This document shows, piece by piece, positions 1 to 64,000 of a DNA stretch of 64,000 nt. How positions within the stretch are numbered: the first letter of the stretch is position 1; each line of letters opens with the position of its first letter. The notes under the pieces were generated by a model. That model did no database searches. It had not been told where the DNA came from and saw nothing but the letters and a program-made list of their open reading frames with translations. The stretch comes from Cryphonectria parasitica EP155 (taxonomy: Eukaryota; Ascomycota; Sordariomycetes; Diaporthales; Cryphonectriaceae), in NCBI RefSeq assembly GCF_011745365.1, contig NW_024468910.1, positions 772,068 through 836,067 of the forward strand. The letters are read 5' to 3'. The position numbers were made by a program, and so were the translations under genes.

Positions 1-540
1 CTAAGTTTGAATATCGAGATTAAAACTCTATAGTAGCTTGTATTAAGCAACTCTACTACTGAAAAGATTTCTGAATAAATATAGCTAATACTATTTTAAG
101 TTGCAAGAAGTATACAAAATTTGATTCAAAGATATAAAAGAAAGAAATAATTCCGATTCTTTCAAATCAATTCTTTATAAGAATCAGTATTAATATTTAA
201 TATATAGCTAAGAATAGCAATTACAGATATCTTACAAAAGCTTGCTATAATTTAACTAGCTATATACTTGTAAAACTTCTTAAGAAAGCTATAGCTGCGA
301 AAATAAGAAAGTTCATTTTGAAGAAGATTATTCTTGTATTCGAATGCTTTCTCAAAATTACTATTAATAAAGAACTAGAAAATAAAGCTAAAATAGCTAA
401 GATTATTAAAGCTCTTGAGATTCTGCTTATTCAAATCTTTAATTATAATTCTTATATTTAAGAATAAGTAGAAGCTAATCATTTTTTCTTAGCAAATGCT
501 CTTATTAAGCTAGCTAATATTTAATTCTAAAGATAAAAGC
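1..540 (+). pseudogene. Integrase core remnant of B1
   Basis: This aligns with the better preserved integrase frame of B3 (40356-40622, minus strand), where an E-N segment and a Y-N-P-x-A-x-x-x-V-E segment typical of the rve integrase core can be read. The start of the integrase is outside the window. Stops and Gly/Asp losses are spread through it. Called by homology to the B3 copy; alone it would not be recognised. Confidence 0.65.
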
Positions 541-1743
541 AGTATTTAAAACTTATATTCTTTATTAAAAGAATTATAATCTGCTAATTATATAAATATA
601 GCTTCTTCTATTTGATTTTCAGTTAAAAGCTGCTTATTTCAATTGAAACTGAAATTCTAATATAAAAAGTTTTTATATAAACTAAAGATCAATTCTCTTA
701 GAAAGTATTTAAAATGCAATTGAGAATAATTATAGCTAAGAAAGATAATATGCAGAAAGCAATTAAAGCTATTTAGATATACTATTAAAAGATTATAGCT
801 AAAAGTTAAATATAGAATCTAATATAAAAATCTTAATTAAATATTAAAAATCTTATGCTTATTTATAATTATATTCGAAAAATAAGCTATTTATATAATA
901 TTAAAATCTCTTATAAATAAAAGGATTCATATCTGATTACTTAGATTCTAAATAAATATATTTATAAGCTTAAGATTACAAATAGAATTCTGCTAAAAAG
1001 CATATATTTAATTATTAATTTCAAAAAGTTTATATGAAATATAAATAGCATTTAGAAACTCAAAATGCTTATGCTTTGAGAAGAAGATATCGAGCTTCAA
1101 TCTAGCTAATTATTAGCAGAAAAGCTGGATTCAATAAGAACTTTCTAGCAAGAAGAATCAGATAATAATATCCTTGAAATTCAGAAAGCAGATTTAAGCA
1201 ACAATATTATATTCTGAATTTCAGATATTATTAAGTATAATTCTATATCTAGCTAAACTAGTTCTGATTCAGAGATTATTAATCTAGCAACTAAAGCAAA
1301 TAATAATACTGAGAATGGAAATGGAGTTAATAATAGTGAATATTTCATATAAGTAGCGAAGAAGGAAAAGCAAGAACAGGAAAAAGCAGATAGAAGTAGA
1401 ATATTTATACTAATTCTAACTAAATCAGCATTTCTAGCTTATAGAAAAGATTAATTTCTTTCTATTTATATTTCCTTTTTATTTACAAAATATATTTTCT
1501 TTTCATTTTTTCTATTTTATCTTATATATTTTACTAAGAAAGAAGAGATGAAGTATCATCTGCTACTACTTGCTACAGAATACTATAAATCTACTTAAAA
1601 ATTTCAAAGCATTTAGCATAAAGCATATTAATTAGCTCTGAAGCTATTTTCATTATTCAAAAGAATTGCAGTATATTGAAATGCAATGCATGAAAAATGC
1701 AGAGCGCTAAAGAAATACTGCAATCTATAGAAACTCCTTACTT

Positions 1744-3122
1744 TTATATATTATTCTTATTACTAGAATACTTATAAATATTATCTAATAGCTCTTTTTT
1801 CATTTTATTTAAATCTATATTATTCGTATTATCTACTGAAAAATCGTTATTAAAAATAGAGAAAGAATTCTGAGATTGAATAGATTTAGCTCGTTTCTTA
1901 ATACAAGATCCTACTATAGCCTTGCTCTTACTTTTATTCTTGCTATAAGATATAAGTTGTAGAGCTGCTTACTCAGACTCAGATATTCTCTTTTTGGAAG
2001 CAGAAGAAGCAGTACTCTTCTTGCTAATCTGTATAGATAAAGTTAGCAATAATCTTCTTAAGCATTACAATTATAATTAATTATAAAACTTATAATATTC
2101 TATAAATATTACTTCTTTAATATAAGAAGAATTTATTTAATCTAATTATATATAATATCTTTATTCTGTATAAGCTTATATTAAGCTTTAATAATATGCT
2201 TAATATTAGTATTAGAATTAATTTAAGAATCTATCTTGATTATATATTAAAAGCTGAATTAGTAAAATAAATACTAATATTGCAAGAAGAATAATAATTA
2301 ATATATGCTTAAATCTGATCAAAGATATCAGAATAAGAATCTTATTTATATATTACGCTTTTTAATATAAGAGAAGTTTTTAGTATAGTTATATTCAGAT
2401 TCTATATAATAAATGCAATTGCTATACTTTTCATTGAAGAAGCTTTCTATTGAAATGCATTCTAGAAAAAGCTAGTTAATATTAATCTGCTGCTTCTGTA
2501 TAAGCATGCAAGCAGTAGTATACTAATAGGAGCAGCAATTGCAAGGAATTAGATTATACTGATTATAGAACTGAATAAGAAGGGAATTTACTTGCTTAGA
2601 GCGGAAGAAGATGCAAATAAGATATTTGCTAAAGAGCTTTTAATTAGCTTTATATATTATAATAGAATTTAGTTTGATAGAATTCTTATTATTCAGCTTT
2701 ATAAAATAAGCAGCAAAGCTAGAGCTTAGCAGTAAGTTGTTTCAAAATATAATATTATCTTAAATATTCCAAGAAGTATATATTAAGCTAAAATCTTTCT
2801 TAATAGTATTGAAGTTTATAATATTAAGAAAGTTAATATGGATATCTTTGAGCTAGTAGTAATTGCTGCTCTGAGAAAGAGGAATTAAAGAAGAAAATTA
2901 GATTTAGATCTTATTAATCTCTTGAAGAGCAGTGTTTATTCATAAAGAGAAAACAGCATTAGTAATGATTCGAGATATCTTGAGTATATTGCAGAGCTGA
3001 ATAAGGAAAGATTGATAGAAGAAGAAGTTATTATATGAAGAATAAATTGAAAAGCAAGGTAAACTAAGAAAGAGGTTATTAAATAGTTTGCTAAAGATTG
3101 ATAAAATAGTAATGAATAACAA
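1744..3122 (-). pseudogene. Antisense Cys-rich frame of B1
   Basis: A frame on the strand opposite to B1 gag-pol, homologous to 37760-39144 of B3. The first part (2940-3122) is open for 60 codons, and the same frame continues with scattered stops. At 2532-2543 it has a C-x-C-C group followed seven residues later by another Cys (C-x2-C-x7-C). That last Cys is Tyr in B3, so comparing copies recovers the ancestral cysteine. A second pair downstream reads Y-x2-C here but C-x2-C in B3. The stop is at 1744-1746. The product is unknown; a zinc-binding protein is inferred from the Cys pattern only. Confidence 0.55.
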
Positions 3123-3499
3123 ATATACTAAACTAAGTTATTATGCTTTCTATTTAGTTTATTGCTAAATAGCTTCTATTTAGCTAAGAATAAAGCTATT
3201 TGCTTTATAATAAATGAAAAGCAGTGAATTACTTAAGTAGTTGCTAAATAAGATAAATCAGCTATTCTATTCATACTTGTAGCCAGCTATTCTTTCTCCT
3301 TCTTTAACTTCTTTACAATTATCTTTCTCAAGCATATATACATTCTTTTTCTTTCTTATCAACGCTATCTCAAACCTATATACTAATATTAGAGCAAATT
3401 ATTAACTGCTCTACTTATATAATATTATCTTTCTTAATAAATCCTCTAGCTAAAGCTATATTCTTTTCTATCTTTCTTTCTCAGTTAATACTCTCTCAG

Positions 3500-5380
3500 T
3501 TTCTTAACTTTACATCTTTACAAATCTCTCTCGCAATTGCTTATCTTCCGATAAAGCTATTCTTCTCTTTTTACTTTTCTTTTAACTCAGCAGCAATAGC
3601 TGAATTCAAGTACTCTCTGTTCCTATCTGTTCAGTATAGCTAAGAAAACTGAATAATTAAGATTTATTGCTTTCAAACTATCTTTTTCAGTATATTATAT
3701 TCAATTAAAGTAATTAAGAATCATTCGCTTTATTTCAATTTAAGAAATAAAGAAAATCATCTAGTAGCAGAACTCATTAAGAAGTACTTCTCAGGATTAT
3801 TCTCTTATAAGTTATACTTGCTTACAATCTTTAGCGCTAATTCTTTTAAATATCTTCTCGATATCTATAATCTAATCGGATTCTTAGATGCAGAAATCTC
3901 TTAAGATATTAGTCTGCAGTATGCTATAGCTGTTTTTTATTATTATGCTTAATATAATTAATAAGATGTATTCTTAATAGGATGCTTTTATATTTTATTA
4001 ATAGCTCATTTATTTAGCTCTTCTGATATTCTTAATAAGCAGAATCTACTTAAATATAAAGCTAAATAGAAGCGTTTATAAGTTTTTCTTTTAGTTAATA
4101 TAGCAATTTCAGCTTATATTTTATCTTAGCTTAATATAAAAACTGAAAAAGAATTTTATATAGCTATATATAAATCCAGCGATATTCTACTAGCTTATAC
4201 AAGCAAGCACTATCTGAATAATTAGCTCAGAAGTATTAAAGCTAATCAGAATTGGAATTTCGAGAATATTCCAACTATATTGCTAAATAATAATTCGAAT
4301 GCAGCTCTGCTTTATACAATCGAACTATTTTGCTTTCAAATCCTGAAATCTATTGATTTCTATTAATTATTTAGTAGCTGTTTAAACTGAAAGCAAGCTC
4401 TTTATCTTAATTATAGAGAAATTATATAAAATATAAAAGAATAAGATATAAAAATAGCTATAATAAGCTTGCATTGCTAAGCTTTCTTTTATAAGCTAGA
4501 ATATAGCAATTATATGCAATATTCTAATTAGCTATTAAAAAGAAATATCTTATTTCAAGAATACAAGACTGTATAAATAAAAGCTAATAAAGTATTGAAT
4601 ATAATCTATAAGCTGAATATTATCTTCTTTGTAAAAGGAATTGCAGACTTGCTTGAACTGTTTATTGAAAGCAATCTTAACAAAATAAGAAGAAATATAT
4701 CAGCTTTTGCTCTAGAGGATTTTAGAGTAAGTAAAGCATCCAATTTAGTTTTATTAAAATAATAATCTCAAGAAAGTATAGCTTCAGCTAGCTTAATCTT
4801 ATATTTATTAAGAGAATGTAATATTAGCTTAGCATTAAGTTAACTTTTATTCGGAACTTCTACTAATCCTTACTTCTCTTTACTTTGAGAAATGCTTATT
4901 AATTCAGAACTGATAATTAATCTATCAATGCAGCAAATAGCTAAGCTTGGATATGCTACTGAAGCTCTATTGTATTAGAAACTGAGAAGCAGCAATATCA
5001 TGCTTCTTAGTTTTCCTAATAAACCTTAAAAGCTTCATATATCTCTATGAAATAAGCTTTATAGCTTTAATTCTATCAGGCTTTCAGTAGATTCTCCGAA
5101 CTGAATAGAGTTCAATTATGCTATTAAGATAAATATATATAAAGCGAATTGCAAAAGAATTTATTAAATAAGAATACAGAATCAGAAGAGAACTGCTGCT
5201 GCTGCTGCTGCTTAAGCAGAGTTTGAAAGCAAATAGAAATAGAGAAAAGATTAGCATTAGAATCTGTTCAGATTATACTTATATTACAAATAAACTAAAA
5301 ATAAATACTAATACTTCTATATTAATTTAAATAATAGCTTAAACAATAAAGAAAAATATAAGAATTGAATTGAAAGAATA
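3500..5380 (+). pseudogene. 3' accessory frame of B1 (sense strand)
   Basis: A long sense-strand frame lying after the antisense gene and before the 3' LTR, homologous to 35520-37330 of B3. I do not recognise the product. It is preceded by a pyrimidine-rich stretch (about 3290-3560) that resembles a fungal promoter or 5' leader. Near the end a GCT run at about 5191-5212 encodes seven alanines followed by a RIP-type stop. Reading is based on alignment of two degraded copies, so ends are approximate. Confidence 0.5.
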
Positions 5381-5564
5381 GTTTGATTTGCAGTATTTCC
5401 TTTAGCAGTTTGCAATAAATTCTTTATTTCTTTACTTCATCTCTCTCTGATCAGATCTAGCATATCATTGAACTTATTGCAACTTTGGAAGAAAGTTGCT
5501 GAGGAAGAACTGTTGTAGTAATCAGAATAGTAGTTCGTAGGATATAGAATACAGTGAATCAAGA

Positions 5565-6019
5565 TGTAATGAGCACTGCAGCAATCCGAAGATTTCTAAG
5601 TATATGAAGGGGTTTATGCTAATAAGAGTGGTATCAAAATGTTAAGTTTTTAATACGGAATCGTACAAGTTTTGGTGAGCGATGCAAGTGTTTACTGCCT
5701 TTAAAGCTATCAGAGTACGAGAGTAATCTGATATTTAGATTAACAACTGAAGAGCTATGCACTGAATCTATCTAATGGTAATAAATGTGTTCTTATATAT
5801 TCAGCTCTTCAGTATGAATATGTTGAATAGCAACATATTCAAGTTATTCTGCTAGCTTTGAATAGCACTTATTCAGAGCTATTCTTTCTGATTAATCCTG
5901 CTCATAACCCTAACCCTGGGTTATGTAATCAATGCTTTGTCAGAACGTTGGATTCCTAACACCTAGTCCTTGTTACTCGTGACCTGTTTCGCGACCTGCA
6001 TGTTGAATGAGTCATAACA
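5565..6019 (-). repeat. Solo LTR-A inserted in LTR-B
   Basis: A 455-base LTR (TGTAATGAG...TCATAACA as written on the + strand) flanked by a perfect 5-base target duplication CAAGA (5560-5564 and 6020-6024). No internal region remains, so it is the product of LTR-LTR recombination. It is the youngest event in this nest, because it interrupts B1, which interrupts A1. Confidence 0.95.
5822..5885 (-). promoter_or_regulatory. Variable U3 module of solo LTR-A
   Basis: A segment next to the core promoter that does not match the other LTR-A copies. It holds three copies of GAATAGC or its complement (5825, 5860, 5878) and a GAATATG/CATATTC inverted pair. The conserved LTR sequence resumes on both sides. 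Confidence 0.6.
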
Positions 6020-6289
6020 CAAGAGTTTTCATATATATAAAGAATATTATTCACTTTTCAAATTCTTTAGCTATAAGCAAAGAAAAAGCATTCTTTCTCT
6101 TCTTTTCAATTTTAAACCCTTTGAACAGATTTAAAACAGGTTTTTCACTCTGTTCTTGCGCTTGTATAGCCTTAGTTTGCTGTTCTCATCTGTACAAGCA
6201 TGCTTGAGTTGCACGAGCTCTTGCTTATTGCTTCGGCAGCTGTTTGTTCCTTTTTCTTTCGAGGGCGACGGCGCTCTAGTTCTGATTCA

Positions 6290-8706
6290 CTAGATCTAAA
6301 AGAAGCTTATAATCTGATTAGAATAAAGAAAGAAGAAGAATAGAAAACTGCTTTCAGAATATGCTACGAATACTATGAATATTTGATTATACTCTTTAGT
6401 TTAACAAATATCTCAGCTTTATTCTAAGAAATGATTAATTATATTCTATGCAAGTACTTGAATTAGTTTGTTATAGCATATCTTAATAATATTCTTATTT
6501 ATTCTTGAATACTGAAGAAATATAAGAAATATGTGGAAACAGTATTGCAAATGCTTTAAGATGCGAAACTTCTTATAAAACCTGTAAAGAGTTACTTTTA
6601 TATACAAAAAATTAACTACTTCGGATTTATAATCGAACTAGGATATATTAAGCTATAGAAAGATAAGATAGAAGCTATTAGAAACTAGCTAATTTCTAAG
6701 AATATTAGGAATATTAAATCTTTTCTCAAATATATTAACTTTTATAAGCAGTTTATTAAGAACTATAATCAGATTGCATATTCTCTTATAAATCTTATTA
6801 AAAAGAAGCAGCTTTTCAAATAAACTTTCAAAGCATAAGAAGCTTTCAATAAGATCATTAAGCATATCATCTTAGAGCTAATTCTGCATAAAGCAAACTT
6901 TTATAAACCTTTTAAAATTGAAATCAATATATTAGAATATACACTTGGAGAATAACTTAATTAGCAAAATAATTAAAAGTATTTAAGAATTATAAGCAAC
7001 TTTTCAAGAAAGTTAAGCAGCTTAGAAGTTAATTATAAAATTCTAGATTAGAAGCTTATAGCAATAATGAAAGCTTTTAAGAAATAGCAATATTATTTCA
7101 TTAGCATACAATACTCGATTATAGTTTACTTGGATTATAAGAATCTAATTATATTTATAAAAATCAAAGTTTTGAATAAGCAATAAATTAAATAAGCAGA
7201 ATTCCTCTTATAATTTAATTTCAAGATTATATATTACAAGAGCTTAGAAAATGAATAAGTAGATGCTCTTAGCAGAAAACTAAACTATTGAAATATAGAT
7301 TTCTTAGATATACAGAATATCTTTGCTTAAGATAAATCAGAGAATCTTGTTAATATATATAGAAAGCTGAATACTGCTTTCAGAATTGAATCTTCAGAAA
7401 AGGATTCAGAATTAATAACTTCAGATAAATAAAATAACTATATTAAGAATATATACAGCATATCAGCATATAAATACTAGAGAGTTAGAGCAATCTATAA
7501 ATATATTAGAAAATACTGAAATCTATTAAGCTTTAAGAAAAGAATTAAGAACATTCTATAATAATGCAATAGCTGCAAGAAGAATAAAGCAGAAAAATAT
7601 AAGCTTTATAAACTATTATATTTCTTACTAATACTTATAATTATTTAGCAATTCATTAGTTTAAACTTTATTATTAAGCTATTTCTCTTATAAGAATTCT
7701 TAACTAAAATATAATATAATAGCATTTTAATAATAATTTGCAAACTAAGCAAGTATGCTTATTTTCTTTCTTATAAGAAAAGCAGTATAGCAGAAGAACT
7801 TATATATATATTTCTCAGAATAATTATTACTAATTATAATATGCTAGAAGAAATAATCTCTAATAGAAATAGAAAGTTTAATTCAAAATTTTAAACTTCG
7901 CTTATAAAATAGCTTAAAATATATTACAGAATATCTATAGCATTTCATTTATAAACAGATAAATAGATAGAAAGAATAAATTAAATTATTGAATAATATC
8001 TTCAATATTATATTAATCAGAAATAGAATAATTAAATTAATCTATTATTCTTTATACAGTTCGCTTATAATAGCGCAGATATAAGTATAATAAAGAAATT
8101 ATTATTCTTTATATTCTATAGATATAACTTAATAGCTTATTACAAAATATTGCTAGAAGCAAATACAGAAGCTGCAAATAAAAGAATTAAGAAGATTAAG
8201 AAAATTTAGAAGAAATTCTAGTTAGAATTATAATTCATTCAGAAACGAATAATACAGTATGCAAACTTCAAAAGGATTAAGAAACTAATCCTATAGAAGG
8301 GAAATAAGATCTATCTACTTTGAAAAAACATTAAAATAATAAGATCTAGCAGCAAGCTTAATTATAAGAAGTTAGAATTATTCAAGATTTTATAACAGAT
8401 CTTTCCAATTAATTATAAGCTAGTATTATTCTATAGAATAAGAATATATTCAGTTTTTCATATCTTATTATTGAAACTAGCAGTATAAGAAATACTAATG
8501 AATAATATAGCAGAAGTGAAAAACAATAAATCAGAGTATAAGATAGAAAAGATTCTTAAGTATAGAAGTATAAACAGCATAAGAGAATATTTTATTAAAT
8601 AAAAAGATTATCTAGCAAGCGAAAATTCGTAGGAATTATAGAAAAACATTAAAAATGCTTAGGAAAAAGTAGCTGAGTATTGGAAAAGGAAAAAAACTAG
8701 CACTTA
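6290..8706 (+). pseudogene. A1 pol remnant: RT, RNase H, integrase, chromodomain
   Basis: Reverse transcriptase starts at the palm (a frame with KEAYNLIRIK). The catalytic Y-x-D-D region reads Y-L-N-N-I-L at about 6478-6500, so both Asp codons have become Asn by RIP-type change. RNase H (about 6890-7260) and integrase with its C-terminal region (about 7440-8400) follow. The C-terminal chromodomain (about 8515-8690) would tether the preintegration complex to modified histone tails, defining the chromovirus class. The stop codon is TAG at 8704-8706. There are many internal stops, so it is inactive. Confidence 0.85.
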
Positions 8707-9321
8707 GAACAGTTGCTTTATTCCAAACTGAAACTCAGAAGCTTCAGAAATCTCACTCTCCAGAAAATCCAACCAGTTTATCACAGAATTCCCTAAGTTT
8801 ACGAAATTTCAATCAAAATCCTCAAAAGAAGAATTCTTAGCTATAATAGCAGATTCCTTAGCTATTACAGCTTGCACTTTAGCAGCAATATGCACTCTCT
8901 CAGCTTTAGCCTTCTCAGCTTTCTTCTTCTTAAGCTCTTCAAGATTCTTAAAATCTTAGCAGATAGCTTGAAACATTCTTTCATGCTATATCTTCTTTTG
9001 TTAATACAATCTAGTTAACTTTAGCTCTAACTCTTCTATTTCATCTTCTAGTTTTTGATATTGAATAGAAGTAAGAAGAAGTTTAGCAGCATTCATTAGT
9101 TTCAGAACATTATACTTAGCGCGATTCTGAGAAATATATTCTGAATAACAGAACAAATTATAAGAAGAAATAATATACAACTTCAAACTTTAATCATTAC
9201 AATAGAAACAGGAATATATATTAAGATTATTTGAAAGAATAGACTAAAGAAGAAAGCTTTTCTGCTTCTTTTTGTTAGAATGAGAATTCGAGGATTTCAG
9301 TTTCGCAACTTTATTATTTAT
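8703..9321 (-). pseudogene. Antisense Zn-cluster/coiled-coil frame of A1
   Basis: The decayed counterpart of the A4 frame at 53750-54442, in the same position tail-to-tail with pol; its stop overlaps the pol stop. Cluster cysteines are partly replaced by Tyr through TGT/TGC-to-TAT/TAC changes: one C-x2-C pair survives, later positions read Tyr in register with A2. The coiled-coil part is open at 9001-9186 (heptads around a Q-K-L-E-D-E-I-E-E-L-E-L-K-L stretch). The conserved tail reads W-L-D-F-L-E-S-E-I-S-E-A-S. The start codon has become ATA (9319-9321). Confidence 0.75.
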
Positions 9322-9413
9322 TTCAATTAGAAAGGCAAAATCATGTATACAGAAGACTTATTAGAATACTTATAAAGAATCGTTGAAAATAATAACTAAT
9401 AGAAAAGAGATGA

Positions 9414-9859
9414 TATTATAACTTATTCAATATACAGATCACGAAACAGATTATAAGTAATAAAAACTAGATATTAAAAACTCAATATTCTAATAAAAAC
9501 ATGAATTATATAACTTAGGATTAGAATTGTAAAGAAGGAAGGATTGCTGAACTTGCTACTGATTCCAGCGAGCTTTACATCTTGAATCGCTAAGCTTGCT
9601 AGCAATTCTCGCAATTCATACTAAAGAGCTGAATATATAATCATACATTCATTATCATTAGATAGATTCAGTATATAGCTCTTCAGTTATTAATCTAAGT
9701 ATCAGATTATTCTCTATTCTAATAGCTCTAAAAGCAGTAAATACTTACATAGTTACTTAGTTGTATTTCTGTATTCAAAGCTTATACTTAGCACTGCTTT
9801 TGTTAATATAAACTCTTTGTATACTTTGGAATCTTCGGATTACTGCAGTGCTTATTACA
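9414..9859 (+). repeat. LTR-A (3' LTR of A1)
   Basis: 446 bases, TATTATAAC (from TGTTATAAC) to CTTATTACA. Contains the ACTGAAGAGCT-type inverted arms around the TATA region and a central variable block (about 9540-9625) unlike the blocks of other copies, in which I see GCTAGC-centred pairs but no clear iterated motif. Confidence 0.92.
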
Positions 9860-11708
9860 TTTAACAAGCAATTCAATAGTCTGAATAGAGAGCTAATAGT
9901 TCAAGCTATTAGTAATAAGCTTCTGAATCAGTTTCTAAATTATCTATTGAAGATTTCAGGCTGGGAAATAATAGTTATATTACTAGGATGGAAAGCTTAT
10001 CTGATTTATAGTTTTCAAGAAGTTAGCTCTAAAGCTTGAAAAGTTATTAATCTTGATAATCAAACTAGCTCGGATCTGTATAAGGCAGATATTGCTAAAT
10101 TAGCTAATTTATTGCAATATAAACTCGAAATCTCGATACTTTCCCAATCTGAAGAGCTTATTGATAATTAGATTATTAATACTTAGAATATTACTAAATA
10201 TCTTTCGAAACTAGCTCAACTATCTGCAGTTTAAGCTTTGTTTCTTGTTGCTGAATCTAGCTATATTAAGCTTACTATTAATATGATTCGAGCTTTCAAC
10301 AAATTCTTATTTCCTTCTATAATAACTTTTATAACTGCTCTTAGCAGTATTCGAAATAGAAGCATTGCTTCGGTAGTATATATTCTTCTGCAGCTGAAAG
10401 ATAAAGAGAATAAATCTGTATAAGTAATGCTGAATATAGATGCTGAAATGAGCTTAGTAGCTCTTTCTCTGTATTCAAGTATATACTTATCTTATATACT
10501 AATATCGAATATTATCTTATATATATATAATAAATTAAATATAATGCTTATTAGAGTTTTTAAAACTAATATTTTCTATAATAGCTTTTCTAAATAAGTA
10601 ATATTCTATATTATTAATAATAGATTAATATTGCTAAATCATTCTATATTATTAGAAATGTTATTTGTAATACAAACTAAGCTTTTCTTTAATTATTCTA
10701 TTTCCGGATTTCTTTATAAAAGCTTCGCTTTTAAAGAAGTATAACTGATTACTATAATTAGCAGTTAGAAACTTCTTAAAGAGAAGAGTTTATACAGAAT
10801 TATACTAAAAAACTGAATGCTAGCAGCTACTCTGAGAAATGCAGAGCTGTTAGCAGAGAAGTTATTCCAGAGTGAGTATTATTGAAGAAAGGAAATATAG
10901 CTATGATATTTATATCTAAACGAGATATTGCAGCTGTTATGAATGAGTTAATAGTGGAACTAATGAGAAGGAAGTTGAAGAAGAGTTGCTTTATAATAAA
11001 TGAGAAAGAAGCAATCTGAAGATCTTGTTTGTATAAAATGCATAGCAGCTAGCGCTATTTATGCTAGTTATATTATATAAGAAAGGAAAGAAAAGATGTT
11101 TTAAGCTTAATTAATACTTTTTATAAGCTTAAAAATAAGAAAGTTAAGCTAATTAATGATTTCTAATCTAATGATTTAGTATTAAAAGAAATAATCGAGT
11201 GAAAGCTTGCTAAGATTGAAAAGATAAGATAAGCTTAGCAATTTATAAAGCTTACTAAGTATAATAAGTAGATTGAATCTAAGTTCAGCAATCTGAATTC
11301 TGATTAGCGCTTAAGATCTAAGCAGTAAGCTGCTATATAAGAAAAAAACTGTAAAAAGTTTTCTGAAGCTGAGAAGGAAATATTCAAATATATATTGAGA
11401 AACAGAATCAAAGCTCTTGCATAAAACTTTACTGAGATTGGAAAGATTATTAAGAAAGTAGCTTTCTTGCAAGAAATCAGAACTATATTTTATAAGATCT
11501 TTCAAGCAAGATATATTCCAATCTTTAATGCTTTCAAGCTAAAGTTAATAAAGCTTCTGAAATAATATATTAAGCGAAAAATTATTAAGAAAAGCTATAT
11601 ATTATATAGAAATAACTAGTTTCTTATTATTAAAAAGAATAATAGCTTATATCTGATTAATAATACTTAAAAGTATAATAAGTATAGCTTTAAGAATATC
11701 TTTATACT
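9860..11708 (+). mobile_element. Family B fragment B2 (gag to RT junction)
   Basis: Matches the reverse complement of B3 from about 44165 down to 42350, so it is the part of family B just upstream of and entering reverse transcriptase. It is bounded by insertion of A1 on the left and the A2 LTR on the right. It cannot be the same copy as B1, which carries a more 3' segment yet lies upstream of it. Only short frames survive, for example 10238-10423. Pseudogenic. Confidence 0.82.
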
Positions 11709-12170
11709 TATTATAACTCATTCAATATACAGATTACGAAACAAGTTACGAGCAACAAGGATCAGATGTCATGATTCAACATCGGATAACTAACGAGGAT
11801 TACGTAACCAAGGGTTAGGGTTACAGGTTCTATCAGGCAGGGATGAACCGTGGGAACCGCTAGCGGTTCCGTCGATGTAACCTTGAACCGCGGCTGTTGC
11901 CGCCGACTCTTACAGTTTATACTGAAGAGCTGGATATATATATAAGAACACATTCATTACTATTAGATAAACTCAGTATATAGCTCTTCAGTTGTTAATC
12001 TAAGTATTCAATCTTCTATACTGAATAGCTTCAAAAGCAGTGAATACTTGCATTACTTATCAGAATTTGTATAGTTTCATATTAAGAACTTAATACTTTA
12101 ATACTGCTCTTGTTAGCATAAACTCCTTTATATACTTAGAAATCTTTGGATTGCTGCAATGCTTATTACA
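11709..12170 (+). repeat. LTR-A (5' LTR of A2)
   Basis: 462 bases, TATTATAAC...CTTATTACA. Includes the telomere-like GGGTTAGGGTTA (11813-11824), a GC-rich variable module, TATATATAAG upstream of the transcription start region, and the conserved GAAGAGCT/AGCTCTTCAG arms. Confidence 0.92.
11841..11920 (+). promoter_or_regulatory. Variable U3 module of A2 5' LTR, CCG/CGG rich
   Basis: Contains four GAACCG hexamers (11845, 11854, inverted 11864, 11885), the perfect 18-base palindrome GGAACCGCTAGCGGTTCC (11853-11870) and a CCGCGG. CCG/CGG triplets in inverted or everted arrangement are the known half-sites of Zn2Cys6 regulators, so this is the most suggestive target of the antisense protein family. 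Binding is inferred. Confidence 0.55.
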
Positions 12171-12229
12171 TTTTAATAACTCTTATTCAAGAACAGTTTA
12201 GTATTACCTCTTGAGCAATATAGAATACG

Positions 12230-13330
12230 ATAGCTTCTTCAGAAACCTCTTCGTTCTTGCATGCCCCTACTCAGAAAGAACTGATCAACTAGATGTATCA
12301 GCTTATTCAGCATATTCAGAATCTGCGCGAACAACAGCAGGCTCAGAGCGCTACTATTGCTAACTAACAAGCTCAGCTAGCTTAGCAGGCTCAGCAGGTG
12401 CAGTTTATCTTTGCAATCATCAGTAGCGCTGAAAAAGTATACAAGATGAACAAGCTCGCTATATATAATAGCAATCAGAAAATGCTGCATGAATTCCTTA
12501 TCCACTGCAGAGCATATTTCCTGTATTATAAAGCTCAGTTTACTAAGAAGTCTGAGAAAATTATTCTTGCAGGAACTCGTTTCGAAAAAAATGCTCTTAT
12601 TTAATATAAGCTTTCTCTATACAATCACTTGAAGTATTAGAATAATCTCAATACGTATATCCAGAATATCAAGATTATATTTAATTCTTTTGAAAGCTTT
12701 GAGAAAGTTCTTAAGGAAATCTTTAATAATTTTAATAAAGAATATATTACAGCTTAGCAACTTATAAATCTTAAACAGACTAAATCAGCTTTAGCTTATA
12801 CAGTTAGATTCAAGCAGCTCTTAGCAAGACTTCTGTAGAAAAATAAGAATCTTATAAAGCATTATTATAAGAAACTTAAGAATAATATTAAGAATAAAAT
12901 CTCTAAGCAGAATTAGCTAGAGAATTTTGCAACATTCTCTAACTAAGCTATCCGCATTAATAACTATCTATATAAATAATAAATAAAGAAATCTAAGAAG
13001 AGAGAAAGCTAAACTTGGAAATTTCCGGCTAATATAAGCAAGAAACTCCAAAATAAGAATAGCAATCGATATAGTAATATAGCTTAGAGCAGCACTATGC
13101 ATGCTGATTTCATAAAACTCAATGCAGCTAATAAGCAGTATAGCAAGAGAAATAGCATCACTTGCTACAATTGCAACAAACAGAAATATATAGCATATAA
13201 TTACTATTAATCTCGAAAGAATAAATAGCAATCTATTTAGAAAGAATGCTAAATAAATATTGCCTGCTAATAGAAATCTAATCAACTAAGCAAAAACATT
13301 CCCTTAAAGCAAGTATTGAACTCTATTAAT
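12230..13330 (+). pseudogene. A2 gag remnant
   Basis: The structural protein of the virus-like particle. Homologous to the open gag start of A7 (63060-63437): a Gln/Ala-rich N-terminal coiled coil, then a capsid-like segment. The start codon has become ATA (12230-12232). A CCHC zinc knuckle lies at 13163-13204 (C-Y-N-C-N-K-Q-K-Y...), with His and the last Cys changed to Tyr. An open stretch of 68 codons remains at 12398-12604. Confidence 0.8.
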
Positions 13331-16300
13331 TACAGAAGTCTTAGCTGAACATTCTGCTATAATAACAACTGCTTAATATATCTCTCGAGTAAGGAAGGTT
13401 TAGAATAGTTCTCTCAGAAACCTAGGCGCTGCAGGCAGATAGCAATAGCAGGGCGAGCATATACGCTCAGCATAACCACAAGTAGTAGCAACTCGAACTG
13501 CTTCAATGTTACAGAATGCAGCATTTAAGCGTTGAAGGAAGAACTTAGCAATAGCACTCTTCATCATTTCTCATTGCTTATGCTGAGCACTATAACAAGA
13601 GATATGAATAAGAAGTGATATTCTCTTAGCTACTGATACAAGTATCTGAACAACACTGAGAATGCTTCTCAGATGATAGAAGAATTAGGCTAGAATGAAC
13701 GATCTAGCGATTCATCAAAATTTTCTAATAAACTTAAGAAGCTTACGGAAAGATTTCCTTTCAGCATTGAATGGAATAAGGAAACAATATAGATTAAGTA
13801 TCTTGTTTATGAAATAGAGCTAGAGAAGCTCTTTATCTACATCTCTTTGCAAAACATCAAAATGCAATAAAACAAGGATTTCTAAATCAGCTCATTCTAC
13901 AATCTACACTATAAACTAGCATAAATCTTATGCATTTATTATAGCTGCAAAACGCATTTCTCAGATAAGATGCAATACGAATAATTCCTTATTAGAGAAC
14001 TAGAGCAAATTCTTCAAGCTATTGAAGAATAAGAATTCCGCTTCAGAAAAGTTCTTAATAAGCAGTATTATAATGCATATATCGAACTACTAAACAACTA
14101 TTCCATACAATATATAAATAAGAAAATAGAATAATAGCAGTACAAGATAGCGCTTTATATAATTCATATCAATGATAAGATTTGCAACTAGCATTAATAG
14201 AGGAAAGATTAGAAATAATAATAATATAAGCAAAAGCAAGCTAAGAAGCTTGCTTAGGAAGCAGCGAAGCAAGCTCAGAAGGATAAGCAGTTCTCAATAA
14301 ATTCAAAAGAACAGAATCGCCTGTAAAGAAACTGCAGACAATCAAACCAGAATAATTCCTATATAAAGCTATCAGAGCAAACTATACTTATATCAAGTTC
14401 AGTATATATATTCAAGAATATAAGTACAGCGCACTATTAAACAGTAGCACTCAGAGAAACTTCATATTCCCATATATTATCAATCAAGCATAATTATAAT
14501 GAAGATAGAAGAAATGCTTATATACTCTCAGTATTATAAAAGAATAATCTATTGCATACAATTAAGAAGTAATCAATAAAAAAACTAATTATCTACTTAT
14601 CTTAATCCAAGAATGTATAATCAGAGCTTCTTTTGATATTATGAATATAGTATAGCATAAGCTGATTATAAAACTTCTATAGCTTAAAAAGTATAATTCT
14701 CGAATTGATTAGATTACTAGTTAGATCTCGTAAGAACAAGCTATACTCAGGGAAATAGTTGCAATCAATAGCGCAGGATTGAAGCCAGTTATTGAAGAGC
14801 ACTCAAGAAAAGAAGCTTTAAACAACTTTATATATATCTTCAAACTAGCAAGGCTAGCAGCTTAAGAAGAAGAATCTAGTAGCAAGCAAACTCAAATAGT
14901 GCTAGAGCACTAATAGATTAGCAAAATAATAGAAGCGAAACTCTTAGCAAGTTAGTTCGCTCCAAAGCAATAAGAAAAAGCTTCAGAATGTGAATTGTAA
15001 ATCTATACAGAAAAAACCTCGAAACCAAGCTCTCAAGCGCTCAGTTCAGCTCAGAGCGAATATTCAAAGCTCTTAAAAATGTTACCAAAAACAACAAATA
15101 AAAAGAAGCATGCTCAATAGTACCTACTATTCCTCCAGATAGCAGAAACAGCGAATAAATCAGAACCAATACTTGCAAATATATTACAAGAATATTATAA
15201 GTTTAAGAAACTATTTCAGAAAGAATTGAATACAGAATTGCTAGAATACAATTCATATAACTACAAGATTCTACTATAAGAAGAAAAACAGCTTAAGTTC
15301 TTCTTCATCTATATACTAGATATAGCATAATTAGAAGTACTTAGAAAGTATTTCAATAAAAATCTCAAGAAAGAATATATACAATTATTACAATTATTAG
15401 CAGAATATCTCATTCTATTTATATTCAAGAAAAACAGTAAGCTTAAGCTATATATTAATTATAAGCAACTTAATAATATTATAATCAATAATTAATATTT
15501 ATTACTACTTATTAAGAAATTATAAGATAGATTGCAAGAAGTATAGTAGTTTATAGTTCTAAATCTGAAAGAAGCTTATAATCTGATTAGAATAAAAGAA
15601 AAAGAGAAATGGAAAACTGCTTTCAGAATACGTTACAAATACTACGAATATTTGATTATGCTCTTTAGTTTAACAAATATTCCAGCTTCATTTCAAGAAA
15701 TAATCAATTATATTCTATACAAATATCTGAATTAGTTCATTATTGCATATCTTAATAATATTCTTATTTTCTTTTGAATATTGAAAGAATATAAAAAATA
15801 TATAGAGATAGTATTGCAAATACTTTAAGATGCAAAACTCCTTATAAAACCTGCTAAAAGTTACTTTTATATACAAAAGATTAATTATTTCGAATTTACA
15901 ATTAAGCTAGAATATATTAAGCTATAGAAAGATAAAATAAAAGCTATTAAAAACTAGCTAATTTCTAAGAATATTAGAAATATTAGATCTTTTCTCGAAT
16001 ATATTAACTTCTATAAGCAGTTCATCAGAAATTATAGCCGAATTACATACTCTCTTACAAATCTTATCAAAAAGAATTAATTCTTTAAATAAATCTTCAA
16101 AGCATAAGAAGCCTTTAATAAGATTATTAAGCATATTACTTTAGAGCTAATTCTGTATAAAGCAAATCTCTACAAATCTTTTAAAATTGAAACCAATGCA
16201 TCGAAATATGCACTCGGAGAATAACTTAATCAGTAAGATGATTAAGAGCATTTAAGAATTATAAGCAACTTTTCGAAGAAGTTGAATAGCTCAGAAATCA

Positions 16301-17976
16301 ACTATAAAATCCCTAATCAGAAGCTCATAGTAATAGTAAAAGCTTTCAAAGAATAGCAATACTATCTTATTAGTGCATAGCATTCAATTATAATTTACTC
16401 AGATTACAAGAATCTAACTACATTTATAATAATTAAGATCTTGAATAAATAATAAGTTAGATAAGCAGAATTCCTCTTACAATTTAACTTTAAGATTATA
16501 TATTACAAAAGCTTAGAAAATAAACAAGCAGATGCTCTTAGCAGATAATCGAACTATCGAAATACAGACTTCTCAAATATATAGAATATCTTTGCTTAGA
16601 ACAAGTTGGAAAATCTCGTTAATATATATAAAGAGCTAAATGCTATCTTCAGAATTGAACCTTCGGAGAAGAATTCAGAATCAATAACTCCAGATGAACA
16701 AAACAACTATATTAAGAATATATATGATATATCAGCATATAAATACTAGAGAATTAGAGCAATCTATAAATATATCAAAAAATACTAAAACTTATTAAGC
16801 TTTAGAAAAAGAATTAAGAACATTCTATAATAATACAATAGCTGCAAAAAGAATAAAGCAGAAAAATACAAGCTTTACAAACTATTGCACTTCTTACTAA
16901 TACTTATAACTATTTAGCAATTTATTAGTTTAAATTTTATTATTAAGCTACTTTTCTTATAAGAACTCTTAATTAAAGTGCAATATAATAATATTCTAGT
17001 AATAGTTTGCAAACTAAGCAAATATACTTACTTTCTCTCTTATAAGAAAAGCAGTATAGCAGAGAAACTTGTATATACATTTCTCAGAACGATTATTGCT
17101 AACTATAGCATATCAGAAGAAATAATCTCTAATAGAAATAGAAAGTTTAATTTAAAGTTTTGAACTTTGCTTATAAAACAACTCGGAATATATTACAAAA
17201 TATTTATAGCATTTTACTTGCAAATAGATAAGCAAACAGAAAGAATAAACTAAATTATTAAACAATATCTTTAATACTATATTAATCAGAAATAGAATAA
17301 CTGAGTTAATCTATTGCTTCTTATACAATTCGCTTATAATAGTGCAGATATAAGCATAATAAAGAAATTATTATTCTTTATACTCTATAAATATAATTCA
17401 ACAGCTTATTACAAAATACTGCTAGAAGCAGATATAGAAGCTGCAGAAAAAAGAATTAAGAAAATTAAGAAAGTTCAGAAGAAACTCCAATCAGAATTAC
17501 AATTCATTCAGAAACGAATAATACAGTATGCGAATTCCAAAAGAATTGAGAAACTAGTTCTACAGAAGAGAGATAAGATTTACCTACTTCAAAAAAACAT
17601 TAAAACAACTAGATCTAGCAACAAACTCGATTATAAGAAGCTGGAATCATTCAAAATCTTGCAACAGATTTCCCTAGTTAATTACAAGTTAGCATTATCT
17701 TATAGAATGAGAATATATTCGGTTTTCTATATCTTACTGCTGGAGCTAGCAGCATAGAAAATACTAACGGATAATATAGCAGAAGTGGAAAACAACGAAC
17801 TAGAATATGAGATAGAAAAGATTCTCAAGCACAGAAGCATAAACAGTACAAGAAAATACCTTATCAAATGAAAGGATTACTTAGCAAGCGAAAATTCTTG
17901 GGAATCACAGAAAAACGTTAAGAATGCTTCAGAAAAGGTAGCTGAATATTAGAAAAAGAAAGAAACCAGCACCTAG
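13331..17976 (+). pseudogene. A2 linker and pol remnant
   Basis: After the knuckle comes a linker of about 1.1 kb that I do not recognise, rich in Gln/Lys and with frame conservation in A3. An aspartic protease motif follows at about 14428-14470 (L-L-N-S-S-T-Q-x-N-F-I, catalytic Asp changed to Asn). Then reverse transcriptase (about 15420-16170), RNase H (16180-16560), integrase (16740-17560; frame open at 16978-17163 and 17314-17757) and a chromodomain (about 17790-17940). The stop is TAG at 17974-17976. The integrase-to-chromodomain stretch is the best preserved. Several RIP stops remain. Confidence 0.85.
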
Positions 17977-17981
17977 AATGA

Positions 17982-18593
17982 TTACTCTATCCCGAACCAA
18001 GACTCAGAAGCCTCGGAAATCTCACTCTCCAGAAAGCTCAACCAATCCACTACAGAACTCCCCAAATCCATGGAGTTTCAGTTGAAATCTTCAAAAAGAG
18101 AATCCTCAGCTACAACAGCAGATTCCTCAACCACCACAGCTTGCACTTCAGCAGCAACACGCACCCTCTCAGCCTCAACTTCCTCAGCCTTCATACAATT
18201 CAATTCTTCCATGCAAGCAATACTACGATGCAGAGCACGCTTCATCTTCTCAGATCACATCCGCTTCTATTAGTACAGACGGAAAAGCTCAATCTCCCTC
18301 TTCTTAATCTCATTCTCCAACTTTCGATATTAGATAGCAATATTGCAAAGCTCCTCGAAAGAAGAGCTTATAACATCGTACTTGGAGCAGCCCAATTGAA
18401 TGCATTCAATACAACAAGAAGAGTCTCCAGAGAATACCTTGCAGAACCCAAAATCACGCTCCTCACAATAGGAACAGATAAGCATCTTGATAAAATTTTC
18501 CAAAAAGCGAGAAACCAAGAAGTTTTGATCTTGGATACTTTTTGGAACGGAAGAAGATTTGCGAATACAGGATTTGTTGATTCTGTTCAACAT
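17982..18593 (-). pseudogene. Antisense Zn-cluster/coiled-coil frame of A2
   Basis: Starts at ATG 18591-18593 and stops at 17982-17984, 5 bases past the pol stop. The Cys cluster is C-x2-C-x7-C-x9-C-x2-C-x7-Y, the last position being Cys in A3/A4. Spacing differs by one residue at three places from A3/A4. No intron is needed here: the frame runs from the cluster into a Lys/Glu heptad region, broken by one TAA at 18327-18329. The conserved tail reads V-V-D-W-L-S-F-L-E-S-E-I-S-E-A-S. I infer zinc binding and dimerisation; function unknown. Confidence 0.78.
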
Positions 18594-18685
18594 CTTAATC
18601 AGGAAAGCAAGATTAAGCATATGGAGAACTTGCTAGAGTACTTACAAAAGATCGTTGAGAACAACAACTGATAGGAAGAAGATGA

Positions 18686-19131
18686 TGTTATAACTCATCC
18701 AACATGCAGGTCACAGAACAGGCCCCACCAACCAGAGAACCAGGTATTACGGCTCAACGTCGGATACCAAGCAAGATTACGAAATCAGGGTTAGGATTGC
18801 TAGCGCAACTATGTTAACTATGGATATAATCAACATATTTGGAGAAATGACTATGAGGAATTGGAACATAGTTAGGATAGTCAGAACTGAAGAGCCGGAT
18901 ATATAAGAACACGTTCATTACTATTAGATGGATTCAGGAAATAGCTCTTCAGTTATCAATCTAAGTATTCAGTCTTACATACTGAGTAGCCCCAAAGGCA
19001 GTGAACACTTGCATCGCTTATTAAGACTTGTACGGTTCCGTATTCAAGAACTTGATACTTTGATACCGCTCTTGTTAGCATAAACCCTTCGTGTACTTAG
19101 GAATCTTCGGATTGCTGCAGTGCTCATTACA
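18686..19131 (+). repeat. LTR-A (3' LTR of A2)
   Basis: 446 bases, TGTTATAAC...CATTACA, preceded by a weakened purine tract (GATAGGAAGAAGATGA). Its variable module (about 18798-18886) is of the ACTATG type shared with A7 and unlike the 5' LTR of the same element. Confidence 0.92.
18798..18886 (+). promoter_or_regulatory. Variable U3 module of A2 3' LTR (ACTATG type)
   Basis: ACTATG/CATAGT copies in both orientations, matching the A7 module at 62675-62750. Lies just upstream of the GGATATATAAG TATA box. Confidence 0.6.
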
Positions 19132-19202
19132 CCTTGCTCATTGCTTCGGTAGCTGTTTGTTCCTTTTTCTTACGAGGGCGACGGCGCCCTAGTTCTGGTT
19201 CA
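19132..19202 (-). repeat. LTR-B fragment
   Basis: The terminal 71 bases of an LTR-B, ending GGTTCA at 19202 and cut on the left exactly where the A2 3' LTR ends. The following ATGC (19203-19206) is the expected 4-base duplication of that lost family B insertion. Confidence 0.85.
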
Positions 19203-19727
19203 ATGCTAATCATATTTTCAGTCTGCATTGCGATTCGCACCAAGAACGCTAAGGTAAGTGTGCGCATGCTTGCTATAGATGCATTGCCTGCTAAGCATAT
19301 GCCTGGCAGATAGCAATAACTGCTGCTGATTTCAACTCTGTAATGATAATCAATGCTGCTAATCCTTCTGCAGCCAGTTATTACTAGAATAAGCATTTGC
19401 AACCAAACTTTGGCGCTCTTAGAGCATATGCTAAGAGTATACAGGCTCTATCCCTAATAATAATGATAGCTGGATTCCTGATGTTATTCAGGAAGCTCTG
19501 AATATGAATTAGCACTGTGAGTACTATAGATTCAGCATATGCTGATAATCTACTAATGTTATGCTTAAGCTTTATTTCTCTAATTATTCAGAATACTGCT
19601 AGTAAGCATGTTTGCTAATTTCATATTAAGCATATATTAACAATATATTCAGATCTCTCTCACAATTCTGTTAATTTGTTCAGCATCAACAGCCTTGTAT
19701 AAATAATAATAGTCCAACTATACTGAG

Positions 19728-20037
19728 TGTCAGGGCTTGTATGCGCACAAAGGAAATAGGTGGCCCTTGCGACCCCTGGTGGCGGTCCAGGGCTGCTGCG
19801 AGGGCTTCGCTCCGAAGCAGCGCTCTCGTACGATGCCGCGTGGCCATCAGGCCATTATCATCCCATCTAGTCCAGGCCAATTATGTACATAAGGGAAAGG
19901 GGAACAACAGGTCCAGCAGCGAAAAAGAGAAGGAGGGAGATAGGTTCAGTAGTCCCTTTGAATGGAAGCATCAACAGAGCGGCTTGGGAGCAGCTCACAC
20001 CCCTTCACCTCACTTGTGTGCCCTTTTTACCCTGACA
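19728..20037 (+). repeat. Solo LTR-C
   Basis: 310 bases with 8-base inverted ends TGTCAGGG/CCCTGACA and a perfect 5-base target duplication CTGAG (19723-19727, 20038-20042). Less RIP-affected than its surroundings. The insertion point lies inside one island palindrome: removing the LTR restores CTGAGCATATGCTAAC. Confidence 0.95.
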
Positions 20038-20354
20038 CTGAGCATATGCTAACAATATCCAGCTGTAATATCGATCTGAGTAGTAGCTAGATGTATAGCT
20101 GTATCTTCGGAGATCAGCTTACTGTAAGTTTATGCTTCCAATCTGCAATACATATGCTAACCCTGTTCTAAGTACTGCTATCATCTTTGTATCTATTATT
20201 CTGGTGCTGGTTAGTATTTCAATTCTACTTATACTCAGCATATGCTAACTCTGCTCTTGCTTTAGTTATCAATTCTATTCATATTAATACAAGTATTGCT
20301 AACAACTTTGCTAGCAATAAGTAAGTATTTTCTTTATATATGTATAGCATATAC

Positions 20355-20673
20355 TGAACCAGAACTAGGGCGCCGTCGCCCTCGAAAGAAAAAAGGACAA
20401 ACAGCTGCCGAAGCAATGGGCAAGGGCTCGCGCAACCCAAGCGTGCCTGTACAGATGAGGACAGCAAACTAAGGCCACACGGGCGCAAGAACAGGGTGAA
20501 AAACCTGTCTTAGACCTGTCCAAAGGATTCAAAATTGAAAAGAAGAGAAAGGATGCTTCATTGTTGCTTATAGCTAAAGAATTTGAAAAGTGGGTGGTAT
20601 CCTTTATATGTATGAGGACCCTTGACCCACTGTACTCCACGTCCCACGGACTACCACCCTGGCCACCACAACA
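20355..20673 (-). repeat. Solo LTR-B
   Basis: 319 bases, TGAACCAG...CCACAACA as written, with a 4-base target duplication ATAC (20351-20354, 20674-20677). It interrupts a palindrome variant (AGCATATAC). On the sense (minus) strand it carries a CATATAAAGG TATA box. A 91-codon open frame inside it (20365-20640) is an LTR read-through, not a gene. Confidence 0.93.
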
Positions 20674-23600
20674 ATACTGATAATGAGTTTAGTGCTCTCA
20701 AGCGCTAAATTCTAACTAATAGCTAGCGCAATGCTTGTTATAACTATAAGCCTGAGTATGAGATATGCTAAATGCTTTTTTAGCATATGCTGATTATTAT
20801 TAGCTGTAGTTCTCACTTCATCGCTTATCTTTGTAATAAAGCTGAGCGCATTATATAAGTATCAATATAGTATATATACAGCATATACTGAGCTAATGCT
20901 TTCTCTTTTTTTTTAATCAAGAAGATTCTGCTTTTGCTGCTTAGCATAGCACTCACTTCTACTATCCTATAAGTTCTTCTCAACTCATATGCTAATTATA
21001 TATCAGCTATTTATTTATATATATAAGTTGCTACTTAATTCTTTCAAATCATGCTTTTCATCTCATGCTAAGCATATAGCAAAACTACTCCCTTCTTATA
21101 CTTTCCTATAATCAAATTCTATCTTTCCATCTCGATAATTACAATCTCAGAGAGAATGCTTATGCTTAGCATATGCTAATAAGCTAGTTTATTACAATTT
21201 ACTTGAGATTTTTTTTTTTGCAACTTCTTTTCAGTATATGCTAATATTATATCAGATCTCAATTGTAGTTGCTGCTCCTACTATTTCTAGTAGCTATAAT
21301 ATAAGTATAATATATTTTTAGTATATATAATATTAATGCTAATTATAGTTTTAATGCAGCAATTATTCTGAATCTGAATATAACTTTTTCTTTCTTTTAG
21401 CACTTAGTTCTTTTTCAACTAATAAGTAAATAATATATTAAGTATATATTAAACTAATATTAATAATATTCAGATAAATGCTATATTTGTAGTAAATATA
21501 TTACTAAAACTAGTAAGTTAATTATTAACTTCTTCTTAGCATATGCAGCACTAATACTTTATAGCTGCTAAGAAAAGCTCTACTGCTAAGCGAGATGATA
21601 AAGATAATGCTAAGCAAGATAGCAAGAAGTCTGATAAGAATATAAAGGGTATTCTCTTAGCATATATACAACTAATGCTTAATAGATACTCCGATTATTA
21701 TTCTTTCTAATAATAATAAGAATACTTCTATTATCTGAACTAATACTAAATCTCTTCTTAGCATATGCTTAGCATTAGACTAAGATTTAGTTTTTATGTA
21801 TATGCAAGAAAGAATTGATTATAAGAATTCGAAGAATATAGTAGTCTATGCTAGATATATGTAAGAAACTAGTTTTTAATAAATAATTATATAATATGCT
21901 ATATATACTTCATGCATATGCATGCTTTATAAACAAATCAAACCAATTCTTATTCCAACTATAATCTATCTGCATGCTATTATTATAATTCATTAAGCTA
22001 ATCTATTAATTTCTGCTCTTCTCTTTGCTATTGAAGTTATTCAATCTCTTGTTTTATAATATTCATACGCTCAGTATATGAGTTTCTTCTTGCTCCACGC
22101 AATAGGAACTGTATGCTGAGCATATACTAAAATAATGCTGAAGATATTCTAAATCTTGCCTGGGATTGTAGCTTAGATAATGATTTAAGTAAGCGCTGAG
22201 AACTCCGAATGCTTTCCATATAACAAGCATATATTAGCTTTGTAGCAGAAGGCTTATCAGTTGCAACTATAATAGATTCTTCAATATCTGAATCGAAGAG
22301 ATTAGATATATATTCAGCATATGCTTGATTTATATTAAGTATATACTGAGTATAGATTAATAGCAATGAATTATATGAATTATTAGGATTCTATAGCATT
22401 TCAGGATTATTAATCTGCTGCTGAGCTTGCTAATGAAAGCAATTATCTTGCTAAGTAAGCTGTTTTCTAGTTCGTATTGTATTGCTTCGATTTAGCTAGT
22501 AAACTTTAATACTAGTTTCAGCTTGTAATTAATAAGAATCCAATTTATCTCTAACAAAAGCTTACAATCTATTAAGAGTATTGTTAGCATATATTCAGTC
22601 TATATAAGAAATAAATTCATATTTTAAAATTGTATAAAGAAGTATATTCTTCCAGCTTATTGCATTATTATCCTTGAAATATATTAATTCTCCAATATTA
22701 GTATTGTTTTAAGTATATACTTGCTATATGGAATTAACTTTGCTTAATGCTGATACAAAGCTAGCAGCAATCCAGTTAGTTTGCTTAATGCATAGCTAAT
22801 ATTAAAGCTTGAGATATGCTTAGCATATGTTAAGAATATTCTGATTATACTCTTGCCTTGTTTTAGCCTGCTATAGCTGATTAATGATATATGTTTCTGG
22901 ATGCTGAGGAAATTTGCGAAAGAAATTTCGCTGAATATATACAGCGCAGAAGACTAGCATATGCTGAATATATTCAGATTATTTTATTAAGAAATCAAGA
23001 CTTTGTAGATATAAGCTAAATTCTATAAAATTAAATATTAATAATTGAATTCAAAATAGATAAATAATAAAGAAAAATATCTTTAGCTTAGCTTTTATCT
23101 ATATTAGCTATAACAACTTGAATTGCTGTTTCAGAGGAAGAATGAATATGATGCTATTGAACTAGCTGTTCTGAAAAGTATGCGAGATGCTAAAAGCTTT
23201 TTTCAAAGATTTTAGCATATACTTAAGATGTGCTGAGATTAGTAAAAGCATAGAAATAAACATCCGAATCTAATATAATATTAGCAGAAATCAATATGAT
23301 TTTAGAATATACTTAGTATATATTAATTATATTCATTATATTCTGTAAAAAACAGAATATTAAAATTCCTCTGGATTATCTTGAAAGCAAGATCAATTTG
23401 GAAAATTAGCTTTAAGCATTTCCATTATACAGCTTAAGCTTATATACAGCATATAATAAGAATATAATTAGCATTCTGATCAAACTAATATATCTCTTGA
23501 ATTCATTATTCATCAATAAGCTTCTTTCAATCAAGATTGAATTCTTATTATATATCTAATACAATATTAGCATATTCTCAGTATATATAGATTCTGAATA

Positions 23601-24772
23601 TATTATCAGCAATAGAATATTCAGTAAGCTAATAAAATAGCTGCTGCTTTTGAATAAGCTATACAATTCTCTCTTCAAGATTAAGCCTAGCATGAATTCA
23701 GTATAAGCTTTTATAATATTCATATTTCTCTTATAATTCACAATAAATAAAGCTGAGAATGAATTTGCTTAATAAATATTAATATTTAATTAAAACAAAT
23801 TTAAAATATACTCAACTTATACTTTGTTAGATGCTGCATATCTATAGATTCTATTGCTTTAATTATATCTTTGAGAATATTTCATAGTAATCTTGTTAGA
23901 GGAGATAAGTAGTGCATATGCTAGCTATATACTCGAAGAAAATAAAAAGGATATTGAGCAAAATTAGAAAAAATATAAAAATCAAATCAATTTTTACATT
24001 TATAATGCAAGATAATCCCAAGCTCTTGAAAATAATTATATTCTATATTCTTAATATATACTTGGAATAGAAATACTTTATATAAAGTATATATATATTA
24101 TATATTTTTCTGCGCTTTATTAAATTCCTAATCTAAGTATATATCTCATTTAGTATTTAAATACTAGATTAATAGATATTTTTCAAATATGAGATATTTA
24201 TATGCTTAGTATATGCTCTAACTGGGAATGCTGTATGCTAAGGCTTAGTATTACATGAATGTATACAATTAATAAAGAATATCTAAAATCAGTAGATTAG
24301 CTTATGCTTTGTATAGATATAATATACATTTACTTCATTCTTAGAAAAAATACAAATTCGTTTAGTCTGATAGTATTCCTTGCTTGATTGCATCTTATAG
24401 AGCTTTGAAAGAAAGGCTGTCTTAGATGTATGGAAAAATCTGATAAAGAAGTTAATATAAAGCTAATTTATCTTTTAAAAGAATAAAATATACTCTTCAG
24501 TTCGCTTTTTAATTAAATCAGTTACTAAAGAATTCAATTGCTTTTATTCAGCTTATCGAAATAATTCTGAAAAAGAACCAAGCTTAGATCAATTATATTG
24601 TAATGAGCACTGCAGCAATCCGAAGATTCCTAAGTACACGAAGGGTTTATGCTAACAAGAGCGGTATCAAAGTGTCAAGTCCTTAAATACGGAACCGTAC
24701 AAGTAAGCGATGCAAGTGTTCACTGCCTTTGGGGCTATCAGAGTAGAGAGTAATCTGATACTTAGATTGACA

Positions 24773-24840
24773 ACTGAAGAGCTATCTGCTGAATCTATCT
24801 AATGGTAATGAACGTTTCCTTATATATCCAGCTCTTCAGT
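24773..24840 (-). promoter_or_regulatory. LTR-A core promoter with 11-base inverted arms
   Basis: ACTGAAGAGCT (24773-24783) and AGCTCTTCAGT (24830-24840) form a perfect 11-base inverted repeat around the TATATAAG box (complement of 24819-24826). The same arrangement is present in the 5' LTR. The hairpin could act in DNA or at the RNA 5' end; role inferred. Confidence 0.7.
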
Positions 24841-24945
24841 ATGGCTCACTGTCTGGCAGCGTCCCATGGATCACCACGGTGATCCGGGTGAGCCTGGTGA
24901 GCCGTGCTCCCAGTGCTCCCGGTGATCCATCCCTGCACTCTTTCC
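24841..24945 (-). promoter_or_regulatory. Variable U3 module of A3 LTRs (GGTGAKCC type)
   Basis: Five copies of GGTGA(T/G)CC or complement starting at 24868, 24878, 24887, 24896 and 24921, spaced 9-10 bases for the first four. The first two form the palindrome GGATCACCACGGTGATCC. The same block is in the partner LTR (about 31893-31995). It lies immediately upstream of the TATA box on the sense strand. Confidence 0.65.
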
Positions 24946-25141
24946 CTGGGTTATGTAATCAATGCTTTGTCAGAACGTTGGGTTCTTGATACCTGGTTCT
25001 TGTTGCTTGTGACTTGTTTCGTAATCTGCATGTTGGATGGGTTATAATACTATCCCTCTCCTATTAGTTGTTGTTCTCAACGATCTTCTGTAAGTATCCT
25101 GGCAAGTCTTCTGTATGCATGATCTTGCCTTCCTAATTGAG

Positions 25142-25847
25142 ATGTTGAATAAGGTTGAGAAATCTTTTTCCAAGAAAACTGAACAGCGTAATCGTCTTTT
25201 CCTGGCTGTTGATTAGTTCGGTTTCGAAGTTATGCTTTGCACTGCTTGCGCTTCTCGGGGCCTGGTATGCAGGATAATGGATAATGCAAAGCGTTGTTCT
25301 CAGTATATTCGTTATGCTCGTTCTTGTGATAGCTGCGGGGTTTCCGTTTCTGCTTGTAAGCTTCTTCTTTCCTTCCCTTCTACCTCCTACTGATATTCCT
25401 CTTCTTTTCTTAGTTTCGCGCATTATAGCAGAAGATAAGAGGCTGGAATCAAAGGAGCAGAAGGCGGAGGCAGAGTTGGAAGGGGCTCATCGTTAAGCGT
25501 TGGAGGTTCTTAATGAAGCTTGCATAAAGATCTCAGAGTCCGCTGCTTGTCTTGCTTGTCTGTATACTCAGTGCAGATCTCTTGCTTCCCGGGATGCTCA
25601 GATGGTGAGCGTAGGCCTTGAGTCCCTTAATGAGTTGGATGAGCAGGAGCGTTGTAAGGAGGAAGAGCGCAATCTTGCTGTATCAGTCTGCGAGGTAGTA
25701 TTGGCTGAGAGTATTTTGGCTGAGAATTCTTTGTTTGATGAATTTGATTGGAATTTCGTTAATTCTAGCAGAGCTGTAGTAGATTATTCTGGATTTCTGG
25801 AGAGTGAGATTCCTGGAGCTTCTGGGTCTAGGTTCGGAGCAAAGTGA
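25142..25847 (+). pseudogene. Antisense Zn-cluster/coiled-coil gene of A3
   Basis: Starts at ATG 25142, about 90 bases inside the 3' LTR edge, and ends TGA 25845-25847, with 5 bases between it and the pol stop. The cluster reads C33-x2-C36-x6-C43-x8-C52-x2-Y55-x6-C62, where Y55 is a TGT-to-TAT change; this is the spacing of fungal Zn2Cys6 binuclear clusters. A 58-base intron (25356-25413: GTAAGC donor, TACTGAT branch, TTCTTAG acceptor) restores frame between cluster and coiled coil. The C-terminus has F-D-W-N and V-V-D-Y-S-G-F-L-E-S-E-I. Two RIP-type stops (TAG in exon 1, TAA at 25494-25496) make it a pseudogene. Function unknown; DNA binding inferred. Confidence 0.75.
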
Positions 25848-25852
25848 TTGTC

Positions 25853-28800
25853 CTAGGTGCTGGTTTCCTTCCTTTTCCAATACTCAGCTATTCTTTCCTG
25901 AGCGTTTTTGACGTTTTCCTGTAGTTTCCATGAATTTTCGCTTGCTAAGTATTCTTTCCATTTGATAAAGTATTCCCTTGTATTATCTGTGTCTCTATAC
26001 TTAAGAATCTTCTCCACTTCGTATTCTGATTTGTTATTTTCTACTTCTGCTGTATTATTCATTAGTATTTCCTGTACTGCTGATTCCAGCAGTGAAACGT
26101 GGAAAACCGGGTATATTCTTATTCCATACAGTAATGCTAACTCGTAGTTGATTAAGGAGATCTGTTGCAAGATTTTGAATGGTTCTAACTTCTTGTAATC
26201 GAGTTTATTGCTGGATTTGATTGTTTTAATGTTTTTTCGAAGTAGGTAAGCTTTATCTCCTTTCTGTAGGATTGATCTCTCAATCCTTTTGAAGTTTGCA
26301 TACTGTATTATTTGTTCTTGAATGAATTATAATTCTAATTGGAGTTCTTTCTGAACTTTCTTAATCTTTTTAATTCTTTTATTTACAGCTTCTGTATCTG
26401 CTTCTAGCAGTACCTTATGATAAGCTATTGGATTATATCTATAGAGTGCGAAGAATAATAATTTCTTTATTATGCTTGTATCTATGCTATTATAAGCAAA
26501 CTGTATAAGAAGCAACAGATTAATCCAGTTATTCTGTTTCTGATTGATATAATATTGAAGATACTGCTTAATAACTTAATTCATTCTTTCTATCTATTCA
26601 TCTATTTGCGAATGAAATGCTATGAATATTCTGTAGTATATTCCGAGCTATTTCATAAGCAAAGTTCAAAACTTTAAGTTGAACTTTCTATCTCTATTAG
26701 AGATCACTTCTTCTAGCATGCTATAGTTAGCGATAATCATTCTAAGGAATGCATATACAAGTTCTTCTGCTATACTGCTTTCCTTATAGAGAAGAAAATA
26801 AGCATACTTGCTTAGTCTGCAAATCATTACTAGAATGCTATTATATTACATTTTAGTTAAGAGTTCTTATAAGAGAAGTAGCTTGATAATGAAGTTTAGA
26901 CTAATGAATCGCTAAACAGTCGTAAATACTAATAAGAGATACAGTAGTCTGTAAGACTTATATCTTTCTGCCTTATTCTTCTTGCAGCTATTACATTATT
27001 ATAAAATGTTCTCAATTCTTTTTCTAAAGCCTGATGGATTTCAATATCTTTTAATGCATTCATAGATTGCTCTAACTCTCTGATATTCATGTGCTAGCGC
27101 GCTGTATATATCCTTGATGTAGTTGTTTTATTCATCTGGAGTTATTGATTCTGAATTTCTTTTCAAGAGTTCGATTCTGAAAATAGCGTTCAGTTCTCTA
27201 TATGCATTAACGAGATTTTCTGATTTATTTTGGATGAAGATGTTCTATATATTCGAAGAATCTGCATCTTGATAGTCTAATCTTCTGCTGAGAGCATCTG
27301 CTTATTCATTCTCTGAGCTTTTGCAATATACAATCTTGAAATCAAACTGTAAAAGAAATTCCGCTTATCTAACTTATTGCTTATTCAAAATCTTAGTTAT
27401 TATGAATATAATCAGATTCTTATAATCCGAGTGAATTATGATCGGATACTATGCGCTAATGAGATAGTATTGCTATTCTTCGAAAGCCTTTACTATTGCT
27501 ATAAGTTCCTAATCAGAGATCTTATAATTAACTTCCGAGCTATTCAACTTCTTTAAGAAGTTGCTTATAATTCTTAGATGCTCTTGGTTATCTCGTTGAT
27601 CAAGTTATTCTCCAAGTGCATATTCTAATGCATTGATCTCAACTTCAAAGGGTTTATAAGGATTTGCTTCATACAGAATTAGCTCTGAAGTAACATGCTC
27701 GATGATTTTATCGAAAGCTTCCTATTCCTTGAAGATTTATTCGAAGAGCTGCTCTTTCTTAGTGAGATTTGTAAGAGAATATGCAATTCAGCTGTAGTTT
27801 TTGATAAACTATTTATAGAAGTTAATATATTCGAGGAAAAACCTAATATCTCTAACATTCCCAGAGATTAGCCAATTTCTAATAGCTTCTATCTTATCTT
27901 TCTGTAGCTTGATGCATTCTGGCTTAATTGTGAATTCGAGATAATCGACTTTCTATATATGAAAGTAGCTCTTCGCGGGTTCCACAAGGAGTTTTGCATT
28001 CTGAAGCATCTATAATACTGTTTCCATATATTTCTTATATTCTTCCAGCATTCGAGAGTAAATAAGAATATTATTGAGATATGCGATAATGAACTGATTC
28101 AAGTGTTTATATAGAATATAATTGATCATTTTCTGAAATAAAGCTGAAGCATTTGTTAAACTAAAGAGTATAATCAAATATTCGTAGTATTCATAGCATA
28201 TCCTGAAAGCAGTTTTCCATTCTTCTCCTTCCTTTACTCTAATCAGATTATAAGCTCCTTTTAGATCTAGAACTGTAAACTACTATACTCCTTGCAGCTT
28301 ATCTCATAATTCCTTGATGAGTAGCAACGGGTATCAGTTCTTAATTGTAATATTATTGAGTTGCTAGTAGTTAATACATAGTCTGAGCTTGCTATTCTTT
28401 TTGGATATGAACAGAATAGGATATTCTGCTGATGATTGCAATAATCATATATATTCCTTTTTGAAATTCTCATCGAAATACTCCCTGAATGCTTTTAGCT
28501 ATATCTTATCTAGTCCGTAGATTGGGAAGAATTTGGATTGTTTCCCTTCTTGTAGTAGGATCTTGTGATTGTACAAGCTGTATTCTAGCAGTTCTGTTTC
28601 CAATTCTTTCTGAAATAGTTTCTTGAACTTGTAGTATTCTCGTAGTATGTTTGCGAGTATTGGTTCTGATTCATATGCTATTTCTGCTACCTGGAGGAAC
28701 AGTAGGTACTGTTGAGCGTGCTTCTTTTCTGATAGCGTTTTCGAAAGCTTTGAGCGTTCGCTCCGAGCCGGACCGAGCATTCGAGGGCCTGGTTTTGAGG

Positions 28801-29450
28801 TTTTTCCTGTATGGATTCACAATTCACATTCTGAAGCTTTTCCTTGTCGCTCCGGGGCGGACCGACTTGCTGAGAGTCTCGCTTCCATTGTTTTGTTAAC
28901 CTGCTGGCGCCCTGGCATTGTTTGGATTCGCTTATTACTAGATTCTTCTTCTTGAACTGCTAGCTCTGCTAACTTGGAAGTATATATGAAGTTGTATGAA
29001 GCCTCTTTTTCTGAATATTCTTCAACTACTAGCTTTGATTCTGCATCATTAATTGCAACTATCTCCCTGGATACAGCTTGTTTCCACGAGATCTGGCCAG
29101 TAGTTCAATTGATTCGAGGATTATGCTTCTTGAGCTATAAAAATCCTATAATCAGCTCATGCTGCGCTGTATCTGTGATATCAAAGGAGGCTCTGGTTAT
29201 ATATTCTTGAACTAAAACAGATAGATAATCAGTCTTCTTATCGATTACTTCTTGGTTGTATGCAACAGGTTATTCTTTTATAGTGCTAAGAGTATAGGAA
29301 TGCTTCTTTCATTTCCATTGTAGTTGTGCCTGATTGATAATATGCAGGGATATGAAATTTCCTTGAGCGCTACTATCCAATAGTGCGCTATATTTGCATT
29401 CTTGAATGTATATATTGAGTTTGATGTAAGCATAGTTTGTTCTGAAAGCT
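25853..29450 (-). pseudogene. A3 pol remnant: protease, RT, RNase H, integrase, chromodomain
   Basis: Copies the element RNA and inserts the DNA. Protease motif L-L-D-S-S-A-Q-G-N-F-I at about 29350-29390 (Gly of DSG lost). RT about 28600-27750, with K-T-A-F and Y-L-N-N-I-L in place of the catalytic Y-x-D-D (28063-28086). RNase H about 27700-27290. Integrase about 27150-26250. Chromodomain about 26040-25870 (Y-F-I-K-W-K-E-Y, then E-N-S-W). The C-terminal 105 codons (25853-26170) are open. The stop TAG at 25853-25855 faces the antisense gene stop. Confidence 0.88.
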
Positions 29451-31590
29451 TCACATAGGGATCATTCTGATCTAATCATCTGCAGTTCCTTTACAAGCAA
29501 TCCTGTTCTTTTGAATTTGTTGAGAGCTGCTTGTCTTTCTTCTGAGCCTGCTTTACTGCTTCTTGAGCAAGCTTCTTAGCTTGTTTTTGCTTGTATCATC
29601 ATTATTCCTAGCTCTTCTTTTATTAATGCTAATTGCAGACTTTGTTATTAATATGAATTATGCAGAGCATTGTTTTGCACTGCTATCATTCTATTTTCTT
29701 ATTTATATATTGCATAGAGCAGTCATCTGATAGCCTGATGTATGAATTATAATGCTATCTGTTAAGAATCTTCCTGAAGCGGAGTTTCTGTTCTTCAACA
29801 GCCTGAAGGATTTGTTCCGATTCTCTGATGAAGAACTATTTGTATTGCATCTTCTCTGAGAAATGCGTTCTGCAGCTATAATAGGCGCAGAAGATCTATG
29901 CTAGTTCGTAGTATAAGTTGTGAAGCAGGCTGATCCAAGAATTCTTATCTTCTCGTGCTTCAATGTTCTGCAAGGGGATGCAGGTAAAGAGCTTCTCTAG
30001 CTTTATTCTATAGATGAGATATTCAATCCATGTTGTTTCCTTGTTCTACCCAATACTGAAGAAGAATCTTCCTATAAGCTTCTTGAGTTCATTATTTATA
30101 GGAGACTTCGGTAAACTGTTAGATCGTTCATTCTAGCTTAATCTTTCTGTTGCTTAAGAAGCATTTTCAGTATCGTTTAAGTATTCATATTAATAACTAA
30201 GAGGGTATTATCCCTTGTTCATTTCTCTGATTATAATATCTAGTACAGGTGATGGGGAATAGCGAAGAGTATTGCTATTAAGTCCTTCCTTCAGCGCCTG
30301 AATGCTTTGTTCCATAATGCTAAAGCAATTCGAGTTTTTGCTACTCGTAGTCGTGCTGAGCGTATACCCTCGCCCGGCTGTCGCTATCTGCCTGCAATGC
30401 CTAGATTTCTGAGAGAATCATTCTGAACCTTTCTTACTCGAGAGATATGTTAAGCAGTTGTTATTATAGCAGAATGTTCAGCTGAGACTTCCATGATTAA
30501 TAGAGTTCGATACTTGCTCCAAAGGGATGTTTTTGCTCAGTTGATTGAGTTTCTATTGCTAAGCGATATTTATCTAGCATTCTTCCTAAACTGATTGCTA
30601 CTTGTTCTTCCGGGATTAATAGCAGTTGCATGCTATATATCCTTGTTTATTGCAGTTATAGCAAGTGATACTATTCTTCTTGCTATACTGCCTGTTAGCT
30701 GCATCGAGTTTCATAGAACCAGCATGCATAGTGCTGCTCTGAGCTGTACTGCTATATCGACCGCCATTCTTATTTTAGAGTTTCTTGCTTATATTAGCTG
30801 AAAACCTCCAAGTCTAGCTTTCTTCTTTTTTAAACTTCTTTATCCATCATTCATACAGACAGTTATTGATGCAGATAGCCTAATTGAAGAACATTGCAAA
30901 ATCTTCTAGCTAATCCTGCTTAGAGATTTCATTCTTAATATCATCCTTGAGTTTCTTATAGTAGTACTTCATGAGATTCTTATCTTCCTACAGAAGTCTT
31001 GCTAAGAGCTGCTTAAATCTGACTGTATAGGCAGAAGCTGACTTAGTCTGCTTGAGATTCATAAGCTGCTGAGCTATAGTGCATTCTTCGTTAGAATTAT
31101 CAAAGATCTCTTTAAGAGCTTTCTCGAAGCTTTCAAAGGAATTGAATATATTCTTAGTACTCTGGATATACGCACCGAGATTGTTCTGATGCTCCAAGTG
31201 GTTGCATAGAGAGAGTTTATATTAGATAAGAGTATTCTTTTCGAGACGAGTCTCTGCAAGGATAATCTTCTTAGATTTTATGATAAACTGAGTTGCATGA
31301 TATAAGAAGTATGCTTTGCAATGAGTAAGAAATCCATGCAGCGTCTTCTGATTGCTATTATATATAGCGAGTTTGTTCATTTTGTATGCTTTTCCAGCGC
31401 CACTAATGATCGTAGAGGTGAACTGCGCCTGCTAAGCTTGTTGAGCTAGCTGAGCTTGTTAGTTAGCAATGGTAGCGCTTTGAGCCTGCTGTTGTTCGCG
31501 CAGGTTCTGAATATGCTAGGTGAGCTGATATACCTGATTAACCAGTTCCTCCTGAGTGCGCGAGGACGAAGGGATTCCTGGAGGAGCCAT
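29451..31590 (-). pseudogene. A3 gag and linker remnant
   Basis: The start ATG is intact (31588-31590) and followed by M-A-P-P-G-I-P. The N-terminus has Gln/Ala heptads (coiled coil), then a capsid-like region (frame open at 30988-31197), then one CCHC-type knuckle at about 30630-30672 (C-Y-N-C-N-K-Q-G-Y-I-A-C-N-C; His changed to Tyr). Between knuckle and protease is an unrecognised region of about 300 codons (30300-29550) that stays in frame in A2 and A3 and includes H-F-S-E-K-M-Q-Y; it may be a gag extension. Several stops. Confidence 0.8.
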
Positions 31591-31650
31591 TGTGTTCCGT
31601 ATTGTTCAAGGGGGTAACACTGAACCGTTCTTGAACAAGAGTTATCAAAA

Positions 31651-32101
31651 TGTAATGAGCACTGCAGCAATCCGAAGATTCCTAAGTACACGAAGAGTTT
31701 ATGCTAACAAGAGCAGTATCAAAGTGTCAAGTCCTTAAATACGGAACCGTACAAGTAAGCGATGCAAGTGTTCACTGCCTTTGGAGCTATCAGAGTAGAG
31801 AGTAATCTGATACTTAGATTGACAACTGAAGAGCTATCTGCTGAATCTATCTAATGGTAATGAACGTTTCCTTATATATCCAGCTCTTCAGTATGGCTCA
31901 CTGTCTGGCAGCGTCCCATGGATCACCACGGTGATCCGGGTGAGCCTGGTGAGCCGTGCTCCCAGTGCTCCCGGTGATCCATCCCTGCATCCTTTCCCTG
32001 AGTTATGTAATCAATGCTTTGTCAGAACGTTGGGTTCTTGACACCTGGTCCTTGTTGCTCGTGACTTGTTTCGTAACCTGCATGTTGGATGAGTCATAAC
32101 A
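31651..32101 (-). repeat. LTR-A (5' LTR of A3)
   Basis: 451 bases, TGTAATGAG...CATAACA as written. Its core promoter arms are at 31825-31835 and 31882-31892, with the TATA box complement at 31871-31878 and the GGTGAKCC module at about 31893-31995. Confidence 0.95.
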
Positions 32102-32106
32102 TATAT

Positions 32107-33301
32107 GCTTCATATAGATTAAACAGCTGTAAATATGCATATTCGCAATAAAGAATTCTAGAGCAATATATAGTTGAATATTATACTTCTGCTTCATTTT
32201 TGCTTTCTAGTAATCTTGTATACTTAGCATATGCTGAACTTATAGTGAAAATATAATATACTTACTTTAAGTATCTTATACATATCTTGATTAGAGAATG
32301 ATTATTATTATATTTGAAGCGTATAGAAAACTGCATCTAAATCTAGTATTAGCATATGCTAAGCATATATTCATGCAAAAGATTCAAACTTACCTTAAAC
32401 TATATTTTATAAAAAGCTTTCTAAATCTCTTCAAACTCTGAATCTATAGATATAAGAAGTTTTGAAAGATGTATAATATACAAAATTCCCTTTTTATTAG
32501 TAGCAGAATAATCAGGCAAAATAGAATAATCTTGAACTTCGAATGCTAATATTATTTGTAAACTATTTGAGCTAATAGCAATGCTGAAATGCTTCATCTT
32601 CTTCTGTATATATAGTTAGCATATGCTTAGCATATATTGAGCAGTATTTAATAAGATACTAATCTTGCTTATGCTAAAATTCTGCAATATATCAAAAGGA
32701 ATATCTCGAATATTATAGATCTTATTATCTTTTATAAGATATTCCTCTCCCTAAGCCTTAGTTAGTATATAATTTATTAGTTTCTTTATTAATAATTTAT
32801 CTAGCTAAGCTATTAAGAGATTTTTTCAGCATAATCTGCTCCAGGCATCTAATCAACATATGCTAAGCATGAGCTAATCATACCTCCTATATTAGAATCT
32901 GAAGCAGAATTATTCGACTGTAATAACTGCAATGATTGAGATGAGATTTTAATAGGAAAACTCTTAATAGTATAAGAAGATATTATATAAAAGAATAGAA
33001 ATATATAATAAGCTGAGATTAAGCTGAGATATTATATAAGCAGAATATATATTTAATATATAATAATAAGTAGGAAATACTAAGTTAATTGAGATAATAG
33101 CTTTTATAGTTTAAGTATATACTGAAACTATGCTGAGTTTTAATATAGAAAAACTCTGAAATTAGTAATCTTCGATGCAATTTTGAATATATAGAACACA
33201 ATATCCACTAATGCTCAGCATATATTGAGCATAAATGCTGCACTCGGAGATCTCTTTCATATTCCGATAATTCCGCTCTAATCTCCGATATTATCGAGTA
33301 A
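32107..33301. other. AT-rich island with GCATATGC palindromes, right part
   Basis: Continuation of the island interrupted by A3. Exact GCATATGC at 32227, 32352 and 32619, with variants near 32862, 33115 and 33215. No open frame of note. It ends at the ATAAA target duplication of element C; removing C joins it to 52938. Confidence 0.55.
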
Positions 33302-33306
33302 ATAAA

Positions 33307-33616
33307 TGTCAGGGCTTGTATGCGCATAAAGGAAATAGGTGGCCCTTGCGACCCCTGGTGGCGGTCCAGAGCTGCTGCGAGGGCTTCGCTCCGAAGCAGC
33401 GCTCTCGTACGATGCCGCGTAGCCATCAGGCCATTATCATCCCATCTAGTCCAGGCTAATTGTATACATAAGGGAAAGGGGAATAACAGGTCCAGCAGCG
33501 AAAAAGAGGAGGAGGGAGATAGGTTCAGTAGTCCCTTTGAATGGAAGCATCAACAGAGCAGCTTGGGAGCAGCTCACACCCCTTCACCTCACTTATATGC
33601 CCTTTTTACCCTGACA
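33307..33616 (+). repeat. LTR-C (5')
   Basis: 310 bases, TGTCAGGG...CCCTGACA, nearly identical to 52623-52932. The next about 200 bases (33617-33833) are a GC-rich leader without an evident TGG-type primer site. Confidence 0.95.
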
Positions 33617-33833
33617 AGTCTGAACCTTCTACCCTTTCCCGGGAAGTAAGCCATCGGGAGTGAGAATAGCTCCGGTTACACGAAGCAGCAGCGCCGCTCC
33701 AGAGCAACAACCACAACGAGCCAGCAACTCCAACCCCTCACAAACCCTAAGCTAACTCCCCTCTCAGACCCTCCCTCCAAGCTCAAACCCAGGCCCAGCC
33801 CACAAAAACCCCTTGCTTGAGGCACCAGCAGAT

Positions 33834-35052
33834 ATAGCCGGATTGCAATGCTAGAAACGCAAGCTCGATCGTCAGTTGGAAGAAGAAGAGATACAGCAGC
33901 GGCTAAGGAGCAAGCGCGCTCGCTTAACACTACTCCAGAGCGGCAACACCGGCCCGGAGCCCCAGCCAGCTGGCCTCAGCCCTCTCAGCACCCCTCCTGT
34001 ACCAACCCCTTCAGAAGCACTCTCAACAGCGCCTGCACAGCTATATCGCAGCTTGCCAGCTCTCATATACAAGGAGGGATTGTATATGGAATTGAAAACG
34101 TTCCTATACAACCTGCAGTACCATTTCGACATCTGCTGCTTAACCAATGAAGCGGATAAGATGGGATATGCAGTGTGCTGCTTGAAAGACGATCCCAAGC
34201 GGGACTGGATCAACTATGTTGCTTGCTAGAAGGAGAGATAGCATAAGCCTGTTCCTATTATCTTTGGAGAACTCGAATCCTTTCTGGAGAACCAGTTAGC
34301 TAATCCCACCACCCGTGCTATTACTGCTGCAGCAATGCTTGCAAGCATTGCTTAAGGCAAGAGCGAATCAGTAATAAGCTTCGTGCGCTGGTATCAGAAG
34401 GCGGAGCTTGAATCTCTTCATCCTGATACCGAGCAATACTGTATAACAGCTATTCTTATACGCTTTAGATCAGAGATTCGTATTGCTATCAGTATGCAGA
34501 CAACGCTCTCAAGCAGCTGGAATGCTCTGATTAGCTTAGCACGATGTATCGAATCCGCTTAAGGAATGGTTGCTAACTCTCAACCTGCTATCAAGACGCT
34601 TCTAAGCAGCAGCTCAGGAACTGCTACCCCCTTATATCATGGCTGTTACAGCTGTGGCAAGCTAGGCTATATAGCAAGAGACTGTACAGCTCTGCATAGT
34701 TCTCAGGCATTTCCCCTTACAAGCACTCAAGCTTTATTAATGCGCTCTTAGACAGTTGATAACAACTTTGCTCGCTGTTACAACTGTCAGAAAACAGGCT
34801 ATTTTGCTAACCTATGCTCGGAGCCTTGATGAAATATCTGTTACATCTGCAATAAGCCAGGCTACTATAGTTCCAGTTGCTCAGAGGCAGAATGTCGGAT
34901 TTGCAGGAAGAAGAGGCATATAGCAAACAGCTGCAAGCAAGCTAATAAGATAGCAACAGCTACGCAACAGAGCTGAGGAGATGCTAAGCGGAAGCCTTGC
35001 TAGCTTACTGTTTATGCAAGGCTGTTGCTCGGAGATAAAAGGAAGTATATGT
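33834..35052 (+). pseudogene. Family C gag remnant with four zinc knuckles
   Basis: The frame probably began at 33834 (ATA where ATG is expected, followed by GCC). It contains an acidic/basic coiled coil (E-E-E-E-I-Q-Q-R-L-R), a Pro-rich linker and a capsid-like region (open to 34229). Four C-x2-C-x4-H-x4-C knuckles follow at 34644-34685, 34776-34817, 34839-34880 and 34893-34934. The first three have Tyr for His (RIP-type), the fourth keeps His. Four knuckles in a row is more than the one or two usual for Ty3/gypsy gag. B3 inserted 118 bases after the last knuckle, and the frame reads through the restored site into protease. Confidence 0.85.
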
Positions 35053-35371
35053 TGAACCAGAACTAGGGCGCCGTCGCCCTCGAAAGAAAAAGGGACAAAC
35101 AGCTGCCGAAGCAATGAGCAAGGGCTCGTGCAACCCAAGCGTGCCTGTACAGATAAGGACAGCAAACTAAGGCCACACGGGCACAAGAACAGGGTGAAAA
35201 ACCTGTCTTAGACCTGTCCAAAGGGTTCAAAATTGAAAAGAAGAGAAAGGATGCTTCATTATTGCTTATAGCTAAAGAATTTGAAAAGTAGATAGTATCC
35301 TTTATATGTATGAGAATCCTTGATCCACTGTACTCCACATTCCACGGACTACTACTCTGGCCACCACAACA
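35053..35371 (-). repeat. LTR-B (3' LTR of B3) with polypurine tract
   Basis: 319 bases. Adjacent on the internal side, the complement of 35372-35382 reads GGGGGAGGAC, a clear polypurine tract that fixes the direction of the element. The CATATAAAGG TATA box lies in the LTR on the minus strand. Confidence 0.94.
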
Positions 35372-35519
35372 GTCCTCCCCCAGCAACTTTCTTCCAAAGT
35401 TGCAATAAGTCTAATGGTATGCTAGGTCTGATCAGAGGGAGATGAAGTAAAGAAATAAAGAATTCATCGCAAACTGCTAAAGGAAATACTGCAAACCAAA
35501 CTATCCTCCCCTCATTCAA

Positions 35520-37330
35520 TCCTTATACCTCTCTCTATCGCTTGAGCTATCATTCAAATCAATGCAGGAATATCAGTATTCATCTTCAGTTCATTTGTAA
35601 TACAGATATAATCTGAACAGATTCTAATGCTGATCTCTTCTCTGTTCCTATCTGCTTTCAAACTCTGCTCAAGCAGCAGCAGCAGCAGCAGTTCTCTTCT
35701 AATTCTGCATTCTTACTCAATAGATTCTTTCACAGTCCGCTTCATACATATTCATCTTAATAGCATGATCGAACTCTATTCAGTTCGGAGAACTCACTGA
35801 GAGTCTGATAAGGTTAAGGCTATAAAGCTTATTTCATAGAAGCATACAAAGCTTCTGAAATTTATCAGGAAAACTAGGAGGCATGATGTTACTGCTTCTC
35901 AGTCTCTAATGCAATGGAGCTTTAGTAGCATGTTCAGATCTAGCTGTTTGCTGCATTGATAGGTTAATTATTGGTTCTGAACCGATAAGCATTTCTCGAG
36001 GTAAAGAGAAGTAAGGATTAGTAGGAGTTTCGGATAAGAGTTAACTTAATTCTGAGCTGATACTACATTCTCTTGATGAATGCAAGATTGGGCTAGCTGG
36101 AGCTGTGCTCTCTCGGGACTGTTATTTTGATGAAACTAGGCTGGATGCTTTACTTGCTCTGAAATTCTCTAGGGCAAAGGCTGATATATTTCTTCTCATT
36201 CTATTGAGATTGCTTTCAATAGATAGTTCAAGCAAGTCTGCAACTCCTCTTATGAAGAAGGTAATATTCAGCTTGTAGATTATATTCAGTACTCTACCGG
36301 CTTCTACTTATATAGCTTTATATTCTTGAAGTAAAGTACTCCTTCTTAATAGCTGATCAGGATATTATGTATAATTGCTGTATTTCAGCTTATAGGAGAA
36401 GGCCTGGTAGTGCAGGCTTGTTATAGCTATCTTTACATCTCATTCTTTCACATTTTGTACAGTTTCTTTATAATTAAGATAGAGAGCTTGCTTTCAGTCT
36501 GAACAGCTATTAGATGATTAGTAGAAATCAGTAGATTTCAGGATTTGAAAGCGAAATAGTTCGATTGTATAGAGCAGAGCTGCATTCGAATCATTATCTA
36601 GCAGCATAGTTGGAATATTCTCGAAATCCTAATCCTGAATAGCTCTAGCACTCCTAAGCTAATTGTTCAGATAGTGCTTGCTTGTATAAGCTAGTAGGAT
36701 ATTGCTGGATTTGTATATAGCGATATAAAATTCTTTTTCAGTTTTTATATCGAGCTAAGATAAAGTATAAGCTGAAGTTGCTGTATTGATTGAGAGGAGA
36801 ATCTATAGGTGCTTCTGTTTAGCTTTATGTTTAAGCAGATTCTGCTTATTGAGAATATCAGAAGAGCTAGATGGATGAGCTATTAATGGAATACAAAGGC
36901 ATTTTATCAAGAATACGTTTTGTTAATTATACTGAGCATAATAACGAAAAGCAGCTATAGCATGCTGCGAACTAATATCTTGAGAGATTCCTGTATCTAA
37001 GAATCCAACCAGATTATAGATATTGAGAAGATATCTGAAAGGATTAGCGCTGAAGATTGTAAGCAAGTATGATTTGCAAGAGAGTAACTCTGGAAAGTAC
37101 TTCTCAACGAGTTCTGCTGCCAGATGATTTTCTTCATTCTTTAGACTGAAGTAGAGCGAACAACTCTTGATCACTTTAGTTGAGTATAGCGCTCTGGGAA
37201 AAATAGTTCGAAAGCAGTAAGCCTTGATTATTCAGTTTTCTTGGCTATGCTGGATAGATGAGAACAGAGAGTACTTGAATTCGGCTATTGCTGCTGAGTT
37301 GAAAGGAAAGTGAAAAGGGAAGAATAGCTT
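35520..37330 (-). pseudogene. 3' accessory frame of B3 (sense strand)
   Basis: A frame of roughly 600 codons with RIP-type stops, open for 83 codons at 36923-37174. I do not recognise it. The composition is rich in Ser, Leu and Ile, and near the end there is a short alanine run (GCT repeats, complement of 35681-35699). The preceding minus-strand sequence (37640-37330) is a long CT-rich tract with CAAC blocks, typical of fungal promoters and leaders, so the frame may have its own promoter. Conserved in B1 (3500-5380); its last part is also in B4. Confidence 0.5.
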
Positions 37331-37759
37331 TATCAAAAGATAAGCAATTGAGAGAAGGGTTTGTAAAGGTGTAAAGTTAAGGGATTGAGAAGATGTTAAC
37401 TGAGGAAGAAAGATAGAGAAGAATACAGCTTTAGCTAGAGGATCTGTTGAGGAAGATGATATTATATAAGCAGAGTAGTTAATAATTTGCTTTGATATTG
37501 GTATATAGATCTGAAGCAGCGTTGACGAGGAAGAAAAAAAAAGGGTGTGTGTATGCTTAAGAAAGGTAGTTGTAAAGAGGTTGAAGAAGGAAGAAGAATA
37601 GCTGGCTGCGAGTGTGAATGGAATAGCTAATTTATCTTATTTAACAACTATTCAAGTAATTTACTGCTTTCTATTTATTACAAAGCAAACAGCTTCATCC
37701 TTAGCTAAATAGGAGCTGTTCAGCAATAGACTGAATAGAAGATGTGATAACTCAGTTAG

Positions 37760-39144
37760 ATATGTTTATTATTCATTGCTATCTTATTAATCTTCAGCAA
37801 TCTATTCAACAATCTCTCCCTCAGTTCACCTTGCTTTTCAATTCGTCCTTCACACAACAACTTTTCCTTCTATTAACCTTCCCTTGCTCAGCTCTGTAAT
37901 ACGCTCAAGATATCTTGAATTATTACTGATGCTGTTTTCTCTTTGCATATAAATACTGCTTTTCAAGAGATTAATAAGATCTGGATTTAGTTTTCTTCTT
38001 CAATTTCTTTTTCTCAAAGCAGTAATTATTACTAGCTCAAGAATATCCATATTAATTTCCTTGATATTATAAACTTCAATATTATTAAAGAAGATCTTAG
38101 CTTAATATATGCTTCTTGGAATATTTAAAGCGATATTATATTTTGGAATAACTTACTGCTAAGCTCTGATTTTGCTGCTCATTTTGTAAAGCTAAATAAT
38201 AAGAATTCTATCAAACTAAATCCTATTATAATGTATAAAGCTGGTTGGAAGCTCTTTAGCAAATATCTTATCTGCATCTTCTTCCAATCTAAGCAAGTAA
38301 ATTCCCTTCTCATTTAGTTCTATAGTTAGCATAATCTAGTTCTTTGCAATTGCTGCTTCTATTAATACGCTACTGCTTATATACCTGTTCAGAAGCAGCA
38401 GATTAATATTAACTAGCTTTTCCTAGAATGCATTTTAATAGAGAGCTTCTTTAATGAAAAGTGCAGCAACTGCATTTATTATGCAGAATCTAAGTATAAC
38501 TATATCAAAAACTTTCCTTATATTAAAGAGCGCAGTATATAAGTAAGATTTCCATTCTAATATTCTTAATCAGATTTGAATATATATTAATTATTATTCT
38601 TTTTGTAGTATTAGTACTTATTTTACTAATTTAGCTTTTAATATATAATTAAGATAGATTCTCAAGTTAACTCTAATACTAATATCAAGTATATTATTAA
38701 AGCTTAATATAAGCTTATGCAGAATAAAGATATTGCGTATAACTAGATCAAATGAATTCCTCTTATACTAAGAAAATAGTATCTATAGGATATTATAAGT
38801 CTTATAATCAACTATGATTGCAATGCTTAAGAAGATTACTGCTAACTTTATCTGTATAAATCAGCAAGAAGAATACTGCTTCTTCTGCTTTCAAGAAGAG
38901 AATATCTGGATTTGAGCAGGCAGCTCTATAATCTGTATCTCGCAGCAAGAATAAAAGCAAGAGTAAGGCTGTAGTAGAATCTTGTATCGAGAAATAAGCT
39001 AAGTTCGTTCAGTCTCAAGATTCTTTCTCTATTTTTAATAATAATTCTTCAGCGAATAATACAAATAATATAGATCTGAATAGAATAAGAAGAGAGCTAT
39101 TAGATAATATTTACAGATATTTCAGTAATGAGGATAATATATAA
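37760..39144 (+). pseudogene. Antisense Cys-rich frame of B3
   Basis: A coherent frame on the strand opposite to gag-pol. It runs from about 37760 to 38600 with RIP stops and holds two Cys groups: 38345-38356 (C-x-C-C, then Tyr where B1 has Cys: C-x2-C-x7-C) and 38462-38473 (C-S-N-C). The C-terminal part is in another frame (about 38850-39144: a Lys/Ser-rich basic segment, an Asn-rich patch, then R-R-E-L-L-D-N-I-Y), so an intron or a frameshift lies between; I could not place it. Upstream is a CT-rich leader with CACACAACAAC. Unknown product; zinc binding inferred. Confidence 0.55.
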
Positions 39145-40299
39145 AAGTAAGAGATTTTTATAGATTGCAGTATTTCTTCAGCGCTCTGCATTTTTCATAC
39201 ATTGCATTCCAATATACTGCAATTTTTGAATAACGAAAATAGCTTCAGAGCTAGTTAATATGCTCTATGCTAAATGCTTTGAAATTTTTAGATGGATTTA
39301 CAGTATTCTGTAGCGAGTAATAGCAGATGATACTTTATTCCTTCTCTTTCAGCAAAATATATAAGATGAAATAGAAAAGATGAAAAGAAAATATATTTTG
39401 CAAACAAAAAGGAAATATAAACAGAAAGAAATCAACCTTCTCTACAAGCTAGAAATGCTGATTTAGTTGAGATTAGTATAAATATCCTACTTCTATCTGC
39501 TTTCTCCTATTCTTGCTTCTTCTTCTCTGCTGCTTATATGAAATGTTTACTATTACTAATTCTATTTCCATTCTCAATATTATTATCCGCTTCAGTTGCT
39601 AGATTAACAGTCTCTGGATTAGAACTAGTCTAGCTAAGCATGGAGTTGTGCTTAATGATGTTTAGAACTCAGAATGTAGCATTGTTGCTTGAATCTGCTT
39701 TCTAAACTTCAAGAATATTATTATCTAGTTCTTCTCGCTAAGAAGCTCTTATCGAATCCAGCTTTTCTGCTAATAATTAGCTAGATTGAAGCTCAATATC
39801 TTCTTCTCAGAGCATAAGTATCTCGGATTCCCAAATGCTATTCATATTTCATATAAACTTTTTGAGATTGATAGCTGAATATATGCTTTTTAGCAGAACT
39901 TTATTTATAATCTTAAGCTTATAAGCATATTTGTTTAAAATCTAAGCAATTAAATATAGATTCTTTTACTTATAAGAGATTTTAGCATTGCATGAATAGC
40001 TCATTTTCCGGATATAGTTATAAATAAGCATAAGATCTCTGATATTCAGTTGAGATTTTCATATCAAATTCTGTATTTAACTTTTAGCTGCAATCTTTTG
40101 ATAATATATCTGAATAGCTTCAATTGCTTTCTATATATTATCTTTCTTAGCTGCAATTATTCTCAATTGCATTTCAAATACTTTCTGAGGAGATTAGTCT
40201 TCGGTTTATATAAGAATTCTTTATATCAGAATTTCAGTTTCAATTGAAATAAGCAGCTTTTAACTGAAAATCAAATAGAAGGAGCTGTATTCATACAAC

Positions 40300-43000
40300 T
40301 AGCGGATTATAGTTCTTTCAGCGAAGAGTGCAAGTCTTAAGTACTGCTTTCATCTTCAGAGTTGAGCATTAGCTAGCTTAGCAAGAGCACTTGCTAAGGA
40401 AAGATAATCAGCTTCTACTTGTTCTTGAGCATAGGGATTGTAACTGAAGATCTGAACAAGCAGAATTCTAAGAGCTCTAATAGTTTTAGCTATTTCAGCC
40501 TTATTTTCTGGTTTTCTATTAATAGTAATTTTGAGAGAGCATCCGAATACAAGAATGATTTCTTTCAAAATGAACTTTCTTATTTCTGCAGCTATAGCTT
40601 TCTTGAGAAATCTTGCAAGCATATAGCTGGTTAGATTATAGCAAGCTTTCGCAAGATATCTGTAATTGCTATTCTCAGCTATGTATTGAATGTTGATGCT
40701 GATTCTTATAAAGGATTAACTTGAAAGAATTGGGATTATTTCTTTCTTCTACATCTTTGAATCGAACTTTGTATACTTCTTACAATCCAAAACAGCATTA
40801 GCTATATTTATTCAGAGATCTTTCTAGTAGTAGAGTTGCTTGATATAAGCTACTATAGAGTCTTAATCTTGATATTCAAATTTAGCATAATATTCTCTAA
40901 TAATTCAGCAATGAAGATCAGAATTATCTACTACTTGTTAGTATAGGAGTTTCGTACTAGTGCAGCGCTACAGAGCCTGATTAAGTATTTGATGCTTTAA
41001 TGCTTCTACTATGAAATTCTTGCAATCTCTCTTGGAAAGTTTTAATGAAATGATTCTGTAGCATAAGAATTCTATATACTATTTCAACTATTCCATCTAT
41101 TAAAGAGTTGAATTTAGCAGTAATACTAGATTAGCTTCATCTAAGTTCATGCTATTAAGCTGAGCATTATACTAGTTTTTAATATTGCTATCTTCATTTT
41201 CCTTAAGTAGCATTGAATATGAAGATTGAGAAAGAGTATTAATTATAGAATTCTTTGATCTGGGAATGTATTTAATAGTAAAATCAAATATCTTAATTAT
41301 TGCTATCTATCTATTCAGGAGAGCACTGGATATATTATTCATTTCTTTATTGAATTAGTTTACTAGAATGTGAGTATTAGTTTCTAGAATGAAATAGCAA
41401 TTATAGAGATGCTGCTGAAGAGACTGTAAAGCATAGAGAATAGCGCAATACTCTTTTTTTGTAGCATTATACTTCTGTGCTGCAACTATTCAGATTTCAC
41501 TAATGAAATGTGCTAGCTTTCATTTATTCTTTACTACCTGCATTAGTATAGCGCTTCAGCCTAATAAGCTTGTATTTATCATAAGAACAATCTTTTCAGC
41601 ATTAGTGCTATAATTAATTGAAATGATAACTAGATGAGATATAAGTATTCGGATAAGTATAGCAATAGCTTCTTTCTGTTCCTTCTCTCATCTCTATACA
41701 ATACCTTTCTTGAGAAGATTGTAGAGTAATCAGATAATAATTGCAAAGTTCCAAATTCAAGCTGCATAATAAATAATTAGTTCGATGAAAGAGCGGATAT
41801 CTTTAATATTCTTGCATTCTATTCAAGCTAGAAGCTTTTCTATCTTTCTGTTCTGAGATTGTTATTCACTGGAACTAATAATATAACTAACTATATTGAT
41901 TTTTACTTAGCATTATTCTAACTTGAATGCTGAGATTGTAGCTTCAGCTAGCTCTGCATTTATAAGAATCTTGTTAAGATTTCTGATATGCTTAGCAATG
42001 TATCTATGCATTCCGAAAAGGCTCGGAATCTCTTCATTCTCATAGATTGTTATAGAATTACGAATAGGAATATTATTGAGAAAAGGCTAGTATATATAAA
42101 GAATAAAATCATATAGAAGTTTAACTATTATTCTTATAAACTGAGCAATAGAGTTAGTAGTACTCTGAGATAGAATATATATCCTGAACAAGCTTAAGAG
42201 TATTAAGAAGATTATTATATCTCTGCTGTTAGAATGCAGTTGCACTTGATTGTATTTGGAAAAGAAGTTAAGTAGTAAAAGAATCTTGCATATGGCGAAC
42301 TCCTCCGAGAATTCATCTGAGGCAGGCAGCATAAAGGCATCCTTAAGGCTGTGCTTGTTATACTTTTGAGCATTATTAATCAAATATAAGCTACTATCCT
42401 TTTTGATAATCAGAAACTAGTTGTTTCTATATAATGCATAGCTTTTCTTAATAATCTTCTGTCTGATATATTATTTCAAGAGCTCTATTAGCTTTAGCTT
42501 GAAAGCATTAGGAATTGGAATATATCTCGCTTAAAAGATCTTGTAGAATATGATTCTGATTTCTTGCAAGAAAGCTACTTTCTTAATAATCTTTCCAATC
42601 TCAGTAAAGTTCTATGCAAGAGCTTTGATTCTGTTTCTCAACATATATTTGAACATTTCCTTCTTAGCTTCAGAAAACTCTTTACAGTTTTTCTCTTGCA
42701 TAGCAGCTTACTAATTAGATCTTAGGTGCTGATCAGAATTCAGATTGCTGAACTTGGATTCAATCCACTTATTATATTTAATAAGCTTTGTAGATTGCTA
42801 AGCTCATCTCATCTCCTTAATCTTAGCAAGCTTTCACTTAATCATTTCTTTCAGTACTAAATTATTAAGCTGGGAATTATTAATTAGCTTAATCTTTTTA
42901 TCTTTAAGCTTGTAAAGAGTATTGATTAAGCTTAAAACATCTTTTCTTTCCTTTCCTATACAATATGGCTAGCGTAAATAGCGCTAGCTGCTATGCATTC
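40300..43000 (-). pseudogene. B3 pol remnant: RT, RNase H, integrase
   Basis: RT is best seen at 42087-42383 (F-F-S-K-Y-N-Q-V, S-R-D, N-S-I-A-Q-F) followed by F-L-N-N-I-P, where F-L-D-D is expected (about 42066-42084). RNase H (about 41620-41230) has the sequence K-Y-N-A-T-K-K-E-Y and L-E-T-N-T with Asp-to-Asn change. The integrase core has an open 88-codon stretch at 40356-40622 with E-N and Y-N-P-Y-A-Q-E-Q-V-E. Stops interrupt all domains. Confidence 0.82.
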
Positions 43001-46000
43001 TATATAAGCAAGATTCTCGGATCGCTTCTTTCTCATTCACTATAGAGCAATTCTTCTTTAACTTCCTTCCCATCAGTTCTACTGTTAACTTATTCATAAC
43101 AGCTGCAATGTTTCATTTAGGTATGGATATTATAGCTGTATCTTCCTTTTTTAACAATACTCACTCTGGGACAACTTCTCTGCTAACAGCTCTGCATTCC
43201 TCAGAGTAGCTGCTAGCATTCAGTTTTTTGGTGTAATTCTGTATGAACTCTTCTCTTTAAGAAGTTTCTGATTGCTGATTGTAGTAATCAGTTATACTTC
43301 TTTAAAGGCGAAGCTTATATGGAGAAATCCGAGAATGGAATGATTAAAGGAAAGCTTGGTTTGCATTACAAATAGCATTCTTAATAGCATAGAATGATTT
43401 AGCAATATCAATCTGTTATTAATAATATAGAATATTACTTGTTTAGAGAAGCTGCTACAGAAAATATTGGTTTCAAGAACTCTAATAAGCGCTATATCTG
43501 ATTCATTATATGTGCATGAGATAATATTCAATGTTAGTATATAAGATAAGTATATGCTTGAATATAGAGAGAGAGCTATTAAGCTTATTTTGATATCTGT
43601 ATTCAGCATTGCTTATACAGGTTTATTCTCTTTACCTCTCAGCTGCAGAGAGATGTATGCTATCGGAGCGATGCTCTTATCTCGAATGCTGCTGAAAGCA
43701 GTTATAAAAGCTGTTACAGAAGAAAATGAGGATTTGTTAAAAGCTCGAATTATATTAATAGTAAGCTTAATATAGCCAGATTTAGCAATAAGAAATAAAG
43801 CTTAAACTGCAGATAGTTAAGCTAGTCTTGAAAAATACTTAGTAATATTCCAAATATTAATAATCTAACTATTAATAAGCTCTTCAGATTGGGAAAGCAT
43901 CGAGATTCCGGGTTTATGCTGCAATGAATTAGCTAATCCAGCAGTATCTGCCTTATACAGATCTGAGCTAGTTTGATTATTAAGATTAATAATTTTTCGA
44001 GCTCCAGAGCTAACTTCTTGAAGACTGTAAATCAGACGAGCTCCCTATTCTAATAATATAACTATTATTTCTCAGCCTAAGATCTTCAATAAGTAATCTA
44101 GAAACTAATTCAGAAGCTTATTACTAATAGCTTGAATTATTAGCTTTCTATTCAGATTGTTGAATTGCTTATTAGATTTCTTCAATCCAATATTCCCGAA
44201 ATATATAAGGATTTCAACAGTTCTTATACTTGCATCTCTTCTAACCTTACTATCATTATATCCAGCCTCTCTAATACAGCACTTCTTTGCTTTATCTGCA
44301 TTTATCTGAGCTTGAATAGATTCAATACTTATAGTATTGATGCTGAGAAGCTTTGGTAGATACAGTTCAGCTTGGGCTGGAATAAGATATAATTTCCCTA
44401 CTTGAATCTTATTAGCATTGCTAAGGATCTCAATATTATTAGTTCTATACTGATTATTGCATCTGAAAATGGGGTTAGTTTCTTCTTATAATATCTTATT
44501 CTTAGCTATCTCAGAATCTCTATGCTATTTCTCATTCTCTTAAATCAAGCTAATATATTAAGAAATTCAAGAATCCTTAATACTCTTCAGCTGCTAATCC
44601 TTATAAAGATCGAGGATTAGATAGATTATATCGCTTTTGGGATTATCTTGAGCATATATAATCTGGCTATATAATACTGATTTTAATTTAGAATTCAGAA
44701 ACTTCAAGCAATTGCTAAGATACTACTCTAGCTTTGCTAATGCTAGAGTATAGCAAATGCTACAGTTCATAACAGTACGGAGTTCTACATACTCATGAGC
44801 TCCATAGAACTTCGATCTACAGCTATAGCATCTGCGCAGAGTTCCGTTCTTCTTTAGGATTTCATTAATCTCCGCTTGCTATGCTTCAGAGTATTGCTTT
44901 CTCTCATTCTCCGAACTTATATAGATAATACTCATTTGCAAGAAATTTGCATTTCCCTAGAAAGAATTTCTTGCAGAAATAGTTTAGGAATGCTTGATTA
45001 GTTGTAAGATCTTCTGTAGAGCTTTGGTTTGATTATATGAAATATTTTGTATCTATTTAAAAGTATTAGTTTGCAGCTTTAAGAATTTTGCTATTGCAAT
45101 TTGGTTAATATAGAGTTGCTTTATTATTGAAGCTAACTGATTATATTCTTGATTATTTTTCTAAGCAGATTCAGCTTTCAAGATCTGTTTAGTTAGTTCA
45201 AGCTAAGCTTGCTAATTATAAGTTGATTATTGAAATGGTTGATAATATAATAGCTCTACTGCTTATTTCAATAGGTTTATTAGTTAACTGGAAGCACTAT
45301 GCATTGAATGTGAAATAGGAATGAGCTATATTTGGTTAAGGATCGGTTGAAGTAGAAGTATAGAAGGATCTTGGAATTGAGCTTGTTAATAAAGTTGAAG
45401 GTTGGTAGCACTAAAAGCAAGTTGGTCTTAAGTCTTCTTCTGAAGCGCTTTACAATAAACCTTTAACAGCTTTTTCATAAGATAAAGCTACTTCTTGTTG
45501 CTAATGCTTTCAGCAGTAATACTATGATTAGCTCGAAGGCGCTTGATTCAGATTGAAGAAAGCTTTATTCATGCTTCTACTATAGATTAACTATCTCTGA
45601 TTTTAAAATGAATAAAAGCATTATTATAGTTTATAACGAATAATCAAAAGCTAGCAGCATTAGTAATAAAATAGTTATTAATAATATTCAGGCGCTCCTG
45701 CTTGGAGATATATATCTAAAGATGATTCCAAGAGCAATAAATAACTAATAGTTGCTTCTTCTATTCATTCCAAGTTTTAGCGCTTATAATGAATCTCTCT
45801 ACTTCTCTAGCAATGATTATATCTATATAGAAGCTTTTCATGAAGTTGAGTGCTTGAGTATCATTAATCCCTTTAATCTAATGCTATCAGTCAAATCGCT
45901 TCAGCTACAAGAAAACTTCTATACAAGCAAACAATGTTAACTCACTACTAGCAAGCTCACTGTGAAAGGGGAATCTGAAGTTCTGACTATAGTAATTGTT

Positions 46001-46650
46001 GGCTAGGTAATTAGCCGAACTGGGTATCTGATTGGAAGAGCTCTTAAACGTGGAAGCCATCTTCCCTCTTAATTATTGCTTTCTCCAATGTTTCTTTGCC
46101 TTCCTGATTCGAGATCCTTGAATTGAGAATGCTATAGCTGGAATACCTTCCGTATCCTGCAGAAAACAATATTGTAGAGATTGAGAGAGTTCAGATGCTT
46201 GAGAAAGGTTCAGTCTGTAAGTAGAATGTATATAAGATCTGTCTTATAATGAATAATAAGGAATTGAATTAGCTATTCTATGCTGTACTAGGATTTTCTT
46301 TATTAATAGTTCTGCTAATTAATAGAAGTATTTCTAACTAGATATAAGATATTGATTAAAGTTTGATATTAAATGATATTATTGTAATTCTTAATCTCTA
46401 TTCCTTATATGTACTAATAGTTTCTCATCTTCACTTTCCTATATCCTTTGCTTTTGGGATAATATAACTAGCAAGCTTTTAATCTAAAGAATTAATATAG
46501 CCAGATGTATTCAGATAGAGCGTGCTGATTGAATCATTGCAAGAAGTACAAACCTTGTTAACTATGCTACTTTTCTCTATAGAATACCATTCATCAAAAG
46601 CATCCCACTCTATAATTTAATCATAAACTCATATCCAACATAATTAAACT
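43000..46650 (-). pseudogene. B3 gag/protease region remnant
   Basis: Coding-like minus-strand sequence upstream of RT, shared with B2 for its lower part (42350-44165). It includes an open 105-codon stretch at 43292-43609 and a Cys motif at 44753-44830 (C-Y-S-C ... C-S-I-C, about 22 residues apart) that could be a zinc ribbon or nucleic-acid binding segment. Domains cannot be placed with confidence. The 46650-47047 leader shows nothing else. Confidence 0.5.
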
Positions 46651-47047
46651 TTCCGCTGCAGTCTATACAGATCTAAGCTATATCAGCTTCTATATAAGAT
46701 TGTTAATTAATATAGGAAATATTGGAAAAAGAAATTCATTTCTTTGTAATATTAGCTTGCAAGCTCAATGCATCATTTACCAGCTTACAATCAGAACTCA
46801 TACTACTCCTCCTCTATCCACCCATCTCCCCTCTACAAGAGATCTCAAGCATAACCCAGAGTCCAGATATAATGTACAGCCTATCGTATAAGCATAATAG
46901 ATAAAGGAAATAGAAGAGCTTAGCAGGGAAAAAAGAATGCGCCCGTCCATAGAGTAAACTTGCTGCTCTTACTAATCCTCACGAACTGTAATGCAAACAG
47001 CCCTGAGCTACCAGCCTGAACAGCTAAATCCACACTCACCGCACCAT

Positions 47048-47366
47048 TGAACCAGAACTAGGGCGCTATCGCCCTCGAAAGAAAAAGGAACAAACAGCTG
47101 CTGAAGCAATGAGCAAGGGCTTGTACAACCCAAGCGTGCCTATACAGATGAGGATAGCAAACTAAGGCCACACGGGCACAAGAATAGGGTGAAAAACCTG
47201 TTTTAAACCTGTCCAAAGGGTTCAAAATTGAAAAGAAGAGAAAGGATGCTTCATTGTTGCTTATAGCTAAAGAATTTGAAAAGTGGGTGGTATCCTTTAT
47301 ATGTATGAGGACCCTTGACCCACTGTACTCCACATCCCACGGACTACCACCCTGGCCACCACAACA
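47048..47366 (-). repeat. LTR-B (5' LTR of B3)
   Basis: 319 bases, TGAACCAG...CCACAACA as written. Very close to the solo LTR at 20355-20673. The 47058-47333 open frame is LTR sequence, not a gene. Confidence 0.94.
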
Positions 47367-47370
47367 ATGT

Positions 47371-50300
47371 ATAGATTGGTTGATTCAAGAGCAGAGGAGA
47401 ATCTGATCAATCGCTACTTAGCTGAAGCTCTAGCATAGAACCAATCTTTTGAAGCATGTTTCAGGCTCGTCTTAATTAACCAGGGAGCTATTATTATATA
47501 CAGTAGCTGCTCTATTGATATGAAGATCACAGATAGCCTAGGAATATCCAGGAAGCAGCGCTATTGCTTTGTAGTAGCAGATATTAGCTAGCTCAGCCTG
47601 ATTCTGGGATTCCTATAGCTTGAGATTGTTAACCCAGTAATACGATGAGATATGAGGCAATAAAGATTTCCCTTCTAGCGCTTCCAGATTCGGCTCTGCA
47701 CTATAATGAAAAAGCTTGAGGGAGCAAGAGTTGCCTTTGCAGCATATTACTATCCAAGCTCACCAAACCTACTCCTCGAAGCTAAGTCAGAAGATGCAGC
47801 GCTAGAGCTGCACTTGCTCTCTGAATACTGCAACTTCGTTAATCTATGCATGGAAAAAGCATCAAAGTTGCTTGCATTTCATACTGATATCGATTATTGC
47901 ATCAAGCTTGAAGAGAGAGCAAGACCGCTCTGGAGGCTCTTGTACGCTCTTTCTGCAGCTGAACTAGAAGTGCTTAGAAAATACTTGGAGGAGATGCTAA
48001 CCAGAGGATGGATTCAATCCTCGACTAGCTCTGCTAGCGCACCTATACTGTTTGTGCTAAAGAAAGAAGGCAAGCTGCACTTCTGCATGAACTATAGAGC
48101 GCTGAATCGGATTATACGCAAGAACTGTATCCCATTGCCTTTAATTACTGAGATTTTCAATCAACTAAGCTATATACAAATCTATACCAAGCTCAATCTT
48201 AAGAATGCATACTATTAGCTCCGAATCCGTAAAGGAGATGAGTAGAAGATCGCTTTCTGTATGAAATATAGCTATTTCGAGTACTATATTCTGCTCTTTA
48301 GCTTTACCAATGCTCCAGCTACATTCCAGGCATATATTAATAAGACGCTGGCAGGCTTAGTAAATGTGATCTGCATTATCTATCTGAATAATATCCTAAT
48401 CTACAGTAATAATGCTAAGCAGCATACAAGCTACATTCGAGAAATCTTGAAGCAGCTATAGCAATGAGAGCTATATCTCAATCTGAGAAAGTATGAGTTC
48501 AATATACAATAAGCGGAATTCCTAGGCTTTATAGTATCTTCAGAAGAAATCAGTATAAATAAAAAGCATATTGCAGCTATTATATAATAGCTGCTTCCAT
48601 GCACTATCTGCGATATTCAGATATTTCTTGGATTTACTGAGTTCTACCGTCGATTTATACGGAACTACTCCAAGATCGTTATATTATTAACTAATTTTTT
48701 GCAAGGTAGCAGTATAGGCATGGTTGCACTTTCGAACTGCGCCTGAGTAGCTTTCAAGATTCTGATCATGCTCTTTACAACAGCTTCATTGCTACGCTAC
48801 TACAATGCTGCATTACTAACAAGGGTTGAAACGAATGCTTCTGCTTTCGCTATAGAAGCTGTGCTAGCTCAGCTGTTTCAAAGCTGCTAGCATTCAATTG
48901 TCTTTCATTTAAAGAAGCTCTCTCTAATAGAAATACGGTATAGCGTGGGGAATATCAAGCTGTTAGCTATTGTAAACACTATATCAAACTAGCAGCATTA
49001 TTTGTTATATCTGCCTGAGCCTGTACTCATTCTTACAAATTATCTCAACTTGCAGTACTGAGAGACTAAACAGAAGCTATCTGCTCGCCAGTTGCGCTAG
49101 CTGAACAATCTCAGCATATATAATCTCATTATTCAATACCGCCCCAGCAAGTCCAATCCAGCTGATAGGTTGTTTAGGCAGCTAGATCATCAGGAAAGAA
49201 AGAAAGCTGAGCAGGAGCTGCAAAGCTTTAGCGATTTCATTACAATAAAGAATCTGAAGAATTAGAGAAAACCTTGTATTGATCATATTCGAAGAATAAG
49301 AGTAGAGCAAGCAGCAAACCTGAGTATCTTCTGTTTTCAAGTATATACTCTTCGCTATTCGAGCGAGAGCGCAAAGTTTAAGCAGACAGCAAACCTGAAT
49401 ATCTCCTGTTTTCGAAAGTGCACTCTTCGCTATTCGAGCGAGAGCGCAGAGTTGAAGCGGAGTATCCGCTTAGCAACTAATGTTGCTTGGATATCGAATT
49501 GCAAACCAATCATTCTTCTGCGCTTAGCAATGAAGCGAAGCGTAGTAACAGCGCTAGAGCAGCTTGCAGAGCTAATAAGAGCGCATCTGCTACAACTGCA
49601 ACAAGAAAATGTTTTTATTCAAACGAAAGCTTAGCGCAAGAGGCGAATATGCAGCTCTACAGCCAGTATGGAGCTATAGCAAGTTATCAAGAGCTTGCTA
49701 TGCTTCAGGGAATATATATTTGTGCTAAACTATCTATCAACTCACAAGGAGCTTTTGGAAGCATATTATGATGATTCAATAGCTAGCTATCTCAGCATAG
49801 CTAAGTCTACTAAGATGATTTCTTATTACTACTATTGGAATGCATTAGCTAAGAATATGAAGAAGCATATTAATATGTATACAGTATGCTAGCGGATAAA
49901 AACGAGGAAACAATGCTTATACAGCCTACTCAATTTCTTACTACTAGCAACTCGCTTATAAACTGAGATATCAATAAACTTTATTACTAGTCTGCTTGGA
50001 TTCATCGGTTTTTATAATAAAGCTTATAATGCTATTCTGGTGATCATTAATAAATACTCGAAGTACGCCCTATACATTCCAATAACAATATAGCTTATAA
50101 GCAGCAGCCTAGCAGATATTATGCTGTAGTATATATATCAGTTCTACAGCATTCCTGAGAGCATTGTATCAGATAGAGAAAGCTTCTTTATAAGCTACTT
50201 CTGAACTAACTTCTGCTTTCACCTAGAGACCAAGCAGCGCCTGAGCACTGCATTTCACTCCCAAACAGATAAACAAATCGAGCAGCAGAACTAGAACCTC

Positions 50301-51014
50301 GAACAATACTTCCGCGCTTATTGCAGCTTTTCTCAAGCAGATTAGACGCAGCGCCTACTCCTTATATAGGCAGTATATAATAGCGCAGACTATAGCGGAA
50401 CAGAATCATTACCTGCTATATTGCTCTACAGATTCCAACCAACAAAACTAACAGATATTAATATGCAGCGCTCAAGCTATATTCCCAAGATTTCAGAGCA
50501 GCTCGAAAATCTTGCTAAAGCTCGTAAGAAGGCTCAGAAAAGCTTCAATCATACAAGATAAGCATACATTAGATAGTATAATAAACGCTATACTGATAAA
50601 AGATTCTTTCTTAGCAACCTCGTTCTCATCTCAGCTAAGCATTTATGCTAAAAAGATGTTAACAATAAACTAGCAAACAAATACCTTAGCTCTTTTCGAG
50701 TACTGGAGATTGTAGGAGCGCATGAACTAGCGTATAAGCTCGAATTGCCAGCGAAATACAAGGTTCACAATATCTTTCCAATCATAACTCTGAAGAACTT
50801 CAATAAACGAGATGGAGAAGAGCTCGAAGCGCATCCTGACATCGATCTCGAGGAAGAGGCGCATTAAGAAGTGGAGGCTATTCTAGCATACCGAGAGCTA
50901 CCTAGGAACCGCTAATTCCTTATATATTGAAAGGGATATAGCAGCGATAAGGATTCATGGGAATCATAGGCATTTATTGATAATGAACTATTGATCAAAG
51001 AATATAAAGCATGA
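47371..51014 (+). pseudogene. Family C pol remnant: protease, RT, RNase H, integrase, chromodomain
   Basis: Protease begins within 10 bases of the B3 insertion (L-V-D-S-R-A-E-E-N-L-I; Gly of DSG changed to Arg). RT occupies 47706-48600: 170 codons open, then a stop, then 66 open codons with F-T-N-A-P-A-T-F-Q and Y-L-N-N-I-L. RNase H about 48740-49090. A 25-residue tandem duplication lies at 49313-49462. The integrase core is about 49970-50500 (S-D-R-E-S-F-F, then H-S-Q-T-D-K-Q-I-E-Q-Q-N). The chromodomain is about 50870-51005 (E-V-E-A-I-L, K-G-Y, K-D-S-W-E-S). Stops are fewer than in A or B pol. Confidence 0.88.
49313..49462 (+). repeat. 75-base tandem duplication in family C pol
   Basis: Two copies (49313-49387, 49388-49462) of a 25-codon unit, in frame, in the linker between RNase H and integrase. 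Both contain T-L-R-Y-S-S-E-S-A. They have diverged by several substitutions, some not RIP-type, so the duplication predates RIP of this copy. Confidence 0.85.
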
Positions 51015-51188
51015 TTAAAGCGGTAACAATGCAGTATGAAAGCTGCTTAGTTTTTGATTGGAAAACTAAAAACCCTTATATAGCCTACCTACCCGGGAAG
51101 TTAGCAACGCCCCTGCGTTGTAGCAATCAGTGCCAGTTATTTCCCATGCTATAAAAGCGCGCTCATCCATCCAGGGTTTTTAAAGAGG

Positions 51189-52150
51189 TTATCCTTCCTC
51201 TTCAGGAGCTGCTTCAGAGAGCTTGCGAGCCGCCTCAGCCAGTACCTCCAGAGCGCTGATACTGCGCTGGAGCAGTAACATCAACTTCTCGCTCAAAACG
51301 GGGGCAGGAGATGCACTAACTACTAGCGCAGAAGCAGTGCTTACAGAGCGCACCAGCTGGAGAATATCTTGCAAGTTCTCGTCGGTCGGCTTCTGACCAA
51401 AGGCGCACGCACTATTCAGGGCTAAGCCTGCTTCGTATGGAAGCTATAGCAGCTTGTAAGCAGCGCGGAAGATAAGAGGAAGCAGGGGTAATACTACTTA
51501 CGGAGTAGCAAGAATGGTTATTGCTGGCGCACTGAAAACAACGAGCATCAGAATCTATGATGAGTTAGCATGAGGAACAGTAGGACAGTGATGAGGGAGC
51601 TTGCTTACCCGCCTGATCCTAGCACCGGATACCCGGCTCCTGGATGCAGCGGCGCATGTACTCCTGACACCAGCCTGCCGGGGGGCGCACTGCACCCGGC
51701 CCCGCAGGGACCTTCTTTCTCTTGACAGCCTGACAATATCAGTACGACGCTGTATACACGGTATATCTGGGTACTCACGGAGGCCGTGGGAGTGACGGGA
51801 GGAGGAACTCCTGGGGAGGGAGTCGCGAGGAACTCGGGCGGGGGCGAGAGAGAGGGCGAGGGCGAGGGCGAGGGAGAGGCCCTCTTGCGCTTCTTGCTAG
51901 CGGGGGCCTTGCAGCCACCACGCCGACCGCTGCGGCGGCCACGAGAAGGAGGGGACGAGGGAGCAGCGGGGGCGCCAGAGGGCAGAGAGTGGCGGGGAGG
52001 GGGCATCGCGTTAACAGCGCCGGAGGAGGCATTGCCAGCCTCCGAGGCCTCAGGGGCGGTCTGACCCTCAGAAACCTTAGGGGCTGGCGCAGCCTCCCCA
52101 GATGCGTTGATAGCAGTAAAAGAAAACATCTGCGATGAATCAGCTTCCAT
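51189..52150 (-). pseudogene. Antisense spliced Cys-cluster gene of family C
   Basis: Four exons: 52150-51779, 51729-51609, 51554-51502, 51443-51189. The introns (49, 54 and 58 bases) have donors GTGAGT, GTAAGC, GTAAGT and acceptors TTGTCAG, ATCATAG, CTATAG, with CTGAT or GCTAAC branch sites. Splicing gives one frame of 266 codons with a single TAG (51619-51621, a RIP-type change). The N-terminal half is Ala/Ser/Pro-rich with basic K-K-R-K-R (residues 86-90), a nuclear-localisation-like signal, and an S-P repeat. The cluster is C145-x2-Y148-x3-C152-x7-C160-x9-C170-x2-C173-x6-C180; Y148 could be a mutated Cys. The C-terminus is helical with Leu heptads. It lies about 170 bases beyond pol, opposite strand. 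Unknown function; a DNA-binding regulator is inferred. Confidence 0.72.
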
Positions 52151-52622
52151 GCAATGCTTCAGAGGATAGGGATATACGTACTGTGCTGTTACTGCTATTG
52201 TTGTTATTATTGCTGCTGCTGCTGCTGTGATGGCTGAGAGAAGGGAAAACAGAAAGAGAGAGGGGTTCAGGCGCAAGAGCGAAATAAGGGACAACAGTGC
52301 TCCACTAGCGCATACATCCCAGGCAACCCTGTTGTCTAGCTCTAGAAGCTATTCCGAGATCGCGGTAGCATGGACAACCGCGCCAAGCTGCACAGTCTTT
52401 GTAACCACGCCGCGTCTGCGCTGCGCCAGCGCTGGGGCAACCTTCACAACATTACATGATTTACCAGCGGAGGGAAACTTGGCTCTCTAGGGCGAGGCAC
52501 TCCAACAACAAGAACTAACTAATGAGAGAACTATTGACAAGTATGAAGGGACCTGTGGATCCGCACAAAAGCAGCTCGGATGCATAGTTCCTGGGAACAG
52601 GAACCTGGAAGAGGGAGGATTC
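52151..52622. other. Family C 3' non-coding region with polypurine tract
   Basis: Sequence between the antisense gene start and the 3' LTR. It should contain the antisense promoter: a (TGC)n microsatellite lies at 52210-52226, but no clear TATA. GGAAGAGGGAGGATTC ending at 52622 is the polypurine tract for family C, agreeing with + orientation. Confidence 0.65.
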
Positions 52623-52932
52623 TGTTAGAGCTTGTATGCGCACAAAGGAAATAGGTAGCTCTTGCAACCCCTGGTGGCGGTCCAGGGCTGCTGCAAGAGC
52701 TTCGCTCCGAAGCAGCGCTCTCGTACGATGCTGCGTAGCCATCAGGCCATTATCATCCCATCTAGTCCAGGCCAATTGTGTACATAAGGGAAAGGGGAAC
52801 AACAGGTCCAGCAGCGAAAAAGAGGAGGAGGGAGATAGGTTCAGTAGTCCCTTTGAATGGAAGCATCAACAGAGCGGCTTGGGAGCAGCTCACACCCCTT
52901 CACCTCACTTGTGTGCCCTTTTTACCCTGACA
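52623..52932 (+). repeat. LTR-C (3')
   Basis: 310 bases; starts TGTTAGAG (TGTCAGGG in the 5' LTR) and ends CCCTGACA, followed by the ATAAA duplication. Confidence 0.95.
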
Positions 52933-52937
52933 ATAAA

Positions 52938-53597
52938 CAATGCAGATCTTTTCTATATTAGGTGCTGTATCTCCTATGAACTTTTTGTACCCTTCCCGAG
53001 TTTCTGTATCCCCCCCGAGCTTTTTGTACCCCCCCCCGAACTTTTTTGTACCCCCCATGAGCTATAAGCCCGCTTGAGACGAGAGATGAGAAGACAACCA
53101 GTATTGGTGCTATCACTGCTCTTGCTCTCGAGAAGGTCTGCTTGTCCTGTAGCTTGGCGATGGGTTGGCGGCTGGCTTTGGATGCGTACTGCGAATCGTG
53201 CAATGCAGTACGTATGGCAGAGTGATGATGATTTAGCTTGCTAGGCAAATAACGATGGATGGGGATGGTAATGGTGGAAATTCTAAAGGACACATGAAGG
53301 CAGGCAGGGAGAAGAGATTGAAGAACAATGCGGGGGTGCAGCTAATCAAAGTCAGGAGAGCAATTGCGCGATCGGAAATAAAGAGTGCGATGCAACTATG
53401 CTCCTTTTTGCTGGCGCTAATCCGTTCGTGCTATCATGCTTTAGCCTAGGATCACGCCATACTCAATGCTAATCTAGCGCTAATTTTTACCAGAAAACCC
53501 ATGATTGGTTGAAGATACTAGAGACATGTCAAACAGGCCACATGTTACTTTTCGAGATAAGGAATTTAGGCAATTCTACTGGTAGATAAGCTAGCGC
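52938..53597. other. Unassigned sequence between elements C and A4
   Basis: No similarity to A, B or C. Composition is balanced and not RIP-like. 52978-53063 holds four imperfect units of about 20 bases (GARCTTTTTGTACCCYYCCC). A 111-codon minus-strand frame (52958-53293) runs through these units but shows no domain. A short inverted repeat, CGTACTGC/GCAGTACG, lies near 53186-53212. It may be single-copy host DNA; it should join 33301 once C is removed, yet lacks the island palindrome. Confidence 0.4.
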
Positions 53598-53657
53598 CTG
53601 TCGATTCCCTGTTGGCGGAGCCTGTCCTGTGACCTGCATGTCGGATGGGTCATAACA
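53598..53657 (-). repeat. Truncated LTR-A (3' LTR of A4)
   Basis: Only the LTR start (complement TGTTATGACCCATCCGACATG) remains, next to a purine-rich tract (GATAGGAGGGAGATGA on the minus strand). The distal part, including any U3 module, is missing. Confidence 0.8.
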
Positions 53658-53749
53658 TCATCTCCCTCCTATCAGTCGTTGTCCTCAACGATCTTCTGTA
53701 AGTTTCCTGGCAAGATCTTTGTGCGTTGGATTATGCCTTCCTAATCGGG

Positions 53750-54442
53750 ATGTCGACCAGAGTCCTGAATTCCCGTATCGGCAAATCTCCTTCTTCGTCT
53801 CTTTCCAAGAAGAGCCTTGCTCGTCTTGAACGCTTCAGTTACATCGAGTCCAAGGGGTACGAAGTAATGCCGTGTTCTTCGTGTCTGGAGGAAGGGGTGG
53901 CGTGCAAGATGGTGGATGGGGTCAAGAGCCGTTCTCAGTGTACGAAACGAGGTCGTTCCTGTGATGCTGGTCGAATCCCCATGTCTTCTCGTGAGCCTTC
54001 CCTTTCCTCTTTCTTAGTTCTTGCTGATGGTACTGCCTTAGTATCTCGTATTACCGATGAGTTGGTTCGTTTGGATGGTAGGGAGGTGGAGGAGGAGGAG
54101 CGTTTGTTGGAGCGTCAGCGGGAGCTGGCGGATGCTCAGGCTCGTTTGTCCGAGTCCTTAGGTCGTTTGTCTCGTTTGAAGAAGCAGCGACGCTTCCTTC
54201 AGGAGAAGGGGATAAAATTGGTGAATGAGGGCCTGGAGGAGGAGGAGCGCGAGCGCGTGGCGGCCGAGGTGCAGGCTGTGGTTTCCGCGGAGCCCGTGGT
54301 TGTTCCTGGGGGTTTCTCTTCTGGAGGTTTTGACTGGAATTCCGTAGATGTGGGGAATGCGGTGGTGGATTGGTCGGGTTTTCTGGAGGGCGAGGTTCCC
54401 GAGGCTTCTGGGTCTCGGTCCGGGGCGGAGCGATCGTCTTAG
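53750..54442 (+). CDS. Antisense Zn2Cys6-like/coiled-coil protein of A4
   Basis: The best preserved copy: 230 codons without a stop from ATG 53750 to TAG 54440-54442, overlapping the pol stop by 2 bases. A 51-base in-frame intron (53991-54041, GTGAGC...CTGAT...CCTTAG) is supported by the A3 intron at the same point; splicing gives 213 residues. Cluster: C42-x2-C45-x6-C52-x8-R61-x2-C64-x6-C71. R61 (CGT) is Cys in A3, a change that is not RIP-type. Residues 105-178 are Glu/Arg/Leu heptads, a strong coiled coil. The tail (193-222) has F-D-W-N and V-V-D-W-S-G-F-L-E, shared by all four copies. The basic/Ser N-terminus fits a nuclear protein. Role unknown; self-regulation of the element is inferred. 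Transcription would start from the 3' LTR side. Confidence 0.78.
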   Translation: MSTRVLNSRIGKSPSSSLSKKSLARLERFSYIESKGYEVMPCSSCLEEGVACKMVDGVKSRSQCTKRGRSCDAGRIPMSSREPSLSSFLVLADGTALVSRITDELVRLDGREVEEEERLLERQRELADAQARLSESLGRLSRLKKQRRFLQEKGIKLVNEGLEEEERERVAAEVQAVVSAEPVVVPGGFSSGGFDWNSVDVGNAVVDWSGFLEGEVPEASGSRSGAERSS

Positions 54443-57400
54443 ATACTGGTTTCCTTCCTTTTCCAATACTCAGCTACTCTTTCTTAAGCGTTCTTGATGT
54501 TTTTCTGTGGTTCCCATGAATTTTCGCTTGCTGGGTAACTCTTCTATTTGATGAGGTATTCCTTCGTGCTGTCCGTGCCTCTATGCTTGAGGATTTTTTC
54601 CATCTCATACTCTGGTTCGTTATTTTCTACTTCTGCTGTTTTGTTCGCTAGTATTTTCTGTGCTGCTGGTTCCAGCAGTAAGACGTGGAAAACCGGGTGT
54701 ATTCTCATCCCATGAGATAATGCTAACTTGTAGTTGATCGGAGAAATCTGCTGCAAGATTTTGAATGATTCTAACTTCTTATAGTTGAGTTTGTTGCTGG
54801 ATCTAGTTGTTTTAATGTTTTTTCGAAGTAGATAAACCTTATTTCCTTTCTGTAGGATTGGTTTCTCAATTCTTTTGGAGTTTGCATATTGCATTATTCG
54901 TTCTTAAATAAATTGTAATTCTGATTAGAGTTTCTTCTGAACTTTCTTGATCTTCTTAATTCTTTTATTCGCAGCTTCTGCATCTGCTTCTAGCAGTACT
55001 TTGTAGTAAGCTATTGAGTTATATCTATAGAGTATAAAGAATAGTGATTTCTTTATTATGCTTGTATTTGCGCTATTATAAGCGAATTATGCAAGAAGCA
55101 ATAGATTAATCCAGTTGTTCTGTTTCTGATTGATATAGTATTGAAGATATTATTTAATAACTTGATTTATTCTTTCTATTTATTCATCTGTTTATAAGTG
55201 AAATACTATGAATATTCTATAGTATATTCTAAGCTGTTTTATAAGTAAAGTTCAAAACTTTGAATTGAACTTTCTATCTCTATTGGAGATTACTTTCTCT
55301 AGCATGCTGTAATTAGCAATAATCGTTCTGAGAAATATATATGCAAGTTCTTCTGCTATACTGCTTTCCTTATAGAAGAGAAAATAAGCATACTTGCTCA
55401 GTTTGCAAACTACTACTAGAATGCTATTATATTATATCTTAATTAAAAGTTTTTGTAAGAGAAGTAGCTTAATAATAAAGTTTAGACTAATAGATTGCTA
55501 AATAGTTGTAAATACTAATAGGAAGTGCAGTAGTTTGTAAAGCTTATATCTTTCTGCTTTATTCTTCTTGCAGCTATTGCATTATTATAGAATATTCTCA
55601 ATTCTTTTTCTAAAGCCTAATAAGTTTCAGTATTTTTTAATGCATTCATAAGTTACTCTAACTTCTTAATATCTGTATGCTGGTATACTATGTATATTCC
55701 TGATATAGCTATCTTGTTCGTTTAAAGTTATTGATTCTGAATTCTTTTCCGAAGATCCAATTCTGAAGGCAGCATTCAGCTCTCTATATACATTAACGAG
55801 ATTTCCTAATTCATCTTGAACAAAGATGTTCTATATATCTGAGGAATTTGCATCTCAATAATCTAATCTTCTGCTAAGAGCATCTGCTTATCTATTTTCT
55901 GAGCTTTTGCAGTATACAATCTTAAAATCAAATTATAAGAGAAATTCTGCTTATCTAACTTGTTATTTGTTCAAAATCTTAATTATTATAAATATAGTTA
56001 GATTCTTATAATCCGAGTGAATTATAATTGAATATTATATGCTAATGAAATAGTATTGCTACTTCTTGAAAGCTTTCACTATTGCTATGAGTTCCTAATC
56101 AGAGATTCTGTAGTTGATTTCTGAGCTATTCAACTTCTTTGAAAAGTTGCTTATAATTCTTAAATGCTCTTAATCATCTCATTAGCTAAGTTGTTCTCTG
56201 AGTGCATATCCCGATATATCAGTCTTGATTTCAAAGAGTTTGTAAAGATCTACTTTATACAGAATTAGCTCTAAGATAATATATCTGATGATCTCATCAA
56301 AAGCTTCTTGCGCCTTAGGATCTCATTTAAAGAGCTGCTTCTTTTTGGTAAGATTTGTAAGAGAATGTATAATCTAGCTATAGTTTTTAATGAACTGCTT
56401 GTAGAAGTTAATATATCCGAGAAAAGACTTAATATTTCTAATATTTTTGGGAATTAGCTAATTCCTAACAGCTTCTACCTTATCTTTCTGTAGCTTAATG
56501 CATTCTAGCTCGATTATGAATCTGAGATAGTTGATCTTTTGTATATAAAAGTAACTCTTTGCAGGTTTCACAAGAAGTTTTGCATCTTGGAGCGTTTGCA
56601 ACACTGTTTCCACATATTCCTTGTATTCTTCAAGTATTCAAGAGTAAATAAGGATATCATTGAGATAAGCAATAACGAACTGATTCAGATGCTTGTATAG
56701 AATGTAATTAATCATTTCCTGAAACAAAGCTGAGGCATTTATTAATCCAAAGAGTATAACCAAATATTTGTAGTATCTGTAGCGTATTCTGAAAGCAGTT
56801 TTCCATTCTTCTTCTTCCTTTACTCTGATTAGATTATAAGCTTCTTTCAAATTCAGAACTATGAATTACTATGCTTCTTGCAATTTATTTCGTAGTTCCT
56901 TGATAAGTAGCAACAGATATCAGTTCTTGATTGTAATATTATTGAATTGCTTATAATCAATGCATAGCCTAAGCTTGCTATTCTTTTTAAATATAAATAG
57001 AATGAGGTATTCTGCTAGTAATTGCAATAGTTATATATATTCTTTCTTAAGATTCTCATCGAGATACTCTCTAAGTATCTTTAATTATATCTTGTTTAAT
57101 CTGTAGATGAAGAAGAATTTGGATTGTTTCCCTTCTTGTAGCAGGATCTTATAGTTGTATGAGCTATATTTTAGCAATCCTGTATTCAATTCTTTCTGAA
57201 ATAGTTTCTTAAACTTATAATATTCTTATAGTATATTCGCAAGTATTAGTTCTGATTCTTATGCTATTTCTGCTATCTGGAGGAACAGTAGGTACTGTTA
57301 AGCGTGCTTCTTTTCTAATAGCGTTTTCGAGAGCCTTAAGCGTTCGCTCCGGGCCGGATCGAGCGCTTGAGAGCTTAGTTTCGAGGTTTTTCCCGTATGG

Positions 57401-58050
57401 TTTCACAATTCATATTCTGAAGCTTTTCCTTGCTGCTCCGGGGCGAACTAACTTGCTGAGAGTCTTGCTTCCGTTGTTTTGCTAACCTGTTAGCGCTCTA
57501 GCACTGTTTGGATTCGCTTGTTACTAAGTCCTTCTCTTTGAACTGCCAGCTCTGCTAACTTGAAAGTATGTATGAAGTTGTTTGAAGCTTCTTTTCCCGA
57601 ATATTCTTTAATAACTAGCTTCGATCCTGCATTATTGATTGCAATTATCTCTCTGAATACAGCTTGTTCTTATGAGATCTGGCCAGTAGTTCAATCGATT
57701 CAAGAATTGTGCTTCTTGAGCTATAAAAGTTCTATAATCAGCTCATATTATGCTGTATTCATAATATCAAAGAAAGCTCTGATTACATATTCTTGGATTA
57801 AGATAAGTAGATGATCAGTCTTCTTATTGATTATTCCTTGATTGTATGCAACAGATTGTTCTTCTATAGTGCTGAGAGTATATAAGCATCTTTTCCATTT
57901 CCATTGTAGTTATATCTGATTGATAATATATAAGAATATAAAGTTTCTCTAAGCATTACTGTTCAATAGTACGCTATATTTGTATTCTTGAATATATATA
58001 TCGAACTTAATATAAGCATAATCTGTTCTAGAAGCTTCATATAGAAACTA
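54439..58050 (-). pseudogene. A4 pol remnant: protease, RT, RNase H, integrase, chromodomain
   Basis: Same layout as A3. The chromodomain starts in the open stretch 54544-54894 (Y-E-M-E-K-I-L-K-H-R) and continues downstream to TAA 54439-54441. Integrase about 54900-55740, RNase H about 55860-56320, RT about 56370-57240, with 70 open codons at 56638-56850 that include K-T-A-F, F-G-L-I-N-A-S and Y-L-N-D-I-L; one of the two catalytic Asp residues survives. Protease about 57950-57990. Many stops elsewhere. Confidence 0.86.
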
Positions 58051-60179
58051 TTCCAGTTTAATCATCTGCAGTCTCTTTATAAGCAATCCTGTTCTTTTGA
58101 GTTTGTTGAGAACTGCTTGTTCTTCTAAGCTCGCTTTGCTGCTTCTTGAGCAAGCTTCTTAGCTTGCTTTTGCTTATATCATTATTATTTCTAATCTTTC
58201 TTCTGTTAATGCTAGTTACGAACTTTGTTATTAATATAAATCGTGCAGAGTATTATTTTGCACTGCTACTACTCTATCTTTTTATCTATGTATTGCATGG
58301 GGCAATTATTTGGTAGCTCGATATACGCATTGTAGTATTGCTTGTTGAGAATCTTTCTGAAGCGGAATTTCTGTTTCTCAATAGCCTGAAGGATTTGTTC
58401 TGGTTCTCTGATAGGGAACTATTCGTATTGCATCTTCTCCGAGAAATGCGTTTTGCAGCTATAATAAGTACAGGAGATCTATGCTAGTTCGGAGTGTAGA
58501 TTATAAAGTAAGCTAATTCAAGAGTTTTCATCTTCTCGTGCTTCAATATTTTGCAAGGAAATGCAGATAAAAAGCTTCTCTAGTTCTATTCTATAGATAA
58601 GATATTTAATCTATATTGTTTCCTTGTTCTATTCAATACTGAAGGGAAATCTTTCTGTAAGCTTCTTGGATTTATTATTCATGAGAGACTCCGGTGAATC
58701 GTTAGGATGTTCGTTCTAGCTTAATCTTTCCGTTATCTGAGAAGCGTTTTCGGTGTTGTTTAGGTATTTATACTAATAATCAAGAGAGTACTATCCTTTG
58801 TTCATTTCTCTGGTTATGGTGTTTGATGCAGGTGATGGGGAATTGTAAAGAGCACTGTTGTTAAGCTCTTCCTTCAGCGCTTGAATGCTTCGTTCAGTAA
58901 CATCGAAGCAGTTCGAGTTATTGCTGCTCGTAGTCGTGCTAAGCGTATACCCTCGCCCTGCTGTTGCTATTTATCTGCGGCGCTTAGGTTTCTGAAGGAA
59001 CTATTCTGAACCTTCCTTACTCGAGAGATATGTTAAGCAGTTATTATTATAGCAGAATATTCAGCTGAGATTTTCGTAATTAATAGAATCCGATACTTGC
59101 TCTAAGGGAATATTTTTGCTTAATTGATTGGATTCCTATTATCAAGCGATATTCATCTAGCATTCTTCCTAAACTAGTTGCTATTTGTTTTTCCGAGATT
59201 AATAGTAATTATATACTATATATCCCTATTTATTGCAGTTGTAGCAAGTAATGCTGCTTCTCTTGCTATACTGCTTATTAGCAGCATTGAGTTCTATGAA
59301 ATCAGCATGCATAGTGCTACTTTAAGCTATACTGCTATATCAATTGCTATTCTTGTTTTAGAGTTTCTTGCTTATATTAGCTGAAAACCTCCAAATCTAG
59401 CTTCCTCCCTTCTTAGACTTCTCTATCTATCGTTCATACAGATAGTTATTGATATGGATAGCTTGATTAGAGAATATTGCAAAGTTCTCCAGCCAATTCT
59501 GCTTGGAGATTTTATCTTTAATATCATTCTTAAATCTCTTGTAATAGTACTCCATAAGATTCTTATCTTCCTACAGGAGTTGCGCTGAGAGTTGCTTGAA
59601 TCTAACTGTATAAGCAGAAGCTGATTTGGTCTGCTTGAGATTCATAAGCTACTGAGCTGTAGTGCATTCTTCATTGGAATTATCAAAGGTTTTCTTGAAA
59701 GCTTTCTCGAAACTCTTAAAGGAATCAAACATATTCTTGATATCTTAGATATATGTATTGGAATTGTTCTGATGCTTCAAGTGATTGCATAGAAAGGGCT
59801 TGTATTAGATGAGAGCATTCTTTTTAAAATGAGTTTCTGCAAGAATAATTTTCTCAGATTTCTTAATGAATTAAGTCTTGTAATACAGGAAATATGCTCT
59901 GCAGTAGGTGAGGAATCCATGCAGCATTTTTTGATTGCTATTATATATAGTGAGCTTATTCATCTTGTATGCTTTTCCAGCGCTACTAGTGATTGCAGAG
60001 ATAAGCTGCATCTGCTGAGCTTGTTAGGCTAGCTGAGCCTATTGATTAGCGATGGTAGCGCTCTGGGCCTGCTGTTGTTCGCGCAGATTCTGGATACGCT
60101 GGATAAGCTGGTATACCTAATTGATCAGTTCTTTCTGAGTAGAGGCGCATGAGAACGAAGGGATTTCTGAAGAAGCTAT
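58051..60179 (-). pseudogene. A4 gag and linker remnant
   Basis: The start codon is ATA (60177-60179). A Gln/Ala coiled coil and capsid-like region follow with stops, a CCHC-type knuckle at about 59215-59256 (decayed to Tyr at several ligands), then the unrecognised linker region shared with A2 and A3 (about 58900-58130). Confidence 0.78.
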
Positions 60180-60239
60180 CGTATTCCGTATTGCTCAAGA
60201 AGATAATACTGAACTGTTCTTGAACAAGAGTTATCAAAA

Positions 60240-60725
60240 TGTAATAAGTACTGTAGCAATCTGAAGATTCCAAAGTATATAAAAGAGGTTTATGCTAATA
60301 AGAGCAGTATTAAAGTGCTAAGTTCTTGAATACGGAACCGTACAAGTCTCAGTAAGTGATGCAAGTATTCACTGCCTTTAGGGCTACTCAGTATAGAAAA
60401 CTGAATACTTAGATTAACAACTAAAGAACTATCTGAAGGAAATCTATCTAGCAGTAAGAAACGTAAACCTTCATATACTTGGTTCTTCAGTCCCTTGCTT
60501 GCTGGTGATCATCCCAGATCACCACTGATCATTCCGGATCACTACTGATCACCGAGCGCCGGTGATCACTAGTGATCGCTCTATTGTCTGATTGGTCGGA
60601 CTTTCTTGACCCTAACCCCTGATTATGTAATCATGGTTGCTTTTCCTGACGTGTCCCAGCCCCGCTGGTTCCATCAGCTGGTCCTTGTGACCTTGTCCGG
60701 TGTTGGTATTTGTTGGTTCATAACA
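60240..60725 (-). repeat. LTR-A (5' LTR of A4)
   Basis: 486 bases, the longest LTR-A here, TGTAATAAG...CATAACA as written. The extra length is in the variable module. Confidence 0.93.
60501..60580 (-). promoter_or_regulatory. Variable U3 module of A4 (GATCA, 10-base period)
   Basis: GATC starts at 60507, 60517, 60527, 60537 and 60547, exactly 10 bases apart, then at 60564 and 60574, again 10 apart. Most are TGATCAY or complement. The period matches one DNA helical turn, so sites would face the same side of the helix. Confidence 0.7.
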
Positions 60726-60730
60726 TTCAG

Positions 60731-61202
60731 CTAATACAAGCAAGAAACTCTAATATAAAAATAGCGATTGATATAGCAGTATAGCTCAGAGCAGCACTAT
60801 GCATGCTAGTCTTATGAAACTCGATGCAGCTAATAAGCAGTATAACAAAAGAAACAATATTACTTGCTACAACTGCAACAAACAGAGATATATATTATGC
60901 AACTGCTATTAACTTCAGAAGAATAAATAGCAATCAGTTCAGAAAGAATGCTAAATGAATATTGCTTAATAACAGAAACCAAATCAACTAAGCAAAAACA
61001 TTCCCTTAGAGCAAGTATTGAATTCTGTTAATTACGGAAGTCTTAGCTGAATATTCTGTTATAATAATAACTGCTTAATATATCTTTCAAGCAAGAAAGG
61101 CTTAGAATAGTTTCCTCAGAAATCTAAGCGCTACAGGCAGATAGCAACAGCAGAGCGAGAGTATATGCTCAGCACAATCATGAGCAGCAACAACTTGAAC
61201 TA
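60731..61202 (+). mobile_element. Family A fragment A5 (gag knuckle region)
   Basis: A piece of family A gag in + orientation, cut on the left by A4 and on the right by A6. The knuckle at 60865-60906 reads C-Y-N-C-N-K-Q-R-Y-I-L-C-N-C, with only the His changed. No other part remains. Confidence 0.82.
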
Positions 61203-61797
61203 TGTTATAACTCATTCAACATGCAGGTCACGAAACAGATCACGAGTAACAAGGACCAGGTGTTAAGAATCCAATATTCTAACAAAACATTGATTACATA
61301 ATGCAGGGTTAGGATTACAGCAGGGATGAATCACTGGATTATTAAATGATTCAGCGAGCCTGAATCACCTGAATCAGTAGTAAGCTAAGATAAGCTATAC
61401 TGAAGAGCCGAATATATAACTATACGATCATTATCATTAGATAGATTCAATATATAGCTCTTCAGTTATCAATCTAAGTATCAGATTACTCTCCTACTCT
61501 GATAGCTCCAAAAGCAGTAAACACTTGCACAGTTATCCCAGTTGTGTTTCTGTATTCAAGGCTTGTACTTAGCACTGCTCTTGTTAGCATAAACCTCTTA
61601 TATATCTTGAAATCTTCGGATTGCTGCAGTGCTCATTACATTTTGATAACTCTTGTTCAAAAACAGTTCAGTATTACTCTCTTGAGCAATACGGAATACG
61701 ATAGCTCCTCAGGGAATCTCTTCGTTCTTGCACGCTCCTACTTAGGAGGAATTAGTTAACCAGATGTATCAGCTTATCCAGCGTATCCAGAACCTGT
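61203..61797 (+). mobile_element. Family A fragment A6 (5' LTR and gag start)
   Basis: A 438-base LTR-A (61203-61640, TGTTATAAC...CATTACA) followed by the family A leader and the first gag codons, interrupted by B4 at 61797. Its variable module has four TGAATCA/TGATTCA heptamers (61327, 61347, 61361, 61370), a sequence resembling the Gcn4/AP-1 site TGASTCA. Confidence 0.88.
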
Positions 61798-62552
61798 TGA
61801 ACCAGAACTAGGGCGCCGTCGCCCTCGAAAGAAAAAGGAACAAACAGCTGCTGAAGCAATGAGCAAGGGCTCGTGCAACCCAAGCGTGCCTGTACAGATG
61901 AGAACAGCAAACTAAGGCCGCACGGGCACAAGAACAGGATGAAAAACCTGTCTTAAACCTATCCAAAGGGTTCAAAATTGAAAAGAAGAGAAAGAATGCT
62001 TCCTTGTTACTTATAGCTAAAGAATTTGAAAAGTAGGTAGTATTCTTTATATGTATGAGGACCCTTGATTCACTATACTCCACGTCTCACGGACTACCAC
62101 TCTGGCTACTATAACAGTTCTTCCCTAGCAACTTTCTTCCAAAGTTGCAACAAGTCCAATGATATGCTAGATCTGATCAGAGGGAAATGAAGTAAAGAAA
62201 TAAAGAATTTATTGCAAACTGCTAAAGGAAATACTGCAAACCAAATCATCTTCTCAATTTAATTCTTATGCTTTTTCTTATTGCTTAAGCTATTATTCAA
62301 ATCAATGCAGAAGTATTAGTATTCATCTTCAGTTTATTTATAATATGAGCATAATCTGAATAGATTCTAATGCTAATCTCTTCTCTGTTTCCATCTGCTT
62401 TCAAACTCTGCTCGAGCAGCAGTAGCAGCAGCAGTTCTCTTCTGATTCTGCATCCTTACTCGATGAATCCTTTCGCAGTTTGCTTTATACATATCTATCT
62501 TAATAATATAATCGAATTCTATTCAGTTCGGAGAACCTACTAAGAGCTTAAT
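61798..62552 (-). mobile_element. Family B fragment B4 (3' LTR and adjoining region)
   Basis: LTR-B of 319 bases (61798-62116) and 436 bases of the family B 3' internal region, including the decayed alanine/CAG run near 62420. It is inserted in A6 gag (CTGT at 61794-61797 is the likely duplication) and truncated on the right by A7. Confidence 0.88.
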
Positions 62553-62674
62553 TGTTATAACTCATTCAACATGCAGGTCACAGGATAAGGCTCCACTAAC
62601 CAAGGAACCAGGTGTTACGATCCAACGTCGGATACTAAGCAAGCTTACATAACCCGGGATAGGGTTACTAGCGC

Positions 62675-62750
62675 GACTATGTTGACTATGGATATAATCA
62701 ACATATTTGGAGAAATGACTATGAGGAATCGGAACATAGTCAGGATAGTC
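62675..62750 (+). promoter_or_regulatory. Variable U3 module of A7 (GACTATG type)
   Basis: GACTATG at 62675, 62684 and 62717, CATAGTC inverted at 62735, a partial copy at 62744. The TATATAAG box follows at 62768-62775, flanked by the conserved CTGAAGAGCT arm. Confidence 0.65.
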
Positions 62751-63059
62751 AGAACTGAAGAGCTGAATATATAAGAACCCGTTTATTACCATTAGATAGA
62801 TTCAGTACATAGCTCTTCAGTTGTCAATCTAAGTATCAGTTTACTCTCTCATTCTAATAGCTCCAAAGACAGTAAATACTTGCATTGCTTATTAAGACTT
62901 GTACGGTTCCGTATTCAAGGATTTGATACTTCGATATCGCTCTTATTAGCATAAACCCCTTTATATACTTAGGAATCTTCAGATTGCTGCAATGCTTATT
63001 ACATTTTAATAACTCTTGTTCAAGAACGGTTCAGTATTACTTCTTGAGCAATACGGAAT

Positions 63060-64000
63060 ATGATAGCTTCTCCAGGAATCTCTTCGTTCTCGCGCGCTCT
63101 CACTCAGGAAGAACTGGTTAACCAGATATATCAGCTTATCCAGCATATCCAGGATCTGCGCGAACAACAGCAGGCTCAGAGCGCTATCATCGCCAATCAA
63201 CAAGCTCAGCTAGCTCAACAAGCTCAGCAGGCACAGTTCACCTCTGCAGCCACTAGTAGCGCTGGAAAAGCATATAAAATAGATAAGCTCGCTATATATA
63301 ATAGCAATCAGAAGATACTGCATGGATTTCTTATTTATTGCAAAGCATACTTTCTGCACTATGCAACTCAGTTTACTAGGAAATCTGAGAAGATTATCCT
63401 TGCAAGAACTTATCTCGAAAAGAATGCTTTCATCTAATATAAGCCTTCTCTATATAACTATCTGAAGCATTAGAACAATTCCGATATGCATACTCAGAGT
63501 ATTAAGGATATATTTGATTCTTTTGAAAGCTTCAAAAAAGCTTTCAAAGAAACTTTTAGCAATTCCAACAAAGAATGCACTATAGCTCAGCAGCTTATGA
63601 ATCTCAAGCAAACCAAATCAGCTTCCGCTTATATAATCAGATTCAAATAGCTCTTAATAAGACTTTTATAAAAAGATAAGAATCTTATAGAATATTACTA
63701 TAAGGAATTCAAAAACGATATTAAGAATGAAATCTTTAAGCAGAATTAGCTAGAGAATTTCGCAATGTTCTCTAATTAAGCAATCTGCATTAATAATTAT
63801 CTATACAAACAATGAATAAAGAAGTTCAAAAAGAAAGAAAGCTAGACTTAAAGATTTTCAGCTAATATAAGCAAGAAATTCTAATACAAGAATAGCAGTT
63901 GATAGAGCAGTATAGCTCAAAGCAGCACTATGCATGCTAATTCCATGAAACTCAACGCTACTAACAAGCAGTATAGCAAGAAAAGCAGCATTACTTGCTA
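63060..64000 (+). pseudogene. A7 gag remnant (partial)
   Basis: The first 125 codons are open (63060-63437). The original ATG is probably the ATA at 63063-63065; the upstream ATG at 63060 is by chance in the same frame. N-terminus: Ser-rich, then a Gln/Ala coiled coil with four L-A-Q-Q-like repeats, then a capsid start (K-L-A-I-Y-N-S-N-Q-K). After the stop at 63435-63437 the retrotransposon gag pattern continues with stops (S-F-E-S-F-K-K-A-F, M-N-L-K-Q-T-K-S-A-S-A-Y). Runs off the window. Confidence 0.82.

Follow-up and report, generated by a model that had tools for sequence, protein, structure and literature searches.

Why do the LTRs of one retrotransposon family agree at both ends and differ over ~100 nt directly before the TATA box? 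The question is raised by a 64,000-nt stretch of the Cryphonectria parasitica EP155 genome (the window), in which nine copies of one LTR, LTR-A, have the LTR start and the TATA/R/U5 part in common but carry different U3 modules before the TATA box, as the earlier note had described. The element that carries LTR-A is a Ty3/gypsy retrotransposon with a chromodomain, present in hundreds of copies in this genome. A domain profile search found a Ty3-type gag in one of them, L047 (Retrotrans_gag, 9.5e-14; Ty3_capsid, 8.5e-08; zinc knuckle), and a chromodomain lies after integrase (SH3_Tf2-1 and Chromo in A3 of the window; the same plus Integrase_p58_C in L047). The modules and related features are:

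5814..5918, minus strand: U3 module of class I (GGATAGC, decayed to GAATAGC), solo LTR 5565-6019
9515..9619, plus strand: U3 module of class II (GGATCGCT), decayed, LTR end near 9859
11816..11920, plus strand: U3 module of class IVb (GGACCG/GAACCG), A2 5' LTR 11709-12176
18781..18885, plus strand: U3 module of class III (GACTATG), A2 3' LTR 18686-19131
24841..24945, minus strand: U3 module of class VI (GGATCACC/GGTGAGCC), A3 3' LTR 24593-25049
25853..26326, minus strand: end of A3 pol, SH3_Tf2-1 and chromodomain
31893..31997, minus strand: U3 module of class VI, A3 5' LTR 31651-32101
53629..53657, minus strand: remnant of the A4 3' LTR start, with no module after it
60490..60594, minus strand: U3 module of class VIII (TGATCAC), A4 5' LTR
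61294..61398, plus strand: U3 module of class V (GGATCA; here TGAATCA), A6 LTR 61203-61640
62649..62753, plus strand: U3 module of class III, A7 5' LTR 62553-63009

A7 extends past the window edge, and its 3' LTR is in L009. A further class, IX, has GGATCTGC sites. The copy at 9617, with the decayed GGATCGCT module, was absent from the earlier note's list.

Counting both strands, we recovered the motif numbers given previously for GGTGAKCC (five in both A3 LTRs), GAACCG (four), TGAATCA (four) and GAATAGC (three). Fourfold GACTATG held for A7 but not for the A2 3' LTR, which has one exact copy. GATCA is iterated in A4, although not seven times: five forward and six reverse matches overlap because TGATCA is palindromic. 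The claim that each copy has its own motif did not survive the genome-wide view. Modules fall into about a dozen recurring classes common to many copies, and every class repeats a motif of its own in both orientations. GAATAGC, TGAATCA and GAACCG proved to be decayed spellings of the GGATAGC, GGATCA and GGACCG found in other copies rather than motifs in their own right.

The iteration itself was confirmed against shuffled sequence. Against dinucleotide shuffles (300 for the modules and 200 for the control windows), canonical 6-mers recurred in excess at p<=0.01 in 41 of 52 modules taken from 3' LTRs genome-wide (three lie in the window), as compared with 5 of 176 control windows from the same elements; at p<=0.05 the counts were 47/52 and 16/176, copies within one cluster not being independent. 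In 10 of the 11 module clusters the least decayed copy was significant at p<=0.01; that of cluster 8 (GGACCG) was not (p 0.146).

Could the classes have arisen from one ancestral module by RIP or random decay? Within classes, differences are mostly transitions (in the module 0.144 vs 0.016 transversions, 181 pairs), and decay-derived stops are common in copies of the antisense gene described below; RIP-like decay fits most within-class differences. Between classes, however, module transversions reach 0.24, as opposed to 0.008 within, and because the class differences stand with transversions only, variation exceeds RIP alone. As an account of the classes, decay is refuted and has next to no chance of being right.

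A candidate reader of the modules is encoded by the element. Between pol and the 3' LTR lies an antisense gene whose end adjoins the end of pol and whose start is ~100 nt before the 3' LTR; we found it in 23/24 oriented elements, with 150 scored loci genome-wide. Its frame is coding (dN/dS 0.32-0.47), its ATG lies 273-311 nt from the TATA block (52 pairs), and its product combines a Zn2Cys6-like cluster with a long coiled coil and ends in an acidic tail. The copies in the window are:

8713..9321, minus strand: antisense gene of class II, decayed
18030..18593, minus strand: antisense gene of A2, class III, decayed
25142..25841, plus strand: antisense gene of A3, class VI, broken frame
53750..54439, plus strand: antisense gene of A4, class VIII, open for 230 codons from ATG

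The A2 gene (class III) fits the A2 3' LTR and not the A2 5' LTR (class IVb). In the protein of A4, the window's open gene, arginine replaces the fourth cysteine. Open genes are also present in L065 (class II) and L047 (class III). We considered a 229-aa sense ORF in A2 (17982-18671) as an accessory gene but rejected it; it had no family match and lies opposite the antisense gene.

Each class that was read with its gene has its own version of the antisense gene. Among 20 elements of 8 classes (a 22-element alignment minus A2 and L051, which have mixed LTR classes), gag-pol differed by 0.4-0.5% transversions whether classes matched or not, whereas module and gene diverged by ~25% between classes and 1-2% within. 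These are the sole two places with strong class differences; the strip between the two islands diverged by 0.047 vs 0.25. Class signal in gag-pol was low (AUC 0.50-0.66 by segment, 0.60-0.61 overall), and the nearest neighbour was of the same class in 6/19 cases by gag-pol (P 0.12) vs 19/19 by gene; leaving out the class III rows L059 and L079, which have diverged backbones, did not change the outcome. Likewise, blind clusterings of gene and module at 52 loci, run over 12 threshold pairs, agreed with an adjusted Rand index of 0.70-0.92 (permutations <=0.16). The 52 pairs are 55 minus 3 duplicates and include L019, whose anchor does not read as the antisense protein; L094, L099, L101, L102 and L114 (of the 28 loci L087-L114), L047 and A4 gave no pair by automatic anchors. 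The same cassette also occurs on backbones up to 21% apart in transversions (L047/L059). From sequence comparison, the classes look like old cassettes swapped between backbones, not like a motif altering in place. The earlier note had proposed sites for a factor whose specificity keeps changing; sites with lineage-differing specificity are the best-supported reading, with the Zn2Cys6-like gene that switches with the module as candidate, while the 'keeps changing' part seems not to hold. Swappable array/gene pairs on near-identical backbones suggest a private on-switch for each lineage, and the element itself is the probable source of the factor.

Gene and module are near neighbours, and joint inheritance alone would therefore yield much of their co-variation. 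The module might simply be the promoter of both the antisense gene and the LTR, read by the host, with neighbours drifting together and the protein not binding at all; the gene start, ~300 nt from the module, would suit this. We consider it unlikely, since the motifs are iterated in both orientations, the strip between the islands is far less divergent than the islands themselves, and the protein is predicted to be zinc-cluster-like. Moreover, in L079 the flanks and the gene drift, whereas the module has stayed at 1-3 transversions over 92-93 sites, a constraint measured in this one diverged lineage, with one of four comparisons not significant (p 0.13). A purely host-based reading, in which different host regulators, chosen lineage by lineage, bind the modules, draws on the telomere-like GGTTAGGGTTA box that adjoins the module in 88/131 copies (decay-tolerant count), and host factors may for this reason well read the promoter. 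It leaves unexplained why, of all internal sequence, just the antisense gene tracks module class, and we regard it as highly improbable.

The Zn2Cys6 domain has six cysteines spaced CX2CX6C..CX2CX6-8C. In most classes the better-preserved copies show CX2CX6-7C..CX2CX6-7C; the copies of VII and IVb are decayed. The Pfam Zn_clus profile had no match in 10 antisense proteins at E<=1, nor in 4 at E<=10, and a Pfam search of the antisense proteins gave no domain above its cut-off. A structure model predicts short helices at both CxxC followed by a long helix, and in a Foldseek search against PDB, 17 of 20 matches were zinc-cluster DNA-binding domains, none significant alone (best E 0.28). Between classes, likeness of the cysteine cluster had no significant link to likeness of the motif (Mantel P 0.07-0.20), as would be expected if the two were merely linked. 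A general rule that similar clusters bring similar motifs was not borne out (corrected Mantel P 0.09-0.20, the higher values without L079): L110/L108 (motif cosine 0.57) and L079/L047 (0.89) obey it, but most other close pairs fail. The 15-class Mantel set dropped L019 and the out-of-frame L059, and L047, L099 and A4 were added by hand.

Collectively, we put at about 60% the probability that the module is a binding array for a transcription factor encoded by the element's own antisense gene. We infer the following scheme. The antisense product would dimerise through its coiled coil and use the Zn2Cys6-like cluster to recognise the repeated half-sites of its own class. With its acidic and aromatic tail it would then activate transcription at the sense TATA box next to the module. 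Its own antisense transcript would probably be switched on as well, because the same module, in the 3' LTR, precedes the gene's ATG by 200-300 nt; the result would be a positive feedback like that of foamy virus Tas. As one cassette of roughly 0.8 kb, gene and module would be inherited jointly, since both LTRs take their U3 from the 3' copy, and recombination would move the cassette between backbones. A new cassette would thereby provide a promoter neither shared with nor titrated by hundreds of dead relatives. The wider proposal falls somewhat short of even odds: that one family in one genome holds about a dozen mutually private pairs of antisense Zn2Cys6-like activator and U3 operator, which backbones exchange and which persist because the hundreds of dead copies with old sites do not titrate a rarer specificity.

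The same protein could instead bind the module to silence its own class, so that new cassettes escape repression by resident copies. Temperate-phage repressors shut their own class, cassette exchange on a common backbone resembles phage immunity regions by analogy, and activator and repressor are not separable by anatomy alone. Acidic, aromatic tails occur in activators, however, and the conserved tail is of this kind (12 acidic and 4 basic among the last 60 residues); the nearest folds of the domain are also mostly activators. We judge repression quite unlikely and favour the self-encoded activator.

How does such an activator compare with known systems? Gal4/Put3/Hap1-type Zn2Cys6 factors likewise have a CX2C..CX2C cluster followed by a coiled coil, and use direct or inverted half-sites with CGG triplets; the antisense protein differs in being Pfam-negative, and its class motifs are GGATxx, GACTATG and GTCGA, not CGG triplets. 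In tobacco Tnt1, U3 is likewise variable and contains repeated regulatory motifs; host factors read it. Phage immunity regions are exchangeable regulator/operator modules, whose regulators are not antisense genes of retroelements.

Antisense genes as such are already known. brtn is the antisense gene of Boty-like (BcGypsy1) elements in Botrytis cinerea (Zhao et al., 2011, Virology); as described in excerpts, these too are Ty3/gypsy elements that carry an additional antisense gene, placed between pol and the 3' LTR, in a host with RIP (PMC8365987). Our likening follows this description, and excerpts of the citing literature are silent on U3 motif classes or co-variation of the gene. Plant elements (Grande, RIRE2, Retand, PvRetro13) have extra ORFs at this position and in this orientation, some with nuclear products, and the 2020 review gives their function as unknown, its excerpts mentioning no LTR motif partners (PMC7264820). 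That gene classes follow promoter classes here points to a concrete, testable function, that of a self-encoded LTR regulator.

Co-evolving pairs of factor and target are known as well, from VANC proteins of VANDAL elements, a DNA transposon family, in Arabidopsis. According to excerpts of PMC5735166, VANC is encoded by the element, is sequence-specific and has both conserved and highly variable regions, and related VANCs have different short repeated targets, the repeats changing together; here too, an element-encoded protein co-varies with repeated motifs, its putative targets. This being the closest evolutionary parallel, the antisense protein might bind to lift heterochromatin rather than to recruit polymerase. 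VANC is anti-silencing and has targets across non-coding regions (PMC5735166), whereas the module, the part searched for motifs, is one short array beside the TATA box of an LTR retrotransposon with an antisense gene; from this plain promoter position, we think an anti-silencing role very unlikely. A further comparison is foamy virus Tas, which excerpts of PMC3798896 present as a retroelement's own DNA-binding activator, acting on U3 and on a promoter upstream of its own gene, with species specificity reported in a reference cited there. Tas differs in being a sense gene with an internal promoter. To our knowledge, it has no set of alternative cassettes on one backbone.

Our literature search found no report of an antisense gene combined with a co-switching U3 array. 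If true, the proposal would extend to retrotransposons the VANC idea of element-made regulators that co-evolve with their targets, and would represent control-cassette exchange in a eukaryotic element, a counterpart of phage immunity groups. It would also offer a natural library of orthogonal activator/promoter pairs, and about a dozen factor/site pairs from which to read specificity change in a zinc-cluster-like domain.

The ∼100 nt of U3 just before the TATA box of LTR-A, here called the module, carry a motif whose iteration exceeds chance, as the earlier note had proposed when it suggested sites for a DNA-binding factor of changing specificity: canonical 6-mers recurred more often than in dinucleotide shuffles in 41 of 52 modules, versus 5 of 176 control windows taken from those elements (p ≤ 0.01). 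When each of the 11 module clusters was represented by its least decayed copy, 10 passed at this level. Among the many copies read, modules sort into recurring classes, listed below; blind clustering of 52 modules yielded 9-12 clusters, depending on the threshold.

Module classes, each named by eye after its least decayed spelling among many copies
Class I: GGATAGC
Class II: GGATCGCT/AGCGATCC
Class III: GACTATG
Classes IVa (known from the LTR only) and IVb: GGACCG
Class V: GGATCA
Class VI: GGATCACC with GGTGAGCC
Class VII: GGATCAG
Class VIII: TGATCAC
Class IX: GGATCTGC
Class X (locus L099): GTCGAC/GTCGAAG
Class XI (locus L106): GGATAGATA

The window holds nine LTR-A copies, and a genome-wide search (43.8 Mb, 17 contigs) for one exact TATA-region spelling found it at 165 places and its reversed control at none; the first DNA search scored 40 of 861 first-look candidates. 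Of the 165 places, 100 were listed in contig order, 94 of them on contig C2 and 79 within C2 257753-2150725, a repeat-rich block containing the window. Domain searches detected a Ty3-type gag with a zinc knuckle (locus L047) as well as an SH3-like Tf2-1 domain and a chromodomain encoded by the element. Element type, genome size and RIP-like decay suggest that the genome is fungal. The LTR pair of window copy A3 agrees at 97% over 449 aligned nt. The window also has a tandem duplication of 75 nt and an array rich in C with a period of ∼20, at 49312-49458 and 52978-53056. Many copies have, just upstream of the module, a telomere-like box, GGTTAGGGTTA (median 102 nt upstream of the TATA block), perhaps a site for a host telomere-repeat factor. 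A decay-tolerant pattern matched this box in 88 of 131 copies, 61 of them with the box undecayed; several classes share it, and class VI copies lack it. The TATA box is flanked by an inverted repeat, CTGAAGAGC and GCTCTTCAG (window 62752-62848 is an example), whose two arms are intact in 107 of 132 copies.

Within an element, 5′ and 3′ LTR modules agreed in 22 of 24 cases (A3, A7 and 20 of the 21 fetched elements), at distances of 0.00-0.13. The exceptions, A2 (window 11709-19131; class IVb/III, distance 0.92) and L051 (class III/II, distance 0.94), look recombinant, because the LTR modules of each differ in class; the antisense gene of A2 agrees with the class of its 3′ LTR.

This gene, an opposite-strand frame located in the stretch from chromodomain to 3′ LTR, is open in some copies and decayed in most. 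Of 24 oriented elements, 23 had it (all but L051), and two overlapping searches, scoring 150 candidates out of 378 and 150 out of 373, listed at least 150 and at least 151 matches genome-wide. In L047, the pol frame and the antisense gene end 20 nt apart. In L102, L101 and L094 the gene is present and no TATA block was found behind it; unrelated sequence, perhaps an insertion, follows the LTR start in L102 and L094, and L101 is joined to other DNA.

Gene and module switch class together. In an alignment of 22 native elements from eight classes, differences were counted as transversions only, a type of change that RIP does not produce. Modules differed by 0.238 between versus 0.008 within classes, and the part of the gene that runs from the coil to the start codon by 0.255-0.259 versus 0.015-0.024; both separated the classes nearly or fully (AUC 0.97-1.00), and gag-pol segments did so poorly (AUC 0.50-0.66). 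Intermediate values were obtained for the protein tail (0.104 versus 0.051), the LTR-edge strip (0.047 versus 0.023) and the LTR start (0.112 versus 0.034). Without L059 and L079, two class III elements on diverged backbones, the gene differed by 0.007 within versus 0.252 between classes, and gag-pol showed a slight excess (0.0042 versus 0.0050, AUC 0.61). All 19 eligible elements shared their class with the nearest neighbour by gene; by gag-pol, 6 of the 19 did so (P 0.12; mean of permutations 3.3), or 6 of 17 without L059 and L079 (P 0.10). L062 (class II) and L057 (class VII) are 0.14% apart in gag-pol. L047 and L059 carry the same cassette (module 0.00; positions 6500-7000, 0.00-0.01), with 3-21% divergence in the other internal windows shown. 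When 52 gene and 3′ LTR module pairs were clustered blindly and separately, the adjusted Rand index was 0.85-0.92 for eight of the 12 threshold pairs and 0.70-0.84 for the remaining four; permutations never exceeded 0.16.

In the antisense protein, a CX2CX6-7C..CX2CX6-7C cluster is combined with a coiled coil whose sequence varies and an acidic, aromatic tail that is conserved (12 acidic versus 4 basic among the last 60 residues in L065). The Pfam search did not recognise the cysteine-cluster domain, and we therefore call it Zn2Cys6-like only; the open gene of A4 in the window has arginine at the position of the fourth cysteine. An AF2 model (mean pLDDT 73, pTM 0.39) places short helices at both CxxC (42-46 and 63-67), followed by a single helix (81-163). 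In a Foldseek comparison with the PDB, 17 of the 20 listed chains (E up to 10) were zinc-cluster DNA-binding domains, no match being significant alone; they included PUT3, HAP1, GAL4, PPR1 and LEU3 as well as Pho7 and 1cld, which we take to be such domains. HAP1 was also the top match in a profile search of PDB sequences (E 0.74). Six pairs of open copies gave dN/dS of 0.32-0.47 in the antisense frame, and dS between classes was 0.93-1.56, so the classes are old. The tail occurs in several forms that do not strictly follow class (L055, L058, L059, L060, L079), as if swapped separately.

Because gene and module lie 273-311 nt apart (52 pairs), linkage alone gives co-variation. Cysteine-cluster likeness between classes did not predict motif likeness (Mantel P 0.07-0.20), an outcome to be expected where specificity depends on few residues, though one that gives recognition no support. 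Recognition of the module by the antisense protein is instead suggested by motif iteration, fold, the isolation of gene and module as two islands and constraint in one lineage. Compared with four class III copies, L079 had 1-3 transversions in 92-93 module sites; the LTR flanks had 16-21 in 183-186 sites and the gene 26-28 in 241-242 (Fisher, module versus flanks, p 0.0017, 0.040, 0.13 and 0.014), all four comparisons sharing L079 and hence representing a single lineage. Modules of classes II and IX, whose antisense proteins are close relatives, have a gapless common layout with 52 of 85 positions identical and different repeated sites; this looks like sites changing together, and exchange would be the alternative.

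By its layout the 3′ LTR would be a two-way promoter, its module adjoining the sense TATA box and lying upstream of the antisense gene. Judging from tail and fold family, the protein would be an activator, not a repressor. Among the open-access papers listed by literature searches, none ties an antisense gene to classes of LTR motifs in its title or the opening of its abstract; an antisense gene, brtn, is reported for Boty-like elements of Botrytis cinerea. The nearest working model of the proposed mechanism is foamy virus Tas, which targets U3 after first acting on a promoter that lies upstream of its own gene (PMC3798896), and the nearest evolutionary model is VANC/VANDAL (PMC5735166).
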